Source: Hymenobacter sp. GOD-10R (GTDB lineage Bacteria; Bacteroidota; Bacteroidia; Cytophagales; Hymenobacteraceae). From it: a DNA stretch of 64,000 bases. Location of the stretch: the NCBI RefSeq assembly GCF_035609205.1, contig NZ_CP141184.1:3624501-3688500 (forward strand). The letters run 5' to 3'. Numbering within the stretch: position 1 is the stretch's first letter; each line of letters opens with the position of its first letter. Of the stretch, positions 1 through 64,000 are shown one piece after another. Under the pieces are notes generated by a model, which saw only the letters and a list, made by a program, of their open reading frames with translations, ran no database searches and was not told the origin of the DNA. The position numbers were made by a program, and so were the translations under genes.

Positions 1-39
1 TTCCTTAGCCACTCAGTTACTCAGCTACTTCGTCCTGTC
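1..39. repeat. possible end of an intergenic inverted repeat
   Basis: The stretch at about 10-24 (actcagttactcag) nearly matches one arm of the inverted repeat at 59003-59060 (actcagtcactcag). It lies just downstream of the susC stop codon. Only one arm is in the window, so the element is a guess. A SusD gene, the usual partner of SusC, would be expected beyond this edge. Confidence 0.3.
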
Positions 40-3000
40 TTAGAAGCCTAGGTTGAGGCCTACAATGAAGGACCGCGTGAAAGGATAGTTCACGCCGTTA
101 CCACCAGACGTGCCACCGCTCGTGTTGTTGGGGTTACCGCCGGTGAAGGCAATACCGCCAGGCTGGCTTGCGTCGAGGCGCGTCGAGTAAGACAAGGCAT
201 CGGGGTCGATGGCTTTGTTAGCCTTGAAGAACGGATCCTTTGCCCAGAGCAGGGGGTTTTGCACTTGCACGTAAACACGTGCATTGCTCATGAAAGCTCG
301 CTTCGCCCAAGCGGTTGGCAGTGCATAACCTAGGTCAATGCTACGCACTTTGATGAAGGTACCGTTCCGGTATGCCAAGGTCTGTCCGTACGTGGGCCAC
401 TCGGTTGCGCGGGAGGACTGGTCAGGCTGCGGGTACTCGTTGCTGGGGTTAGTGGCCGTCCAGTAGTTCAGGTTCACCTGGTTGCGCCGCCCCGTGTTGG
501 TGGTGAAGTAGTTCGGCCCGAACAAGGTCGGATCCACCACCGTCGCCCCGACCCGCGTCAGCGCCACCAGCGTCAGGTCGAAGCCTTTGTACTTGAAGCG
601 GTTGGTCAAACCCGCCTCGAACTTGGGCTGGCGGCTGCCTACAATCACGCGGTCATTGGAGTTGATCACCCCATTGTTGTCCACATCAGCCACCTTGATC
701 TGCCCGGGCTTGGAGTTGTACTTCTTGGCCTGGTCAGCTTCCGAGGTTTGCCAGATGCCGAGCTTCTTGTAGTCATAGAACACGTACAAGGGCTGGCCGA
801 TGAAGCGCTGGTTGCCGATGTCACTGAGCTTGTTGCCGCTGGCATCGTTCAACCCCAGGTCCAGTACCTTCTCCCGGTTCACGGTGAAGTTCCAGTCCGT
901 GCTCCATTCGAAGCCGCTTGTGGTCCGCACGTTCACCGTAGAGAGTGACACCTCGATACCGCGGTTTTGGGTCTGACCCACGTTGCGCACGTAAGAGCTA
1001 TAGCCGCTGGCCGTTGGTAGCGCGTCAGGCAGCAACAGGTCGCTGGTGCGCTGCTGATACACTTCCACCGAACCCGTGATACGGTTTTGCAGGAAGCCGA
1101 AATCCAAGCCAAAGTTGGTCGTCGTTGTGTATTCCCAGCCTAGGTTGCCGTTCGGGATGCTGTTCGGTACTACGCCTACTGCGCCAGTCGCGCCGTAGTT
1201 ATAGTAGCCGTTACCGATGCCCGAGCCTAGCGCTCCGAGAGTCTGGTAAGGGTTCACCGCTGTGCTACCCACGCGGCCCAAGCTAGCCCGGAACTTCAGG
1301 TTGCTAAGCCACGCCTGATCTTGCAGGAACGACTCATTGGCAATGTTCCACGCTACGGCTGCAGAAGGGAAAGCCTTGTACTTATTGCCTGGCGCCAAAC
1401 GCGAAGAGCCGTCAACGCGCACGGTTAAGGTAGCCGAGTAGCGGTTATCATAGGCGTAGTTTGCGCGGCCCATGTAGGAGATAATATCCCAACGCTGCTG
1501 ACTGCTGCTAGCCGAGCTAGGCGTACCAGCACCTAGGTTATTGTATAGCTGGTAGTTAGCCAACAAATTACGAGCTCCAACGCTAGAGTTATCGAAGCGG
1601 TAGCCCTGCCAGCTGTATAGGCCCGTAAAGTTCACATCGTGCTTACCGAAGCTGCGGTTATACGTCAGGATGTTTTCGGTCAGCAGGTTGAAGGCTAAGT
1701 TAGACGAACGCGAAGCCGTGCTCTGTCCTCCGCCGTTTTGCGGGGTGTATGAAGCGTAGAAGGTGCCGTTGTTCTCGGAGCGCACATCCAGACCTAGGTT
1801 CAAGCGGTAGTCTAGGCCTTTCAGAATGTTTACCTGCCCGTATAGGCTGTTGAAGGTACGGATCCGGCGACTCTGGTCTTTGTGCGCGTTATCGGCGTAC
1901 AAGGTGAGCGGGTTCGATCCGGCCGTGTCTCCGTTCGGGTACAGAACCTGATTGCCGTTAGCATCCGTAGTAGAAGCCAGCGGGCTAGTTGTCAAAATCT
2001 GGTTTAGAATGCCGACGTTCGGGTCGTCCGACACGTTGAACGTGTTCAGCGTGTTCACCCCAACTTTCACCCGTTTGCCAATTTGTTGGTCAAGGGTACC
2101 ACGCAGCGAATAGCGCTGGTAACGTTGTACGGGGGTAATGCCCGTTTCGTCGTAGTAGCCTAGCGAGGTCGAGTACTGGGTTTGGTCCGTACCACCCGAC
2201 ACGCCAATAACGTGGTTTTGGATGTGCCCCTTTTGGAAGAGCAGTTTCTGGTAGTCCGTCGTGCGACCAGCGGCGTAGTTAGCTCGTTCGTCGTTCGTGA
2301 GGAACGTAGTAGCCGTGTTGGGGTCGTAGTTCGCGTTCTGCGCCCGGTAAGCTTCGAGGCGGTAGTTGTAGTACTCCTGCCCGTTCTGCAAATCGTAAAG
2401 GCCATACGCCTTTTTCGTGCCGTAGTAGCCGCTGTAGGTAGCGCGGGGAGCACCCGATTTACCGCGCCGAGTGGTAATCAGGATAACGCCGTTGGCACCA
2501 CGAGCACCGTAGATAGCCGTCGAAGAGGCGTCTTTCAGCACTTCCAGCGACGTAATATCGTCCGGGTTCAAGTCGTTGAGGCTACCGTCGAAGGGTACGC
2601 CATCTACTACCAGCAGCGGATCGTTGCTACCCGAGATAGAGCGGTTGCCCCGGATACGAATAACTGGGCTCTGACCAGGCGTAGTGCTGGAGTTGGAAAT
2701 CGTAACACCGGCCGCGCGACCTTGCAGGGCCTGACCAACGTTAGCCACCGGCACATCCCGCAGTTGTTCTTCCGTAACCGACGAAATAGCGCCCGTTACC
2801 TGGCTCTTCTTCTGCACACCGTAGCCCACGACCTGTACTTCATTCAGAGCGGTGGTTTCGGTAGCTAGCTTCACATCGAGCGAAGTGCGGCTGCCCACCG
2901 CAACTTCCTGCTTCAAGAAGCCAATCGAGCTGACAACTAAGATTGTGTTATCGCTGGGCACTGCTAGGCTGAAGTTACCGTTGGCGTCGGTGCCGGTGCC

Positions 3001-3195
3001 TTGGCTCGTGCCTTTCACCACAACCGTTACCCCAGGTAGACCTTCGCCATTCGTGCTCGTAACCCGCCCCGTTACGGTGCGTCCCGTTTGCGCCATCACC
3101 AACGTGGGGGTGAGGCCGAGTAATGATAAAACTACTGCGCCGCGCGCCACTGGTTGCCCGAAGCGGAGCATAGCAGCATATAGAGGTGCTTTCAT
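40..3195 (-). CDS. SusC/RagA-family TonB-linked outer membrane transporter
   Basis: This is an outer membrane beta-barrel that imports oligosaccharides using TonB energy, normally capped by a SusD lipoprotein. A signal peptide covers about residues 1-35 (cleavage near VMAQ). A carboxypeptidase-regulatory-like domain follows at about 38-112, then the TonB plug at about 118-248 with the SusC signature YGARGANGVILITTRRGKSG, and the barrel to the C-terminal Phe. The length of 1051 residues is normal for the family. The gene lies 56 bases after an SDR gene and downstream of aguA and uxuA on the same strand, so the likely substrate is a glucuronic-acid-containing xylan oligomer (inference from context). 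SusD is not in the window. Family call firm, substrate tentative. Confidence 0.95.
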   Translation of the reverse strand: MKAPLYAAMLRFGQPVARGAVVLSLLGLTPTLVMAQTGRTVTGRVTSTNGEGLPGVTVVVKGTSQGTGTDANGNFSLAVPSDNTILVVSSIGFLKQEVAVGSRTSLDVKLATETTALNEVQVVGYGVQKKSQVTGAISSVTEEQLRDVPVANVGQALQGRAAGVTISNSSTTPGQSPVIRIRGNRSISGSNDPLLVVDGVPFDGSLNDLNPDDITSLEVLKDASSTAIYGARGANGVILITTRRGKSGAPRATYSGYYGTKKAYGLYDLQNGQEYYNYRLEAYRAQNANYDPNTATTFLTNDERANYAAGRTTDYQKLLFQKGHIQNHVIGVSGGTDQTQYSTSLGYYDETGITPVQRYQRYSLRGTLDQQIGKRVKVGVNTLNTFNVSDDPNVGILNQILTTSPLASTTDANGNQVLYPNGDTAGSNPLTLYADNAHKDQSRRIRTFNSLYGQVNILKGLDYRLNLGLDVRSENNGTFYASYTPQNGGGQSTASRSSNLAFNLLTENILTYNRSFGKHDVNFTGLYSWQGYRFDNSSVGARNLLANYQLYNNLGAGTPSSASSSQQRWDIISYMGRANYAYDNRYSATLTVRVDGSSRLAPGNKYKAFPSAAVAWNIANESFLQDQAWLSNLKFRASLGRVGSTAVNPYQTLGALGSGIGNGYYNYGATGAVGVVPNSIPNGNLGWEYTTTTNFGLDFGFLQNRITGSVEVYQQRTSDLLLPDALPTASGYSSYVRNVGQTQNRGIEVSLSTVNVRTTSGFEWSTDWNFTVNREKVLDLGLNDASGNKLSDIGNQRFIGQPLYVFYDYKKLGIWQTSEADQAKKYNSKPGQIKVADVDNNGVINSNDRVIVGSRQPKFEAGLTNRFKYKGFDLTLVALTRVGATVVDPTLFGPNYFTTNTGRRNQVNLNYWTATNPSNEYPQPDQSSRATEWPTYGQTLAYRNGTFIKVRSIDLGYALPTAWAKRAFMSNARVYVQVQNPLLWAKDPFFKANKAIDPDALSYSTRLDASQPGGIAFTGGNPNNTSGGTSGGNGVNYPFTRSFIVGLNLGF

Positions 3196-3251
3196 AATAG
3201 GTGGGAAATGTTTTGTGGGAAAAACTCTTGACTGTGGGAAAAATTCTTAAC

Positions 3252-4055
3252 CTAAAAACCAATTGAATTGCCGCCATCAACTGGCAGCGAGGCACCCGTG
3301 ATGTAACGGGCGGCATCGGAGGCAAGGAACACGGCCGCGTGGCCGATGTCTTCGGGTTTGCCGAACTTACCCATAGGCGTGCGGCGCATGGCTCGGTCGC
3401 GGCGTTCGGGGTCGTTGTTCATGGCCGTGCGGCTCATTTCTGTTTCGATGAAGCCGGGGGCAATGGCATTCACTCGCACGTTGGCGCCCGAAAATTCGGA
3501 GGCGAGCACCTTTACCATGCCTTCTACCGCCGACTTGGAAGCAGCGTAGGCTACTACTCGGTCGATGCCGTAGTAGGCGGCCATCGACGAAATCATCAGG
3601 ATGACGCCGCTCTTACGGGCTACCATCTGCTTGGCGCAGGCCCGTGTGAGGGAAAACACCGAGTTTAGGTTAGTGTGAATAATACGATTAAACTCTTCGT
3701 CGGTCACTTCCAGCGCGGGCTTTTTCATGTTGATGCCAGCGTTGTTCACCAGAATATCGAGTGGCCCCCAGGCATCCTCGATCTGCTTCACCAAGCCCTC
3801 GAGTGAACCTAGCTCACCCACATCGTTGATGAGGTATTCGGCCGAAGTACCTAGCCCCTCAACGGCATCTTTCAGCGGCTGTTCGCGCCGCCCCGTGATA
3901 ACCACACGAGCACCCGCCTGTACCATACAACGGGCAATTTCCAGACCGATGCCGCTACCGCCGCCCGTAATCAGAGCGAGTTTACCCTCCAGGGAAAAAG
4001 GGTTTGGTTGCGTCATCGTATCGGTGTGGTTCGTATGATTTTCGAAGTGCTCCAT
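3252..4055 (-). CDS. SDR-family oxidoreductase, probable D-mannonate/fructuronate oxidoreductase
   Basis: This is a classical short-chain dehydrogenase with a Rossmann TGGGSGIG at residues 30-37, NNAG at 104-107 and the catalytic Ser156/157, Tyr170, Lys174. It ends with the usual VDGG segment. The best general match by eye is the gluconate 5-dehydrogenase type. Sitting beside mannonate dehydratase and alpha-glucuronidase, it most plausibly reduces fructuronate to mannonate, the step done by UxuB elsewhere; no UxuB homologue is present. That role is inferred from context. Translation may really begin at Met14 (4016), because MTQPNPFSLEGK is a typical SDR start and residues 1-13 look unconserved. 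It is likely co-transcribed with aguA, 126 bases upstream. Confidence 0.85.
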   Translation of the reverse strand: MEHFENHTNHTDTMTQPNPFSLEGKLALITGGGSGIGLEIARCMVQAGARVVITGRREQPLKDAVEGLGTSAEYLINDVGELGSLEGLVKQIEDAWGPLDILVNNAGINMKKPALEVTDEEFNRIIHTNLNSVFSLTRACAKQMVARKSGVILMISSMAAYYGIDRVVAYAASKSAVEGMVKVLASEFSGANVRVNAIAPGFIETEMSRTAMNNDPERRDRAMRRTPMGKFGKPEDIGHAAVFLASDAARYITGASLPVDGGNSIGF

Positions 4056-4181
4056 GTCGGTATGCTATTCAATTAAAATGGGTGTTCAATTCTCGGGCAG
4101 GCTTTACCTGCAGCCAGCTTTTGGTTCGCCTAGTGCGTTTGCACAAGAGTTATTCTGAAGGAGGTCAGTTGCTAAAGCGGC

Positions 4182-6332
4182 TTACCGCATCTGGTAGATA
4201 TCCACGATCTGCTTCACGGCTTCCAGCGAGCGTTCGGGTGGGGCAAAGGGAGCCGGAATCGGCTGCTTGGCGAACGTTTGGAAGTAGAGCACGCAGGCAT
4301 CGCGCCACCAGATGGCTTCTTTGTGTTGCGCTTGGAGGCGAGCAGCCACATCGGCGTACAGGGCCGGGTCAACGGCCGGTTTCACTTGGGTCCATTGCTG
4401 CTGCATCCACACCACCGAGTCGGCGCCGGTGTAGTAGCGGTAGCAGAGCTCGTTCCAGAGCGTGCGGCCGGTGCTGAGCGGCTGCTTCCACGGCACGTGG
4501 TGGAACCACAGCAAGTAATTGAGCGGACAGGTTTTGGCGTCACCCCACATTTGCTGCACTTCAGGCTTATACAAGCTAAGTGCATTGCTGCCCTTGGCCG
4601 TGCGGTCGAAACCTAGGCCGATAGAGTCGGCTTTGTGATAATACACCGCGGTCCAGTCGGGGCGGGCACTTTTAGAGAGCCACGGCTCGGGGCCATAATG
4701 CACCGTTTGCCCCATGATGTGGTGTAGGCCGAGCGGCATGGTGTAGCGCACATAGATGTCGCGCGATTTTACCAGCAGATTCGTGATCGTACTCACTGCC
4801 TTCGGCTCGCTTGTCAGCGTCATTCGGGTCCATTCCTTGGCAAGTGCTTCCGACGACAGCGTGTGGTCCCAAGCTAGGCGGCCGTAGGCGTACCAGTTGG
4901 CTTGCCCCATCGGGTGCCCAGTCCAGTTGCGGTCGGAGCCGATGTTAGCCACACCTGCAATACCGCTGATCTGGTGATTGTCAACGCTGCCATCGACCAC
5001 CTTGGCTACCGTCGAGCCTTTGCCTTTGGAATATGTATCTGTTTCTAAGCACTCTTTAATAAGTGGGCCTAGGTACACCATGTGCGTAGCAAAACCTAGG
5101 TACTCCTGCGTGAGCTGCACTTCCAGCACGAGCGGCGTGCTTGGCATTGCACCAAACAGCGGGTGAAATGGCTCCCGCGCCATAAAGTCAATGGGACCGT
5201 TCTTAACCTGTACTAGTGCTTTGGCCGCAAACTTCCCATCTAGTGGCTTAAACTCCTCATAGGCTTCCTTGAACCGGTCGCCGTTGGAGTTGGCTTTGTA
5301 CACAAAGGCCCGCCACATAACGATGCCATCGTGCTGACCTAGGGCTTCGGTGAGCATGTTGGCTCCCTCCGCGTGGTTGCGGCCGTAATCTTGCGGGCCG
5401 GGCTCCCCTTCCGAATTTGCTTTCACCAGAAAGCCTCCGAAGTCGGGAATGGTCTTGTAGATTTCGTTTGTTTTGTCGGTCCACCAGCTGCGCACTTTCG
5501 GATCGAGCGGATCGGAAGTAGGCAGGCCACCCAGCGTTTTGGGCGCTGCCCAAAATACCGATAAGTACACCCGAATACCGTAGGCCCGGAACACCTTAGC
5601 TAGCGCTGCCACTTTGCGCAAATACTCTGGTGTGAGATACCGAGCACTGGCATTCACGTTATTGATTACCACACCGTTAATCCCGATTGAGGCATTTGCG
5701 CGGGCATAGTCCTGGTAGCGCGGATCAAGTAACTCCGGTAGTTCGTACCACTTCCAGATAGAAGATCCGGCGTAACCGCGCTCTACGGTACCATTGGGGT
5801 TGTCCCAATGATTCAGCATGCGATACTCGATTTTGGGGGTACTCGTGAGAGCTAGGTTAGCGAGCGACTGCCGGGTTTGGAGTTGGCGCAACAGGGCAAA
5901 CGTGCCATAGAGCACCGCCGCATCCGTTGGGCCGGCAACTACTACATTTCCCTTCTCCGAGCGAAGGCTATACCCCTCTTTGCTTAGCTTCTTGAGCCGA
6001 TCGTTTGCGGTAACGTTTGCAGCTGAATTAACGCGCAAAATGATTCCGCCTTGCTTTTTGGCGGGTCCTGTCAGCACCGAAACTGGCTGCCCTAACAGGC
6101 CTTTCAGGCCAAGTTGCAGTTCTTTTACTGCTGATTGTAGCACAGGCGACGAAGCACCTTCAATGGCGATAAACTGCGTCGCCTGCTGATAGGCTTTGCG
6201 CTGAGCAGCATCTTGAATCAAATCATACTTCAGCCACAATCGGTAGCCGTCGTCGGCCACACTACGGTGCGCTCCAACGACAAGCAACAGAAATAATAGC
6301 GAACGAAGCACGGTAGTAGAACGTGAGAGCAC
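4182..6332 (-). CDS. aguA: alpha-glucuronidase, GH67
   Basis: The enzyme removes 4-O-methyl-glucuronic acid from xylo-oligosaccharides after endoxylanase cleavage. Residues 1-26 form a signal peptide (SLLFLLLVVGAHRSVA), so it acts in the periplasm or is exported. The N-terminal beta-sandwich domain is followed by the catalytic barrel with the hallmark KANSEGEPGPQDYGR. By comparison with characterised GH67 enzymes, Glu308 is the probable acid and Asp382 and Glu410 (LTQEYLG) the base pair; their spacing fits the family. The length of 716 residues is normal. It starts six bases after the uxuA stop, so the two are surely co-transcribed. The glucuronate released would need UxaC isomerase, which is not seen here. 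Confidence 0.95.
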   Translation of the reverse strand: MLSRSTTVLRSLLFLLLVVGAHRSVADDGYRLWLKYDLIQDAAQRKAYQQATQFIAIEGASSPVLQSAVKELQLGLKGLLGQPVSVLTGPAKKQGGIILRVNSAANVTANDRLKKLSKEGYSLRSEKGNVVVAGPTDAAVLYGTFALLRQLQTRQSLANLALTSTPKIEYRMLNHWDNPNGTVERGYAGSSIWKWYELPELLDPRYQDYARANASIGINGVVINNVNASARYLTPEYLRKVAALAKVFRAYGIRVYLSVFWAAPKTLGGLPTSDPLDPKVRSWWTDKTNEIYKTIPDFGGFLVKANSEGEPGPQDYGRNHAEGANMLTEALGQHDGIVMWRAFVYKANSNGDRFKEAYEEFKPLDGKFAAKALVQVKNGPIDFMAREPFHPLFGAMPSTPLVLEVQLTQEYLGFATHMVYLGPLIKECLETDTYSKGKGSTVAKVVDGSVDNHQISGIAGVANIGSDRNWTGHPMGQANWYAYGRLAWDHTLSSEALAKEWTRMTLTSEPKAVSTITNLLVKSRDIYVRYTMPLGLHHIMGQTVHYGPEPWLSKSARPDWTAVYYHKADSIGLGFDRTAKGSNALSLYKPEVQQMWGDAKTCPLNYLLWFHHVPWKQPLSTGRTLWNELCYRYYTGADSVVWMQQQWTQVKPAVDPALYADVAARLQAQHKEAIWWRDACVLYFQTFAKQPIPAPFAPPERSLEAVKQIVDIYQMR

Positions 6333-6338
6333 TGAGAA

Positions 6339-7577
6339 CTAGTAGTTGGTAGCAGTCATAAACTCAGCGGGAGCTACATCGGCAGCTAAGGAGCGGCGAA
6401 TACCTAGCTCCAAACCGCGCAACTCAGCCAAGCCCCGTAAACGACCGATGGCAGAATAGCCGGGGTACGTTTTCTTGTGTAGGTCGTCGAGCATCTGGTG
6501 ACCGTGGTCAGGACGCATCGGGATAGACAGGTTGCCACTGCCTTCCTGCTGACGGCGTAGTTCCTCTAACACCAGCTCACGCACTACGGCATACATATCC
6601 ACGTCGCCTGCTAAGTGGTCGGCTTCGTGGAAGTTGCGTGGGTTTTCCTCCCGCTTTGTAGCGCGCAGATGGATAAAGTGAATGCGCTGGCCTAGGCGCC
6701 GTACGATGCCGGGCAGATCGTTATCGAAGCGAACACCTAGTGAGCCAGTGCAGTATGTGATGCCATTGGCAGGAGCATCATAAGCAGCCATTAATTCCGC
6801 CAGATCGGCCTCGGTGCTCACCACGCGGGGCAAGCCTAGCAGCGGATACGGCGGATCATCCGGGTGAATGCAGAGGTTGATGCCTACTTCGGTAGCTACT
6901 GGTCCTACCTCTCTAATAAAGTGAAATAGGTTTTGCTTCAGGGTTTGACTGTCAATAGCCGCGTATTGATCAAGCAATCCTTGGAAGCCAGCTAGTTCAA
7001 ATGCTTCTTCGGAGCCAGGTAGACCTAGCAGTACCGTGTTGGTCAACTCAGCTATTTGGTCAGCACTCATATCGCTGAACTGTTGCTGGGCCGCAGCTTT
7101 TACCGCTGGCTCGTAATCAGCTTCTGCACCGGGGCGCTTCAGGATATACAGATCGAACAAAGCGAAATCTTGCCATACGAAGCGCAATGCCCTTGAACCG
7201 TCGGGCATCTCGTAATTTATGTTGGTCCGCGACCAATCCAGCACGGGCATAAAGTTGTAGCATACCGTCTGGATGCCACAAAGAGCAAGGTTGCGCAGTG
7301 ACTGCTTATAGTTCTGTATGTACTCCGCGCGCGAGGGCAGCCCTTTTTTAATGTCTTCGTGCACGGGCAAACTCTCAACTACGGCCCAATGCAAAGGAGT
7401 ATACTGCTGGTTGTCTACCTCAATTAAGCTCTGGCGGAATTTGATATCCTCTACTGACCATACAGCCCCTACAGGCAGTTGGTGTAGCGCCGTTACGACC
7501 CCAGTGCAACCTGCTTGACGAATGGCAGAGAGTGACACTGGATCATTCGGTCCAAACCAACGCATTGTGTGCAACAT
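6339..7577 (-). CDS. uxuA: mannonate dehydratase
   Basis: This enzyme dehydrates D-mannonate to 2-keto-3-deoxygluconate in hexuronate breakdown and acts in the cytoplasm. The 412-residue protein begins MLHTMRWFGP, typical of UxuA, and carries the family segments CYNFMPVLDW (about residue 106), INLCIHPDDPP (mid-protein, metal and substrate region), FIHLRATKRE and IPMRPDHGHQM near the C-terminus. It is the first gene of the minus-strand operon uxuA-aguA-SDR-susC. Its upstream gap contains a LacI-type operator palindrome, so induction by release of the divergent LacI-family regulator is likely. No oddities seen. Confidence 0.97.
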   Translation of the reverse strand: MLHTMRWFGPNDPVSLSAIRQAGCTGVVTALHQLPVGAVWSVEDIKFRQSLIEVDNQQYTPLHWAVVESLPVHEDIKKGLPSRAEYIQNYKQSLRNLALCGIQTVCYNFMPVLDWSRTNINYEMPDGSRALRFVWQDFALFDLYILKRPGAEADYEPAVKAAAQQQFSDMSADQIAELTNTVLLGLPGSEEAFELAGFQGLLDQYAAIDSQTLKQNLFHFIREVGPVATEVGINLCIHPDDPPYPLLGLPRVVSTEADLAELMAAYDAPANGITYCTGSLGVRFDNDLPGIVRRLGQRIHFIHLRATKREENPRNFHEADHLAGDVDMYAVVRELVLEELRRQQEGSGNLSIPMRPDHGHQMLDDLHKKTYPGYSAIGRLRGLAELRGLELGIRRSLAADVAPAEFMTATNY

Positions 7578-7720
7578 ACTCTGTTGTTTTATTAAAAAAA
7601 TACAATTACAACTATACCTATCCCTTAACTAGTGCTTTGCTGAGAGAGAGGCGTCGTAAAGGATCAGGAGTGATTTTCTTTTCGAAGATAAGTCAGTATT
7701 TAGCTCAAAAACCAGTACTA

Positions 7721-7736
7721 AAACGTTTCCGAAAGC
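7721..7736. promoter_or_regulatory. possible second, weaker LacI-type operator
   Basis: The sequence aaacgtttccgaaagc resembles half of the strong operator 34 bases away, with an imperfect second half. Paired operators permit looping in LacI-type systems; whether that happens here is unknown. Confidence 0.4.
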
Positions 7737-7754
7737 CCAAATATAAAACAAAAA

Positions 7755-7786
7755 TATCACAACCGTTTCCGGAAACGGTTGTGATA
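7755..7786. promoter_or_regulatory. LacI-family operator, perfect 32-bp palindrome
   Basis: The core aaccgtttccggaaacggtt is symmetrical about 7770/7771, and symmetry continues outward to 7755 and 7786 without mismatch. The core fits the LacI/GalR-type operator pattern with a central CG. It lies about 180 bases upstream of uxuA and 120 bases upstream of the LacI-family gene, so it probably controls both. Confidence 0.85.
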
Positions 7787-7906
7787 GGTAAAGTAAAGAA
7801 TAATTTCTTAAAAAAAATTTAGAAGATTATCTTCGAATAATCAAAAGAAGCTTTCCGCAAGGTTTGTGTGTAACTTCGTCTTCCTTATTGATAATACAAT
7901 TCCTAT

Positions 7907-9085
7907 ATGATCAAGTGCACAAAGTGCGGACTTGCCGACGGCGTCATGCGTGCTGGCTTCATTCGGGGGCGACAACGCTTCTTTTGCAAGGCATGCGATT
8001 ACCACTTCACCGACGTCAAAACGGCACCGGCGCCGGAGCGCAAACGTCACCAGACAACGATCGGTGATGTTGCGAAAGCATTAGGAGTAGCTTCTTCTAC
8101 GGTATCACGGGCGCTGAATGGGCACACGGATATTAGCCCTACTACCCGACAGGCCATTTTGGAAGTAGCACGGCAGCTCGACTATCAGCCTAGCTTGCTA
8201 GCCCAAAGCCTAAAGCGCAGCGAAACGCATACGATAGGTGTTATCATCCCCGATATTGAGCGGCCTTTCTTCGCGACGGCGGTAAGTGGTATTCAGCAAG
8301 TAGCGGCTGAGGAAGGCTACCGAGTCATGATCTGCCAGTCGAAGGAGTCGTATCAAACGGAGGTTAGCAACGTGCAAGCGCTTATTGCCAGCCGTGTGGA
8401 TGGGCTTTTAATCTGCCATTCCCGCGAGACCGAAAACTTCGACCACGTGAAGCAGGACGCCTGCCGTGGCATTCCCATCGTCCACTTCGACCGGGTATGT
8501 GACGAGGTGAACAGCGCCAAGGTTATCCTAGACGACTGGGACGGAGCCTTCGCCGTGACGGAGCATTTGATTCAGGAAGGCTGCCGCCGTATTGCGATCC
8601 TCGCGGGACCTGAGTCGCTGTTAATCAGCAAGAACCGCAAAGCTGGCTACCTTAGCGCTTTGCGCAAGCACGGCTTACAGGTGGAAAGCGACTACCAAAT
8701 TCATATCAACTTCCGCGCTGAGTCGGCTGTGGCTGCTCTAGATACTTGGCTAGCTTTGCCAAAGCCACCCGATGCTATTTTCGCCATCAACTACACCAAT
8801 GCCATCGACCTGATTCAATCGTTGAAGCAACGTGGCTTGCACGTGCCAGAAGACATTGCCGTGGTTGGCTTCGGGGATGAATTCATGGCTTCTATGATCG
8901 AGCCGGGCTTAACTACGGTTAATCTTCACCCTTACCGGATTGGGCAGCAAGCTGCTCGTCTTTTCTTGGAGCAAGTGCGGCAAAAAGATGATTTTCAGCC
9001 GCGTACGTTTGTCATCTCTGGTGATCTAGTTATTCGTAAGTCATCACTCAAGGGCCGTGGTTCAGAGTTTACCCTGACCATCTAA
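7907..9085 (+). CDS. LacI-family transcription regulator with N-terminal zinc ribbon
   Basis: Residues 50-100 hold a textbook LacI helix-turn-helix with hinge (TIGDVAKALGVASSTVSRAL). The rest is the periplasmic-binding-protein-like sensor domain (IGVIIPDIERPFFA, VDGLLICHSR, FAINYTNAIDL, VGFGDEF). Unusually, about 48 residues precede the helix-turn-helix and contain a four-cysteine zinc ribbon: C4-x2-C7-x19-C27-x2-C30 with RGRQRFFCKACDYHFT, very like the ribbon at the start of IS1-type transposase proteins. Ordinary LacI proteins begin directly with the DNA-binding domain. The start ATG at 7907 begins the ribbon, and the frame is continuous. The gene is divergent from uxuA across a strong operator and probably represses hexuronate use in the absence of ligand. 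Confidence 0.93.
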   Translation: MIKCTKCGLADGVMRAGFIRGRQRFFCKACDYHFTDVKTAPAPERKRHQTTIGDVAKALGVASSTVSRALNGHTDISPTTRQAILEVARQLDYQPSLLAQSLKRSETHTIGVIIPDIERPFFATAVSGIQQVAAEEGYRVMICQSKESYQTEVSNVQALIASRVDGLLICHSRETENFDHVKQDACRGIPIVHFDRVCDEVNSAKVILDDWDGAFAVTEHLIQEGCRRIAILAGPESLLISKNRKAGYLSALRKHGLQVESDYQIHINFRAESAVAALDTWLALPKPPDAIFAINYTNAIDLIQSLKQRGLHVPEDIAVVGFGDEFMASMIEPGLTTVNLHPYRIGQQAARLFLEQVRQKDDFQPRTFVISGDLVIRKSSLKGRGSEFTLTI

Positions 9086-9222
9086 CGCTAGGCTGTGCAT
9101 AGGTTTGCCCCGATCAATCGTAGTCTAGGTTACAGCTAATTCATTAGGAAATTTTCAAGCATAACATGGCTTTAGTATAGCGGAAATCAAGTATCTTAGA
9201 CGAAACCTGATACTTTTTCCTC

Positions 9223-10635
9223 TTGCTTAAGTTCATTCTCAACAACCAAGAAGTAAGCACTTCGCTGCCCACGGGTACCGTGCTGCTCGACTACATCCGC
9301 TACGACCAACACCTGAAAGGCACCAAGATCGGGTGCCGGGAAGGCGACTGTGGGGCGTGCACGGTACTGGTCGGCGAGCTTACGGGTGAGCAACTGCGTT
9401 ACCGCTCTTTCACCTCTTGTCTTACGCCGCTCGGCAACCTGCAAGGTAAGCACGTAGTGACCGTGGAAGGTATTAACCGAGAAGGGCTTAACCCGATTCA
9501 GCAGGCGATGGTAGACGAATCAGCGACGCAGTGTGGGTTCTGCACGCCGGGTTTTGTGATGTCGCTGGCGGGCTTTTGCTTGAGTGAGAAAGAAGCTACG
9601 TGCCAGAACGCCATTGCGGCCGTAGATGGTAACATCTGCCGTTGCACCGGCTATAAGTCGATTGAACGCGCAGCGGCACGAGTGGCGCACTTGCTGGAAG
9701 AACGTAACGGCGAGGAGCCCACAACGTTCGTGGCGCAACAGCAGATTCTGCCCGAATATTTCGCAGGTATTAAACCTAGGTTGCAGGCTCTAACCCTAGA
9801 AGCTAGGTCGAATGGCCACACGCCCGACAGTGCTCCACAGTTTGTGGGTGGCGGCACCGACCTCTACGTGCAGAAGCACGAAACCATGCGAGAGCTGGCT
9901 GCACAATTCCTCTTCGACCATCCTAGCTTGCAAGGGGTTGTGCGAGAGGAGAACCATTGCGTCATTGGTGGCGCGGCGACTGTGACGGACCTAGCTGAAT
10001 CGGCGGTACTGCGCGAGTATTTCCCTGAGTTCCGTGGTTTTCTGCATTTGGTATCGTCTACACCAATTCGGAATATGGCGACAGTAGCGGGCAATTTCGT
10101 CAATGCCTCGCCCATCGGCGACCTGACAATTATGTTCTTGGCTTTAAACGCACAACTTGTGCTCAGTGACGGCAGCGTAACGCGTGAGGTTCCGCTACGA
10201 GCGTTTTACCAGGGGTATAAGCAGCTAGCCAAGACTCCGCAGGAGAACATTACGGCTATTCGGTTTGAGCTGCCGGATGCACACACGAAGTTCAACTTTG
10301 AGAAAGTCAGCAAGCGCACGCACTTGGATATTGCCAGTGTCAACTCTGCTTGCCAACTGACTGTTGCGGATGGCTTCATTACGGCCGCTAGCCTCTCGGC
10401 CGGCGGTGTGGGCCCGACACCTAGGCTACTGGCTAAAGCCTCGGCTTTTCTAGTCGGCAAGGAAGTATCGGAAGAGCTGATTCAGGAAGCTACGGAGCTA
10501 GCCCAAACGGAGATTTCGCCTATCAGCGACGCACGTGGCACCGAGACGTACAAGCGGCTTTTACTTAGCCAGTTGATAAAGGCGCATTTTCTGGCGTTGT
10601 TTCCGCAGCTCAGCGCGGCAGAGCTGCTTCGTTAA
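9223..10635 (+). CDS. xdhA: xanthine dehydrogenase small subunit (2Fe-2S and FAD)
   Basis: This subunit carries electrons from the molybdenum site to FAD and NAD during oxidation of hypoxanthine to xanthine and urate. The first [2Fe-2S] cluster is bound by Cys38, 43, 46 and 66 (GCREGDCGACTV). The second is bound by Cys104, 107, 139 and 141 (QCGFCTPG, CRCTGY). The FAD domain starts near residue 200 with FVGGGTDL, and the CO-dehydrogenase flavoprotein C-terminal domain ends the protein. The start is a TTG: the frame is closed by a stop at 9208, and MLKFILNN fits the family. The gene opens the purine degradation cluster and is separated from xdhB by a repeat element. Confidence 0.95.
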   Translation: MLKFILNNQEVSTSLPTGTVLLDYIRYDQHLKGTKIGCREGDCGACTVLVGELTGEQLRYRSFTSCLTPLGNLQGKHVVTVEGINREGLNPIQQAMVDESATQCGFCTPGFVMSLAGFCLSEKEATCQNAIAAVDGNICRCTGYKSIERAAARVAHLLEERNGEEPTTFVAQQQILPEYFAGIKPRLQALTLEARSNGHTPDSAPQFVGGGTDLYVQKHETMRELAAQFLFDHPSLQGVVREENHCVIGGAATVTDLAESAVLREYFPEFRGFLHLVSSTPIRNMATVAGNFVNASPIGDLTIMFLALNAQLVLSDGSVTREVPLRAFYQGYKQLAKTPQENITAIRFELPDAHTKFNFEKVSKRTHLDIASVNSACQLTVADGFITAASLSAGGVGPTPRLLAKASAFLVGKEVSEELIQEATELAQTEISPISDARGTETYKRLLLSQLIKAHFLALFPQLSAAELLR

Positions 10636-10641
10636 GGACAG

Positions 10642-10765
10642 GTAGAGACACATCCTTGTGTCTCGCCGTTGAATCGAAGATCAGCGTAGCTAACGACAAG
10701 CCTAGAACGATCTGCGGTACAAACAACATCAGCAACGATTGAGACACATAGATAGGTGTCTCTAC
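10642..10765. repeat. inverted-repeat element, family A, copy 1
   Basis: The terminal arms gtagagacac (10642-10651) and gtgtctctac (10756-10765) are exact inverted repeats. Each end also folds into its own small hairpin. The interior shares blocks with copy 2 at 20907-21010, including ccgttgaa, ctagaacga and aaacaacat-agcaacgat. It fills the xdhA-xdhB gap. It has no coding capacity and resembles a MITE- or REP-like element. Confidence 0.85.
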
Positions 10766-10787
10766 ACCTTCGACTTCGAGCACTACG

Positions 10788-13094
10788 ATGAAGAATATAG
10801 ATTCCAGCAACCATGTCAAGGGCCAATCGCTCTACTTGGATGATATTCCGTTAGTCGCCGGAACGCTGTTTGGTGCGGCGTTCATTTCGCCCATCGCCCA
10901 CGGGCACATCGAGCAGTTGCACTTAAGTGAGGCCATGCAGCAGCCAGGTGTAGTGCGCATCTTCACCCACCACGATATCACCGGCGAAAACCAGATTGGC
11001 GGCATCATTCCCGACGAGCCACTGCTAGCCGACCACGAGGTAGACTTTTGCGGAATGCCGATTGCCTTTGTGGTTGCCACGTCGGATCATGCTGCTCGGG
11101 CTGCCGTGCGCAAGATTAAAGTTGATATCACGCCGCTACCGGTCATCACCGACCCGCGGGTGGCGCACGCTCAAGGCGAGCTGATTGTGCCACCGCGCAC
11201 CTTCAAGCTAGGTGCCTCCGAGCTAGCCTGGGACGAGTGCGAGTACGTGGTAGAAGGCTCGGCGGATAGCAACGGACAGGAGCACCTGTACATTGAAACC
11301 CAGTGCGCCTACGCCATTCCGCAGGAGAATGGCGAGCTAAAGATCTATTCCTCAACGCAAAGCCCCACGGCAAGCCAGCGTATGGCGGCCCGCGTACTCG
11401 GCGTGCCGATGCACCAAGTGGAAGTCGATGTGATTCGGCTAGGTGGCGGATTCGGCGGCAAAGAAGATCAGGCCAATGCGTGGGTAGCGCTGTGCGCTTT
11501 GGCTGCGCACCATTTGCACAAGCCCGTGAAGTACGTGCTCGACCGGCTCGAAGACATGCAGATGACCGGCAAGCGCCACCCCTACTCTTCCGACTTCAAA
11601 ATCGGGCTCGACAAGGACCTCAACATCCTCGCCTACGAAGTAGATTTCTACCAAAACGCTGGGGCTGCGGCCGACCTTTCGCCGGCCATTATGGAGCGTA
11701 CGCTGTTCCACACTACCAGCACTTACTTTATTCCAAATGTGCGCGCTACGGCTTATAGCTGCCGCACGCACTTGCCGCCTAATACGGCTTTCCGGGGCTT
11801 TGGTGGACCACAGGCCAAGTTTGTGATGGAGTCAGCCATTGCGAAAGTGGCCGAAGAGCTAGGTATTGACGCGTGCGTTATTCAGAAGAAGAATCTGAAC
11901 AAGACCGGCGACGAATTTCCGTTTGGGCAGAAGGCGGTGAGCGAGGCGCACGCGTGCTGGCACAAGGCCGAAAGCTTGTATGACGTGGAGAAGCTGCGCC
12001 AAGAAGTACAAAGCTTCAATGCTAGCAACACCTTGTTCAAGAAGGGCTTGTCTTTCATGCCGATCTGCTTTGGCATATCATTCACCAACACCTCCATGAA
12101 CCAAGCTAGGGCCTTGGTGCACGTCTACTACGATGGCAGCGTGAAAGTGAGCACCGGAGCCGTGGAAATGGGCCAAGGCGTGAATACCAAGATGTTGCAG
12201 GTAGCAGCGCAGGTATTTTCGATCAACCCGGCGAAGGTGCGCATGCAAACCACTAGCACCAACCGTATTGCCAACACATCCCCTTCGGCCGCCAGTGCTA
12301 CCGCCGACCTCAACGGCAAAGCTGTGCAGCTGGCCTGTGAAGCGATTGTGGAGCGTCTGAAGCGCGTAGCAGCCGAGGAGTTGCAAGCACCCGAAACCGC
12401 TATTGAGCTGAAGGACGAGCAAGTGCTGCTACACGGCGAGGAAACTGCCCTTGACTGGAAGAAGCTCGTTACAGCGGCTTTCCTGAAGCGAGTAAGCCTC
12501 TCCGAGCACGCGCACTACGCTACCCCGGAGGTGCATTTCGATAAGAAAACCGAGAAAGGCCACCCCTTTGCCTACCACGTTTACGGTACCGCTATCACCG
12601 TTGCAACCGTCGACTGCTTGCGCGGCACCTACACCGTGGATGCCGTAAAAGTGGTGCACGATTTCGGCCAAAGTATGAACCCCACCATCGACCGTGGCCA
12701 GATTGAAGGCGGGATTGTGCAAGGCATTGGCTGGATGACATTGGAAGAGTTGATCTATGACCAAACGGGTCGTCTGCGCTCGAATACGTTGTCGACGTAC
12801 AAAATTCCGGATATCTACTCGGTGCCGAAGGAAATAGCCATCGACGCGCTGGATACGGATAAGGACAACCTAGCTATTATGCGCTCCAAGGCTGTGGGCG
12901 AGCCGCCGTTTATGTACGGTATCGGGACGTACTTTGCCCTGCGCAACGCCATCAAAGCCTTTAATCCTGCTTCTCCCCTCGCCTTCGATGCCCCGATGAC
13001 GCCTGAAAAGGTGTTACTAGGCTTGTATCCGCCCGCGGCGGTGGGCGCTACCAACTTGCATGAAAAGAGCCTTAGCCACGTGGCAACTTCTTAG
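10788..13094 (+). CDS. xdhB: xanthine dehydrogenase large subunit (molybdopterin-binding)
   Basis: This is the catalytic subunit that hydroxylates hypoxanthine and xanthine at the molybdenum cofactor. Family motifs are clear: LGGGFGGKE near residue 220, the substrate-site Arg in FRGFGGPQ near 330, EMGQGVNTKM near 465, and the catalytic Glu705 in KAVGEPPF. The 768-residue length suits an XdhB without the small-subunit domains. Its 3' end overlaps xdhC by 35 bases in another frame, suggesting coupled translation of enzyme and maturation factor. The upstream gap is occupied by a family A repeat, so it is unclear whether xdhB has its own promoter. Confidence 0.96.
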   Translation: MKNIDSSNHVKGQSLYLDDIPLVAGTLFGAAFISPIAHGHIEQLHLSEAMQQPGVVRIFTHHDITGENQIGGIIPDEPLLADHEVDFCGMPIAFVVATSDHAARAAVRKIKVDITPLPVITDPRVAHAQGELIVPPRTFKLGASELAWDECEYVVEGSADSNGQEHLYIETQCAYAIPQENGELKIYSSTQSPTASQRMAARVLGVPMHQVEVDVIRLGGGFGGKEDQANAWVALCALAAHHLHKPVKYVLDRLEDMQMTGKRHPYSSDFKIGLDKDLNILAYEVDFYQNAGAAADLSPAIMERTLFHTTSTYFIPNVRATAYSCRTHLPPNTAFRGFGGPQAKFVMESAIAKVAEELGIDACVIQKKNLNKTGDEFPFGQKAVSEAHACWHKAESLYDVEKLRQEVQSFNASNTLFKKGLSFMPICFGISFTNTSMNQARALVHVYYDGSVKVSTGAVEMGQGVNTKMLQVAAQVFSINPAKVRMQTTSTNRIANTSPSAASATADLNGKAVQLACEAIVERLKRVAAEELQAPETAIELKDEQVLLHGEETALDWKKLVTAAFLKRVSLSEHAHYATPEVHFDKKTEKGHPFAYHVYGTAITVATVDCLRGTYTVDAVKVVHDFGQSMNPTIDRGQIEGGIVQGIGWMTLEELIYDQTGRLRSNTLSTYKIPDIYSVPKEIAIDALDTDKDNLAIMRSKAVGEPPFMYGIGTYFALRNAIKAFNPASPLAFDAPMTPEKVLLGLYPPAAVGATNLHEKSLSHVATS

Positions 13095-14028
13095 CGAAAG
13101 TCTGCGGCGCGGCGTACCGGCGATGTTGCTGTACGTGGTGCAAAGTACGGGCAGCAGTCCGGGCCGGCAGGGCTTCCTGATGGCGGTGAATGCGGCGGGC
13201 GAGATGCAAGGTTCCATCGGGGGCGGCATTATGGAGCACAAGTTTGTGCAGCTCGCCCGCGAGCGGCTTGCGCAACCTGCTACCCAACCTAGCTTGCACC
13301 AGCAGATTCACAACAAGACGGCTCCGAAAGACCAAAGCGGCATGATTTGCTCTGGTGAGCAAACCATTCTGCTTTACCCCGCGCGCTCGATTGATGCGGC
13401 TGCTATAGAGCAGATAAGCAACGCTTTAGAGCACGAGCAAGCGGGTGTGCTCACGTTGTCGTCGGCTGGGCTAGGTTTTAGTCAACGCCAAGACCTAGGG
13501 CAGAGCTACGTCTTTACGCAGGAGCCGGAGGAAGCTTGGCTTTACCAAGAAAAGCTAGGGCACAAAAACAGCTTGCACATTATTGGCGGCGGACACTGTG
13601 CCCTGGCTTTCGCTCGACTCATGCGTACGCTCGATTTCCATATTCAGCTTTACGAAGACCGGCCCGAGCTTAACACCTTCTTAGCCAACGACTCTGCCCA
13701 CGGCAAAACCGTTGTGGGCAGCTACAGCGCCCTAGCTTCGCTGGTGCCGGAAGGCGAAAACCAGTACGTAGTCGTCATGACGTTTGGCTATCGTACGGAC
13801 GATGTGGCGCTCCGGGCTTTGCTCAGCAAGAACCTGAAGTTTTTGGGCGTGCTCGGCAGTCAGAAGAAAATCGAGAAGATGCTAGGTGATTATCAGGCGG
13901 AGGGCATTCCGCCGGAGCAACTGGAGCGGCTGCATGCGCCCGTTGGTCTGCCCATCAAAAGCCAGACGCCTGAGGAAATAGCCATCAGCATCGCCGCTCA
14001 GCTTATTGCCGTGAAGAACGGCTTGTAG
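13060..14028 (+). CDS. xdhC: XdhC-family molybdenum cofactor insertion protein
   Basis: XdhC proteins bind and sulfurate the molybdenum cofactor and hand it to XdhB. The N-terminal XdhC/CoxI domain includes STGSSPGRQGF and the GSIGGGIMEH stretch (about residues 29-59). The C-terminal half is a Rossmann-like XdhC_C domain with IIGGGHCALAFARL near 174 and VLGSQKKIEKM near 264. The 322 residues match the family. The start lies inside the end of xdhB, and the stop codon is embedded in an inverted repeat (14025-14103). Function in xanthine dehydrogenase maturation is supported by the neighbours. Confidence 0.94.
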   Translation: MKRALATWQLLSESLRRGVPAMLLYVVQSTGSSPGRQGFLMAVNAAGEMQGSIGGGIMEHKFVQLARERLAQPATQPSLHQQIHNKTAPKDQSGMICSGEQTILLYPARSIDAAAIEQISNALEHEQAGVLTLSSAGLGFSQRQDLGQSYVFTQEPEEAWLYQEKLGHKNSLHIIGGGHCALAFARLMRTLDFHIQLYEDRPELNTFLANDSAHGKTVVGSYSALASLVPEGENQYVVVMTFGYRTDDVALRALLSKNLKFLGVLGSQKKIEKMLGDYQAEGIPPEQLERLHAPVGLPIKSQTPEEIAISIAAQLIAVKNGL

Positions 14029-14103
14029 CGCGGACTTTGTAGCCCGCGCTTGCGGCTTGCCATCTGCCGACTCACCAGGCGCGGACTACAAAGTCCGCGC
14101 TAC
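14025..14103. repeat. intergenic inverted repeat overlapping the xdhC stop
   Basis: Arms of 18 bases at 14025-14042 and 14086-14103 are exact inverted repeats (core gcggactttgtag). The left arm includes the TAG stop of xdhC. A further partial copy of the gcgc motif lies in the loop. There is no T-tract, so it is not an obvious terminator. Confidence 0.8.
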
Positions 14104-14165
14104 TGCTGCATCTATGCGGCGCAGGTGTTGTCTTTCTTGCCATTGATGCAACTCCTCCACTTCGC

Positions 14166-15332
14166 ATGATTCGCAAATCTTTCCTGCTGTTCCTGTTTCC
14201 GGTGCTGGCGGCCTGCACCCGTCCAGCTACTTCACTCAACGATAGCACGGCCAGCGCCAAGTCTTACTACCCTGGGTCAGATGCTAGCTGGAAACACCAG
14301 TCGCCGAGCGTTGAAGGCTTCGACCCTGCCCGCTTAGCCGAAGCCGTGGCTTTCGCCAAAACGCAGGAGACCACCCAAATGACGCCCAACTTCTCTACCC
14401 AAGAGGAGATTTTCGGCAAGCTGCTCGGACCCATGCCTGCCAGCCACGCCGCTACAAACGGCTTGATTCTACGGCACGGTTACATTGTGGCAGAGTGGGG
14501 CGAAACCCAGCAGGCTGACCCGACCTACAGCGCAGCGAAGAGCTTTCTATCGACCATCCTAGGTATGACGATTGACCGTGGGATGATCAAGGACATTCAC
14601 GAGCCGGTGGCCAACTACATCCACGACGGCGGCTACGACTCAGAGCAAAACCGCAAGGTCACGTGGGAATACCACGCTCGCCAAACCAGCGAATGGGAAG
14701 GCGAGTTGTGGGGCAAGAACGCCGACTTCATTGGTCACGAGGCCTTTGGCAAAGGCGAGCGGAAGCCCCGCGCCCTGCAAGCGCCCGGCACCTACTACGA
14801 GTACAACGACGTGCGTATCAACCGCCTAGCCTTGTCGCTGCTCCGGATCTGGCAACGCCCGTTACCCGACGTATTGAAAACCGAAATCATGGACCCGATT
14901 GGCGCATCCAACTCGTGGCGCTGGGTGCCTTACCCGAATGCCGTGGCGACTGTGAATGGCAAGCAAATGCCATCGGTGAGCGGCGGTACGCGTTGGGGCG
15001 GCGGCTTGTGGATCAACGCCCGCGACGAGGCTAGGTTTGGCTACTTGATGCTGCGACAAGGCCGCTGGGACAAGAAGCAAATTGTGTCCGCCGACTGGAT
15101 TAAGCAAGCCACCACCCCTGGCACCGTCGGCCCCGACTATGGCTACTTGTGGTGGCTTAATACGACGCTAAAGCCCTGGCCCGATGCGCCGGCCAATAGC
15201 TTTGCCGCCCTAGGTGCCGGCTCAAACACTATTTGGGTTGACCCTACGCACGACATTGTTATCGTGTGGCGCTGGCACAACGGCAGCCCGAACGACTTGA
15301 TTAAACGTGTCCTAGCAGCGCTAAAGTCCTAA
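14166..15332 (+). CDS. serine hydrolase, beta-lactamase/esterase family lipoprotein
   Basis: The protein has a lipoprotein signal peptide with lipobox LAAC (Cys at about residue 18). Its fold is beta-lactamase class C/penicillin-binding-protein-like: SAAK near residue 122 provides the Ser-x-x-Lys pair, and YEYN near 206 fits the second motif. It is probably an envelope esterase or peptidase; the substrate cannot be told. It sits inside the purine cluster but has no obvious role in it, and is bounded by inverted repeats on both sides (14025-14103 and 15340-15415), so it may be an insertion into the cluster. The family call is good, the biological role unknown. Confidence 0.85.
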   Translation: MIRKSFLLFLFPVLAACTRPATSLNDSTASAKSYYPGSDASWKHQSPSVEGFDPARLAEAVAFAKTQETTQMTPNFSTQEEIFGKLLGPMPASHAATNGLILRHGYIVAEWGETQQADPTYSAAKSFLSTILGMTIDRGMIKDIHEPVANYIHDGGYDSEQNRKVTWEYHARQTSEWEGELWGKNADFIGHEAFGKGERKPRALQAPGTYYEYNDVRINRLALSLLRIWQRPLPDVLKTEIMDPIGASNSWRWVPYPNAVATVNGKQMPSVSGGTRWGGGLWINARDEARFGYLMLRQGRWDKKQIVSADWIKQATTPGTVGPDYGYLWWLNTTLKPWPDAPANSFAALGAGSNTIWVDPTHDIVIVWRWHNGSPNDLIKRVLAALKS

Positions 15333-15339
15333 TTAAATT

Positions 15340-15415
15340 GTCATTCCGAGCAGCGCAAGGAATTTGGGTATGCCACCTAGCTTTTACTCAGATTACTCGC
15401 GCTGCTCGGAATGAC
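15340..15415. repeat. intergenic inverted repeat, family B
   Basis: The arms gtcattccgagcagcgc (15340-15356) and gcgctgctcggaatgac (15399-15415) are perfect 17-base inverted repeats. The element fills the gap between the convergent serine hydrolase and urate oxidase genes and may also stop transcription. Related palindromes occur at 19045-19110 and 19902-20008. Confidence 0.8.
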
Positions 15416-15427
15416 AGTTCGCGCCTC

Positions 15428-16273
15428 TTACTCTCGCACGACTGTGCCCGTGATGTAGCCAAACGGCTCATCGGTAGCAATGAATACTTCGTTCTTATTC
15501 TCCATCCCAAACTGCTCCAAATTGAAGGGAATATGATGCTTGTTGGGCATGATGAGGCTGACCTCTTTCACCACCTCGTTATCTAGCAGGATCTGTTCGC
15601 CGATGGCGTACAAGGTTTGCTGCACCGAGAGACTTTTATGATGCGCGAAGGTGTGCAGCAGCGAGGTGCGAATTTTCTGGTAAGTGGCTTCAAAATCGAG
15701 GTCGGTGGTGGTGTACTCCCACATGGCCTCGCACTTGGTGGCTAGGATGCGGTCGGATGTTTCTTTCAGTACCGTATACTGGTCCTTGATGTAGTTCTCG
15801 AAGGCTGAATCAGTGGTTTTTAGGAGGAGCAAGTCTTGCAGGCCGGAAGAAACCTGCGCGCCAGCGGCCGTTTGGATTACCAGGGTGCGGCGCTTCTCGG
15901 CGCTGCCGCCAGTGAACGAATGCGTATGTGCCGCTCCATCAAAGGCCATGCGCTGCCAAGCATGCTCCAGTATCTCGATTCTGGCTTTGCTGACCTGCGG
16001 GTTGTTAGTGATGAAATGATTGGCTAGGTAAAGGCCAAACTCCTCAATAGTGCCGGTGAAATGCTCTTTGGCTAGCGCGTACACCGTGTTTTTTTGGGTA
16101 TCCGTGGGTAATATCTTAGAATTGTCACCTAGGGTATGCGCGGTGTCAAAATCCCCTTCCAGCGCTACGTTTACCGACACTTGACGGAACTCGTGGTGGT
16201 CTGCGTGCCGGATGATTTTGGATAGATTAACCGCGTTTTTGCCGTAGGCATTGATTCCCAATTTTATATTCAT
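15428..16273 (-). CDS. uox: urate oxidase (uricase)
   Basis: This cofactor-free enzyme oxidises urate to 5-hydroxyisourate. The 281-residue protein has the tandem T-fold layout and the family signatures LPTDTQKNTVYALAK (about 56-70, with the catalytic Thr-Lys neighbourhood), FTGGSAEKRR, and MPNKHHIPFNLEQFG near the C-terminus. It is the only minus-strand gene in the purine cluster and is divergent from allB with a 58-base gap, so a shared promoter region is likely. The product is handled by UraH and UraD encoded about 4.5 kb away on the other strand. Confidence 0.96.
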   Translation of the reverse strand: MNIKLGINAYGKNAVNLSKIIRHADHHEFRQVSVNVALEGDFDTAHTLGDNSKILPTDTQKNTVYALAKEHFTGTIEEFGLYLANHFITNNPQVSKARIEILEHAWQRMAFDGAAHTHSFTGGSAEKRRTLVIQTAAGAQVSSGLQDLLLLKTTDSAFENYIKDQYTVLKETSDRILATKCEAMWEYTTTDLDFEATYQKIRTSLLHTFAHHKSLSVQQTLYAIGEQILLDNEVVKEVSLIMPNKHHIPFNLEQFGMENKNEVFIATDEPFGYITGTVVRE

Positions 16274-16331
16274 CTTGTTCAGCTTTCTTTTGAGGAGAAG
16301 GCTTACAATCTAGAGAAAAACTGCACACTAC

Positions 16332-17669
16332 ATGCCGGAGTTAGCCATAAAAAGTACGCGCACGGTCACGCCAGAGGGCTTGCAAGCCGCCTTGGTTCTA
16401 GTAGAAGACGGCTGCATTCTGGACGTGGTACCCATCGATACGGCAGTAGATTGCCCCGTGCTGGACGTGCAAGACCTAGCCCTGCTGCCCGGCGTGATTG
16501 ACCCGCACGTGCACATCAACGAGCCCGGCCGCACCGAGTGGGAAGGCTTCAACACAGCTACCTGTGCTGCCCTCGCTGGCGGCCTCACGACACTGGTGGA
16601 CATGCCCCTGAACTCATCGCCAGTGACGACCTCCGTGGCTAACCTGGAGCAAAAGCTAGCTGCTACCCAAGGACAATTGCACACCAACTGCGGTTTTTGG
16701 GGCGGCATCGTGCCGGGCAATGCAGGCGAAGTGGAAGGACTGATTGCCCGCGGCGTGCTCGGGTTCAAAGCCTTCCTGACCCACTCCGGCATTGATGATT
16801 TCCCGAACGCCACCGAGCAGGACCTGCGGCAAGTGATGCCAATTCTCGCCCGCCACGGCTTGCCATTGCTGGTGCACTGCGAATTGACGATCGATGACGA
16901 CACCTGGAAGTTAGGTGATAAACGCTCTTATCAGAACTACCTAGCTTCCCGGCCGAAGAGTTGGGAAGATGACGCTGTAGCCCTCATGATTCGGCTGTGC
17001 GAGGAGTACAATTGCCCCACGCACATTGTGCATTTGTCGTCGGCTAACTCCATTGCGCCGATTGCTGCCGCGAAGGCCAAAGGCTTGCCGCTGACAGTTG
17101 AGACGGGTCAGCACTACTTGTTTTTCAGCGCCGAAGACATCCAAGACGGCCAAACGCAGTTCAAGTGCGCTCCTCCGATTCGTGAGAAAGCCAACAATGA
17201 CCAGCTTTGGGAAGCCCTGCAAGCCGGCATCATCGACTTCGTAGCCACTGACCACTCCCCCGCCCCACCCGATTTGAAGCAACTCGAAAGCGGCGACTTC
17301 ACCACGGCTTGGGGCGGTATTGCCTCGCTCCAACTCGCCCTCCCTGTGCTCTGGACCGCCGCCCAGCAGCGCGGCGCCACGCTCCCCGACCTAGCTCGTT
17401 GGTTGAGTGAGAACCCGGCGAAGCTCATTGGCCAAGCACACCGCAAAGGCAAAATCGCGAAAGGCTATGATGCTGACCTTCTTGTGCTGGATGCCGACCA
17501 ATCATTCCAGGTTACAGCTGACCTGATTCACCACAAACACAACGTGTCGCCTTATATTGGGCAAGAGCTACGCGGCGTGGTGGAGCAAACCTTTCTGAAG
17601 GGCAAGCCCGTGTACCAGCGTCCGACGTTCGTGCAACTCAATCAAGGCGAAATAATCACCCATTTCTAA
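16332..17669 (+). CDS. allB: allantoinase
   Basis: This amidohydrolase-superfamily enzyme opens allantoin to allantoate. Metal ligands are evident: His59 and His61 (DPHVHINEPG), the carboxylated Lys146 (GFKAFL), His182, His234 (HIVHLSS) and Asp307 (ATDHSPAPP). The 445 residues match AllB rather than hydantoinase or dihydroorotase, and the placement beside allC supports the choice. It is divergent from urate oxidase and is followed by a complex inverted repeat before allC. Confidence 0.95.
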   Translation: MPELAIKSTRTVTPEGLQAALVLVEDGCILDVVPIDTAVDCPVLDVQDLALLPGVIDPHVHINEPGRTEWEGFNTATCAALAGGLTTLVDMPLNSSPVTTSVANLEQKLAATQGQLHTNCGFWGGIVPGNAGEVEGLIARGVLGFKAFLTHSGIDDFPNATEQDLRQVMPILARHGLPLLVHCELTIDDDTWKLGDKRSYQNYLASRPKSWEDDAVALMIRLCEEYNCPTHIVHLSSANSIAPIAAAKAKGLPLTVETGQHYLFFSAEDIQDGQTQFKCAPPIREKANNDQLWEALQAGIIDFVATDHSPAPPDLKQLESGDFTTAWGGIASLQLALPVLWTAAQQRGATLPDLARWLSENPAKLIGQAHRKGKIAKGYDADLLVLDADQSFQVTADLIHHKHNVSPYIGQELRGVVEQTFLKGKPVYQRPTFVQLNQGEIITHF

Positions 17670-17682
17670 AGGGCAGACGTCA

Positions 17683-17777
17683 GTTCCCGCAGAGGGCGCA
17701 GTGTTCGCGCAGAAGACGCAGAGGCCCGTTGAACGACTCAGCGCCCTCTGCGGGAACACTGCGCCCTCTGCGGGAAC
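17683..17777. repeat. complex inverted/direct repeat between allB and allC
   Basis: Perfect 24-base arms lie at 17683-17706 and 17754-17777. The right-arm core gcgccctctgcgggaac is also repeated directly at 17741-17757 and 17761-17777. The loop contains ccgttgaacgac, a motif shared with family A elements. The end is 20 bases before the allC start. Confidence 0.85.
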
Positions 17778-17797
17778 CCGGCTCCCACACAACCTAA

Positions 17798-19036
17798 GTG
17801 AATACTCACGAAACCCGCGCCGCCCACATCATGCGGCGCATCCAAGAGCTAGCCACCATCAGCGAAGACACGCAGGGCATCACGCGCACCTTCGGCACGC
17901 CAGCATTTGTGGCCGGCCGCGACCTAGTGCAAAGCTGGATGCAAGCCGCCGGCCTAGCTGTGCGCGTCGACAGCATTGGCAACCTGCGCGTCCGCTTAAC
18001 GAGCAAGAACCTCACGGCCAAAACCTTCGTGCTAGCCTCCCACATCGATACAGTGGTGAATGCTGGCAAATTCGACGGTCCGCTTGGGGTGCTGCTTGGG
18101 CTGGATATGCTGGAGCAACTCATGCAGCAGCAAGTGCAGCTACCATTCCACCTGGAGCTGATTGCCTTCAGCGACGAGGAAGGTGTGCGCTATCATACCA
18201 CCTACCTAGGTAGCAAAGTGGTAACGGGCGCATTTGATCAGAGCCTGCTGCAACGGCGAGACGCCAAGGGCATTACGCTCGCTGAGGCCATCACCACGAT
18301 GGGTGGCAACGTGGAGCAGCTAGCTTCCGACGCCATTCCGGCGGCTGACTGGCTCGGGTACTTTGAGGTGCACATTGAGCAAGGCCCGGTGCTGTGGGAG
18401 CGGGATATTCCGGTGGCGGTAGTGACGGCTATTGCCGGGCAGCAGCGCGTGGAGGTCACCTTCCAAGGCATGGCCGGCCACGCTGGCACGGTGCCTATGG
18501 ATATGCGCCAAGACGCCCTAGCTGGTGCCGCAGAGTTCGTGCTGGCCGTGGAGCAGTTTGGCCTCGCGCACAAGGAGAACATTGTCGCCACTGTAGGCAA
18601 GCTGGACGTGCGCAATGCCGCCAGCAACGTCATTCCCGGCGAAGTGACGTGCAGCCTCGACCTACGCAGCGCCGATGCCACTCGCCTTGCTTCTGCCTAC
18701 GACGCGCTGTACGCCACAACCGAGGGCATTGTGCGCAGCCGTAACCTCGTTCTGCGCTGGGAGCTTATCCAGTACACCGCGCCCATCACGTGCGACACCG
18801 CGTTAAATAAAAAGCTCGCCCAAGCCATCACCGAATCAGGCCACGAAGTTGTGTCGCTGGTGAGCGGGGCCGGCCACGATGCCGTACCCATTTCGGTAGT
18901 TTCGCCCGCTACGATGATGTTTGTGCGCTGCTTCAAGGGCATCAGCCATAATCCGCTGGAAAATGTGGAGGAGCGCGACCTAGCTGCCACCTTGCAAGTC
19001 GTCGACCGTTTTCTTTCCTCACTCATTTCCTCTTAA
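17798..19036 (+). CDS. allC: allantoate amidohydrolase (M20/hydantoinase-carbamoylase family)
   Basis: The enzyme hydrolyses allantoate to ureidoglycine, CO2 and ammonia. It belongs to the dimetal M20 family: His82 (SHIDTV), Asp93, the Glu127-Glu128 pair (FSDEEG), a later His in YFEVHIEQGP and GAGHDA near the C-terminus. The dimerisation lid contains GMAGHAGTVPMDMRQDAL. Translation starts at a GTG (17798), with no better start nearby. The family also includes ureidoglycolate amidohydrolases and N-carbamoylases, which cannot be fully separated by eye. The adjacent allB and ureidoglycine aminohydrolase genes favour allantoate. Confidence 0.92.
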   Translation: MNTHETRAAHIMRRIQELATISEDTQGITRTFGTPAFVAGRDLVQSWMQAAGLAVRVDSIGNLRVRLTSKNLTAKTFVLASHIDTVVNAGKFDGPLGVLLGLDMLEQLMQQQVQLPFHLELIAFSDEEGVRYHTTYLGSKVVTGAFDQSLLQRRDAKGITLAEAITTMGGNVEQLASDAIPAADWLGYFEVHIEQGPVLWERDIPVAVVTAIAGQQRVEVTFQGMAGHAGTVPMDMRQDALAGAAEFVLAVEQFGLAHKENIVATVGKLDVRNAASNVIPGEVTCSLDLRSADATRLASAYDALYATTEGIVRSRNLVLRWELIQYTAPITCDTALNKKLAQAITESGHEVVSLVSGAGHDAVPISVVSPATMMFVRCFKGISHNPLENVEERDLAATLQVVDRFLSSLISS

Positions 19037-19044
19037 TTGTCTGT

Positions 19045-19110
19045 CCGAGCTGGGCGAGGAAAATAGGTAACGAATCTAGGTACCAGCTCCAGATTCCTCG
19101 CCCGGCTCGG
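19045..19110. repeat. intergenic inverted repeat, family B variant
   Basis: Arms ccgagctgggcgagga (19045-19060) and tcctcgcccggctcgg (19095-19110) pair with one mismatch. It occupies the allC to ureidoglycine aminohydrolase gap. Flanking bases (gtctgt, aataacag) echo the family B element at 15340. Confidence 0.75.
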
Positions 19111-19137
19111 AATAACAGTCCTGTTTAAGCCCATCCC

Positions 19138-19884
19138 ATGGAAATTTCTGCCCTCACCCGCTCCGTCGTCAAGCGCAACCACGCCGTCATCAGCCCCGAT
19201 GGCTACGTCAACAGCAACGTACCCGGCTGGACCAACTGCACGGTCAACGTCATTATTAACGAGCAGATGGGCGCCCGCTTGTGCCAAACCATCGTCACGC
19301 TGCGCGAAGGCGGTCGGCTGGAGGGCAAGACCATAGCTTCACAAATCTTCTTCTACGTGGTGGAAGGTCAGATTGAGGTCAGCGTAGCGAGCGAACAGAA
19401 GACGCTGTCCAAGAACCAGTTCGTATACGTGCCGATTGATAAGGAATACCTGTTCCAGAATCCCACCGAAGGCACGCAACTCTTGACTTTCCATAAAGTG
19501 TACGAGCCGCTGGAAAGCTACGCTGTGCCAGGCGTTTTCTTCGGTGAGAAGGACGATTCGAAAGCGCCCATCTTCATGAATGATGAGGCCCTACGCATCC
19601 AGGAGTTGCTGCCCAACGAGCTAGGCTTCGACATGGCCGTGAACATCTTCACCTACGACCTAGGCGGGCACCTGCCCATGGTCGAAACGCACATTATGGA
19701 ACACGGCCTGCTTTACCTGCAAGGCCAAGCCGTGTACATGCTCGACCACGAATGGTACCCCGTCAAAAAAGGCGACTCTATCTGGATGGCGCCCTATTGC
19801 CAGCAATGGGCCACCACCATGGGCAAAGAGCCTTCGGTGTACATCTACTACAAGAACGTCAATCGTTTCCCAACCGTGGTGTAG
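19138..19884 (+). CDS. allE: (S)-ureidoglycine aminohydrolase, bicupin
   Basis: This manganese bicupin converts (S)-ureidoglycine to (S)-ureidoglycolate and ammonia, immediately after allantoate amidohydrolase. It was formerly called YlbA/GlxB. The protein has two cupin domains (about residues 45-120 and 175-245). The second carries the metal-binding segment ETHIMEHGLLYLQG, matching the Glu-His-His pattern of characterised enzymes, and APYCQQW supplies the Gln. The 248 residues are typical. It has its own intergenic space on both sides, each filled by an inverted repeat. Confidence 0.93.
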   Translation: MEISALTRSVVKRNHAVISPDGYVNSNVPGWTNCTVNVIINEQMGARLCQTIVTLREGGRLEGKTIASQIFFYVVEGQIEVSVASEQKTLSKNQFVYVPIDKEYLFQNPTEGTQLLTFHKVYEPLESYAVPGVFFGEKDDSKAPIFMNDEALRIQELLPNELGFDMAVNIFTYDLGGHLPMVETHIMEHGLLYLQGQAVYMLDHEWYPVKKGDSIWMAPYCQQWATTMGKEPSVYIYYKNVNRFPTVV

Positions 19885-19901
19885 CATCCTTGTAAGTACG
19901 T

Positions 19902-20008
19902 GTCATGCTGAGCTTGCCGAAGCATCTCGCGTGCAATGCTAACTTCAATCACTAAAACGTACGACTGCAACGACCGAACGCGAGATGCTTCGACAAGCTC
20001 AGCATGAC
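19902..20008. repeat. intergenic inverted repeat with 31-base arms
   Basis: Arms at 19902-19932 and 19978-20008 are inverted copies with one mismatch in 31 (core gtcatgctgagcttg). The loop is 45 bases. Palindromes beginning gtcatgctgagc are, to my knowledge, a widespread intergenic type in several phyla, including this one. Confidence 0.85.
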
Positions 20009-20061
20009 CGTCTGTTTGAACAATACTACCTAGCTTTTTGCCAGGTACCTTCAACAACTGA

Positions 20062-20568
20062 ATGACTCTCTCCGAACTCAACCAGCTCGACAAACCTACC
20101 CTAGCTCTCGCCCTTGGCAAATGCTGCGGCGCTACTGCTTGGATAGAAGACATGTGTCAGCTTTTTCCCGTGCCCGACGAGCAAACCCTATTCGATAAAG
20201 CTCGCGAAATCTGGTACGACCTAGCTGAAAGCGACTGGCTTGAAGCCTTCACCCATCACCCAAAAATTGGGGACATCAACTCGCTGAAGGAGAAGTTTGC
20301 CAGCACCAGTACGTGGGCGGCTGGCGAACAAGGCGCCGTGCAACAAGCCTCACAGCAAGTGCTAGAGGCACTAGCCGCCGGCAACACAGCGTACGAGGAT
20401 AAGTTCGGCTATATTTTTATCGTCTGCGCGACGGGCAAATCGGCGGCGGAAATGCTGTCGTTATTGCAAGCTAGGCTCCCGAACTCGCCTGAAGATGAAG
20501 TCAAAATTGCCATGGGCGAGCAAGCCAAAATCACGCAGATTCGCCTAGAAAAACTGTTAGCCGCATGA
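20062..20568 (+). CDS. uraD: OHCU decarboxylase
   Basis: It decarboxylates 2-oxo-4-hydroxy-4-carboxy-5-ureidoimidazoline to (S)-allantoin, the last step of the urate-to-allantoin branch. The 168-residue all-helical protein carries the catalytic HPKIGD (His66), the Glu in AAGEQGA, and FGYIFIVCATGKSA, all hallmarks of the family. Its stop overlaps the uraH start by four bases (ATGA), so the two are translationally coupled, consistent with sequential reactions on unstable intermediates. Confidence 0.96.
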   Translation: MTLSELNQLDKPTLALALGKCCGATAWIEDMCQLFPVPDEQTLFDKAREIWYDLAESDWLEAFTHHPKIGDINSLKEKFASTSTWAAGEQGAVQQASQQVLEALAAGNTAYEDKFGYIFIVCATGKSAAEMLSLLQARLPNSPEDEVKIAMGEQAKITQIRLEKLLAA

Positions 20569-20903
20569 GCCAACTCACAACCCACATTCTGGACACCACC
20601 CGCGGCAAACCAGCCCAAGGTGTTTCCATCGTCTTGTACAGCCAGCAAGAAGATGCGTGGCAAGAGCGAGCCCGTGGCACCACCAATCAAGACGGCCGCA
20701 TCACGGATTTGCTGCCGCAAGATGAACTCCTGGCTCTTGGTACCTACAAGCTGAAGTTTCTGACCCAAGAGTACTTCGACCAGTTAGGTACAACTACTTT
20801 TTACCCGTTCGTAGAAATCGTTTTTTCGGTGCAAACGCAGGAGCACTACCACGTGCCGCTGCTGCTGAACCCATTCGGCTATTCCACCTACCGCGGCTCT
20901 TGA
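20565..20903 (+). CDS. uraH: 5-hydroxyisourate hydrolase (transthyretin-like)
   Basis: It hydrolyses 5-hydroxyisourate, the uricase product, to OHCU. The 112-residue protein has the transthyretin-like fold signatures: THILDTTRGKPA at the start (His7), the central PFVEIVF strand, HYHVPLLLNPFGYSTY, and the diagnostic C-terminal YRGS. It has no signal peptide, so it acts in the cytoplasm. It overlaps uraD by four bases and is followed at once by a family A repeat. Confidence 0.97.
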   Translation: MSQLTTHILDTTRGKPAQGVSIVLYSQQEDAWQERARGTTNQDGRITDLLPQDELLALGTYKLKFLTQEYFDQLGTTTFYPFVEIVFSVQTQEHYHVPLLLNPFGYSTYRGS

Positions 20904-20906
20904 ACG

Positions 20907-21010
20907 GTGTAGAGACACATACTTGTGTCTCCCCGTTGAACGACTTGTGCTAGAACGACCTAGGTAAACAACATTAGCAACGATCGAGACGCAAGTATGC
21001 GTCTCTACAC
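20907..21010. repeat. inverted-repeat element, family A, copy 2
   Basis: Arms gtgtagagac (20907-20916) and gtctctacac (21001-21010) are exact inverted repeats. Internal hairpins sit at each end (agacacatacttgtgtct; gagacgcaagtatgcgtctc). The interior aligns with copy 1 at 10642-10765 but lacks about 20 bases. It separates uraH from the next gene and ends ten bases before that start codon. Confidence 0.85.
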
Positions 21011-21019
21011 TCATTCCAC

Positions 21020-22456
21020 ATGAAGCTCAGCATACAAGACTCGGATAAAGAGCAGCTCCTGAATCAACTAGGCGTTGCTAACGTTAAGTTTCAGCAATCC
21101 TACCCCGGCGACAAACCCGACCGCCAGCCGGTGCACACGGTGTACGGTGGCGCCAACCTCTTCAAGGCTGACACCTGCGTGCGCATGGGCGACATTGCTC
21201 TGAACAATCTCAAAACCTATGCGCCCAACTTCGTGGAGCTAGCTAGGGTGCTACAGTTGAAGAACTACGAGCACCTGCCCACGCTGGAAAAGGACATTGC
21301 CGACCTGACCGCCCGCCTCGACGCCATTACCGAAGCGGAACGCAAAAGAGAACACGCTTGGCTAGCGTATTCGGTCTACAACAAGATCGTGAAGAAACTC
21401 AAAACGGAGCCGGTGGAGGATTTCCGGATTGATTTCGAGGATGGCTTCGGCAACCGTCCCGACGCGGAGGAAGATGCCACCGCCGTGCAAGCCGCCAACG
21501 AAGTAGCCGTGGGCATGCAAAACGGAACCCTGTCTCCTTTCATTGGCATTCGCATTAAGCCGTTCACCGAGGATTTGAAGTACCGCGGCGTGCGCACGCT
21601 CGACATCTTCCTAACCACGCTATTGGAAAAAACTGGCGGCAAGCTGCCTAGCAACTTCGTGGTAATGCTGCCCAAGGTGACCATCCCCGAGCAGATGACG
21701 ACCATGGTACGTCTGTTTGAACTGCTGGAAAAAGCCAACAACCTAGCTCCCGGCACCTTGCGCATGGAGACGATGGTGGAAGCCACCCAAATCATCATGG
21801 ATGAGGAAGGCCGCAACCCGCTCATGCGCATCATTCGGGCGAGTGAAGGCCGGTGCATCGCCGCGCACTTCGGCACCTACGACTACACGGCGTCGGCGGG
21901 CATCACGGCCAAGTACCAGACCATGGCCCATCCCGTGTGCGACTTTGCCCACCACATGACCAAAGTGGCCCTCGGTGGCACCGGCATCTTCCTCTCCGAT
22001 GGCGCTACCAACGTGATGCCCATTGGTCCGCACCGGGGTGAGCACCTGAGCTTTGAGCAACAGAAGGAAAACCGCGACTCAGTGCATAATGCGTGGCGCC
22101 AGGGTTTTCACCACACCACCCACTCGCTCATCAACGGCCTCTACCAAGGTTGGGACCTGAACCCAGCGCAGCTGCCCATGCGCTACGCCGCTACTTATAA
22201 CTTCTTCCTCAGCAGCTACGACGATGCCGTGTTCCGCCTAAAAACCTTTGTGGAGCGCGCCGCCATTTCCACACTCACCGGCGACATCTTCGACGATGCC
22301 GCGACGGGCCAGGGCTTACTCAACTTCTTCCTCAAAGCGCTGAACTGCGGCGCCATCACGGAAGAGGAGATCGTAGCCACGGGTCTCACAAAGGAGGAAA
22401 TCAACACCCGTTCCTTCTTCCGCATCTTGGAAGGTCGCCGCCAGAAAACGGCCTAG
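21020..22456 (+). CDS. malate synthase/citrate lyase-like protein (DUF6986 type)
   Basis: The 478-residue protein appears to be a PEP-utilising/HpcH-like TIM barrel of the DUF6986 type. Acidic metal-site candidates lie in DFRIDFEDGFGNRP (about residues 135-148), with GIRIKPF, VVMLPKV and LRMETMVEATQ as the following barrel strands and AAHFGTYDYTASAG later. Such barrels condense or cleave C-C bonds using acyl-CoA or pyruvate. No experimental function is known to me. As the last gene of a pathway that yields glyoxylate, it could use glyoxylate in a malate-synthase-like reaction (inference). A hairpin terminator follows at 22481. Confidence applies to the gene and fold, not to the reaction. Confidence 0.8.
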   Translation: MKLSIQDSDKEQLLNQLGVANVKFQQSYPGDKPDRQPVHTVYGGANLFKADTCVRMGDIALNNLKTYAPNFVELARVLQLKNYEHLPTLEKDIADLTARLDAITEAERKREHAWLAYSVYNKIVKKLKTEPVEDFRIDFEDGFGNRPDAEEDATAVQAANEVAVGMQNGTLSPFIGIRIKPFTEDLKYRGVRTLDIFLTTLLEKTGGKLPSNFVVMLPKVTIPEQMTTMVRLFELLEKANNLAPGTLRMETMVEATQIIMDEEGRNPLMRIIRASEGRCIAAHFGTYDYTASAGITAKYQTMAHPVCDFAHHMTKVALGGTGIFLSDGATNVMPIGPHRGEHLSFEQQKENRDSVHNAWRQGFHHTTHSLINGLYQGWDLNPAQLPMRYAATYNFFLSSYDDAVFRLKTFVERAAISTLTGDIFDDAATGQGLLNFFLKALNCGAITEEEIVATGLTKEEINTRSFFRILEGRRQKTA

Positions 22457-22480
22457 CTTTTTGCAGTCTACTGCCTCAAC

Positions 22481-22515
22481 AAGAGCTTCCTATAGTTAGG
22501 AAGCTCTTTTGTTTA
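22481..22515 (+). terminator. intrinsic terminator after the purine cluster
   Basis: An 11-bp perfect stem (aagagcttcct / aggaagctctt, arms 22481-22491 and 22498-22508) with a six-base loop is followed by ttgttt. It lies 25 bases after the stop of the DUF6986-type gene. Confidence 0.85.
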
Positions 22516-22704
22516 ACCTAGATTAAGCGGCTGATGTGCTTCCTTCAAAATCTACAGAGTAGCCTGCTAGGTAAGGCTGAGCTTGTGTTTGCACGAGGCT
22601 TGCCCGACCTTGTTTGTTGAACTTGTTGGTAACGCTTAGCTGTCCTAGGCAGCAAAAGACTTACTCCCGGCTCTATTCTCTCCCGGCCATTTTATTACCT
22701 GACG

Positions 22705-24162
22705 ATGCAGCAGCTTACTGCCGAAAAAGTACCCGCTCTCAAAAGCCAACCCCTCAAAATAAGTAGCTTACCCTGGATTCAAGTTGCCCCTGATGCTCCG
22801 TATTTCATCACGGAGGAAGGCCAAAACTGGACGCCAATTGGACAGAACGACGCCATCACATGGCCAGATTTTGCCGGCTTATTCCGGCGCAAAAACCTGG
22901 CGGCCGTGGAAGGGCACCTAGCGTGGCTAGCCAGCCATGGCGTGACGTGTCTGCGCTTTATGCTGGAGTACTGCCAAACTGAAAATCGCTACCTCGAGCG
23001 GCCCGTCGGGCAGTTTCAGCCAAACATGGTGCGCCTCTGGGACGATTTGTTTGCGCTCTGCGAGCAGTATGGCTTGCGCGTGCTCCTCACTCCCTACGAT
23101 ACATTTTGGATGTGGATTCGCTGGCACAAACATCCATACAACCAAGCAAATGGTGGTCCGTGCGATGCTCGAAATCGGTGGCTGCTGAGCCCTGCTATGC
23201 TAGATGCCATCAAGAACCGACTGACCTTCGCGGCGGAACGCTGGGGAGGCAGCGGAGCGCTGTTTGCCTGGGATCTATGGAACGAGATTCACCCCGCTCA
23301 TGCTGGCGACCGTACGGAGGCTTTCTATGACTTCATTCAGGAAATAGGAAGCCACCTGCGGACCGTAGAAATGCAGTGCTATGGCCGTACCCATCCGCAA
23401 ACGGTGTCGCTGTTCGGCCCTGTGCTGCGTGACCACCCGGCCGTTGCGGATGTTATTTTTCGGCATCCGCAACTGGATTTTGCCTCCACCCACTTCTACG
23501 ACGCCGCCACCATTGACAACCCAAAGGATACGATTGGGTCGGCCATTTGCACCGGCGCTTTGGTGCGCGAAGCCTTAGAACATCTGTATGTGCCTAAGCC
23601 TTTCTTCGACAGTGAGCACGGCCCAATCCACGCCTTCAAAGATCGTCGCCGTACTCTGCCCGAGCCGTTCGATGATGAGTACTTCCGCCACATCCAGTGG
23701 GCGCACCTAGCTTCGGGCGGCGCAGGTGGTGGCATGCGCTGGCCCAACCGTCACCCGCACGTGTTGACGCACGGTATGCGAGCCGCCCAACGTAGTTTGG
23801 CTGGTTTCACAAAGCTGATTGATTGGTCACAGTTCCGGCGGCGCAACCTCAACCATGAGGTGCAGCTTTCAACGCCTGCCTTTGCCACCTTTGCCTGTGG
23901 CGATGCCGAACAAGCCGTAGTGTGGCTGCTGCGCCAGGATAGCACCACGAAAAGAGCCGGCACCATCATGAAGAACGTGAAACCCGTAGCAGCCCAACTG
24001 ACGGTACCGGGCCTGCAAGAAGGCAGCTACACAATCTACTTATGGGACACCCTAGCGGGTAACGAGCTAGGTCAGCTGCACTCACAAGCTACCGATGGCA
24101 ACTTGATCATCGATTTACCACTGATCAGCGCCGACCTAGCCCTAGCAATTGTGAAGGCATAG
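22705..24162 (+). CDS. clan GH-A glycoside hydrolase, GH5-like
   Basis: The 485-residue protein has a (beta/alpha)8 barrel of the GH5/mannanase type. Glu194 in WDLWNEIHP is the expected acid/base and Glu304 in FFDSEHGPIH the expected nucleophile; both follow barrel strands 4 and 7 by spacing. A C-terminal beta-sandwich (about 400-485) follows. No signal peptide or lipobox is present, so it should act in the cytoplasm, unlike most secreted endoglycanases. The substrate is unknown; mannosides or other short oligosaccharides are possible. It stands alone between two terminators. Confidence 0.82.
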   Translation: MQQLTAEKVPALKSQPLKISSLPWIQVAPDAPYFITEEGQNWTPIGQNDAITWPDFAGLFRRKNLAAVEGHLAWLASHGVTCLRFMLEYCQTENRYLERPVGQFQPNMVRLWDDLFALCEQYGLRVLLTPYDTFWMWIRWHKHPYNQANGGPCDARNRWLLSPAMLDAIKNRLTFAAERWGGSGALFAWDLWNEIHPAHAGDRTEAFYDFIQEIGSHLRTVEMQCYGRTHPQTVSLFGPVLRDHPAVADVIFRHPQLDFASTHFYDAATIDNPKDTIGSAICTGALVREALEHLYVPKPFFDSEHGPIHAFKDRRRTLPEPFDDEYFRHIQWAHLASGGAGGGMRWPNRHPHVLTHGMRAAQRSLAGFTKLIDWSQFRRRNLNHEVQLSTPAFATFACGDAEQAVVWLLRQDSTTKRAGTIMKNVKPVAAQLTVPGLQEGSYTIYLWDTLAGNELGQLHSQATDGNLIIDLPLISADLALAIVKA

Positions 24163-24198
24163 GAAGGCATCATGACACCTTCGCCTGTTGAACGACAG

Positions 24199-24248
24199 GA
24201 CTAAACAAAAGGGACGTTCCGCGTGCGGAACGTCCCTTTTGTTTAGTC
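24199..24248. terminator. bidirectional terminator between convergent genes
   Basis: A perfect 24-bp stem (24199-24222 and 24225-24248) carries aaaa on the left and tttt on the right, so it can terminate both the GH-A gene and the minus-strand SDR gene. Confidence 0.9.
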
Positions 24249-24266
24249 GCCAAAGCTAGCTACCTG

Positions 24267-25292
24267 CTACTCTTGCTTGTCTTTGTCCTCGTCTCTGCTG
24301 TTCTGCAAAGCTAGCACCGTAGTACCTAGCACTGCCGCTACGGCTACACCAGCGAGCACCGGGTGAATAGTAGCACGGGTATACAGACTTTTCTTCATCA
24401 CGTATCCCGGATGGTCGCCGTGCACTTGCCCATCGTTGCTGGGCTGGTGCAGGGAACCGGCTGGGTTGCGGGGCGGTTCGTCGCGGGCTTGTAGCTTCAT
24501 CGTTACTTTCTCGTTGACGAAGTCCATGAAGCTCGGCACGTTCTTGTTCAGGCTGCTCATCATCTTCCCACCCCCACCAATGTAGATGTCGCGCTCAGGA
24601 TGGGCAGCTGCGTGCAGGATAGCCACGGCTACTTCTTCAGGTTGGTACACGGGCGGTGGCAGCTTAGGCTCCTTATCCATGTAGTTTTTGGCGTGCTGCG
24701 GAAACGGCGTATTGATGGCTGATGGCTTGATGAGTGTGACCGAAACCGGTGCATCTTCTTCTTCCAGCTCAATGCGCAACGCGTCCGTGAACCCTTTAAT
24801 GGCGTGCTTGCTGGCCGAGTACATTCCCTGCAGCGGGAAAGCAATATCGGAGGCCACACTACCTAGGTTGATGAGCGCCCCCCCGTGCTGCTTCAGATGC
24901 TTGATGGCTTCTAAAGAGCCGTTCACGACACCCCAGAAGTTGGTCTCGAACATACGCCGGTTGTCAGCGTCGCTTACTTCTTCCAGCCGTCCCCAAATGG
25001 AGGCAGCGGCGTTGTTTACCCACGTATCGAATCCGCCGAACTGCGTTTTGGCCGCTTGAGCAATGCGTTCAATATCAGAAATGTTGCCTACATCCGCTAC
25101 AACGGTGGCTACGTGGCCACCCTTGCTGCGAATTTCTTCGGCAGCCTGACTCAGCTCCTGTTCGCTGCGGGCGGCCAGCACGACTTTCGCGCCTTTTGCA
25201 GCCGCGCCTTTTGCGGTAGCAAGTCCGATACCGCTCGTGGCACCGGTTATAACGATTATCTGCTGATTAAGTGGTTTTAACTTAGGTGGCAT
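24267..25292 (-). CDS. membrane-anchored SDR oxidoreductase
   Basis: The N-terminal 250 residues are a classical SDR: TGATSGIG near 16-23, NNAA near 93 and YSASK near 158 with the catalytic Tyr and Lys. The family resembles the general SDRs often named YqjQ/DltE-like. After a proline-rich, polar linker, a single hydrophobic helix (about 311-330, VLAGVAVAAVLGTTVLAL) and a charged tail follow. The catalytic domain would therefore be tethered to the inner membrane from the cytoplasm. The substrate is unknown. It shares a terminator with the convergent GH-A gene. Confidence 0.88.
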   Translation of the reverse strand: MPPKLKPLNQQIIVITGATSGIGLATAKGAAAKGAKVVLAARSEQELSQAAEEIRSKGGHVATVVADVGNISDIERIAQAAKTQFGGFDTWVNNAAASIWGRLEEVSDADNRRMFETNFWGVVNGSLEAIKHLKQHGGALINLGSVASDIAFPLQGMYSASKHAIKGFTDALRIELEEEDAPVSVTLIKPSAINTPFPQHAKNYMDKEPKLPPPVYQPEEVAVAILHAAAHPERDIYIGGGGKMMSSLNKNVPSFMDFVNEKVTMKLQARDEPPRNPAGSLHQPSNDGQVHGDHPGYVMKKSLYTRATIHPVLAGVAVAAVLGTTVLALQNSRDEDKDKQE

Positions 25293-25416
25293 TGGCTTAG
25301 GGATTATGGTGGGCTAGCTTCAGACTAGTTCTTCCAGCTAGGTATCTAAGCTTCAACGCTCTTTATTTTGAACGGTTACCTATTAAATTATGAGCAACAG
25401 ATAAGCTCAACCGCAC

Positions 25417-25462
25417 AAAAAGCCCTGGCAGCACAACTACGGTCGTGCTGCCAGGGCTTTTT
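25417..25462 (-). terminator. intrinsic terminator after the Nudix gene
   Basis: An 18-bp perfect stem (arms 25417-25434 and 25445-25462) ends in five Ts on the minus strand. It lies 28 bases past the Nudix stop codon. Confidence 0.9.
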
Positions 25463-25490
25463 ACAGATCCTCTTTGTAACTGCTAGCTAC

Positions 25491-26045
25491 CTAGGCCTGC
25501 AGTTTACGCAGCGCAAGCAGGCATAGCGCCACCGACCCAGAAACACGAATTTGTCCACCGAGCACCATCCCTTCTATCTCGGCCAGCGGTACGCGTAGCA
25601 CTTCAATGTTCTCCGTTTCATCGAGGTCCTGACTGGCAACTTGCCGGGCATTGCGGGCCAGAAAAAAGTAGATCCGGTTGGTGTCTTTCGTAGGATTATC
25701 CATGACCTCCAGCAGCAGTTCTATCGACTCGGGCGCGTAGCCAGTTTCTTCCAGCAACTCGCGTTTAGCTGCCTCCGAGGGCACGTCTTCGCCTTCATCA
25801 ATAACGCCACCGGGCAATTCAATCAGAATCTCGCTAGCCGCGTGCTTGTATTGGCGTACGAGCAACACATGGTGGTCATCCGTCACGGCAAAGATCAAGA
25901 CTACATTTTGCCGCACACTAACGAAGTAGTCGTCGAGTATTTGGCCTGTGGGTAGTTCCACATGGTCGCGCCGTAGCGTGTACCACTTATGATCAAAAAC
26001 AATATCTGATTTCAGCGTCTTCCAACGCGCTATGTCATTTGACAT
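25491..26045 (-). CDS. Nudix hydrolase, ADP-ribose pyrophosphatase-like
   Basis: It hydrolyses nucleoside diphosphate derivatives, most likely ADP-ribose or ADP-sugars. The full Nudix box is present (GGVIDEGEDVPSEAAKRELL followed by EETGY), matching G-x5-E-x7-REUxEExGU. The N-terminal strands carry the KHAASEILIELPGG lead-in of the ADPRase subgroup. I place the start at ATG 26045 (MSNDIARW). An upstream in-frame ATG at 26096 would add a hydrophobic stretch not expected of this soluble family, but it cannot be excluded. Confidence 0.9.
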   Translation of the reverse strand: MSNDIARWKTLKSDIVFDHKWYTLRRDHVELPTGQILDDYFVSVRQNVVLIFAVTDDHHVLLVRQYKHAASEILIELPGGVIDEGEDVPSEAAKRELLEETGYAPESIELLLEVMDNPTKDTNRIYFFLARNARQVASQDLDETENIEVLRVPLAEIEGMVLGGQIRVSGSVALCLLALRKLQA

Positions 26046-26096
26046 GGGAAGATGAGTAGTTGGTAATAGCGCTAAGATATAGGTGAGCAAATACAA

Positions 26097-26507
26097 ACCT
26101 TATATGCAAGAGCAATTCACGTTCATCTTAGAAATTGATTTTATAACTTTTATTATATATTAATTAACTTTAATGATAATGCATATTAGTGCAAAATGGC
26201 CATAGAATATTATTTTCTCTATTATAAGGTTTATACAAAATCCGGGCAGGTAAATATGTTCGTACATCCTTTCTCAAACAGAGAACAACAGTTCTATTTT
26301 AGGAAAATAAACATGCGATTTTCTCTATTTAATCCGCATTACAGACTTACTCACCTAGAATAGCCGGTAGTTGGTCGAATTGACAGTTAAGAATATAGAT
26401 CAATCAAGTATCTTTGAATCATAATAATAAAACAAACACTTTTCCTTAACCTACTCACATAGGTTTACCCCCCTTTCCTCCGCACTACTTATTTGCACTT
26501 TCTCAAA
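26097..26507. other. AT-rich intergenic region without a gene
   Basis: About 400 bases of markedly AT-rich DNA (for example, a run of ttattatatattaattaact near 26151) separate the divergent Nudix gene and the carboxypeptidase-regulatory-domain gene. No convincing reading frame is seen. A TATCTTTG -7-like element lies at 26409-26416. Confidence 0.7.
26409..26416 (+). promoter_or_regulatory. -7-like promoter element TATCTTTG
   Basis: It matches the Bacteroidota -7 consensus TAnnTTTG exactly, about 90 bases before the next start codon. A -33 TTTG at the standard spacing is not evident, so the assignment is tentative. Confidence 0.45.
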
Positions 26508-27185
26508 ATGAAACTCAAAGCCTCCCCCTTCCACGCAACTACCGGTCAACTTCTCCCTGCTTACCGCGACGCTTATTTGCGCGGGGACCTCTCCAGCAAA
26601 AACACCGAGTTAGTTGACGCTTACATCAAAGCCAACAGCCAGCAAGCCGATGCTACGTTGCGTCGCTTCCATGAACTGAACAGCAAAGGACACGATGTAA
26701 AAGCAGTCGGCTGGGTACAACGTCAATTTGATCTGATCCGCACCGAACCCCAGCGTTTCCGCCAGCGTGCTGCAGCCATGGTAGTAGGTACTGCTCTAGT
26801 AGGTAGCGCTGTGTTTGCTGGCTCTAGCCGCCCTACCACTGAAGCCGCATCTCCCGTTGCCGCACCAATGTCGGCTGCTGAAACCGAAGCTTCTGCCAAG
26901 TTGCTGCGTGTGGCCACCGTACGGGGCCGTATCCTCGACGAAGAAGGCAAGCCACTGGTTGGCGCAACAGTCCTGCAGAAAGGCAGCTTCTACGGCGTGA
27001 GCACCGACTCGAAGGGCGAATACCTACTACGCGTACCTGCCAATCAGCCTGTTACTCTGCAATACGGCTACGGTGGCTACGCCGATGAAGAAGTAAAAGT
27101 AAAAGGTGGCACCACCGAGAACATGACCCTAGTACCTCGCGAAAAAGAAGCCAAGACGAAAAAGCACCGTTGGTTCATCTTCTAA
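26508..27185 (+). CDS. membrane protein with carboxypeptidase-regulatory-like domain
   Basis: I do not recognise a named family for the whole protein. Residues 1-85 are soluble and helical. A single hydrophobic helix (about 89-106, AMVVGTALVGSAVFAG) follows, then an Ala/Pro-rich linker, and a carboxypeptidase-regulatory-like beta-sandwich (about 135-215, VRGRILDEEGKPLVGATV). The tail is basic. The layout resembles an anti-sigma-like architecture: cytoplasmic helical part, membrane anchor, periplasmic sensor fold. No sigma factor gene is adjacent. The ATG at 26508 (MKLKASPF) is preferred over a TTG 15 bases upstream. A 26-bp hairpin terminator follows. Confidence 0.8.
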   Translation: MKLKASPFHATTGQLLPAYRDAYLRGDLSSKNTELVDAYIKANSQQADATLRRFHELNSKGHDVKAVGWVQRQFDLIRTEPQRFRQRAAAMVVGTALVGSAVFAGSSRPTTEAASPVAAPMSAAETEASAKLLRVATVRGRILDEEGKPLVGATVLQKGSFYGVSTDSKGEYLLRVPANQPVTLQYGYGGYADEEVKVKGGTTENMTLVPREKEAKTKKHRWFIF

Positions 27186-27230
27186 GCACATGCACTGGCT
27201 GCATCAACTATTCACACACCATAGCTAAGC

Positions 27231-27287
27231 AGGCATAAAGCAGAAGCAGGCGCTGATATCCTCAGCGCCTGCTTCTGCTTTATGCCT
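27231..27287. terminator. bidirectional terminator, 26-bp perfect stem
   Basis: Arms 27231-27256 and 27262-27287 are exact inverted repeats with a five-base loop. It lies between convergent genes and would end both the plus-strand membrane gene and the minus-strand sugar island. It lacks a long T-tract on either strand. Confidence 0.8.
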
Positions 27288-27325
27288 AGCTGCAACTATA
27301 CCGACTACCACAGTGCGCCGTTGAA

Positions 27326-28354
27326 TTAGCCCCGCAGCAAGGGCGCAACCCGCGTACCGAGTAAGTCAATAGCTTCTAACAACTTGGTATGTGGCAGGGT
27401 GGCAACATCCATTTGAAAAGTAACCCGTGTAATTCCTCCCAGCGCCTCACTGTGGCGCTGGATTTTGGCCGCTACTTCTTCCGGGTTGCCCACCAGCAGT
27501 GCGCCGAGCGGCCCTGCTTGCGCGTCAAACTGTCCTCGCGTCACGGGTAGTCCGCCGCGCTCCTTTGCCCGGCTAGTGAACGTGTGCGCGTAACCGGGGA
27601 AGAACTCATCCTTGGCTTGCTGCGTGGTTTCGGCCACGTACCCGAGCGAGTGCAAGCCCACTGGCAACTGATCCGGCGTATAGCCAGCACGCCGGCCCGC
27701 TTCCCGGTAGAGGTCAACTAGCGGCCGAAAGCGATGCGTATCGCCACCAATGATAGCCACCATCAACGGCAAACCTAGCATACCGGCTCGCGCGAAAGAC
27801 TGCGGCGTGCCTCCTACTCCTAACCAAATGGGTAGCGACTGTTGCATGGGCCGCGGGTAGATTCCCTCTCCATGCAGGGCAGGCCGGAACTTGCCTTTCC
27901 ACTGCACCTGCTCCTGCCCCCGAATCGTTAGCAATAGGTCAAGCTTTTCGGTGAACAGGGCATCATAATCGTCGAGGTCGAAACCAAAGAGCGGAAAGGC
28001 TTCGATGGAAGAACCGCGTCCTACAACCATCTCGGCCCGCCCCCGCGAGATAAGATCAAGCGTAGCAAATTGCTGAAACACTCGTACTGGGTCGGCGGCG
28101 CTGAGCACGGTTACGGCGCTAGTCAGCCGAATACGCTCAGTGCGGGCGGCCGCAGCGGCGAGGATGACTGCCGTAGCTGAGTCTAAGTATTCCGGCCGGT
28201 GATGCTCACCAACTCCAAAAACATCGAGCCCTACTTGATCGGCACGCTCAATGCGCTCCAACAGCTGAGCTATAGCTTCTGCGCCGCTAAGGGTAGTACC
28301 AGTTCCGTTATCCAGCAAGGTTGCGGCGGCGAAGCTATCAATTCCAACTTCCAT
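27326..28354 (-). CDS. LLM-class flavin-dependent oxidoreductase
   Basis: This is a luciferase-like monooxygenase-fold protein that would use FMN or F420 on an unknown substrate. Signatures include FGVGEHHRPEYLDS near residues 46-59, LTSAVTVLSAADPVRVFQQFATLD and VGRGSSIEAFPLFGF. The 342-residue length is standard. It is the last co-directional gene before the strong terminator and lies 38 bases after the methyltransferase, so it may be transcribed with the sugar island. The family is usually found alone, so functional membership is uncertain. Confidence 0.9.
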   Translation of the reverse strand: MEVGIDSFAAATLLDNGTGTTLSGAEAIAQLLERIERADQVGLDVFGVGEHHRPEYLDSATAVILAAAAARTERIRLTSAVTVLSAADPVRVFQQFATLDLISRGRAEMVVGRGSSIEAFPLFGFDLDDYDALFTEKLDLLLTIRGQEQVQWKGKFRPALHGEGIYPRPMQQSLPIWLGVGGTPQSFARAGMLGLPLMVAIIGGDTHRFRPLVDLYREAGRRAGYTPDQLPVGLHSLGYVAETTQQAKDEFFPGYAHTFTSRAKERGGLPVTRGQFDAQAGPLGALLVGNPEEVAAKIQRHSEALGGITRVTFQMDVATLPHTKLLEAIDLLGTRVAPLLRG

Positions 28355-28392
28355 AAGACTTCATTTTTTGAGTTATCCCGCCCCGCTAGCTC

Positions 28393-29205
28393 CTACCGGC
28401 TCAAATATCGGTTCTTATTCTTTAGCTTTTGCTGCACGGCCGTTTGCCAGTCGAGCCCCAGGGCAGACAGGTATTCCGACTCGTTCCACTGCTGAGCCTG
28501 ACGCAATGCTTCATCTACCTCGCAGATATACATCTCGTGGCCGGGGCGTTGGGTTACGCGCAACCCGCAGGAGCGCAGCATGGCTTCGATGCAAGCGTGG
28601 TTCGGCGCCCACCAGTTCGTTGGGTCGCCAGCCATCCGCTTTTCAATAAAGGCCATTTTGGGCCAGTGCGGCTCCTGCATCTGCTCCCGTTCATCAATAC
28701 CGAAGTCGAAAGGCGTCTCTTGGGTGTCTTCGCCAGGCATGGTTAAGGTCTGAAAAACCATCATCCGGCGCGTTCTCTGCGACAGAATATCGAGCGACAG
28801 CAGCGGGTACCGCAAGTGATACAGCACACCCATGTACCAGATCAGGTCGAACTGCTGGTCGAGACGCGCCACGTCGTAGACTTGCATCTGTTGCAACGTA
28901 ATGCGGTCTTCCAAACCTAGCTGGCGAGCTGCCCATTCGGCTTGTCGCAAGTAGTGCGGGTCTACGTCGATGCCGAGTACGTTGGCGCCACGTTTGGCTA
29001 GCTCCAAAGAATAGAAGCCAGCATTGCAGCCCACGTCCAGCACGTTCCAGCCGGTGAGGTCAGCGGGAATGCTATTTTCCAGATCCCGCCATTTAAAGGA
29101 AGGGAAATCACCTAGGGCGTGGTTAGGAGCGGTCTGCACGCCGCCGGGCAGGTGCAGGTTGTGAAACCAAGGACCTAGCTGTTGTATCTCTTCTTGAATG
29201 TTCAT
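28393..29205 (-). CDS. SAM-dependent methyltransferase, TIGR04290-like
   Basis: It is a class I methyltransferase: motif I VLDVGCNAGFYSLELAKRG near residues 55-73, the acidic GIDVDPHYL, and motif IV FDLIWYMGVLYHL. The beginning (LGPWFHNLHLPGGVQTAP) and WWAPNHACIEAMLRSCG later fit, from memory, the family catalogued as TIGR04290 (Rta_06860 type). It probably methylates the sugar or glycolipid made by the adjacent glycosyltransferases (inference). It lies 60 bases downstream of a CgeB-like gene in the same direction. Confidence 0.88.
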   Translation of the reverse strand: MNIQEEIQQLGPWFHNLHLPGGVQTAPNHALGDFPSFKWRDLENSIPADLTGWNVLDVGCNAGFYSLELAKRGANVLGIDVDPHYLRQAEWAARQLGLEDRITLQQMQVYDVARLDQQFDLIWYMGVLYHLRYPLLSLDILSQRTRRMMVFQTLTMPGEDTQETPFDFGIDEREQMQEPHWPKMAFIEKRMAGDPTNWWAPNHACIEAMLRSCGLRVTQRPGHEMYICEVDEALRQAQQWNESEYLSALGLDWQTAVQQKLKNKNRYLSR

Positions 29206-29265
29206 AGTATCAGTATTTGACTATCAGCAAGTTTATGCTGGCCGTCTATGCTATACGAAAGACCT

Positions 29266-30330
29266 TTATACGGTCATCAAAGCGCGGGCGTACTGCGTTA
29301 GTTCTTGTGCTCGGTGTGCAGCTGTGTGCTGGGCTAGCACCTTTTGCCGGGCCCGTTCGCCAATGGCTTGCCGCTCGGTTTCGCTCATCTCGCGTAGGTA
29401 GCGCAAGGTGTCGGCCGCCGAGTAAGCGACAAGAATTTCGCTATCAAACGCAAACAGTGAATCCAGCCCATCCCAGTAATCGGAGATAATGGGCGTGCCA
29501 CAGGCGGCGGCTTCAAACAAGCGCACGCTGGGCGAGTAGCCGGCCCGGATCATGTCGGCGCGCGTGATGTTTTGGGTGAAGCGCTGGGCGTTGTAGAACG
29601 CCCGATGGTCGGCCGGGGGCAGGTGGCTAATGTATTCGGTATTGGTGGGCCACTGCACCGAGGCGGGGTACTGCGGCCCGGCCACCACGAAGCCCCCTTC
29701 GGGCCATTGCCGGGCAGCGTCGAGCATGAGCTTTTCGAGGGGCGGCTGACGGTCGTCGGAATACGTACCGAGGTAACCTAGGTCCCACTTGGTTTGCTGT
29801 GGCTCGGGGAAGTACAGCGCGGGGTCGAAGGAGCAGTAAAGGGCGCGCGCCATGGGCGAGCCATACTTTTGCTCCAGCACGTCGAGCGTGGGGCCACCGG
29901 TGAACGACAGGTACAGGTCGTATTGCGGGATGAGGCTTGGGTGTAGGTACTCAAAGTCGCCGCGCTCTAGCTTGGCTAGGGTCACGGGCGTATCGATGTC
30001 GTAGAACGCTTTGATGCCCTGCGCCGTTTGCGCGACCCACTCGCCCACCGGCACGCCCTCTGGCACGTACGAACCAACGATGACCATATCAGCTTCGCGT
30101 ACCGGTTCGGTGAACCTAGCTTTCAGATCGTCGAGCGAGGCGTACAGTTCCGTTTGGCAGTAATCAGGATTAGGTAGGTCGCGGTGGCTGGCATACCACG
30201 GCACGTCGCGCTCCAGAAACAAAACACGGTGGCCGCTACGAGTCAACTCTCGCACTAAGCCCCGAAAAGTAGTCGCGTGCCCATTGCCCCAGCTGGAGGT
30301 AATCGACAAGCCTAAGATTACAATATTCAT
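29266..30330 (-). CDS. CgeB-like glycosyltransferase 1
   Basis: The GT-B fold protein belongs to the CgeB/Glyco_trans_1_2 group: SSWGNGHATTFRGLVREL at the N-terminus (about residues 12-29), then a C-terminal donor-binding region with FTQNITRADMIRAGYSPSVR and FEAAACGTPIISDYWDGL. It is one of three clear paralogues in a row (with 30413-31540 and 31537-32667), all sharing the same C-terminal donor pattern. No signal peptide is present, so it acts in the cytoplasm. Donor and acceptor sugars cannot be inferred. The 82-base gap to the upstream glycosyltransferase is the largest inside this block. Confidence 0.88.
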   Translation of the reverse strand: MNIVILGLSITSSWGNGHATTFRGLVRELTRSGHRVLFLERDVPWYASHRDLPNPDYCQTELYASLDDLKARFTEPVREADMVIVGSYVPEGVPVGEWVAQTAQGIKAFYDIDTPVTLAKLERGDFEYLHPSLIPQYDLYLSFTGGPTLDVLEQKYGSPMARALYCSFDPALYFPEPQQTKWDLGYLGTYSDDRQPPLEKLMLDAARQWPEGGFVVAGPQYPASVQWPTNTEYISHLPPADHRAFYNAQRFTQNITRADMIRAGYSPSVRLFEAAACGTPIISDYWDGLDSLFAFDSEILVAYSAADTLRYLREMSETERQAIGERARQKVLAQHTAAHRAQELTQYARALMTV

Positions 30331-30412
30331 CTTTGGAAAGGACCTAAAAGCTAGGAATCAGCTGCTTGCCATGAAACGTACTGATCACAATAAGCTTTTG
30401 ATTTCTAAGGAA

Positions 30413-31540
30413 CTACTTTTCAGTTGCTGAAGCACCACTTAAAGCTAAACTCTGCTGGTTAACCTTGGTATAGAGCAGCTGCTCTAGCTGTTCAGCGCGA
30501 TGATTATACGTGTGCGCCGACAGCACTTTTTGGTAAGCAGCTTGGCCAATAGCCTTGGCTTGGTCGTCCGTTAGGTCAGCTAGGATAGAAGCCACTTCTG
30601 CCCCACTCTTAGCCACCAATATTTCCTGTTCAGGTTCAAAGAAAAAGTCGATGCCTTCCCAGTAATCGGTGATGATGCAGGCGCCAGCACCAGCTGCTTC
30701 GAACACTCGCGTAGCCGGCGAAAAACCGTAGCGGGCCATGCTTTCGCGGCTGATGTTGAGCACGGCCTTGGGCGTGCAATTGAAGGCGTTATGGTCGTTC
30801 GTATACACGTGGCCGATGTAGGTCACGTTGGGTGCCATGGACTTATCACCCCAGCCGCTCCCGCCGATGATAAAGCGCTTGTCAGGTGTCGCAGCGGCAG
30901 GGTTTAGGAAGAACTCTTCCACCCGGGCTTCCCGGTCGGGCAGCCGGTTGCCGAGGAAAGCTAGGTCGCAAGCAAAGCGCGGCTCGGGTGCTACAGGGTG
31001 GTGCGTGGTGGTATCGAGGGCATTGTAAATAGGCACGCACTTCTGCGCACCTAGGGCTTCGTAGGCCTGAATAACTGGGTCGCCGCCGCCGTAGGTCAAA
31101 ATGAGGTCGTACTGCGGGATGAGCGACAGGAAAGGATCTTGCGCGTTATGATGCACCCGGTCGAGGGTGGCCGGCGCGTCGACGTCCCAGAAAATAACCA
31201 GGCGCTCATCGGTTTTGAGTTTCAGCACTTCACGCTCCAACAACTCATCGAACACGCCTACGCCGCTGGCTTTTACTACGAGGTCGGCGGCTTCGGCTTG
31301 GGCTAGGCAGCGGTGCGCGGCTTCTTCGGTGGCCTCGTACACCACTACTTTGGCGTACTCCGGATCGGGAATGTCGCGGTTTTGCTGCCGGTCGTAAGCG
31401 TCCGGCTCGTAGAAGGTAACTTGGTGGCCGCGCTCATGCAAAGCGCGAATAACGCCCCGGTAGTACGTAGCGGCTCCATTCCAGTAAGCTGACACCAGGC
31501 TAGAGCCAAAGAAAGCAATATTCAGTTTGCGGGGGTTCAT
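30413..31540 (-). CDS. CgeB-like glycosyltransferase 2
   Basis: This is a paralogue of its neighbours. The N-terminus has SLVSAYWNGAATYYRGVIRA, and the C-terminal domain contains LNISRESMARYGFSPATRVF and FEAAGAGACIITDYWEGIDF, where the nucleotide-sugar donor should bind. ALGAQKCVPIYNALD in the middle echoes the first paralogue's CSFDPALY segment. It overlaps the upstream glycosyltransferase gene by four bases (ATGA). The three paralogues have diverged enough to suggest different linkages rather than redundancy. The product is unknown. Confidence 0.88.
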   Translation of the reverse strand: MNPRKLNIAFFGSSLVSAYWNGAATYYRGVIRALHERGHQVTFYEPDAYDRQQNRDIPDPEYAKVVVYEATEEAAHRCLAQAEAADLVVKASGVGVFDELLEREVLKLKTDERLVIFWDVDAPATLDRVHHNAQDPFLSLIPQYDLILTYGGGDPVIQAYEALGAQKCVPIYNALDTTTHHPVAPEPRFACDLAFLGNRLPDREARVEEFFLNPAAATPDKRFIIGGSGWGDKSMAPNVTYIGHVYTNDHNAFNCTPKAVLNISRESMARYGFSPATRVFEAAGAGACIITDYWEGIDFFFEPEQEILVAKSGAEVASILADLTDDQAKAIGQAAYQKVLSAHTYNHRAEQLEQLLYTKVNQQSLALSGASATEK

Positions 31541-32667
31541 ACGACAGCGGGGGTTTGGAGGAAAACTTTAGCTTGGTCGATACCTAGCTCCAGACAGATC
31601 TTTTCTAGCTCGTTCACGCGGTGTGCGCACGTATGACGGCTCAGGATGGTCTGCAAGCCGTGTTGCGCCAATGCAGAAGCTTTGGCATAGTCAGAAAGCA
31701 AGCTTTGCAGCTGTTCTTTCATCTCAGCGCCAGAACGAACCACTAAGAAATCTTCGCCGGGCGTGAACAGGTGTTCGGCATCGTCCCAGGGGGAGGTAAT
31801 CAGCGGAATGCCGCACGCCAGGGCCTCGAAGGGCCGGATGGTCGGGATGCCCGGCAGCGCTTCCACGTAGGGGCGGCGAGGCACGTGCACGGTTACTTTG
31901 TACTTGGCAAACTCTTCGGGGGCCTTATAGTTGGGTAACCAACCGCCGTACTCGATACCCGCATCGGCCAAGGACTTGAGGGCGTGCTCGGGGTAGCGGA
32001 CCCCGTAGATCTTCGCTTTCAGACCTAGCTCCTTCACGGGGTTGATCAGAAACTCGTGCAGCTCGGCGGTGCGCTCTTCGTCGCCCCAATTGCCGACCCA
32101 CACCAGGTCGCCGGCGTAGTCGCCCTGGCGCTCGTGGGGGTAGAATACGCTCGTGTCGGCGGCTTCGTGCCAAGTCCAGGCGCGTTTCGTCCAACCTTCG
32201 CGCAAGTACAGCTCCCGAATCACGTTGCCGAAAGCTAGCACACCATCGTAGTGCGAAAGGTCGTACTTGGCCATGCTTTCGCGCTCCGTTACGGCGCGGT
32301 GGTGCGTGTCGTGGAAGAGCAGCTGGTAGTTGTGGGTGGTGCGGTGCTCCCCTATTCGGCGCACTAGCTCATGGTCGCTCCACTCGTGCACGAGCACCAG
32401 GTCGGCATCTTTCAGCACGGCATCTAGGTCGAGCGTATCGAGCGTGTAGAAGTTGGTGCTGATGGTGGGGTAATACTGCTTGAGCTCGTCGAGCTTTTCT
32501 TCACCGTAGCCCTCAATCAGGTTTTGTAAGCTCCAGCCACCCTGCGGTTCGTACACCTGCACCTGGTGACCATGCTTTTGCAGCTCGTGCACGATGCCAC
32601 GCAGAAAGTGAGCGTTGCCGTGGTTCCAGTCAGAAAGAATGGAGTGGTAGAATAGGGTTATGTTCAT
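31537..32667 (-). CDS. CgeB-like glycosyltransferase 3
   Basis: The N-terminus has ILSDWNHGNAHFLRGIVHEL, the same pattern as the two downstream paralogues. The donor region is VPRRPYVEALPGIPTIRPFE followed by ALACGIPLITSPWDDAEHLF. The middle has LLFHDTHHRAVTERESMAKYD, suggesting an acceptor-domain difference from the other two. Its end overlaps the next gene's start by four bases. No membrane segment is predicted. Cytoplasmic transfer of a sugar residue is likely, but specificity is not known. Confidence 0.88.
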   Translation of the reverse strand: MNITLFYHSILSDWNHGNAHFLRGIVHELQKHGHQVQVYEPQGGWSLQNLIEGYGEEKLDELKQYYPTISTNFYTLDTLDLDAVLKDADLVLVHEWSDHELVRRIGEHRTTHNYQLLFHDTHHRAVTERESMAKYDLSHYDGVLAFGNVIRELYLREGWTKRAWTWHEAADTSVFYPHERQGDYAGDLVWVGNWGDEERTAELHEFLINPVKELGLKAKIYGVRYPEHALKSLADAGIEYGGWLPNYKAPEEFAKYKVTVHVPRRPYVEALPGIPTIRPFEALACGIPLITSPWDDAEHLFTPGEDFLVVRSGAEMKEQLQSLLSDYAKASALAQHGLQTILSRHTCAHRVNELEKICLELGIDQAKVFLQTPAVV

Positions 32668-32692
32668 GGGGAAAGAAGTAGTATTTTGGTTT

Positions 32693-33847
32693 TCACTGAA
32701 CGTTACCTTGCTTGCTTATTGAAGAAGCTAGGTCGGATTCGGTGAAGCTAGGTGAGGCCTCGCCAGCTAGCAGTTGCTGATAAAGGCTGTGATAAGACTG
32801 CGTCATCTGTGCAGCCGTGTAACGTTGGGCACGATGCATCGCCAAACTTGCTAGGTGCTTGCGATAGGCTTCATCTTCAATGAGGTGCCGCAACACCGCT
32901 TGTAGCTCCTGCGCATCTTGCGGGTCAGCGTAAACGGCCGCCTCCCCCCACACTTCCGTTAAGGTAGTGATCCGACCAGCCACCAACGCGCAGCCCGACA
33001 AAGCTGCTTCCAGCAGCGTCAAACCGAAGGGTTCGTACTTGGCCGGCATGACGTAGATGGCAGCACGACCTAGCCATTCAGCAGCTTCTGTAGCGGAAAG
33101 CTTACCGAGGAAATGCACGTTTGGGAGCGGGAGCGTTTCACCTGTCGTAGGGTGCGTAGCGTCGCCGGCGATGTACACGGGCCAGGGCAAGTTGGCCGCA
33201 ATGTTCGCTAGCAAGGAAATATTTTTGGCTTCATCCCACACCCGTCCCATACTCAGGATGAACGGCTCCTTGGTGCCTGTGCAGAAGTGCTGTGGGTCGC
33301 AGCCATTATAGATAACCGACGACTCTCGAAACGGTCCATATAAGGCTTCTGCCTCGGAGAGCAACGCTTTGGTAGGTGCCACCACCCAATCAACTGCACG
33401 CAAACCGCGGCTAATCCACTCCCGGTACGTGTCCCAGCTTGCTGGCGCATCCTCACCTAGCACCGCTCGCCACCACGACAGCACACACGAATGCACCACG
33501 GCTAGCACTGGCTTCTGCCAAGCTAGGTTGCCGTGGGCCATGGCATTGAGATGAATAAGGTCGGGGTTCACCTCGGCAGCTAGGTCGAGCAGCCACTGGC
33601 CAGCGCGAGCCACGTCATCCCACGGATTGTCCATCCATTCAAGCGCGTAGGTGCTTTCATAGAGGGTCAGGTTGTCGATGGCGGCCACTTGCCGGTGCTG
33701 AGCTTCGCTCAGCGGAGCGCCCATTGTGGCGAGAGTGACGTGCGTGCCATAGGGGGCCAGGCCTTTAATCAGCGCCAAAGCGTACGTCCATACGCCGCCA
33801 ACAGTGTCGGCGGTCATAAGGATGCTTCGGGGCAAGGCAGCATTCAT
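32693..33847 (-). CDS. GT4-family glycosyltransferase
   Basis: A retaining GT-B enzyme of the GT4 type. The N-terminal domain starts ILMTADTVGGVWTYALALIKGL (near residues 9-30). The C-terminal domain has FILSMGRVWDEAKN and the donor-site AIYVMPAKYEPFGLTLLEAA, with the E-x7-E pattern. It resembles sucrose/glycogen synthase-like GT4s and is not a CgeB paralogue. It starts one base after the end of the Gfo/Idh/MocA gene, indicating tight operon packing. It could set the first or a distinct linkage in the product. Confidence 0.9.
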   Translation of the reverse strand: MNAALPRSILMTADTVGGVWTYALALIKGLAPYGTHVTLATMGAPLSEAQHRQVAAIDNLTLYESTYALEWMDNPWDDVARAGQWLLDLAAEVNPDLIHLNAMAHGNLAWQKPVLAVVHSCVLSWWRAVLGEDAPASWDTYREWISRGLRAVDWVVAPTKALLSEAEALYGPFRESSVIYNGCDPQHFCTGTKEPFILSMGRVWDEAKNISLLANIAANLPWPVYIAGDATHPTTGETLPLPNVHFLGKLSATEAAEWLGRAAIYVMPAKYEPFGLTLLEAALSGCALVAGRITTLTEVWGEAAVYADPQDAQELQAVLRHLIEDEAYRKHLASLAMHRAQRYTAAQMTQSYHSLYQQLLAGEASPSFTESDLASSISKQGNVQ

Positions 33848-33848
33848 G

Positions 33849-34898
33849 CTAGGCCCGCCCGTAGATCTTGTCCAACACTTCCGCTACGCGCACAAACTCT
33901 TCTGCCTCTTGGCTGTACGTTTCGCCGTTGGCGAGCCGCTCCGCCCACACGGCACCCGCTCGCCCCGACCATTCATCGGGTGGTGAGCTGAGGCGTTCGG
34001 TACGGGTGCTATAGTAACGATCTGCCGCGAAGTCGTAAAAGGAGCCGTTGAGGTTACGGAACGCTACGCCGCCTTGCGTACCGTAGAAGGTGGCGCCAAT
34101 GATGGCTTCTTGGCCAGCCGGCAAATTCCAGGAGCAAGTCAGCTGCACATGCGCGCCGCTAGCCAGCGCGATGCTGGCTATTGCGTAATCCTCAACTTGT
34201 TCAGCCGAATTCGTTAGCGGCTGACCTTTGGAGAACAACGCGCTATTCACATGTTGTACCTGCGGGAAACCCAAGGACCACAATGCTAGGTCGACCAGGT
34301 GTACCCCTAGGTCAACGACACAGCCGCCGCCCGAAAACTTAGGGTCGTAAAACCAAGGCTTATCTGGCCCATAGGCGTTGTGAAATACCAGCTCCACCGC
34401 GTACACCGTGCCTAGCTCGCCCGATTGCACCACGCGGTATACCTCCTGCATGGCCCGGATATGGCGGTACGAAAGATCCACTCCAATCAGCTTATTAGCG
34501 GTGCGGGCCGCTTCCACCACTTCGCGCGTTTCGGCCGCGTTGCGCCCTAGGGGCTTCTGACAAAAAACAGATTTACCAGCCTGTAGCGCTTGTATGCTTT
34601 GCTCGGCGTGTAGCGCACTCGGCGTTGCTATCACGACGCCAGCTAGGTCTGGCTGCGCTAAGATGGCTTCCAACGACTCTACGGCTATTGCGCCTGGAGC
34701 ACTTTGGAGCGCAGCTTCTGTGTTCTCGGGCACCGGATCGGCAACGTAGGCTACATCAGCCAGCCCTTGCGTAGCAATGGCTTCCAAACGGCTACGACCA
34801 ATCCAGCCTACGCCCAGAAAACCTAGCTTCGGCTTATTGGAGGAAGCAGTAGTCGTAAAGTCGAGCTGCGTTTGGTTAGAGGGAGAGTCAGCTGCCAT
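33849..34898 (-). CDS. Gfo/Idh/MocA-family sugar oxidoreductase
   Basis: The N-terminal Rossmann fold has LGFLGVGWIGRSRLEAIA near 25-42, and the expected lysine motif is present as CQKPLGRN (usually EKP). The C-terminal alpha/beta domain includes GGGCVVDLGVHLVDLALW, with the His/Asp pair that contacts sugar substrates. It probably oxidises or reduces a ring hydroxyl in a sugar or nucleotide sugar. Its ATG overlaps the stop codon of the upstream alcohol dehydrogenase-like gene by one base (TAATG). Exact substrate unknown. Confidence 0.9.
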   Translation of the reverse strand: MAADSPSNQTQLDFTTTASSNKPKLGFLGVGWIGRSRLEAIATQGLADVAYVADPVPENTEAALQSAPGAIAVESLEAILAQPDLAGVVIATPSALHAEQSIQALQAGKSVFCQKPLGRNAAETREVVEAARTANKLIGVDLSYRHIRAMQEVYRVVQSGELGTVYAVELVFHNAYGPDKPWFYDPKFSGGGCVVDLGVHLVDLALWSLGFPQVQHVNSALFSKGQPLTNSAEQVEDYAIASIALASGAHVQLTCSWNLPAGQEAIIGATFYGTQGGVAFRNLNGSFYDFAADRYYSTRTERLSSPPDEWSGRAGAVWAERLANGETYSQEAEEFVRVAEVLDKIYGRA

Positions 34899-35908
34899 TA
34901 GAACGTAATAAGCGCTTTCATAAAACCATCTGGTCGACTCGTCAGGTCGTCGAAAGCTTGTTTGAGGTCATTGAGCGGATAGGAGTGCGTGTATAGAAGG
35001 CTAGGTTTCAGCACCCCTTGTGTCACGGCTTCTACCGCATCCCGAATCCCCTTTATATACTCCTGGGCATCACGCTCGTGGGCGTTGATAACGTCGAGGC
35101 CGCGCCAGTTCCAGAGCTGGATATTCACCTGCCGCATGCCATCTTGGTGGAAACCGGCAATGATGAGGCGTCCGCGCTCAGCCGTAAGTTCGCCGGCAAG
35201 GTTCAGCGGCCACTCTTTGCCCGTACACTCGATAACTCGTTCGCAAAACTTGCTATCGGTGAGCGTCTTCACTTTCTCGATGATCTGATAATGATCATCC
35301 ATCTTCACCACTTCATCAGCACCGCATTGCTTAGCGATGTCGAGCGAATACTCGCGCTGCGAAACGGCGATGACCCGCGCCCCAGCGTGCTTCGCGAGTT
35401 GCACGAGCAATGCCCCCAAAAAGCCAATACCTAGGATAGCCACCGTTTGGCCGGCCTCGACATTGCTCCGCCGGAAGATGTTCATGGCACAGCCTAGCGG
35501 CTCACCGGGAAAAGGCTGATTAGCTAGCTCTTTGGGCAGCTTCACCACTTTATCGGCGTCGGCTATGTCGTACTCGGCGTAGGCATGGTAGGAAAGCGCC
35601 GCTACCCGGTCGCCAATAGCTAGGTCAGTTACGCCTTCGCCAACGGCGTCAATCACGCCCCAACCTTCGTGCCCAGGATTACCAGCTTCAATGGGGTACG
35701 AAAACCACTCACGGCCTTCCCACACCGGAATGTTGGAGGCGCACAAGCCGCAGCCTTCCAGGCGCAAACGCACCTGCCCAGCTTGCGGCACAGGCAATGT
35801 GTTTTCTTCTATTTCAACGTGTTGCGGCGCCGTAATCACGGCCGCCCGACTTATAACTGGTTCTATTTCAGCTTCCTTGTTCTGCGTCGCAGCGGGGGTA
35901 CTTTGCAT
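34898..35908 (-). CDS. zinc-type alcohol/polyol dehydrogenase (MDR family)
   Basis: A medium-chain dehydrogenase with catalytic zinc ligands in CGLCASN (Cys near residue 56) and NPGHEGWG (His near 79). LGIGFLGALLVQLAKHAGA forms the nucleotide-binding glycine loop near residue 160. The four-cysteine structural-zinc loop found in many ADHs is missing, as in some sugar and cyclitol dehydrogenases. Together with the Gfo/Idh/MocA enzyme, it may oxidise and then modify a sugar (inference). It overlaps the fusion gene upstream by one base. Residues 1-25 are a variable tail. Confidence 0.88.
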   Translation of the reverse strand: MQSTPAATQNKEAEIEPVISRAAVITAPQHVEIEENTLPVPQAGQVRLRLEGCGLCASNIPVWEGREWFSYPIEAGNPGHEGWGVIDAVGEGVTDLAIGDRVAALSYHAYAEYDIADADKVVKLPKELANQPFPGEPLGCAMNIFRRSNVEAGQTVAILGIGFLGALLVQLAKHAGARVIAVSQREYSLDIAKQCGADEVVKMDDHYQIIEKVKTLTDSKFCERVIECTGKEWPLNLAGELTAERGRLIIAGFHQDGMRQVNIQLWNWRGLDVINAHERDAQEYIKGIRDAVEAVTQGVLKPSLLYTHSYPLNDLKQAFDDLTSRPDGFMKALITF

Positions 35909-37968
35909 TAGGCTATGGCTACTTTCTTGGTCGTTTCTTTCTTCTCAGTGGGCAGCAATCTAGGTGCTGCCATACCGCGGCTTTCGCACAGCCATGTGTA
36001 GAGCTTGGCAACGCCTAGCTGCACATTGTGCCGCGGATACCAGCCAGTGGCTTGTCGGAATTTGCGGATGTCCGATACGTAATAGTGCTGGTCGCCGGTG
36101 CGCCAATCGCCGAAGGAGAGCGGGATCTTCTCGCCCTTATAGTCACTAATAGTGTCTAGCAACTCCAGCAGGCTGACCGTATTGGTCACGCCTCCGCCAA
36201 TGTTGAAGGCCTGCCCTGACAACTGCGGCATGTACTGCTGGGCTAGCAAGAAGGCATCTACTAAATCTTCAACAAAGAGGATGTCGCGCACTTGCTTACC
36301 ATCCCCATAGATGTTGATGGGCTTGTCTTCAATAGCGCGGATCGCAAAGTGTGCGACCCAGCCCTGATCTTCGTTGCCGTATTGATGCGGCCCGTAGATA
36401 CAGCTCATACGAAACACAACTGCGGGCACCCCATACGACCTAGCATAGTCAATAACATATTGATCAGCTGTGCCTTTTGAGCACCCATACGGACTATGGA
36501 AGTCCAGTGAACGTTGCTCGCTGATACCGTTGGCTTTGATGTGCTTATCCGTAGGATAGTAGCGCGAACCATTCGGGACGAAATGCAAATCTTCGAGGCC
36601 TCCATACACCTTATTTGTGGAGGTGAATACCAGCGGCGGCGGATTATCCTGCGCCCGAATAGCTTCCAGCACGTTGATGATACCGCGCGCATTAATCTCG
36701 AAGTCATTGATTGGCAGGTCCAGTGAAGTCGTGACGGCCACTTGCGCGGCAAAATGGAATACGGCCTCAGCCTTGCGCATCACGCGTTTCACGGTCTGCA
36801 GGTCGCGGATATCACCGACATACACTTGCAGCTGGTCACCGTACGTGTCGTGCAGCCACTTCAGGTTACGCTCCACCCCTTCTCGCACGAGGCTATCGAA
36901 CACGAGCACCCGCTTACCGCTTTCCAGCAACCGCTTAGCTAGGTTGGTGCCCACAAAGCCAGCACCACCCGTAATTAACGTATATGGTTCATCATTAGCA
37001 GGAGTATCTTGCTTGATGTAGCTCAGGTCATTTAGACCAGCTAGGCCATGCTGCGCCCAAAGTCGATATAGCAGCTTAGCGGTACCATCTGTGCGCTTCA
37101 GGCCAAAATGATACGTGCGTTCATCCTTGCTTACAGTACCCGTGGTGCCCGGAGCTAGGTCATGGGCACTGTACCAGTATACCCGGTTCACGTTGGCCTC
37201 AAGCACATTTTGGAACTCCTGCAGCTGCCTGTACTCGTCGTAGTTCCACGTTGAGAAGCCAGCAGCAGTAATCCACACCTCTGCCGAGCAGTTGTGTTGA
37301 TCCAGTACTTGCCGCACGAGTGCTACGTTTTCCTCCCAGCCCTCCCATTGCTGATCATATACATCCGGGAAGCCATGCACTCCGATGGCATCAATGTACT
37401 GCATCACACCCCGCTCAAACAGCAGGTGTAGCCAAGTTGGATCAATGGGGTTCATGCCACCGAGCACGGTTTTCTTACCACGCTGCTTGGCCCAGTAAGC
37501 GGCACCGCCCACCATTTCGGCGAACTTAAACCAGCCATAATCCAGGGTGTAGTCGTATTCGGCTCGGTTGTTCGGCTCGTTCCACAACTCAACCCAGTCA
37601 AAGTATTCGCCTAGCTCTGTGATGAAGACATCCAAAAAATCAGCGTACAGCTTAGGCTGCACAGGAGGAGCCGACGTTTTGGGGCGCACGCCCAGAGCAG
37701 GTGGTGTTTGCGAAAAGTAGGGAAGTAAGTGCACTTCCCTGGCTATTGTTGGCAACAGCCAGTGGTACCACTCGCGGCCACCTTCCGCGTAGAAATCAGC
37801 CCAAGACACACCAGTGCGCAACTCCGTTACGCCGAGTTCCTTCAGATCATTTAGCACTTGCGTAACACGCTCGTACTCTCCCGGCCGAAACCATTCTATA
37901 ATGCCAATACTAGGACGAGTCTGCTTTTGCTCTGTGGTTACAGAATTATTCATGTTCTTATCCTTCAA
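35908..37968 (-). CDS. fusion: glycosidase-like TIM barrel plus CDP-paratose 2-epimerase-like SDR
   Basis: Residues 20-310 form a clan GH-A barrel resembling GH39-type beta-xylosidases, with the acid/base Glu131 in ELWNEPNN. The usual nucleophile position reads VWITAAGFSTW (Ala235), so the expected Glu is absent. Residues 328-665 are an extended SDR closest, by motif, to CDP-paratose/tyvelose 2-epimerase: TGGAGFVG, STNKVYG, HSPYGCSKGTADQY (catalytic Tyr and Lys), SCIYGPHQYGNEDQGWVAHF and GDGKQVRDILFVEDL. The reading frame is continuous. A sugar-binding role for the barrel is plausible; hydrolysis seems unlikely. It overlaps the dehydrogenase gene by one base and lies 24 bases after the next epimerase. 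Confidence 0.9.
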   Translation of the reverse strand: MKDKNMNNSVTTEQKQTRPSIGIIEWFRPGEYERVTQVLNDLKELGVTELRTGVSWADFYAEGGREWYHWLLPTIAREVHLLPYFSQTPPALGVRPKTSAPPVQPKLYADFLDVFITELGEYFDWVELWNEPNNRAEYDYTLDYGWFKFAEMVGGAAYWAKQRGKKTVLGGMNPIDPTWLHLLFERGVMQYIDAIGVHGFPDVYDQQWEGWEENVALVRQVLDQHNCSAEVWITAAGFSTWNYDEYRQLQEFQNVLEANVNRVYWYSAHDLAPGTTGTVSKDERTYHFGLKRTDGTAKLLYRLWAQHGLAGLNDLSYIKQDTPANDEPYTLITGGAGFVGTNLAKRLLESGKRVLVFDSLVREGVERNLKWLHDTYGDQLQVYVGDIRDLQTVKRVMRKAEAVFHFAAQVAVTTSLDLPINDFEINARGIINVLEAIRAQDNPPPLVFTSTNKVYGGLEDLHFVPNGSRYYPTDKHIKANGISEQRSLDFHSPYGCSKGTADQYVIDYARSYGVPAVVFRMSCIYGPHQYGNEDQGWVAHFAIRAIEDKPINIYGDGKQVRDILFVEDLVDAFLLAQQYMPQLSGQAFNIGGGVTNTVSLLELLDTISDYKGEKIPLSFGDWRTGDQHYYVSDIRKFRQATGWYPRHNVQLGVAKLYTWLCESRGMAAPRLLPTEKKETTKKVAIA

Positions 37969-37992
37969 TATGTTAGAAGAAGCCTGCTTACC

Positions 37993-39111
37993 TTAAACCG
38001 TCAGGCCACGAGCTGCTAGCTCGGCGCTGGCCTCGTTCACACGGTCATAAGCAATTTGCCCTTCCAGCCAGGAGGCTAGCTCTTCCAAGCCGCTATTGAA
38101 CTCTACCTGCGGATAAAAACTAAGTTTTTCCTTCGCCAAAGAGATGTCGGCGTAGCAGTGGCGAATGTCACCCACGCGGTACTTGCCCGTGATTTGCGGC
38201 AGCAGTTCAGCTTTGTCGAGCACTTTAGCCAGCCGCTCCGATATTTCGCTGATGGTGTAGTTGTTGCCACTCCCTACGTTGAATACTTGCCCATTCGCCT
38301 CCTCTTTCTCCAAAGCGAGACGGCAAGCCAAGGCCACATCCCGAACGTGCACAAAATCGCGCTGCTGCTGCCCGTCCTCAAAAATCATGGGCGCATTCCC
38401 ATTGAGCAAACGTGAGGCAAAAATGGCTAGTACCCCCGTATAGGGGTTTGAAAGCGCCTGACGGGTGCCGTACACGTTGAAAAAGCGCATCGCCACGGTC
38501 GGGATATTGTAAGCGCGACCCACCATCAGGCTCATGCGCTCTTGGTCGTACTTCGACAGCGCATACACCGATGATAGGCAGGGTAATTTGGTTTCGTTGG
38601 TCGGGATCGGCTGCAAGGGTTGTCCTTGAGCATCTAAGAGTTCCCAATTACCTTCTTTCAACTGCTCTAAAGGACGCTCAGAGGCCATTACCTGCTCACC
38701 TGACGCGCTTTTATAAAGTCCTTCGCCGTAGATGCTCATGCTGCTGGCTACCACCAGCTTTTTCACTGGCTTCTTAATCAGAGCTTCCAGCAACACGGCT
38801 GTTCCAACGTTGTTGACCTCAGTGTACTCTTTGATTTCGTACATGCTTTGGCCTACCCCAACCATTGCGGCGAAGTGAAAAACAGCATCTACACCGTCTA
38901 ATGCCCGCTTTACAGCATCAGGGTCGCGGACGTCCCCTACCAGCAGCTCTACGTCTTCATGCAAGTAATCTGGGCGCACGCAATCTTTCCCGTGTACTTG
39001 CTCCGACAGATTATCTAAGGCTCTTACCGTGTATCCGTGGCTTAGCAGTTCATCTGCTAAGTGTGATCCAATGAAGCCAGCGCCACCAGTTATCAGGACT
39101 TTCTGTTTCAT
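37993..39111 (-). CDS. NAD-dependent nucleotide-sugar epimerase
   Basis: An extended SDR with TGGAGFIGSH at residues 7-16, FHFAAMVGVGQSMYE, ASSMSIYGEG, and SSVYALSKYDQE with the catalytic Tyr-x3-Lys. By the RALDNL and DVELLVGDVRD segments, it resembles UDP-glucose 4-epimerases and, from memory, dTDP-L-rhamnose 4-epimerase. It is the first gene of the minus-strand sugar island and should supply or interconvert an activated sugar. The upstream 641 bases hold no gene. The nucleotide and sugar remain uncertain. Confidence 0.9.
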   Translation of the reverse strand: MKQKVLITGGAGFIGSHLADELLSHGYTVRALDNLSEQVHGKDCVRPDYLHEDVELLVGDVRDPDAVKRALDGVDAVFHFAAMVGVGQSMYEIKEYTEVNNVGTAVLLEALIKKPVKKLVVASSMSIYGEGLYKSASGEQVMASERPLEQLKEGNWELLDAQGQPLQPIPTNETKLPCLSSVYALSKYDQERMSLMVGRAYNIPTVAMRFFNVYGTRQALSNPYTGVLAIFASRLLNGNAPMIFEDGQQQRDFVHVRDVALACRLALEKEEANGQVFNVGSGNNYTISEISERLAKVLDKAELLPQITGKYRVGDIRHCYADISLAKEKLSFYPQVEFNSGLEELASWLEGQIAYDRVNEASAELAARGLTV

Positions 39112-39752
39112 ACGTGTTTGGTTGGTTGTGTGAAGGTTGGTGTACTTGCAGGGCTAGTACTTATAAGCAGTAGAGTGATCTACAAGTAGCTCTTAGCCCC
39201 TTGCGTGAGACGTTCAGGCGCGAAGTCTCGGAGGACTAGGTCGTGCTAATAAGTGAACAGGTGTTAGCCTGCTCGAAGAAGATGCGCCACAGATAGTATA
39301 GAAGAGCCTGTAGGAGCTGTTCGATGAACAATTGAGAAGATGCTTGATGCTCGAGCCACAAGGTTGAGCGGTGGCCTGCTTCTTTGCACGGTTACCTGCA
39401 TTAAATGCTGCTCGTTGTTTACTTGCTGAACGCTGTACCAACACTCCTCAAAATAGTTCCCTATCTTATTTAATGAATAAAACGCAACTAGACAATTAGG
39501 GTTGTAGAAGAAGCTTCCCGCAAAGAATATGGCAGCTAAAAACGCCCAATGGACGAGCTTAACCAAGCTCAACAGTAGCAAATGTGCTCTTAGTTAAACT
39601 TGTTGATTCCTTGTCGCTTCTACATGCAACCTCGTAATAATACTAATTGACCTCGAACTTTTAAGGAAAATTTAATTTTGTTACAGAATCGATTGAAACT
39701 AGCAGCTAGTCACGCAAGGTATTTGCAGACTGGTTGCTTCTAATCCATTATA
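39112..39752. other. gene-poor intergenic region before the sugar island
   Basis: I see no convincing gene in these 641 bases; short open frames on the minus strand lack family resemblance. The promoter of the island should lie here. A small 12-base palindrome (ccattataatgg, 39745-39756) overlaps the start codon of the next plus-strand gene. Confidence 0.6.
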
Positions 39753-40181
39753 ATGGCGACTTCCCACGCACGACCTCCCAAGGCCCCACACTTTGCCAAT
39801 GCAGTGGGAGATATTTACTACTCTACACAAGGCCACATACATTTGCAATGGAGCGCAGACCGTATCCAGCTCACTGACTTACAAGCGTTCTATGAGCAGG
39901 CTCTTCTATTACTAGATAATACAGACTCCCGTAAGATCTTATCTGAACATGGTCAACGGCAGCCTTTATCGGCGGCGGCTCAGCATTGGATCACCCGCGA
40001 ATGGCTCCCGCGCGCTATGAAGCAAGTACGCGCAGAATATTGCGCCATCGTTGACGGCAGCAATCCAATGCACAGACTATCGACGCAAACAGTAATTACA
40101 GACGCCCCCTCTGACTTTATCTTCAAGCGTTTTGACACTGTTAGCGAAGCAGAAGCTTGGCTAGGCAGCTTGCCCCGCTAA
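39753..40181 (+). CDS. STAS/SpoIIAA-like domain protein (copy 1)
   Basis: This 142-residue protein is a clear paralogue of the one at 55204-55647: both have a conserved W[SH]-containing strand, a helix of the type FYEQALLLLDNTDSRKILSE, the W[IL]-ending REWLPRA/NDWVPRA motif and a C-terminal aromatic AEAWLGSLP/AEGWLLQA. The fold is like STAS/SpoIIAA-like domains, which often bind small ligands or act in partner switching. No function is established. It stands alone and shares a terminator with rplT on the other strand. Confidence 0.75.
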   Translation: MATSHARPPKAPHFANAVGDIYYSTQGHIHLQWSADRIQLTDLQAFYEQALLLLDNTDSRKILSEHGQRQPLSAAAQHWITREWLPRAMKQVRAEYCAIVDGSNPMHRLSTQTVITDAPSDFIFKRFDTVSEAEAWLGSLPR

Positions 40182-40272
40182 TAGATAATGATAGCAACAG
40201 TTATTGCTCGTAACCCGATTTAGTGTGCTGATTATAAGAACTGAATGCTTTTCCTTTCGCGATAGGGCATAA

Positions 40273-40307
40273 AAAAACCGCTTAGCAGAATCTGCTAAGC
40301 GGTTTTT
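40273..40307. terminator. bidirectional terminator after rplT and the STAS-like gene
   Basis: Arms at 40273-40289 and 40291-40307 are a perfect 17-bp inverted repeat around one central base (core ccgcttagcaga), flanked by A and T tracts. It ends both convergent transcripts. Confidence 0.9.
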
Positions 40308-40328
40308 ATTTCAGCTTACGCTGAGAAC

Positions 40329-40673
40329 TTATTTGATTTTTTCCACAATACCGCGGAAAGCCTCGGGATGGTTGAGTGCCAGATCAGCTAGTACTTTGCG
40401 GTTCAGATCGATACCTGCTTTTTTCAGGCCGCCCATGAACTGAGAGTAAGATAATCCATGCTCGCGAGCCCCAGCGTTGATACGCTGAATCCAAAGAGCA
40501 CGGAACTCGCGCTTCTTGGTTTTACGGTCGCGATAGGCATAGAGTAGGCCTTTCTCAACGGCGTTCTTAGCAACGGTCCAAACATTCTTGCGACGGCCGA
40601 AATAGCCCTTCGCCAACTTCATTACTTTCTTGCGACGGTGGCGTGAGGCCACGTGATTGACGCTTCTTGGCAT
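40329..40673 (-). CDS. rplT: 50S ribosomal protein L20
   Basis: The 114-residue basic protein begins [34 protein letters not shown] and includes [20 protein letters not shown], the L20 signature. L20 binds 23S rRNA early in assembly and in some bacteria represses its own operon. It is the last gene of infC-rpmI-rplT, 134 bases after rpmI. Confidence 0.98.
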
Positions 40674-40807
40674 AACCTACTTTTTTTGGCGACCGGTGAC
40701 AATCTTGTCTTGTAGACCGGGCGCCTGGTTTAAAAAATTAAATGGCTGAACTATGGGTCGCTAGGTGGTTAGCGCCTGCTAGGAGCTTCCTACCTACCGT
40801 CTGCCAT

Positions 40808-41002
40808 TTAGATGTTCAACATATCCTTTACGCGGTTCATGTCGGCCGAGCTAACCAACGTAGCATGCGTCAAAGCGCGCTTCTGCTTGGTCGTCTTTTT
40901 CGTTAGGATGTGGCTTTTGAAGGCGTGCTTCCGCTTCACCTTGCCCGAGCCGGTGAGCGTAAAACGCTTCTTAGCACCGGATTTCGTCTTTACTTTTGGC
41001 AT
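40808..41002 (-). CDS. rpmI: 50S ribosomal protein L35
   Basis: The 64-residue protein has the L35 pattern: [20 protein letters not shown], then [20 protein letters not shown]. It lies between infC (66 bases upstream) and rplT, the nearly universal order. Nothing unusual. Confidence 0.98.
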
Positions 41003-41068
41003 TGTGGTATATATTGAGAAAAAGAAATGCTGTTGGAGTAAGCCCGCAAAAGAAATCAGTTGATACTT

Positions 41069-41683
41069 TTACTGAGCTTCCTTCGGAGCCGGAACTCCTT
41101 CTTTGGGCGTTGCAGGCTTTGGCTTCGGAGTAGCAATTGCAACTTTGGGTGCCAAGTACAAGAACATGCGTTTGCCTTCTAGCTTCGGAAGTTGCTCTAC
41201 TTTGGCTAGCTCTTCAAGAGCCTGCGCAAACTTAAGCAGCAGGATTTCACCGCGTTCTTTGAACACGATTGAACGACCTACAAAGTGCACGTAAGCTTTG
41301 ATCTTAGCGCCTTCTTTGAGGAATTCTTGCGCATGCTTAAGCTTGAAGGCAAAGTCGTGCTCATCGGTATTAGGACCGAAACGAATTTCTTTCACTACCA
41401 CTTTCGTGGCTTTGGCCTTCATTTCGCGGGTGCGCTTCTTCTGCTCGTACTTGAATTTCGAGTAGTCGATGATGCGGCACACCGGCGGTACGGCAGTGGG
41501 CGAAATTTCTACTAGATCAAGGTTTTGCTCCTGAGCCATGCGGCGGGCCTGGTCAACAGAATAAATGCCTTGTTCGACATTTTCACCTACTAGGCGTACT
41601 TCACGAGCCGTAATCTTCTGGTTGATTTTAAACGGCTCCTCCACCTGAGTACGGGGAACGTAGCGACGATTCGGGGTTGCTAT
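41069..41683 (-). CDS. infC: translation initiation factor IF-3, probable ATA start
   Basis: IF-3 dissociates ribosomes and checks start codons. The N-terminal domain contains [17 protein letters not shown] and the linker leads to the C-terminal KxxR-rich domain ([26 protein letters not shown]). The only canonical-type start near the conserved region is a GTG at 41644, which would cut into a reading frame that continues in frame as [20 protein letters not shown]. That extension matches typical IF-3 N-termini and leads to ATA at 41681-41683. A perfect AAGGAG lies nine bases before the ATA. Near-cognate infC starts allow IF-3 autoregulation in other bacteria. At 204 residues, the length is normal. 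It lies downstream of thrS. Confidence 0.85.
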
Positions 41684-41692
41684 GGGTTGGGT

Positions 41693-41698
41693 CTCCTT
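41693..41698 (-). promoter_or_regulatory. strong Shine-Dalgarno of infC
   Basis: On the minus strand, this reads AAGGAG, followed by nine bases and the ATA codon at 41683-41681. Most genes in the window lack such a site, as usual in Bacteroidota, so it supports the non-canonical start. Confidence 0.75.
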
Positions 41699-42016
41699 AT
41701 GAAAGGTGAGGAAATAAATTAACTTTTGCGGCTGAGGTTACTAGCAGTACTAGTTTCCTAATCAGCGGGCAAATATCCGGCTTTTTTTGGAATCTAAAAA
41801 AGCCACTATATAAAATTGTCTTCCAACCTGATGTTATATGTTCGCCTTCAGACGCAATACGTTAGCAGACAAGGACAACTTTACAGCAAACAATTATTCT
41901 TTTAGTAGTTAAACCTACCGTTTGCTTCCAAATACAAACGGCAGGCCTACCATTTTGTTAGATTTTATTCGAAAATGCTTCTAAATTCTTTCAGCAGTTA
42001 TTCAACTTTATTTCGA
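41699..42016 (-). promoter_or_regulatory. thrS-infC intergenic leader
   Basis: The gap of over 300 bases between thrS and infC carries no gene. A hairpin at 41914-41945 (11-bp arms with one G-U-type mismatch) may reduce read-through from thrS or belong to an infC leader. A separate infC promoter probably lies here. An AT-rich stretch with a run of Ts (near 41790) follows. Confidence 0.5.
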
Positions 42017-43969
42017 TCAGGCAACAACTTTTCCCTCCATCATATCGGCAACTTGGCCTTGGAAGCTGCGCACAAAGGCATCGACTGGCATACTGCCTAC
42101 GTCACCTTCGCCGTGCTTGCGCACTGAAACGATACCATTCTCCTGCTCTTTCTCTCCTACAATGAGCATGTAAGGGACTTTGGCAATTTCCGCATCGCGA
42201 ATTTTGCGCCCTATTTTCTCGTCGCGGTTGTCGATGGAACCACGCAGTTCAGCAGCTTGAAGACGCTCAAAAACTTGCTGAGCGTAGTCTTGATACTTTT
42301 CCGAAATCGGTAGAATGGCAAATTGCTCGGGCGAAAGCCACAACGGGAAGTTGCCGGCGCAGTGCTCGATAAGCACGGCCACGAAACGCTCCAACGAACC
42401 AAACGGCGCGCGGTGAATCATGACAGGACGCTGTCGGGAGTTGTCGGGCGCCACGTATTCTAATTCGAAACGCTCGGGCAGATTGTAATCTACCTGAATG
42501 GTACCGAGCTGCCACTTGCGGCCTAGCGCATCGCGCACCATGAAGTCGAGCTTAGGGCCGTAGAAAGCAGCTTCACCGAGTTCGGTTACCGTGTTGAGCC
42601 CTTTTTCGGTGGCAGCTTCTTGAATAGCAGCTTCAGCGCGGGCCCAGTTTTCGTCAGAACCAATGTACTTGGCCTTATTTTCCGGGTCGCGGAGAGAAAT
42701 CTGAGCCGTGAAATCGGGGAAATCTAACGCCTTGAGCACATACAGCACAATGTCGATTACCTTCAGGAACTCCTCCTTTACCTGATCGGGGCGGCAGAAA
42801 ATGTGGGCATCGTCTTGCGTAAAGCCGCGCACCCGGGTCAGGCCGTGCAGCTCACCGCTTTGCTCATAGCGATACACCGTTCCGAACTCCGCCAAACGCA
42901 ACGGTAAGTCACGGTACGAACGGGGCTTGGTCTTGTATATTTCGCAGTGGTGTGGGCAGTTCATGGGCTTAAGCATGAATTCCTCCCCCGGGTTTGGCGT
43001 CTTGATAGGCTGGAACGAATCGGCGCCGTACTTCTCGTAGTGGCCGCTGGTTACGTATAGCTCCTTCGAGCCAATGTTGGGTGTCACGACGGGCAGGTAA
43101 CCGGCTTTCACCTGGGCGCGGCGCAGAAACTGCTCTAGCCGCTCGCGGAGAGCGGTGCCTTTGGGTAGCCACAGCGGCAGCCCTGCTCCTACTTTCTCCG
43201 AAAAGGCAAACAGCTCCAGTTCTTTACCTAGCTTGCGGTGGTCGCGGCGCTTGGCTTCTTCCAGCTTTTCTAGATACTCCGTTAGCTCTTTTGCCTTGGG
43301 GAAGGTAATGCCGTAGATACGGGTCAGTTGCTTATTCTTCTCGTCGCCGCGCCAGTAAGCCCCGGCTACGTTCATGAGCTTCACCGCCTTGATAGGGCTA
43401 GTATCAGGCAAATGCGGCCCGCGGCAAAGGTCGGTAAAGTCACCTTGCGTGTAAAAGGTAATCTGACCGTCTTCTAAGTTTTGAAGTAGGTCGAGCTTAT
43501 AAGGGTCTCCTTTTTCTTCAAAGTAGGCAATGGCCTCAGCTTTTGGCACTTCACGGCGTATATACTGGCTCTTTTTCTTGACCAGCTCGACCATCTTTTG
43601 CTCAATTTTCGGAAAATCGTCCGTTGAAATCGCACGGCCTTCTCCTAGGTCAATGTCGTAATAGAAGCCATTTTCGATGGATGGACCAATACCTAGCTTC
43701 ACGCCAGGATACAAGGCCTCCAATGCTTCGGCTAATAAGTGAGCGGAAGAATGCCAGAAAGTGGCCTTACCAGACGGATCGTTCCAGGTTAGGATTTCTA
43801 CCTTGGCATTCTCAGTGATGGGGCGAGCCAAGTCACGAACTTCGCCGTTCACACGCACACTTAGAGCGTTGCGGGCCAGACCTTCGCTGATGCTGGCGGC
43901 CACATCATAGCCCGACACTCCGGCCTCAAATTGGCGCACGGAGCCGTCGGGAAGCGTAATATCAATCAT
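42017..43969 (-). CDS. thrS: threonine-tRNA ligase
   Basis: This class II aminoacyl-tRNA synthetase charges tRNA-Thr. The N-terminal TGS domain (about 1-60) and the editing domain with [10 protein letters not shown] are followed by the catalytic core with [31 protein letters not shown] and [13 protein letters not shown] (motif 3), then the anticodon-binding domain. The 650 residues are full length. It heads the thrS-infC-rpmI-rplT cluster, a common bacterial arrangement. No T-box or other leader was identified in the 180-base gap upstream. Confidence 0.98.
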
Positions 43970-44149
43970 ATTGAGAGGGAGCTAAAAAACAGCACGTGCC
44001 CGCAAGTTAGCAGCTTGAACCAAATTATGAGGAAGCAAGCTGCTCATCGGGTTTGGGTATTTACTTTACTACTGCCCCAACAGGACAAAGGGGCGTCGAA
44101 ATTCCCTGCCTACAATAATACCCTGACTTATGGCAATCAACAGCAACAT

Positions 44150-45259
44150 TTACTCTTCTGGCGGGGCAGGTTCATCGGTATTTTGCGCTGTGGCCGATAG
44201 GGTATCGTTCTGCTGCCGGCGCACCTTATCTCTTACTTTCCACACTTTATAAGTCCAATGTCGGTTACCAGGGTTCTCGGCCACCAGGAGGCGGTATTGG
44301 GCTAGGGCTTCAGCTTGCTGACCGAGGCTTTCATAGCTCTCTGCTAGCATCTGACGAGCATCTAGCAGGCGAGGTGCACGGCGCAATGCACGACGCAGGT
44401 GCGGCAGCACAGCTGCGTACTGGTGCCGTTGGTAGGCTGCTAGTGCCAACCGATAGTCGGCGCGGTACAAAGTGGTATCTAGTTGCACGGCCCGACTGTA
44501 GCAACGCTGAGCACTATCAAGATGACTTTGCAATTCGAACTGCCTGCCGTAATCGTACCACAGCGGCGCATAGGCAGGCGTGACCCGCAGGCCACGCTGC
44601 GAGTACGTCATTGCCTGAAGAGGCTGGTGGTTGGCATTATATAGAAAAGCTAGCTGGTGTAGAATCTCAGGCTGCCGTGGCTCACGCGCCAAGCTGGCAC
44701 GCAGGTAATCAAGCGCCTGCACGGTATCGGCTACCGCGGCATAGGCTAGTCCTTTGTAGAAAAGGGCTGCTGCGTGTTCGGGCTCTTGGCGGAGCACGCG
44801 GTCGAGTTGGTCGAGGGCAGCTTCATAGTGGCGCAATGCCAAGTTCGCCTCTCCTACCAGCAAGTTTAATTCCGGAGACGAGTAACCCTGTTGTGCGGCG
44901 GCCTCTGCCGCCTCAAGCGTTGCAGTTAACCGATTCTGTCCGCGTAGAATGCGGGCTTTAGTGAAGTAAAATTCGCCTTCATCCTCATTTAAATCAATGG
45001 CGCGGTTAATATCTTCGAGCGCGGGGCTAAACTGGCCGGCCGCAAGCCGGAAGCTCGCCCGCCGAGCGTAAAGTGCTGCATTTTGAGGCTGGCGCGCAAT
45101 AGCACCCTCCAATTCTTGCGCTTGCAGTTGAGGCCCGCTTTGCACGGTAGCTAAGTTGACCATTCTATCAGGGCGCTCCGTGGACGCGCGCTCACATGCC
45201 GTAGTCATGACAGCACTTACCAAAAGCACCCGCAGAATAGAACGTGGAGAAACCACCAT
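44150..45259 (-). CDS. TPR-repeat lipoprotein
   Basis: A 369-residue protein with a short lipobox-like signal (SAVMTTAC, Cys at about residue 22) and at least seven tetratricopeptide-type repeats from about 45 to 340. Examples are NAALYARRASFRLAAGQFSP and YAPLWYDYGRQFELQSHLDS. TPRs mediate protein-protein contacts, so it may be an envelope scaffold. The C-terminus is acidic and Pro-rich. It lies 98 bases after the next TPR gene in the same direction. No enzymatic motif was found. Confidence 0.85.
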   Translation of the reverse strand: MVVSPRSILRVLLVSAVMTTACERASTERPDRMVNLATVQSGPQLQAQELEGAIARQPQNAALYARRASFRLAAGQFSPALEDINRAIDLNEDEGEFYFTKARILRGQNRLTATLEAAEAAAQQGYSSPELNLLVGEANLALRHYEAALDQLDRVLRQEPEHAAALFYKGLAYAAVADTVQALDYLRASLAREPRQPEILHQLAFLYNANHQPLQAMTYSQRGLRVTPAYAPLWYDYGRQFELQSHLDSAQRCYSRAVQLDTTLYRADYRLALAAYQRHQYAAVLPHLRRALRRAPRLLDARQMLAESYESLGQQAEALAQYRLLVAENPGNRHWTYKVWKVRDKVRRQQNDTLSATAQNTDEPAPPEE

Positions 45260-45357
45260 GCCGTGTTGAAGCCTACTGAAGTTTCAGCAAAGATAACCTT
45301 TGCGGAAGTGTTTGCCAGTCGTATCACTTGTCGCCTTAGCTGGCCTAGGTTGCAAAC

Positions 45358-46299
45358 TCAATCTCGTTTCAGGCTAACCGTATCTGCTTGCTGCATACGC
45401 TTGATCTCAGGCGGAGTATCGTCGTCGATGAGTTGGTGCTTGCGTATCGCTCTGCGCTGCAGCTGTTGCAGCAGAATGCGGCTCCGTCGACTCACCTCTA
45501 GCTCCTCACTCGTTGCTGGCGTGATCTTCAGCGCTGCTTTGAGGATATTCCGAGCGTTGGTGTACTGTCCCTGGTTGCGGTACACCCGAGCTAGGTCGTA
45601 GCAGAATTGGATGCGCTTAGGATCTAGCTCGTGGGCGCGTCGTAAGGCATCAATGGCTTTGCGGCTCCCGGCACCGTTTGGCGTACCACCTAGGAATAAC
45701 CGGCTGAAAATGCGCTCAAAGAAATTATAATGGTCGACTCGGTAGTGCCAGCGCCCGAGCAACTGCCAGGCATCAGCCCAATCGGGGCGGCGTGCTACGG
45801 CTCGGAACACGTAGGGCTTCATCTCCCGGTAGGCTATTAAGTATTGACGCGTCCCGAATAAGGTTGCTTGGTTGGCGATAGTAAAAGCCGCGGCATAATT
45901 TGCTTCACCACCTTCCGGATTGACCACTAGAGCCCGGTTAGCATAGAGGCGAGCCGTTGCGTAGTACGCTGCTTTCCGCGTCTCATCTGTGTAACGCGCG
46001 CCAATACGGACGCTGAGCACGGCTGCCGACCAAAGCGCTTCGTAATTGCCCGGCGCTTTACTGAGCACTTGCTCGTACTTGGCCAAGGCCTCCGACTCGC
46101 GGTAGCTATTCTTCAACGAACGAGCCTCCGTTAAGATCTTGGGGATGTCTGTGGTCGCGACACTGGCGGGTGTTGGTGAACCTTGTACTTCTGGTGTTTG
46201 AGCAAAAACCAAGCAAGTGCTAGTCAATAGCCTCAACAGCACAAGCAGGAGAAGCAAACGAGAGCAGCGCAAGGGTATAGAAAGGAAACGACCGGGCAC
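45358..46299 (-). CDS. TPR-repeat protein with signal peptide
   Basis: A 313-residue protein with a signal peptide (LLLLLVLLRLLTSTCLVFAQ, cleavage near residue 34), followed by TPR-like repeats: YRESEALAKYEQVLSKAPGN, KAYYATARLYANRALVVNPE and IQFCYDLARVYRNQGQYTNA. A long aromatic stretch (WHYRVDHYNFFERIFSRLF) separates the repeats. It is probably periplasmic. Together with the adjacent TPR lipoprotein, it may form an envelope complex (inference). The role is unknown. Confidence 0.85.
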   Translation of the reverse strand: MPGRFLSIPLRCSRLLLLLVLLRLLTSTCLVFAQTPEVQGSPTPASVATTDIPKILTEARSLKNSYRESEALAKYEQVLSKAPGNYEALWSAAVLSVRIGARYTDETRKAAYYATARLYANRALVVNPEGGEANYAAAFTIANQATLFGTRQYLIAYREMKPYVFRAVARRPDWADAWQLLGRWHYRVDHYNFFERIFSRLFLGGTPNGAGSRKAIDALRRAHELDPKRIQFCYDLARVYRNQGQYTNARNILKAALKITPATSEELEVSRRSRILLQQLQRRAIRKHQLIDDDTPPEIKRMQQADTVSLKRD

Positions 46300-46349
46300 A
46301 ACAGATGAGTTCGACTAAGCTAGGTCTTACAGAACCTACATACGCAAAA

Positions 46350-46379
46350 AAGAGCCCCGGTTTGGTTGCCAGGGCTCTT
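46350..46379 (-). terminator. intrinsic terminator after parC
   Basis: An 8-bp stem (arms 46350-46357 and 46372-46379) is followed on the minus strand by a T-tract. It starts nine bases beyond the parC stop codon. Confidence 0.8.
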
Positions 46380-46387
46380 GTAAGTAG

Positions 46388-49318
46388 TTAGAACAACTTA
46401 AGCTGTGATTTCGGCCGCCGCAGTAAAGCTTGGGCTTGGGCTACTTCTTCGGCTGTCACTGTTACTTCACCGGATTCTACAGGCTCAGGTTCCGTAGCAG
46501 TTGGGGCTACACGCGGAATGGTAGCTGGGCCACGGCGCTTGGCTACTTCGCGTCGTTCCGGTTCGGGGCCTTCGTTGGTGAGTAAGGTTATTGCGTGAAT
46601 CTTGAAGTAGTTGAGCTTATTGCCCATCGCCTTCCAGCCTTTCACATCGATAAACTCATGCAGATGAATAGCCTCAGTTTCCTTATCGGCTTTCTTATCG
46701 CGCTGAAGCTTCACTTCCACTTGTGGCTCTGTGCAGCAAGTAGCGCACAGCAGCTTCGAGCCTTTCGTTTCCGAAATAAAGGTAAAGCGCTTATCCAGAG
46801 TACTCGTCTCAATCTTGAAACGCTTCACATAATGCGTCTTTGTTTCGCCTTCCACGTACACCGCGCTGATGACTGTTTCGGGCTCTAGCTTGCGCATAAG
46901 CACAATGTTGGGCACATCGAAGTGGTGAGCAGGGTCGGGCGACTTGAGCTCGTAAGTACCGTCTTTGTGCACCAGCAGAATGGTGTGGTCGGTATCGAAA
47001 GCACCTAGGTAGCGGCCGTGGCCTGCATTGTTGAGGCGGCCTGTTACTTCGTCGAAGAACGTTTCGCGACCACCTAGGGTCGAATCGCCGCGGCTTTTCT
47101 GCGTAATTTTCTTAATCGGCTGCTTGGTCACGATGTTGCCCATCGAACCTTTGCCTTTGATAGCTAGCTCAGCAAAATCGAAGTCAAACTGTTTCACGCG
47201 AGCTGGCGCCTTGTCCACCAACTGTATCGTCACAATTTCCGACTCCGAGTTGGGGTTGGCCGTCAAATATAGCGTCTTGGTACCTTTCGTACCCTTCGTG
47301 AGGTCGTAAGTTTTGTCGCGGGTGATGCCCGTTACCAAGAAACGCTTAGCGAAGCTAATGCCTGAGGCGCCATCCTGGTAAATCATATTGTACACGAGTC
47401 GGTCGTCATTCTTATTATAGACGCCAACGTGCAAAATGTCCTTGCCGACGAAGGTCTTTTCTGCAATTCGAGTTACCATGAAAGAACCGTCGCGGCGAAT
47501 AGCGATGATGTCATCCAGGTCAGAGCAGTCGCACACGAACTCGTCTTTCTTCAACCCATAGCCCACGAAACCATCTTGGCGATTGACGTAAAGCTTCTGG
47601 TTTGCCACGGCTACCTTCTGCGCCGTCACTACGTCGAAGGTACGTAGCTGCGTTTTCCGCTCGCGGTTGGTTCCGTACTTTTTCAGCAGGCCCTCGAAGT
47701 AGTTGATGGCATAGCGCGTGATGTTCGCTAAGTGGTCGGCTACTTCGGCCAATTCAGCTTCGAGGCGCTGGATATATTCTTCAGCCTTGAACGAGTCGAA
47801 CTTGGAGATACGCTTGATGCGAATCTCCGTCAGACGGGTGAGGTCTTCTTCCGTGATGGCACGGCGCAGCACCAAGCGCGTATCATTGGCTTTCGCTTTC
47901 TCGCCGTCGATGCGCACAAACTTCTTCAAGCCGGCATCAATGGTCGCTAAAATATCTTCCCACGTCTCGCACTCCTCAATCTTGCGGTAGATGCGGTTTT
48001 CGATGAAGATTTTCTCCAGCGAAGCCGAGTGCCACTTCTCTTGCAGCTCGTCGCGCTGAATCTCCAGCTCACGCTCCAGAAGCCGCACCGTTTTCTGGGT
48101 GCTCAACCGCAGCATGTCCTCTACCCCCACAAAGTGCGGCTTATCTTCGATGATAACGCAGGTGTTGGGGGAGATGCTGATTTCGCAGTCGGTGAAGGCA
48201 TAGAGCGCATCCATGGTCAAGTCGGGTGACACGCCCGTGGGCAGGTGCACCTGAATTTCCACGTCGGCCGCTGTGTTGTCGACTACCTTCTTGATCTTGA
48301 TCTTATTGGCTTCCGATGCCTTCACGATGCTCTCCATCAGCGCCGTCGTGGTGGTGCCATAAGGGATGTCGCGAATCACCAGCATGGTCTTGTCTACCTT
48401 CTCAATGGTAGCCCGCAGGCGCAGCTTCGCGCCGCGCAATCCACCGTTATAGTTACTAACGTCGCAGAGGCCACCGGTCGGGAAGTCGGGGTACAACTCA
48501 AAAGGCCGCCCCCGCAGCACATCAATGCTAGCCTTGCACAACTCGCGGAAGTTGTGGGGCATAATCTTGGTGCTCAAACCGACGGCAATGCCTTCGATGC
48601 CCTGCGCCAGCAGCAGCGGAAACTTCACCGGCAGCGTAACAGGCTCACGCTTGCGACCGTCGTAGCTGAGCTGCCACTCCGTAATGTCAGGATTGAAGAC
48701 CACATCCAGGGCAAACTTGCTTAGGCGCGCCTCAATGTAACGCGGCGCCGCAGCCGAGTCGCCGGTGCGGATGTCACCCCAGTTTCCTTGGTGATCGATT
48801 AGAAGGTCTTTCTGACCTAGGTTCACAATAGCGTCGCCAATCGATGCGTCACCGTGAGGGTGATACTGCATCGTTTGACCAATGATGTTAGCCACCTTGT
48901 TCAGACGACCATCATCCATCTCCTTCATCGCGTGCAGAATACGACGCTGCACGGGCTTCAGACCGTCTTCAATGGCCGGTACGGCGCGCTCCAGGATTAC
49001 GTAGCTGGCGTAGTCCAGAAACCAGTTCTGGTACATGCCGTTGACACTCGCAATGTCGTGGATAGTCTCGCCGGGGGCAAACGTAGCTTCTTCTTCGGGC
49101 GCTTCCGCTACTGGCTCTTCATCCAAGCTAGCTTCCAGCGTCACCGACTCAGCCAACAGCTCGCCAGTCTCACTTACCACGAGTTGTGCCTCTTGCGCGT
49201 CGTCATCGGCTTGCGCCGACGTAGCCGGCTCAGACTCAAACTCAAAGGAGTCGCCGGAACCGAACAGGTTGGGCTCTTCTTCGTGGTTGGGGTCTTGGGG
49301 GTTCTTCTCTTCTGACAT
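46388..49318 (-). CDS. parC: DNA topoisomerase IV subunit A
   Basis: The A subunit cleaves and rejoins DNA to decatenate chromosomes. The catalytic tyrosine lies in AAPRYIEARLSKFA, with the winged-helix HPHGDASIGDAIVNLGQ just before, in the first quarter of the protein. The C-terminal half forms beta-pinwheel blades (GKGSMGNIVTK, RDGSFMVTRI). At about 976 residues, it is long, with an acidic N-terminal extension and Arg-rich tail. I choose ATG 49318 (MSEEKNP) rather than a GTG at 49339. Pairing with parE, 149 bases upstream in the same direction, favours topoisomerase IV over gyrase. Confidence 0.93.
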   Translation of the reverse strand: MSEEKNPQDPNHEEEPNLFGSGDSFEFESEPATSAQADDDAQEAQLVVSETGELLAESVTLEASLDEEPVAEAPEEEATFAPGETIHDIASVNGMYQNWFLDYASYVILERAVPAIEDGLKPVQRRILHAMKEMDDGRLNKVANIIGQTMQYHPHGDASIGDAIVNLGQKDLLIDHQGNWGDIRTGDSAAAPRYIEARLSKFALDVVFNPDITEWQLSYDGRKREPVTLPVKFPLLLAQGIEGIAVGLSTKIMPHNFRELCKASIDVLRGRPFELYPDFPTGGLCDVSNYNGGLRGAKLRLRATIEKVDKTMLVIRDIPYGTTTTALMESIVKASEANKIKIKKVVDNTAADVEIQVHLPTGVSPDLTMDALYAFTDCEISISPNTCVIIEDKPHFVGVEDMLRLSTQKTVRLLERELEIQRDELQEKWHSASLEKIFIENRIYRKIEECETWEDILATIDAGLKKFVRIDGEKAKANDTRLVLRRAITEEDLTRLTEIRIKRISKFDSFKAEEYIQRLEAELAEVADHLANITRYAINYFEGLLKKYGTNRERKTQLRTFDVVTAQKVAVANQKLYVNRQDGFVGYGLKKDEFVCDCSDLDDIIAIRRDGSFMVTRIAEKTFVGKDILHVGVYNKNDDRLVYNMIYQDGASGISFAKRFLVTGITRDKTYDLTKGTKGTKTLYLTANPNSESEIVTIQLVDKAPARVKQFDFDFAELAIKGKGSMGNIVTKQPIKKITQKSRGDSTLGGRETFFDEVTGRLNNAGHGRYLGAFDTDHTILLVHKDGTYELKSPDPAHHFDVPNIVLMRKLEPETVISAVYVEGETKTHYVKRFKIETSTLDKRFTFISETKGSKLLCATCCTEPQVEVKLQRDKKADKETEAIHLHEFIDVKGWKAMGNKLNYFKIHAITLLTNEGPEPERREVAKRRGPATIPRVAPTATEPEPVESGEVTVTAEEVAQAQALLRRPKSQLKLF

Positions 49319-49467
49319 AAAAGGTGTGGCCCTTGCCACGGTTACTGTTCTTGTACCTCTCTCCTATCTCAAGCCCGGCCGTTGCTCCTTAACTAAAGAA
49401 CAGCTGAGCTTGAGTAGAAGGCTTCTTCAACATGCACTGCCTACAAGCTAAGCAGTAAAATTCATTT

Positions 49468-51387
49468 TTAAGCTAGGTCTGCCTCCGCTACTTCCTCCAC
49501 GGGCAGTACGTCGGAGGTAATTAGATCTTTCTCTAAACGCAGGTTTTCGATGATGAATTCCTGACGAGCGGGCGTGTTTTTGCCCATGTAGTACGTCAAC
49601 AGCTTCTGAATACTGCGGTCCGATTGCAAGATCACCGGCTCCAGCCGGATGTTATCACCGATGAACCGACCAAACTCCTCGGGCGAGATTTCACCCAGCC
49701 CTTTGAAGCGTGTGATTTCCGGGTTACGACCTAGCTTCCGCATGGCCTCCTGCTTTTCACGCTCATCGTAGCAATAAATGGTCGTCTTCTTATTGCGTAC
49801 GCGGAATAGGGGTGTTTCGAGAATGTAGACGTGGCCGTTGCGCACTAAGTCGGGGAAGAATTGCAGGAAGAAGGTGAGCAGCAACAGCCGGATGTGCATG
49901 CCATCCACGTCGGCGTCAGTGGCAATGACCACGCGGTTGTAGCGCAGCCCTTCCAAGCCTTCCTCAATGTTGAGCGCGTGCTGGAGCAGGTTGAGCTCTT
50001 CATTTTCGTACACAATCTTCTTCTTCATCCCGAAGCAGTTCAGCGGCTTACCGCGCAGCGAGAACACCGCTTCGGTTTCCACGCTACGGCTCTTGGTGAT
50101 GCTACCCGAAGCCGAATCCCCCTCGGTGATGAAGAGCGTCGTCAAGGTTTCTTTCTCCACATCCTTGCTGCCCTCGCCAAAGTGGAAGCGGCAGTCGCGG
50201 AGCTTGCGGTTGTGCAAGCTAGCTTTCTTGGCACGTTGGTTAGCTAGCTTTTTTACGCCGGCCATATCCTTCCGTTCCCGCTCGCTTTGTTCGATACGCT
50301 TGCGCAGATCTTCAGCGGTAGCAGGATTCTTGTGCAGGTAATTGTCGAGGTGCTCCTTCACGAAGTCTACCACGAAGTTGCGCACCGTTGCCCCGTCAGG
50401 CTCCATCACAATGGAACCTAGCTTGGTTTTAGTCTGCGACTCAAACACCGGCTCTTGCACCCGAATGGCAATGGCGCCCACGATAGAAGCCCGGATGTCG
50501 GTAGCGTCGTAGTCTTTTTTATAAAACTCGCGCAGCGTCTTCACCACGCCTTCCCGGAAAGCAGCCAAGTGCGTACCGCCCTGTGTGGTATTCTGACCAT
50601 TCACGAAGGAGTAGTACTCTTCACCGTAATCCGTGCCGTGCGTCAGAGCTAGCTCAATGTCGTTTCCCTTCAGGTGAATGATGGGGTACTTGATCGTATC
50701 CGGATCGGTCTTGCGCTCCAGCAAGTCCAGCAAGCCATTGACGGAATGATACTTCTGGCCGTTGAAGTTAATCGTGAGCCCAGCGTTCAGGTAAGCATAG
50801 TTCCAGAGCTGGCTTTCGAGAAACTCCGACTTAAACTTGTAGTTGCGGAAGATGGTCGGGTCGGGCTCGAAAGCCATCATCGTTCCGTTCCGCTGCGAAG
50901 TCTTCACTGGTTTGGGGTCGCTCACCAGTTGCCCTGCCTGAAACTCGGCCGCCTTCATGATGCCTTCGCGTACGCTCTGCACTACAAAGTTGGAACTCAA
51001 GGCATTCACCGCTTTCGTACCTACCCCGTTTAAGCCTACCGATTTCTGGAATACTTTAGAGTCGTACTTGCCGCCGGTGTTGATTTTGCTCACCACATCG
51101 ACCACCTTACCCAGCGGAATACCACGGCCGTAGTCGCGCACAATCACGCGCTGGTTATCGATGATCTTGATATCAATCGTGCGGCCGTAGCCCATCATGT
51201 GCTCATCGATGGAGTTATCAATAACCTCTTTTACAAGAATATAGATACCATCGTCAGGCGATGAGCCGTCGCCTAGCTTACCGATGTACATGCCCGGGCG
51301 TAACCGGATGTGCTCGCGCCAATCGAGGGAGCGGATGCTGTCTTCGGTGTACTCATGGGGGGCCTGCGGTAGTTGTTCGTCAGCCAT
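49468..51387 (-). CDS. parE: DNA topoisomerase IV subunit B
   Basis: The ATPase subunit of a type IIA topoisomerase. The GHKL domain carries [29 protein letters not shown] (near residues 90-100) and [14 protein letters not shown]. The TOPRIM domain carries ITEGDSASG and [16 protein letters not shown], and the C-terminus carries [13 protein letters not shown]. The length of 639 residues fits ParE better than the longer GyrB. It precedes parC in the same operon, and a divergent AI-2E-type gene lies 240 bases upstream. Confidence 0.95.
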
Positions 51388-51627
51388 CAGAAAATGCTAA
51401 ATCAAATTTGAGGTAAAATAACGCAGAAAATCGGCTTTTTCCCGGCCGTATTCGTAAAGGCGGACCAAAGGACGAGCAGGTAGAAACAAGCTATTGCCAA
51501 AGACTAATTTTATTGGCAAATCATTTTTCTACAACCCATCTCCGTTTTTCATAGTTCACCAGAAACAACCAAATATAGCCTAAATCCGGCTATTTCCCTC
51601 GCCCCCTGTACCTAATTTTTTTAGCCA

Positions 51628-52830
51628 ATGCTACCAACCCCTAACAATTTTAACACGCCGCGCCACTCCAATCCGCCCATTGAGATCAAGCAGTCAGCAG
51701 TAGTCCATTACACCTTTTTGCTCATTGGACTTTCGCTGCTGGTCTTTGTGCTGCACCGGCTTGATGACATTCTACTGCCGATCTTCTTCTCAGGCCTCTT
51801 AGCGGTATTGCTATTGCCGCTTTGCTTGCGTTTCGAGAGCTGGGGCTTCTCTCGCATTCTGGCTATCGTCACGTGTTTGTTGCTGGTTATCCTGCTGATT
51901 GTGGGCCTTTTCTACATTTTCGGTTCCCAGATTATTCAGTTCCGCGACGAGCTACCGATTCTGCAAGAACGCCTTGCCGAGTACTTCGACAAGATCCAGC
52001 AAATGCTGAGCTCGCGGTTTGGCATGCAGCCGATCAGCAAAGATCAATTGATTGACCAATCGCTGGATTCGCTGAAGACTCGTGCTGGCGGCTGGCTAGG
52101 TACCACGCTCAACACGACCACCTCAGTTCTGAGTGTTGTGACGCTGATTCCGATCTACATCTTCTGCTTGCTGTACTACCGCGACCATATCCGGCAGTTC
52201 ATGTTCCGCTTTGTAGCTCCCGATAAGCGTACGTCGGTGCTGCATACTATCGATAACATTCAGACGGTAATCCAAGCGTACATCTCTGGCCTGCTTACTG
52301 TTATCGTAATTGTAGCCGTGCTCAACGCAATTGGTTTGCTTGTGCTTCAGGTGAAATTTGCTATTTTCTTTGCTGTGTTCGCCTCGGTGCTGGCGGTTAT
52401 TCCTTACATCGGTATTTTCATCGGTGCAGCCTTACCCACGCTCATCACTTTAGTAGAAACTGGCTCGCCGCTGCACGCCGCAGGCGTACTCGGAGTATTC
52501 CTGGTAGTACAATTCTTGGAGGGCAACTTCATTACACCTACGATCACCGGTTCCAAAGTGAGTATCAACCCAATGGCAGCTATCATTGCGCTGATCCTAG
52601 GTGGTGAGTTGTGGGGTACGCCGGGTATGATCTTGAGCATTCCGCTGACAGCTGTGCTGAAAGTAATCTTCGACTCGTCGAAGGCTACCGAACCTTGGGG
52701 CTTCTTGCTAGGTGATATTTCCGACGGCGAAGACACGAAGAAGGACAAATCAGACGATAAGCCCGGATTTTTTGCCCGCATTTGGCAGCGGATTCGCGGT
52801 GAGCATGTAACCCCAAGCACACGCCGTTAG
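51628..52830 (+). CDS. AI-2E family permease
   Basis: A 400-residue inner membrane protein of the PerM/TqsA superfamily with about eight hydrophobic helices (for example LIGLSLLVFVLHRLDDILLP near residues 32-51 and VIVIVAVLNAIGLLVLQVKF near 229-248). The family signature near IPYIGIFIGAALPTL and LGGELWGTPGMILSIPLTAV is clear. Members are thought to move small signals, polyamines or ions, but the substrate is unproven for most. The C-terminal 40 residues are charged and Lys-rich. It is divergent from parE. Confidence 0.92.
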   Translation: MLPTPNNFNTPRHSNPPIEIKQSAVVHYTFLLIGLSLLVFVLHRLDDILLPIFFSGLLAVLLLPLCLRFESWGFSRILAIVTCLLLVILLIVGLFYIFGSQIIQFRDELPILQERLAEYFDKIQQMLSSRFGMQPISKDQLIDQSLDSLKTRAGGWLGTTLNTTTSVLSVVTLIPIYIFCLLYYRDHIRQFMFRFVAPDKRTSVLHTIDNIQTVIQAYISGLLTVIVIVAVLNAIGLLVLQVKFAIFFAVFASVLAVIPYIGIFIGAALPTLITLVETGSPLHAAGVLGVFLVVQFLEGNFITPTITGSKVSINPMAAIIALILGGELWGTPGMILSIPLTAVLKVIFDSSKATEPWGFLLGDISDGEDTKKDKSDDKPGFFARIWQRIRGEHVTPSTRR

Positions 52831-52906
52831 TATAAGCCCTAACAGCGCAGCTTCATGAAGCTGAGCTACTTTCTGAAAACGAACTCTTTCATAACACCCA
52901 ACCAAA

Positions 52907-53368
52907 ATGGCTATCAACGAATCAACTGCCCGCGCTTACAACGACCTTGTAGAAATCAACGAAACTGGTGCTAAAGGCTACCAGGAAGCTGCTGAAGGCG
53001 TAAGCAACCCCCAATTGAAATCAGAGTTGGCTCAATACAGCCAGCAACGCGCACAGTTTGCTTCTGAGCTGAAGCAACACGCTAAGCAGTATGGCATTTC
53101 TACCGAAACTGGTAACACCATCGAAGGTGTGCTGACGGATGCTGCCGCTGCCGTTCACCGTGGCTGGATTAACCTGAAGTCGGCCGTAACCGGCCAAGAT
53201 GACAACGCCATCCTAGGCGAGTGCGAAACTGGCGATGCAACAGCTCTGGAAGCTTACGAGCAAGCGCTGAAAGCTGCCGACCTGCCCGCTGAAGCAAAGT
53301 CAGTTATACAACAGCAGCACGGCCAGATCTTGGCAGCTAAAAACAAAATCACTGCGCTGAAGCACTAG
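52907..53368 (+). CDS. PA2169-family four-helix-bundle protein
   Basis: A 153-residue, entirely helical protein of the DUF2383/PA2169 type, related in fold to ferritin-like bundles. It lacks a signal peptide. Typical stretches are ARAYNDLVEINETGAKGYQE and LKSAVTGQDDNAILGECETG. Members are often stress-induced; a metal site is not apparent from the residues visible. It starts 76 bases after the permease and is followed by a terminator. Function unknown. Confidence 0.9.
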   Translation: MAINESTARAYNDLVEINETGAKGYQEAAEGVSNPQLKSELAQYSQQRAQFASELKQHAKQYGISTETGNTIEGVLTDAAAAVHRGWINLKSAVTGQDDNAILGECETGDATALEAYEQALKAADLPAEAKSVIQQQHGQILAAKNKITALKH

Positions 53369-53393
53369 GTTCAACCTAGCTTTTAGACGTACG

Positions 53394-53425
53394 AAAGGCG
53401 GTCTGCTCTGGCAGGCCGCCTTTTT
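53394..53425 (+). terminator. intrinsic terminator after the PA2169-type gene
   Basis: A 13-bp stem with one G-U pair (aaaggcggtctgc with gcaggccgccttt) and a TCTG loop ends in a T-tract (ttttt). Confidence 0.9.
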
Positions 53426-53465
53426 GTTTGCGCTCTGGCGACTAATGAACAGCTTACGCACATTC

Positions 53466-53496
53466 CTTGTGCAACCTTCCAGTAGCCTATCTTTGT
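53466..53496 (+). promoter_or_regulatory. Bacteroidota-type promoter of the exonuclease gene
   Basis: TTG at 53466-53468 and TATCTTTG at 53489-53496 are separated by 20 bases, matching the -33/-7 pattern (TTTG-N19-21-TAnnTTTG, with a shorter -33). The start codon at 53542 is about 40 bases after the expected transcription start. Confidence 0.6.
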
Positions 53497-53541
53497 TAGT
53501 AGTACCTAGCTCTATCTTTTGTCTTTGCTACCGCCCCGCTT

Positions 53542-55023
53542 TTGTACGCTATAATTGACTTGGAAACCACTGGTGGGCAGCCCACCCAGGACCGGATTAC
53601 GGAAGTTGCCATCTTTATCCACGATGGTACGCAAGTCGTGCATCAATTCTCGACTCTCCTGAACCCGGGACGGCCTATCCCCTTCTTTATCACGCAGCTC
53701 ACGGGCATCACCGACGACATGGTGCGCGACGCGCCGAAGTTTCATGAGGTAGCGCGCAAGATTGTGGAGCTGACGGAAGGCTGCGTGTTTGTAGCGCACA
53801 ATGTGCGGTTTGACTACTCTTTTCTGAAAAAAGAATTTGCAGACCTAGGCTACAATTATTCGCGCAAAACGCTTTGCACAGTGCGTCTGAGCCGCTCATT
53901 GATTCCGGGACAACCTAGCTACAGCCTAGGTAAGCTGTGCCAGAACATTGGTATTCCGTTGGAGGGGCGTCACCGCGCCGCGGGTGATGCGGCGGCTACG
54001 ACCGTGCTCTTTGACCGCCTGCTCAAGATAACGCAGCAGGAAGAAAACCTAGCGGACCCAAACGCTACGCCCGCTGATACGCTTGCCGCGGTGGATGCCA
54101 CTGCACCCAACGGTCGCAAGCCTACCAAGCAACCTAGCCCCAAACGAGTTGCTGCCGTGCAAGAGGCCATCAAGACGGCTTTGCTACCGCCTAATATCAC
54201 GCCGCAGCAAGTAGCTGCGCTCCCGCAAGAAGCTGGTGTGTACTACTTTCACAATGAGCAAGGGGAAGTAATTTATGTTGGTAAGAGCATCAACATCTAC
54301 AAACGCATTCAGCAACACTTCGCTGTCGATTACAAGTCGCGCAAGAGCTTAGAGTTCAAGAATTCTATTTCCGATATTACGTGGGAGCTGACGGGTTCGG
54401 AGCTGGTCGCGCTGCTTTACGAATCGCACGAGATTAAGCGACTGAAGCCGCTTTACAACCGAGCACAACGACGCTCGGTCTTTCCGGCCGGCATTTTTCT
54501 GCGCACCGATGAGCAAGGCTACAAGCACCTCTACTACGGACGTGCCGACGACCATGCGGTTTCGCACCCACTTATTGCGCTAACTAACCAGTTTAAGGCG
54601 AAAGGATTTCTGTTTCACAAAGTTGCTAAGTTCAACTTATGTCAGAAGCTCTGCGACTTATACAAAACCCAGGGCGCTTGCTTCGACTACCAAGTGCACC
54701 GCTGCAAAGGAGCGTGCCTAGGCCTGGAGGCGCCCGAAGAATACAACAAGCGCGTGGAAGAAGCCATTGAGTCATTTACCTACGAGCACAGCTCGTTTGT
54801 GGTAATCGGACGGGGCCGCACAGAGCTAGAGAAAACGGTAGTCGTGGTAGAGCACGGCCGTTACCTAGGCTTCGGCTACGTGGATACGGAGACGTTTTCG
54901 GCGCGGAAGCTCGCCGACTTCAAGGAAATCGTTACGCGCTACAACGACAACAAAGACGTACAGCAGATTATTCGTCAGTATCTGCGCACCAAGCACAAAG
55001 ACAAAGTCAAGATCTTCAAGTAG
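53542..55023 (+). CDS. DEDDh exonuclease fused to GIY-YIG nuclease
   Basis: The N-terminal domain (1-170) is a DnaQ-like 3'-5' exonuclease: IDLETTGG, HNVRFDYSF and HRAAGDAAATT supply the acidic and His residues. After a linker, a GIY-YIG domain (about 225-310, AGVYYFHNEQGEVIYVGKSI) resembles UvrC/Cho. The C-terminal part has a Cys-rich cluster, CQKLCDLYKTQGACFDYQVH with later CKGAC. Related proteins are thought to act in DNA repair. The start is a TTG: the first upstream in-frame stop is at 53500 and no ATG precedes the conserved domain. Confidence 0.92.
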   Translation: MYAIIDLETTGGQPTQDRITEVAIFIHDGTQVVHQFSTLLNPGRPIPFFITQLTGITDDMVRDAPKFHEVARKIVELTEGCVFVAHNVRFDYSFLKKEFADLGYNYSRKTLCTVRLSRSLIPGQPSYSLGKLCQNIGIPLEGRHRAAGDAAATTVLFDRLLKITQQEENLADPNATPADTLAAVDATAPNGRKPTKQPSPKRVAAVQEAIKTALLPPNITPQQVAALPQEAGVYYFHNEQGEVIYVGKSINIYKRIQQHFAVDYKSRKSLEFKNSISDITWELTGSELVALLYESHEIKRLKPLYNRAQRRSVFPAGIFLRTDEQGYKHLYYGRADDHAVSHPLIALTNQFKAKGFLFHKVAKFNLCQKLCDLYKTQGACFDYQVHRCKGACLGLEAPEEYNKRVEEAIESFTYEHSSFVVIGRGRTELEKTVVVVEHGRYLGFGYVDTETFSARKLADFKEIVTRYNDNKDVQQIIRQYLRTKHKDKVKIFK

Positions 55024-55063
55024 CTAGCTTTTATGCTTGGTCACTTATTGTCTTTGGTAGCCA

Positions 55064-55117
55064 GGTGAGCCTGCGCGCATCCAGCATTTTCTTTTAGTAG
55101 CTGCGCGTAGGCTCACC
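55064..55117. repeat. intergenic inverted repeat
   Basis: Arms ggtgagcctgcgcgc (55064-55078) and gcgcgtaggctcacc (55103-55117) pair with one mismatch in 15 and a 24-base loop. There is no T-tract. It is similar in design, but not in sequence, to the elements of the purine cluster. Confidence 0.7.
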
Positions 55118-55203
55118 CTAAACTGGTAAATTGCTTACCTATACAGCTCAGCTGTGCCGCCCTCCTGCTACCTGTTTGCACATTTCTGTCTCCCAACATC
55201 AAT

Positions 55204-55647
55204 GTGTCTTTTCAAGCGTTTTTAATGCCTGATTTACGTTACCCCATCCACGAGTCCCTCTTTTTTCACAACAATCTAGCAAGCATCATCGCGCATAACT
55301 TTGGGTATGTGCGTATTGAGTGGCACCCGACGATGGTGCGCACCTCGGAGCTGCGTGAGGCCTACGAGCATGTGCTGCTGCTGCTAAAGGAGTCTGGCAT
55401 CACCAAGGTTTTGTCTGACCACCAGCTACTTGCGGCCATTATGCCCGACGATCAGTATTGGCTTGCCAACGACTGGGTACCACGCGCCGTGCAGGAAGTT
55501 GGCTATGCGCGTTGCGCCATCATTCAAGCATATGACGTCATCAGCCACCTAGCTACGTTGAAAATCACGAACTCGTTGATTACCACGTTGGCGGTGAACT
55601 ACTTCGACGACCAAAGACAAGCGGAAGGCTGGTTACTCCAAGCTTGA
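55204..55647 (+). CDS. STAS/SpoIIAA-like domain protein (copy 2)
   Basis: A 147-residue paralogue of the protein at 39753-40181, sharing RIEWHPTMVRTSELREAYEH, LLLLKESGITKVLSDHQ, NDWVPRAVQEVGYARCAIIQ and the C-terminal RQAEGWLLQA. The start is taken as GTG at 55204. An in-frame ATG at 55225 (MPDLRYP) is equally possible. Both copies appear to be cytosolic and lack an obvious active site. The role is unknown. Confidence 0.72.
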   Translation: MSFQAFLMPDLRYPIHESLFFHNNLASIIAHNFGYVRIEWHPTMVRTSELREAYEHVLLLLKESGITKVLSDHQLLAAIMPDDQYWLANDWVPRAVQEVGYARCAIIQAYDVISHLATLKITNSLITTLAVNYFDDQRQAEGWLLQA

Positions 55648-55682
55648 TCAAGGGCAACGCCAGCAGCGGAATCTAGGTCAGC

Positions 55683-57296
55683 TCAAAACAAGCGGTGACG
55701 CAAGAGCCAGCCAGCCGCATCAAACTCTTCTGCGCGGGGCTTATACGCTTCTACTTTTACTTTTTTTGCGGTGACCTGGATCGTGTTACCATCACCGCTG
55801 TCGTACACCGTTATGTTTGCCAAGCTAGCTTTCGGGGGCACCGTATGCTGCTGTATAGTATCCTGCCCAGCTCCGTCGTAAATACCCACGGCGATGCCGG
55901 CGTCGGGCAAGCTTTGTAGGTCGAACACATCGGCGCCACCGAGGCCAAAGATCTTGATGGAGCGCGTCTCTCGTGCATCGAACGTGCGTTGGTTGAGCAG
56001 GCTATCGGGCTGATCGACTCGCTTGGCATAAATCTGCACCCGTAATTGCGACCTACCCTGAGAAGTTATGACGAAACGCTCTGCCTGCTCGGTGCCGGGC
56101 AGCTCAATATCGCGGGCGAGCAGTTCGTAGAACTTGGCAGCTACGGCAGGCAGCTGTTCGCGCCGCTGGCGTAGCTTGGAGTCGAACTCTGACCCGACCA
56201 AATGATAGACTTGCTGGGGCCATACGAGCAGCGACTGCCGAATAACATCGTCGGAAAGCTGCCGCCGCATAGAATCAGCCACTTGCTGGAAGTCGCTGGC
56301 CGAAAGGTAAGCGAGCAGCGACTTATCCATGGGCAGCGCAGCGCGGTTCAGCCCCTCCACATTCTGTAGCTTGATCTTGCCGTGAAAACTCTGGTAATTA
56401 GTTTTAAACCAGCTGATAATGCGCGTCAGCACGCCATCGTCAAACTTAAAAAAGGCATGGTCCCGGTCGCGGGGAATGGCCCGGTATACGATACCGCCAG
56501 GCGTGGGAAAGCTAGCCCACCGCCATTGATCCTCGCGCCGACTCCAGTCGCCGAGCCACATATCAAACAAACGCGCCCGCAGGTATTGGCGCGCATCAAC
56601 GCGGTAGCGCTGGCTGTAGACTAGGTTGGTAAAGGCTTTGCGCGAACTTTCCACCCGCGCCGAGCGGCCGAAGTTGGGGCTGTCACGCTGGTTACCATCA
56701 GGGCGCTCCTCCAGCAGGTATAATGCATTCGCGAAGCTCTTGCGGAAGCTGCCTAGGGCCGGGTCATCGGGCAGCCACACCAAGCGCGGATTTGTGTAAT
56801 ACACGCCAGCGGCTTTGGCCAACGGCGGCACAATGTAAGCTCCGTAGGGATTGATAACGCTGGTCTGATCTTTCATCAGGTTGGCGATAAGGCCTTGCTG
56901 AAACTGAGCGGGCAGCGCCTTGGTGGCATCTTTATCGACGGAGCGCAGCACGTACTCTAGGTCGTCGCGCGTCACCAACCGAAGGTTTCTCGTTTGAAAG
57001 CTCCCCCCCTCGCGCACTGGAGTGAAACCACCCGGTACGGCCGTGCGCAGGTTGAACACGCGCGCTTGAACCGGCACGGCCCATACCTTGCGGTAATGTT
57101 TACCCCAAAAAAACCGGTGGATGGCCCCGCGCATGTACTGCGGGCCGGCCGCTACTTGTACTGTGGAGTCAGCCGCAATAGTCGGTGGAGGGCCAGTAGG
57201 CTTCGCGGGCGCGGAGCAGGAAACGCACAGCAACCCGCACGATAACACCTTCACGCGAGAGCTACGCCAGCAATAAGAAATAAGAGTTAATGTCAT
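55683..57296 (-). CDS. kinase-like lipoprotein, degenerate copy
   Basis: A 537-residue probable lipoprotein (lipobox LLCVSC, Cys27) of a family I recognise only as the N-terminal half of some Bacteroidota envelope proteins. It shares a long alignment with the divergent neighbour at 57431-58999: VDKDATKALP, TSVINPYGAYIVPPLAKAAG, LLEERPDG, LGDWSRREDQWRWA and PRDRDHAFFKFDDG, then a C-terminal GLGGADVFDL domain. Where the neighbour has DWDRH, this protein has DWSRR (Ser252, Arg254), so a putative catalytic loop is altered. A GTG at 57254 is an alternative start. The function is unknown. Confidence 0.82.
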   Translation of the reverse strand: MTLTLISYCWRSSRVKVLSCGLLCVSCSAPAKPTGPPPTIAADSTVQVAAGPQYMRGAIHRFFWGKHYRKVWAVPVQARVFNLRTAVPGGFTPVREGGSFQTRNLRLVTRDDLEYVLRSVDKDATKALPAQFQQGLIANLMKDQTSVINPYGAYIVPPLAKAAGVYYTNPRLVWLPDDPALGSFRKSFANALYLLEERPDGNQRDSPNFGRSARVESSRKAFTNLVYSQRYRVDARQYLRARLFDMWLGDWSRREDQWRWASFPTPGGIVYRAIPRDRDHAFFKFDDGVLTRIISWFKTNYQSFHGKIKLQNVEGLNRAALPMDKSLLAYLSASDFQQVADSMRRQLSDDVIRQSLLVWPQQVYHLVGSEFDSKLRQRREQLPAVAAKFYELLARDIELPGTEQAERFVITSQGRSQLRVQIYAKRVDQPDSLLNQRTFDARETRSIKIFGLGGADVFDLQSLPDAGIAVGIYDGAGQDTIQQHTVPPKASLANITVYDSGDGNTIQVTAKKVKVEAYKPRAEEFDAAGWLLRHRLF

Positions 57297-57430
57297 AACT
57301 ACGCGACCTAGAGGTCGGGCGCCACACGGGCGGCCACCTTATAGCGCAAACCAGGGCGGGGCGGTTGTGCTTGTTATCTTTTATTGATGGGTTTCGTTGA
57401 AGCACCTAGGTTGTGCTTTCTCTCCTTTAG

Positions 57431-58999
57431 ATGGTTGTTCGCTTACTTCTCCTTGTATGTTGGCTGATGGTTGCTAGTTGCGCCCGGCAGCGTTTTTTTC
57501 AAACAGATGCTCGGCTGCCAAGTGCTCCCCCACTTGCTGCCACGGCCGATAGTGCCCGCGTGACGGCCGGTCGGCATTACCGCGCGAATGCACTTTACAA
57601 TGTCTTCTTTGGCCGTCATTACCGCCACGTCTGGACGACACCTGTTACCGTACCCGTACTGAAGCCTCAAACGGTGGTGCCGGGCGGCTTGCAGGCGGGC
57701 AAGCTAGGAGGAGGATTCCAGAGTACCAGCATGACCTTGCTCGGCGCCAACGGCCGTGAATACGCCCTACGGACGCTTGATAAAGATCCGTACAAAACGT
57801 TGCCTCGGCTGCTGCAAAAAACCTTCGTGCTCAACTTAGTGCGCGACGCCACTTCGGCCATCAACCCCTACGGCGCGTTTGTGGTGCCGCCGCTGGCCGA
57901 GGCTGCCGGGGTGCTACATACCACGCCTCAGCTCTTTTACATCCGAGCCGATGAAAAAGGCTTGGGGGAGAACGCACCGAAGTTTCAGGGAAAGCTAGCC
58001 TTGCTCGAAGAGAAGTTTGATGGTAAGAGCAACCTCACGCCTGCCTTTGGCGAAGCACAAAACCTGGAAGACAGCGACGATGTGCTGCGCGCGCGCTACC
58101 AAGATCCCAGCTGTCAGTTCGATCAATTGGCATTTGCGCGGGCCCGCCTGCTCGACCTCTGGCTCGGCGATTGGGACCGACACGAAGGTCAGTGGCAATG
58201 GGCCGTATACGAGCAACAGAACCGCACCTTGTATCGACCCATCCCCAAAGACCGAGACCAGGTTTTTTACCGCTTCGACGATGGACTGGTGCCGTGGCTC
58301 GTGAGTCGCCCGTTCGTGGTAGGAAAGCTGCGCACCTTTAAGCCGCACTACGAAACCATCGCGGGCTTAGTAAAAAATGCCCGCTTCATCGACGAGCGGG
58401 CTCTTAATGAGGTAACCAGCGCACAGTTTCAAAAGCTAGCCCTCGATCTGCAAAGCCGGCTCACTGACGAAGCCATTGAGACGGCGCTCCACCGCCTGCC
58501 ACCGCCTGTTTACGCACTAGAGGGCGCACGCACAGCCGCTGCCTTGCGAGCACGCCGGGTCTCGCTGCCAACAGCAGCGCGCACTTATTATAAATTGCTA
58601 GCGCGTGAGGTGACAGTGGTAGGCACCGATCAAGCCGAGCGGTTTGTGGTGCAGCGTCTCACCGACTCCACGACCCAAGTGCAGGTGTATGCGGCCAAAG
58701 GCCAACCCATGTACGAGCGTATTTTCCGTAGCGCTGAAACAAAGCTCATCACCTTGCACGGCCTAGGTGGCGAAGACACGTTTGAACTAAGCGGCGACGT
58801 GATGCATGGCATCCGCGTTAACATTTTCGGAGGACCAAACCGCGACGAAGTCAAGGACACATCACGGGTGCGCCACAGCCGCCGGAAAACTTACTACTAC
58901 GACACGCGTAGCGGCAACACCTTAGAGGCTGGCCCTAGCACCCGCGACCGAACCCGAAAAGGTGTCGAAACTCACGCCTACGACCGCGAAGGGGACTAA
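57431..58999 (+). CDS. kinase-like lipoprotein, intact motif copy
   Basis: A 522-residue lipoprotein (lipobox MVASC, Cys17). The central region has LWLGDWDRHEGQWQWAVYEQ (Asp249-Arg250-His251) followed by PIPKDRDQVFYRFDDG (about 271-285). These resemble the D-R-H catalytic loop and the downstream metal-binding Asp of atypical kinases of the PI3K/Fam20 type; this is a by-eye comparison, not an established assignment. An earlier YALRTLDKDPYK (111-122) could supply a nucleotide-binding Lys. The C-terminal domain has GLGGEDTFELSG. It is divergent from its paralogue with a 134-base gap, so they are probably co-regulated. It acts outside the cytoplasm. Confidence 0.82.
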   Translation: MVVRLLLLVCWLMVASCARQRFFQTDARLPSAPPLAATADSARVTAGRHYRANALYNVFFGRHYRHVWTTPVTVPVLKPQTVVPGGLQAGKLGGGFQSTSMTLLGANGREYALRTLDKDPYKTLPRLLQKTFVLNLVRDATSAINPYGAFVVPPLAEAAGVLHTTPQLFYIRADEKGLGENAPKFQGKLALLEEKFDGKSNLTPAFGEAQNLEDSDDVLRARYQDPSCQFDQLAFARARLLDLWLGDWDRHEGQWQWAVYEQQNRTLYRPIPKDRDQVFYRFDDGLVPWLVSRPFVVGKLRTFKPHYETIAGLVKNARFIDERALNEVTSAQFQKLALDLQSRLTDEAIETALHRLPPPVYALEGARTAAALRARRVSLPTAARTYYKLLAREVTVVGTDQAERFVVQRLTDSTTQVQVYAAKGQPMYERIFRSAETKLITLHGLGGEDTFELSGDVMHGIRVNIFGGPNRDEVKDTSRVRHSRRKTYYYDTRSGNTLEAGPSTRDRTRKGVETHAYDREGD

Positions 59000-59002
59000 A
59001 GA

Positions 59003-59060
59003 GTGACTGAGTGACTGTTCTAGTACCTTGCCCGGCTGTTTAACTCAGTCACTCAGTCAC
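59003..59060. repeat. intergenic inverted repeat before the topoisomerase IB gene
   Basis: Arms gtgactgagtgactg (59003-59017) and cagtcactcagtcac (59046-59060) are exact 15-base inverted repeats, each itself made of near-direct gtgact/gagtgact units. It separates two convergent genes. A similar arm is seen at the left window edge. Confidence 0.8.
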
Positions 59061-59061
59061 G

Positions 59062-60174
59062 CTACACTGTCTCCAGCATATCTAGCACCATGTGCTCGGT
59101 AGGCGTTAGCAGGTCGTTTTCTTTGGGGTCGATGTCGTGTTTACGGAGGTAGTCGATGAGCTTATCTGAGTTGAACAGCTCCACTACCTGGGGGTGAATG
59201 TAGTACTTGCTACAAACGGTAGGCGTGTTGCCGAGGCCGGTTGCTACTTCTTTCACGGCGCGCTTCAGCACTTTCGCTTTGGGCAGGTCCGGCTCTTCGT
59301 TAATCACGTTCTCCAGGCATGCTACCATCTTCACGGTGCCGCCCCAAGTGCGGAAGTCCTTCGCCGAGAGGCTCATGCCGGTTACGTCATGCAAGTATTG
59401 GTTCACGTCGCCCGATTCTAGCTCGGCACGGTGGCCATCAGCATCGTAGTATTGGAACAAATGCTGCCCCGGGATTTCCTTACACTTCTGTACCAAGCGC
59501 GCGAGCTTTCGGTCGTGCAGGGTAACATCGTGGGGCACACCCTTTTTGCCGATAAAGGAAAAGCGCACCATATCCCCTTCCACCTTCACGTGCCGGTCGC
59601 GCAAGGTGGTCAGGCCGTAGCTCTTGTTTTTCTTGGCGTACTCGCGGTTGCCCACCCGAATAAACGACTGGTCCATCAGATTCAGCACCAAGGCTATAAC
59701 CTTCTCCTTATCTAGTTGCGGGCGCTTTAGGTCCTTCTGAATTTGCTGCCGCAATTCGGGCAGCTTCTCCCCAAACGCTCGCAAGCGGCTGAACTTGGTA
59801 AGGCTTCGGGCCGCATCCCAGGCAGCATGGTAGAGGTACTGTTTGCGCCCTTTGGCGTCGCGTCCGGTCACTTGCAAGTGCGAGTTGGCGGATGGCGAAA
59901 TCCAAACGTCGGTCCATGCGGGCGGAATAACAAAGTGCTGAATACGGTCCATTACCTTCTCATCCGTAACAGACTGTCCTTTAGCATCTAGGTACGTGAA
60001 AGTACCATCTGGGCCGGGCTGCCGGGTAAGGCCTGGCTTGGTGTCGGTAAGGTACCGTAGGCCAGCTAGCTCCGCTTGACGGGCAGGGTCCTTGTAAAGC
60101 TCGTGCGCTTCTGCAAGCGGGTCGAGCAGCTTCTTCTTCGTTTTTGGGCGCGGATGTGTAGCAGCGACAGACAT
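59062..60174 (-). CDS. DNA topoisomerase IB
   Basis: A poxvirus-type bacterial topoisomerase IB of 370 residues that relaxes supercoils through a 3'-phosphotyrosine. Catalytic residues are visible: Arg and Lys in IRVGNREYAKKNKSYGLTTL, Arg in KDFRTWGGT, and the nucleophile Tyr325 in CSKYYIHP. The N-terminal beta domain holds GLRYLTDTKPGLTR and FVIPPAWTDVWISP. Such enzymes occur in a minority of bacteria, including many Hymenobacter. It faces the kinase-like gene across an inverted repeat. Confidence 0.95.
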   Translation of the reverse strand: MSVAATHPRPKTKKKLLDPLAEAHELYKDPARQAELAGLRYLTDTKPGLTRQPGPDGTFTYLDAKGQSVTDEKVMDRIQHFVIPPAWTDVWISPSANSHLQVTGRDAKGRKQYLYHAAWDAARSLTKFSRLRAFGEKLPELRQQIQKDLKRPQLDKEKVIALVLNLMDQSFIRVGNREYAKKNKSYGLTTLRDRHVKVEGDMVRFSFIGKKGVPHDVTLHDRKLARLVQKCKEIPGQHLFQYYDADGHRAELESGDVNQYLHDVTGMSLSAKDFRTWGGTVKMVACLENVINEEPDLPKAKVLKRAVKEVATGLGNTPTVCSKYYIHPQVVELFNSDKLIDYLRKHDIDPKENDLLTPTEHMVLDMLETV

Positions 60175-60271
60175 AAGAGGTCTTCAGGAAAGGGCTGCTT
60201 GGTAGCAGCACAGGTGGTTTTTCCTGTACGTAGATGCGCCGGGAAAGTAGCGCGCTATGCCTCACCTATCG

Positions 60272-60304
60272 TTTGCTCATGCAATTCGACCTTGACTATT
60301 TTCG
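60272..60304 (+). promoter_or_regulatory. possible promoter of the first M48 protease
   Basis: TTTG at 60272-60275 and TATTTTCG at 60297-60304 are 21 bases apart, giving one mismatch to the Bacteroidota -7 consensus. The site is 120 bases before the start codon. Confidence 0.4.
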
Positions 60305-60426
60305 TTAGATATAAGCGTCAATATAACTAAAATTGAATATCTATCGTAAGCGTGCCACACCCGGTTCTGGCACCGTTTTTTCTTCATTTTCACCGTCCTG
60401 TTCATCTTTCCAACCCTGCTTTTCTT

Positions 60427-61233
60427 ATGCAGCGCCCCTTTTTGCAGCTCGCTCTCTTCTTCTCTCTAATTGCTCTTATTGCTACTGGCGCTACCACTCC
60501 TCACCAAGGTTTCTCGCTGTTCTCCATCGAAGATGACAAAGCCCTAGGTAACCAAGTTGCTGCCCAAACTGACTCTACCTACCGTGCCAAAGGCCAGCTT
60601 CTAGACCGTAACAGCAAGAATGCCCGAGCTTATCAGCTGCTCGATGGCGTCGTGAACCGTGTGCTCAACAGCGGCCAGATCACCTACCGCACACAATTTC
60701 CGTGGGACGTAAAAATTATCAAGGACGATGCCACGCAAAACGCTTTTGCTACGCCCGGCGGCCACATCTACGTTTTCTCCGGTCTGATTAAATATCTCGA
60801 TCAGGAAGATCAACTGGCCGGCGTAATCGGCCACGAAATTGCCCACGCCGACCGCCGTCACTCTATCAAATCCTTGCAAAAGCAATACGGCGTAAGCTTT
60901 CTGTTGAGCATCGCCTTAGGCAAAAACCCTGGCCAGTTGGCGCAGATAGCCGCCGGCCTAGGTCAGCTCAAGTTCAGCCGTGACTACGAGCGTGAGGCTG
61001 ATTCGTATTCAGTAGCTTACCTAAAAGCGACGAACTACTATTCTTGCGACGGTACGGCTGGCTTCTTCATTAAAGCTGAAAAAGCTGGTCAGTCGAACCC
61101 GCCTGAGTTCCTGAGCACCCACCCCAACCCCGGTTCGCGCATCGCCAACATCCAAGCGAAAGCCAAGCAGCTAGGTTGCACAGGCCGTAGCTCGTCGAGC
61201 GCCAACTTGACCGAGTTAAAGAAACTGCTGTAG
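60427..61233 (+). CDS. M48-family metalloprotease, copy 1
   Basis: A zinc metallopeptidase with HEIAHADRRH (HExxH at residues 136-140) and a downstream Glu in READSYSV. The start is placed at ATG 60427, which begins an N-terminal hydrophobic segment (QLALFFSLIALIATG); an upstream GTG would add 25 residues. There is no lipobox Cys, unlike its tandem neighbour. Members of this family (BepA/YggG-like) degrade or chaperone outer membrane and periplasmic proteins. It shares very high identity with the next gene, 75 bases downstream. Confidence 0.92.
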   Translation: MQRPFLQLALFFSLIALIATGATTPHQGFSLFSIEDDKALGNQVAAQTDSTYRAKGQLLDRNSKNARAYQLLDGVVNRVLNSGQITYRTQFPWDVKIIKDDATQNAFATPGGHIYVFSGLIKYLDQEDQLAGVIGHEIAHADRRHSIKSLQKQYGVSFLLSIALGKNPGQLAQIAAGLGQLKFSRDYEREADSYSVAYLKATNYYSCDGTAGFFIKAEKAGQSNPPEFLSTHPNPGSRIANIQAKAKQLGCTGRSSSSANLTELKKLL

Positions 61234-61308
61234 CCGTCGTTGCTACTACGAGCTTTTGGCCCACGCCGTACTCTTTCTACTTACCCTTCTATTTCCTTTC
61301 CAGTTTTT

Positions 61309-62115
61309 ATGATACACCTCCTGCGTAAGCCGTGGCTTCTTCTTTCCCTGGCTACGTCATTGTTGGGCACTGCTGCTTGCTCCGGCGACGGCGACAACGT
61401 AGTGCTTTTCTCCATCGAAGACGACAAAGCCCTAGGCGACAAAGTTGCCACCGAAACCGACTCTACGTACCGCGCCAAAGGCCAACTCTTAGAGCGCGCT
61501 AACAATGCCCGCGCTTACCAGCTGCTCGATCCTATGGTGAACCGCGTACTGAACAATGGCCAACTCGTGCACCGCAACGATTTTCCCTGGGACGTAAAAA
61601 TCATCAAGGACGACGCCACGCAAAACGCCTTTGCCACGCCCGGTGGTCACATCTACGTTTTCTCTGGCCTGATTAAGTTCTTAGATAATGAAAGCCAACT
61701 GGCAGGCGTGCTCGGCCACGAAATTGCTCACGCTGACCGCCGCCACACCTCGAAGCAGCTCCAGCAGCAATACGGCATTTCCTTGCTCCTAAGCCTGGTG
61801 CTGGGTGAGAACCCCAACCAGCTTGCTCAGATTGCGACTGGCCTAGGTCAACTCAAATTCAGCCGCGATTTTGAGCGCGAAGCTGACGAATACTCAGTTG
61901 TGTACCTGAATAACACCAGTTATTCCTGCGACGGCACGGCTGGTTTCTTCAGCAAGGCTCAAAGCGCTGGTCAGCAAAACCCACCGGAGTTCCTGAGCAC
62001 GCACCCCGACCCAGGCGCCCGCATTGAAGCCATTACGGCCAAAGCCGCAAGTTTAGGCTGCACCGGCCGCTCGGTTGATAACTCGTCATTTTTGGCGCTG
62101 CAAAAAGCACTATAA
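61309..62115 (+). CDS. M48-family metalloprotease lipoprotein, copy 2
   Basis: A near duplicate of the gene before it: FSIEDDKALGDKVA, FPWDVKIIKDDATQNAFATP and HEIAHADRRH (137-141) are almost identical, and so is the DNA. The signal ends in the lipobox TAAC (Cys24), so this copy should be lipid-anchored, whereas copy 1 is not. The ATG at 61309 is the natural start; an upstream in-frame ATG at 61240 would place a non-signal segment first. It has a T-rich terminator 22 bases downstream. Function: envelope protein quality control (inference). Confidence 0.93.
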   Translation: MIHLLRKPWLLLSLATSLLGTAACSGDGDNVVLFSIEDDKALGDKVATETDSTYRAKGQLLERANNARAYQLLDPMVNRVLNNGQLVHRNDFPWDVKIIKDDATQNAFATPGGHIYVFSGLIKFLDNESQLAGVLGHEIAHADRRHTSKQLQQQYGISLLLSLVLGENPNQLAQIATGLGQLKFSRDFEREADEYSVVYLNNTSYSCDGTAGFFSKAQSAGQQNPPEFLSTHPDPGARIEAITAKAASLGCTGRSVDNSSFLALQKAL

Positions 62116-62136
62116 GCTGCTCCAAAAGCATTCCTG

Positions 62137-62174
62137 ACAACGTCCGCTGCACTAGTAGCGGACGTTGTTGTTTT
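62137..62174 (+). terminator. intrinsic terminator after the M48 pair
   Basis: A 12-bp stem (acaacgtccgct / agcggacgttgt, arms 62137-62148 and 62157-62168) with an eight-base loop is followed by tgttttt. Confidence 0.9.
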
Positions 62175-62243
62175 TAGGCGTACCGTAACATTACCGTTGA
62201 GGCTTCTCGTATCTTCTGGCCATACCGTTCTTTGTTGCCAACT

Positions 62244-63377
62244 ATGCCTCTTCTCGACAAACTAAATGACTGGGCTGAACGCGCCGATGACCTCGTGCTT
62301 CAGATGCGTGCTCGGCTTGGGTTGTTGCACCCTTTGCAAATAGTACCTTACTGCAGCTACGGCACCCCTTCCCGGCTCTACGTGAAAGGCCGTTTGCTCA
62401 CCGATAAAGGCATCGGCGAGCCCTCGGCCGACGACTCCCGCTGGCAGAACCTGCTGAATATGTACCGGCGTTTCGAGAGCAACGAAATTCCCGATGCTCA
62501 GCTGTTAATTCGACCCGCCGATGGTTCCGAGCACCCTATCATGACCGACGAGGAAGGATACTTCACGCTCAACTTAGAGCCCTCGATGCTAGGTGAACCA
62601 ATCGACTACTTATGGTACGCCGTGGATGTCGAGTTAAAAGCTGCCCCTGCGCCTATCCCCACACCGCCCGGCATACACGCCCAAGCGCGGGTGCTCATTC
62701 CGCCCGCCGACGCGGAGTATGGGGTTATCAGCGACCTAGATGATACTGTTATTCAAACGTCCGCTACGGACTTGTTGCAGATGGCCCGCACGGTGCTGCT
62801 GCGCAATGCTCATTCGCGCCTACCGTTCAAGGGGGTAGCCGAGTTCTACCGGGCCTTGCAGCTAGGTCGGAACGGCAAGCGTAACAATCCCTTCTTCTAC
62901 GTGAGCAGCAGCCCTTGGAACCTGTATGACTTGCTGGAAGACTTCCTGGCGCTAAACAAAATTCCAGCCGGCCCGATTTTGCTGCGCGATATGGCTCTTA
63001 GCCGCAAGCGCAGCGACCGGCACGTCAACCCACACCACGGTCATAAGCTCAAGGAGATAGAAAACCTGTTGCTCACCTACCCAAAGCTTCCCTTCGTGCT
63101 CATCGGCGACAGTGGGCAGGAAGACGCCAACATCTACCGGGAAGTGGTGCAGCGCCACCCGAACCGTATCCTAGCTATTTACATCCGCGACATCATGCGC
63201 CCCGACCGGGCGACGCTCGTGGAGAAAGTAGCCGAAGACTTACTGGATAACGAGCATAAAGTAGAAATGCTGCTGGTGCAAGACACCGTGCAAGCCGCTG
63301 AGCACGCGGCACGGACTGGCCTTATTTTCACCGAAGCCATTCCAGCTATCGAGAAGGAAAAGCAAAAGGACGAGTAA
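62244..63377 (+). CDS. App1-type phosphatase (DUF2183), HAD-like
   Basis: The 377-residue protein has a C-terminal App1/DUF2183 HAD-like domain, with DLDDTVIQTSATDLLQ (Asp164 and Asp166 as the Dx-D-x-T nucleophile pair), FFYVSSSPWNLYDLLEDFL and LIGDSGQEDANIY. Yeast App1 is a phosphatidate phosphatase, so a phospholipid substrate is likely but unproven. The N-terminal 130 residues form a separate domain containing a beta-sandwich-like LIRPADGSEHPIMTDEEGYF. No signal peptide was seen. ATG 62244 is preferred over an upstream TTG. Confidence 0.88.
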   Translation: MPLLDKLNDWAERADDLVLQMRARLGLLHPLQIVPYCSYGTPSRLYVKGRLLTDKGIGEPSADDSRWQNLLNMYRRFESNEIPDAQLLIRPADGSEHPIMTDEEGYFTLNLEPSMLGEPIDYLWYAVDVELKAAPAPIPTPPGIHAQARVLIPPADAEYGVISDLDDTVIQTSATDLLQMARTVLLRNAHSRLPFKGVAEFYRALQLGRNGKRNNPFFYVSSSPWNLYDLLEDFLALNKIPAGPILLRDMALSRKRSDRHVNPHHGHKLKEIENLLLTYPKLPFVLIGDSGQEDANIYREVVQRHPNRILAIYIRDIMRPDRATLVEKVAEDLLDNEHKVEMLLVQDTVQAAEHAARTGLIFTEAIPAIEKEKQKDE

Positions 63378-63404
63378 ACCTAGGTCTTCTCGAAACTTCT
63401 TTAT

Positions 63405-63434
63405 GCGGCCCGCTAGGTATTCTTGGCGGGCCGC
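63405..63434. repeat. short GC-rich hairpin after the App1-type gene
   Basis: Arms gcggcccgc (63405-63413) and gcgggccgc (63426-63434) are perfect 9-base inverted repeats. No T-tract follows, so termination is uncertain. Confidence 0.5.
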
Positions 63435-63583
63435 GTGGCTTGTGAGTCTTGGTATTACTAAAGTACCCTCAGTATAATCCTACGATGGTCACTTCTTGGC
63501 GCCACAATTCGCGTAACTGCTTGTATTCTAGTGAATAGTTATTATCTATAGCGTACCAATCCATCTAAAACTAGTATCCTTCT

Positions 63584-64000
63584 ATGCAAAGCTTTATTGC
63601 CTCTATTCGACCGTGGTGCCTAGCGTCTTTACTGCTCACCGCGAGCCTCTCCTCCGTGCATGCGCAAGGCCAGCTTTCCGCGGGCGCCACGAAAGTAACT
63701 TCCGTAGAAGGCATCACCGAATATCAGCTCAGCAACGGGTTGCGGGTGCTGTTGTTCCCGGATGCGTCGAAGCCGACAATGACCGTAAACATCACGTATC
63801 TGGTAGGTTCGCGGCACGAGGGCTACGGGGAAACCGGCATGGCTCACCTGCTCGAACACATGGTGTTTAAGGGGTCGACCAACCACAAGAACATCACCCA
63901 GGAGCTGACCGAGCACGGCGCCCGCCCCAACGGCACCACTTGGTACGACCGCACTAACTACTTTGAAACCTTCGCGGCAACCGACGAAAACCTCAACTGG
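63584..64000 (+). CDS. M16-family zinc protease, 5' part only
   Basis: Only 139 codons are present; the gene runs off the window end. A signal peptide ([15 protein letters not shown], cleavage near residue 28) is followed by the start of an M16 peptidase domain: [20 protein letters not shown], then [14 protein letters not shown] with the inverted zinc motif HxxEH. Such exported M16 proteins are common in this phylum and usually have about 900 residues with two M16 domains, or work as a pair. Confidence 0.9.

Follow-up and report, generated by a model that had tools for sequence, protein, structure and literature searches.

A highly iterated CTAG-centred palindrome and its dialects in Hymenobacter

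What keeps CTAG abundant throughout a stretch of the chromosome of Hymenobacter sp. GOD-10R, and is this tetranucleotide itself the conserved unit? The analysed window (the whole stretch of 64,000 bases) contains 312 copies of CTAG, i.e. 1.27 times the expectation from base composition and 1.19 times that of a second-order Markov model, the latter expectation being itself inflated by the word. The initial annotation placed CTAG almost always between G or C residues (SCTAGS). This holds for the segment that it cited (positions 33841..35880), where word counts confirmed 13 CTAG, all 13 within SCTAGS; over the whole window the proportion is lower (220 of 312; 71%). The anticipated two to three flanked sites per approximately 2,040 bases agree with the null used for word counts (100 dinucleotide-preserving shuffles of the window), whose mean, scaled to 2,040 bases, is 2.6. 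For the complete window the shuffle mean is 82.9 (sd 7.5), and none of the 100 shuffles reached 220.

The conserved word proved to be longer than SCTAGS. ASCTAGST, an eight-letter palindrome around CTAG, occurs 75 times in the window against 4.42 expected, a number matched in 0 of 100 shuffles. These copies comprise 13 ACCTAGGT, 15 AGCTAGCT and 47 mixed words (ACCTAGCT/AGCTAGGT), and together with the 220 SCTAGS they form a field extending over positions 1..64000, both in and between genes; no strand is assigned to this field or to the sites below. Word searches located ACCTAGGT at positions 328..335, 1531..1538, 1792..1799, 5094..5101, 9774..9781, 18204..18211, 20958..20965, 24861..24868, 29776..29783, 47003..47010, 48815..48822, 57404..57411 and 63378..63385. 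The copies of AGCTAGCT, distributed over 2863..60071, have their first bases at 2863, 16654, 18318, 21237, 24254, 35522, 44648, 47162, 49126, 50217, 50242, 50647, 55022, 55823 and 60064. Four full ASCTAGST words fall within 33841..35880 (at 34641, 34821, 35522 and 35618). As the initial annotation had described, the abundance extends through coding and intergenic DNA: 62 of the 75 copies are located inside 40 of the 42 ORFs of at least 200 aa, called by a mechanical rule (1.16 per kb), and the other 13 elsewhere in the window (1.24 per kb). An Rfam search of the window gave no match; the same search of seven other stretches detected one tRNA.

The enrichment is genome-wide. In the complete genome (7,508,807 bases) GCTAGC occurs 6,725 times and its reversed control CGATCG 395 times, RSCTAGSY 13,286 times against 977 for the reversed control, and ACCTAGGT 1,867 times against 32; the last comparison gives 3,262 against 16 in H. 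cavernae. Nor is it limited to a few genes, since the sampled chromosome C1 (the window in 8-kb bins and 8 other stretches of 20 kb) carries 0.5-1.75 ASCTAGST per kb, apart from one AT-rich stretch in which the word is absent (0). On the sampled parts of the small replicons C2, C3, C4, C6 and C7 its density is 0-0.30 per kb, and that of C5 is 1.25 per kb; the word is thus scarce on five of the six small replicons. These five and the AT-rich stretch are probably recent arrivals or foreign DNA.

How strictly the word is kept can be judged from fourfold-degenerate leucine codons. In the window, CTA is used in 53 of 59 such codons in the context ASCTNGST, in 103 of 177 in other SCTNGS contexts and in 154 of 1,111 other leucine CTN codons. 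Corresponding values are 44 of 45 in H. cavernae (ACCTNGGT), 47 of 52 in H. polaris (CCCTNGGG) and 30 of 34 in genome G084 (GGCTNGCC); G105 is far from saturation (16 of 57), and in four CTAG-poor genomes CTA accounts for 12 of 256, 13 of 253, 12 of 277 and 6 of 187 SCTNGS leucine codons. In full-word contexts C and T, like G, are depleted at the third position. In intergenic DNA, with each palindromic site taken once, the ratio of perfect words to words with one mismatch at the innermost half-position is 39:3 in H. cavernae, 16:0 in H. polaris, 8:0 in the window genome and 9:8 in G084; by chance, six one-off words would accompany each perfect site (approximately 234 for the 39 of H. cavernae). 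Perfect copies therefore far exceed one-off copies at the inner positions. Furthermore, 108 of 201 window SCTAGS sites (54%) are retained in H. cavernae, whereas retention is 21-42% in the seven other S-palindrome-S classes compared, and 1 of 21 WCTAGW sites is kept.

The chromosome thus carries a highly iterated palindrome, ASCTAGST in the window species, in genes and between them. The proposal that it is positively maintained, and not a product of protein constraint, is supported: synonymous and intergenic positions inside the word mostly hold the motif base, sites are kept above control palindromes, and the word is genome-wide. Active maintenance is, in our judgement, nearly certain. In codon-use studies of carrier genomes, many CTA leucine codons should accordingly be regarded as dictated by the word, not by translation.

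Comparison with related genomes, which had been recommended, revealed that most sampled relatives are CTAG-poor, only 8 of 80 parE-neighbourhood loci reaching at least 0.6 of the composition expectation for CTAG. In scattered species, dialects of this type of word occur (ACCTAGGT, GGCTAGCC and CCCTAGGG), as do words that lack CTAG. ACCTAGGT is most numerous in G013, and the word of G125 (Solirubrum) is CCTAGG. The 10 word states require 15 changes on an 80-row tree of ParE+ParC; motif scores were used for loci over 12 kb, and the labels of two loci below the motif thresholds, L056 (GGCTAGCC) and L009 (CCTACCC), were assigned by hand. A non-palindromic word, CTACCCC(C), is found in other species; counts of its part CCTACCC differ between the strands in some loci (3:16, 24:7), the bias being weak in others (14:13, 14:8). 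This bias is too weak for a KOPS-like polar FtsK reading of CTACCCC, which was rejected. Relaxed avoidance of CTAG was also rejected, as it could not yield values far above expectation.

The spacing of the word departs modestly from chance in several genomes. The proportion of gaps shorter than 250 bp was 0.20 for ASCTAGST in H. cavernae vs 0.28 in control word sets (0 of 1,000 as low), 0.19 vs 0.30 for CCTAGG in H. polaris (0 of 1,000), 0.17 vs 0.23 in G000 (p 0.006) and 0.23 vs 0.33 for GCTAGC in G084 (p 0.002), these p-values being uncorrected. The deficit was absent for ACCTAGGT alone in H. cavernae and for GGCTAGCC in G084. The spread of gaps (CV) differed from controls for ASCTAGST in H. 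cavernae and in H. polaris, and did not differ in G000 (0.99 vs 1.00), in G084 or for ACCTAGGT alone in H. cavernae; in the window alone, CV was 1.11. Word density is lower in ORFs than in intergenic DNA in H. cavernae (1.08 vs 2.91 per kb) and in the G000 sample (0.94 vs 1.42 per kb), and among 38 window genes it showed no relation to protein conservation (Spearman -0.02).

Of the causes initially offered, a highly iterated palindrome matches the data as a class, methylation and Vsr-type repair being disfavoured. One mutational route would be the conversion of CCAG/CTGG to CTAG by deamination of 5-methylcytosine or by Vsr-type repair, with the palindrome as a by-product. CCAG/CTGG is indeed the commonest state in CTAG-poor relatives at window SCTAGS sites (51% of 2,088 comparisons), and CTA was gained largely from CTG, but in full-word contexts each of the three non-motif bases is depleted, which largely contradicts this explanation, as it predicts transitions only. 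Neither enzyme tracks the trait: the C5 methyltransferase family (PF00145) is missing from eight of nine word-rich genomes, and Vsr, present in 25 of 120 genomes, occurs in only 3 of the 15 with more than 400 RSCTAGSY per Mb. Deamination of methylated CCAG and Vsr as a driver were both dropped, and we consider mutation bias highly improbable. Restriction relics, i.e. protection of the word combined with cleavage (star activity) and purging of near-misses, are more improbable still. CCTAGG, GCTAGC and CTAG coincide with type II restriction sites. Yet inner one-off words are roughly as frequent as in three CTAG-poor genomes (ACCTGGGT, 25 per Mb in H. cavernae vs 31) and outer near-misses are enriched, which indicates that the word is favoured and not that near-misses are purged; star-activity restriction was rejected on these counts.

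A HIP1-type origin, which relies on an orphan methyltransferase to mark the word and on methyl-dependent mismatch repair to build and keep it, follows the model of Elhai (2015). Iterated palindromes with alternates are the nearest formal analogue, and every HIP genome has at least one methyltransferase predicted to recognise part of its word, according to that paper (PMC4390886). The matching methylase that the initial annotation suggested seeking is mostly missing: in domain searches PF00145 was found in one of nine word-rich genomes (G013, the richest in ACCTAGGT), PF01555 in three of nine and the Dam-type PF02086 in 0 of 10 genomes. PF00145 or PF01555 is present in each of G013, G071, G105 and G027; five of the nine (G000, G019, G028, G084 and G087) have neither, which also argues against restriction relics. 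PF07669 and PF02384 each occur in 9 of 10 genomes, but the matches that were named (four methyltransferase proteins and one specificity subunit) are all type I or type IIG. In the window genome they correspond to a type IIG enzyme (C2) and a type I HsdM (C6), encoded on replicons whose sampled parts are motif-poor; in G084 they belong to a type I system. Moreover, G125 has the CCTAGG word and none of PF07669, PF02384 and PF02086. We therefore regard this origin as improbable. A stronger, though still rather unlikely, candidate is a structural or recombinational chromosome site, read by a nucleoid or segregation protein or, as a Chi-like site, by an AddAB/RecBCD-type enzyme, with a small fitness gain per copy that diminishes at short range. 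It would account for the same saturation, the short-gap deficit and the contrast between chromosome and small replicons; the occurrence of non-palindromic CTACCCC(C), with strand bias of CCTACCC in some loci, is in its favour, but the bias is weak in others. A single binding function would hardly give equal small effects at thousands of sites, and known Chi sites are non-palindromic and far less saturated. PDDEXK_1 (the AddB-type nuclease domain), present in 26 of 26 genomes tested, does not discriminate.

A drive of the DNA-uptake-signal type fits best, because of the dialects, the density, the scarcity on presumed foreign DNA and a modest tendency to even spacing in some genomes; we tentatively prefer it as the cause of the word, at somewhat less than even probability. 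A genome-wide directional pressure would favour a word read on double-stranded DNA as two largely independent half-sites, the putative reader being a DNA-binding protein with a specificity that drifts from one species to the next. The likeliest source of such pressure may be transmission bias: fragments bearing the word would enter cells and recombine more frequently than others, with near-miss alleles giving way to perfect ones. Expected consequences would be a density near one copy per kb, few copies on replicons acquired recently, dialects, and disappearance of the word from lineages that no longer use it. Published uptake sequences come in dialects (PMC3630211). Their frequency is reduced in newly acquired DNA and in coding DNA under constraint, and their spacing, about 1 kb, is relatively even; molecular drive has been invoked as the explanation (PMC7811141). 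ComEC (PF03772) was found in 26 of 26 genomes tested, including all 16 CTAG-poor ones, and thus, like PDDEXK_1, was rejected as a discriminating gene; a literature search, whose hits concerned LexA or did not include Hymenobacter, found no uptake receptor or competence phenotype in this genus. Known uptake sequences are non-palindromic, which counts against this reading, as do the similar word density in ORFs and the rest of the window, its lack of relation to protein conservation there, the modest size of the spacing effect and the low saturation in G105. A broader proposal, which we hold with slightly more reserve, is methylation-independent self-recognition in Hymenobacteraceae, in which a fast-evolving double-strand reader would impose a species-specific, mostly palindromic dialect through biased uptake and recombination.

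If this is true, Bacteroidota would have their first known system of the uptake-signal type, as far as our literature search shows, and one whose dialects change between close species; it would provide (i) a self-DNA signal for the phylum, (ii) a practical handle for transforming Hymenobacter strains and (iii) a test bed for HIP words arising without methyltransferases. Iterated palindromes are still said to be little understood in function, and the Elhai model makes DNA methylation their cause (PMC4390886). In Hymenobacter, strong iterated palindromes are found outside the cyanobacterial phylum, and a single genus shows several dialects as well as losses; its sister species constitute natural contrasts for finding the putative reader gene. 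Beside the window genome, carriers include H. crusticola, H. cavernae and Solirubrum, and the sister species H. busanensis, H. edaphi, H. jeollabukensis, CRA2 and 15J16-1T3B are without the word. Since at least five carrier genomes have none of the three most expected methyltransferase families, iterated palindromes appear separable from DNA methylation.

Chi and further recombination or segregation words present in excess are, like the Hymenobacter word, short, species-specific and chromosome-wide; the latter differs in being palindromic, which makes strand polarity impossible, and more saturated. With the DUS/USS of Neisseriaceae and Pasteurellaceae it shares a density of about one copy per kb, dialects among relatives, scarcity on presumed acquired DNA and a short-gap deficit, but it is an 8-bp palindrome, and its role in uptake is hypothetical. 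The ratio of one-off to perfect words in H. cavernae is 159:87 (1.8), or 88:87 when words with mixed half-sites are left out of the one-off class, as compared with 1.15 and 1.45 in two Neisseria examples (PMC3630211). HIP1 itself (GCGATCGC iterated) is not the word concerned, judging by its core CGATCG, found only 395 times in 7.5 Mb. The likeness is to HIP1 and the alternate HIPs of cyanobacteria as a class: octamer palindromes far above expectation, in and between genes, in hundreds to thousands of copies, with alternates in relatives and the weakest conservation at the outer positions (PMC4390886). The Hymenobacter word is distinguished by its CTAG core in several dialects that switch between close species, by its host phylum, Bacteroidota, and by at least five carrier genomes free of PF00145, PF01555 and PF02086.

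The window contains 312 CTAG tetranucleotides, 220 of which lie in the core SCTAGS (S = G or C); dinucleotide-preserving shuffles yield 82.9 SCTAGS, and none of 100 reached 220. The 13 CTAG sites that the initial annotation had counted at positions 33841-35880 are all SCTAGS, as it claimed. ASCTAGST is the stronger word (75 copies versus 4.4 expected; 0 of 100 shuffles). In partial answer to the whole-genome hexamer check proposed in that annotation, GCTAGC is present 6,725 times versus 395 for its reversed control; the density of RSCTAGSY is 1,769 per Mb. Protein families encoded in the window (including SusC/RagA, type II topoisomerase subunits and threonine-tRNA ligase) and a parE scan place it in Hymenobacter, nearest to H. 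crusticola (L001; ParE 96%). The best protein match of positions 10788-13094 is a xanthine dehydrogenase molybdopterin-binding subunit (TIGR02965; 796.8 bits, below the cut-off of 849.5).

In several genomes the word is close to saturation at its inner, but not its outer, positions. Within open reading frames (ORFs) called by a mechanical rule, leucine codons CTN located inside the rest of the word have A as N in 53 of 59 cases in the window and 148 of 165 in the sample of its genome. The corresponding counts are 101/117 (ASCTNGST) and 44/45 (ACCTNGGT) in H. cavernae and, within each genome's own word, 47/52 in H. polaris, 30/34 in genome G084 and 127/148 in H. setariae (nCCTNGG); genome G105 is far lower (16/57). 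In four CTAG-poor genomes, CTA accounts for 3-5% of the SCTNGS leucine codons. The depletion in saturated genomes affects all three alternative bases, not G alone. Between ORFs, where chance would give six one-off sites (single-base departures) per perfect site, the perfect:one-off ratios at the innermost half-position are 39:3 (H. cavernae), 16:0 (H. polaris), 8:0 (window genome) and 9:8 (G084), and at the outermost position 39:9, 16:13, 8:8 and 9:9, respectively. At the second position of ACCTAGGT, the word with mixed half-sites dominates between ORFs (39:23 in H. cavernae, 8:27 in the window genome). The counts of mixed half-sites are near the independent expectation (71 versus 100 and 134 versus 92, respectively), which fits separate reading of the two half-sites. 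Inner one-off words occur at about the level of three pooled CTAG-poor genomes. Assuming a balance between mutation and a uniform pressure, the scaled strength at inner positions would be approx. 2 to 4.4, of similar order to the octamer excess over trinucleotide expectation (49-fold in H. cavernae, 36-fold in H. polaris and 14-fold in the window genome).

When palindromic octamers present at least four times were ranked by their site:near-miss ratio, the word came first in the window (8.4), the window genome (10.8), H. cavernae (23.5) and the small replicon C5 of the window genome (22.2); on the other small replicons ACCTAGGT reached only 1.5. The top octamers elsewhere were CCCTAGGG in H. 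polaris (18.2), GGCTAGCC in G084 (6.1) and, in H. setariae, CCCTAGGG (6.8) followed by ACCTAGGT (3.6). G105 (2.5) is unexceptional by this measure, since the best octamers of three CTAG-poor genomes reach 2.7-3.9.

The sites are also conserved. In a 60.3-kb alignment with H. cavernae, 108 of 201 SCTAGS and 39 of 68 ASCTAGST sites of the window are kept, compared with 21-42% for seven other S-palindrome-S classes and 1 of 21 for WCTAGW; in a 22-kb alignment, H. crusticola keeps SCTAGS in 38 of 57 cases (seven control classes, 0-47%). In uncorrected tests, one word form in each of four genomes had fewer gaps shorter than 250 bp than random word sets did, and the spread of gaps fell below controls only in H. 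cavernae (ASCTAGST) and H. polaris. No short-gap deficit relative to random word sets was found for ACCTAGGT alone in H. cavernae or for GGCTAGCC in G084, and the gap spread of the window genome was not narrower than in controls (0.99 versus 1.00). Word density is 0.5-1.75/kb on the sampled chromosome of the window genome, 0.00-0.30/kb on sampled parts of the small replicons C2, C3, C4, C6 and C7, and 1.25/kb over the initial 20 kb of C5; the nine C5 proteins inspected include one transposase, several sugar-degradation or transport proteins and no plasmid gene product. An AT-rich chromosomal stretch (C1, 6000001-6020000; GC 0.436), possibly an acquired island, has no ASCTAGST. Between ORFs the word reaches a higher density than inside them in H. 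cavernae (2.91 versus 1.08/kb) and in the window genome sample (1.42 versus 0.94/kb); in the window the two densities are alike and unrelated to protein conservation (38 genes).

A comparatively high CTAG content is sporadic among relatives. Of 80 parE-neighbourhood loci (72 from Hymenobacter or Solirubrum and 8 from other genera), eight (L001, L004, L008, L012, L013, L055, L056 and L078) have CTAG at ≥0.6 of the composition expectation. Among 120 genomes of the genus, counted for three words whose reach excludes other dialects, GCTAGC ranges from 38 to 1,484 per Mb and RSCTAGSY exceeds 400/Mb in 15; it does so in 3 of 84 family genomes of other genera, all three from one genus. Across 18 genome handles counted, ACCTAGGT is most numerous in H. 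cavernae (3,262 copies), the window genome (1,867) and H. crusticola (1,815), intermediate in H. setariae (492), G087 (450) and Solirubrum (242), and present in just 9-60 copies in BT559, G027, G084, G101, G105, G118, H. polaris and H. wooponensis. Per-species samples were of 20 to about 400 kb, and H. cavernae, H. crusticola, H. setariae and BT559 are equated with G013, G019, G071 and G028 from identical counts (for G013, also places).

Other species iterate words of their own. GGCTAGCC occurs 69 times per 100 kb in G084 and 59 times per 140 kb in G105 (trinucleotide expectation, 7 and 11), and BT559 shows a similar tendency (7 versus 1.8 in 37 kb); CCCTAGGG is the word of H. polaris (77 versus 2.2 in 122 kb). 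CTAG-free words are GGGGCCCC, in H. nivis (L063; 25 versus 1.9 in 22 kb) and G048 (L185-L187; 39 versus 4.1 in 60 kb), and TAGGCCW, in H. fodinae and H. wooponensis. TAGGCCA/TAGGCCTA words are iterated in L008 and L012, more densely between ORFs (GGCCTA, 5.9/kb versus 1.5/kb in ORFs). The non-palindromic CTACCCC(C)/CCCTACCC, of variable strand bias, is iterated in several Hymenobacter (G027, L165-L168; G058, L191-L192; L040, L062, L066, L075 and L077), which are not all mutual closest relatives. CTACCCCC has 40 copies in UV11 and H. ginkgonis, each one-off at the first four positions having 0-2. Outside the genus, CTATAG with A-rich flanks in Pontibacter burrus (L080; 37 versus 3.9 expected in 22 kb) is a further iterated palindrome. 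In the H. roseosalivarius clade (L015, L017 and L024), an A-rich stretch recurs ahead of GCCCCCC, often with AG after it (64 GCCCCCC in the three loci); the element is possibly a small repeat or a terminator. Mapped on an 80-row ParE+ParC tree, ten word states (two labels set by hand) require 15 changes, a number reached in 0 of 200 shuffles (mean 19.7). The window genome, H. crusticola, H. cavernae, Solirubrum and five word-less species form one supported set of nine; H. polaris, H. setariae and BT559 fall in a different set.

In cyanobacteria, HIPs are accompanied by methyltransferases whose predicted recognition sequence covers part of the word (PMC4390886). Here, of nine genomes rich in the word, PF00145 is present in one (H. 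cavernae) and PF01555 in three (G105, H. setariae and G027); PF02086 is absent from all ten genomes tested. PF07669 and PF02384 each occur in 9 of 10, the matches identified by name being a type IIG enzyme (C2) and an HsdM (C6) in the window genome, a type I system with a specificity subunit in G084 and a type IIG enzyme in H. cavernae. Of the 120 genomes of the genus, 25 carry a Vsr gene, among them 3 of the 15 with RSCTAGSY above 400/Mb; in H. cavernae (C19; L089 and L103) the Vsr gene has a C5-cytosine methyltransferase gene approx. 2 kb away, and the two probably constitute a single modification unit. On these findings, deamination or methylation is an unlikely cause of the word.

That leaves either selection for a protein-recognized word or its biased transmission. 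That the word is selected as a chromosomal site seems to us somewhat doubtful; an uptake-type drive is favoured tentatively, as a cause whose likelihood we place a little short of even. All 26 genomes tested have both ComEC and an AddB-type nuclease domain, neither of which therefore discriminates between these readings. Searches of openly accessible papers, which take in few subscription journals, turned up no description of such words in Hymenobacter; this falls short of proving the words new. The preference for an uptake-type drive stems from the likeness to known uptake sequences, whose published traits (PMC3630211 and PMC7811141) include dialects, about 1 copy/kb, scarcity on newly acquired DNA and relatively even spacing; the Hymenobacter word likewise has dialects, occurs at about 1 copy/kb and is scarce on presumed foreign DNA, and in some genomes its spacing may also be more even than chance.
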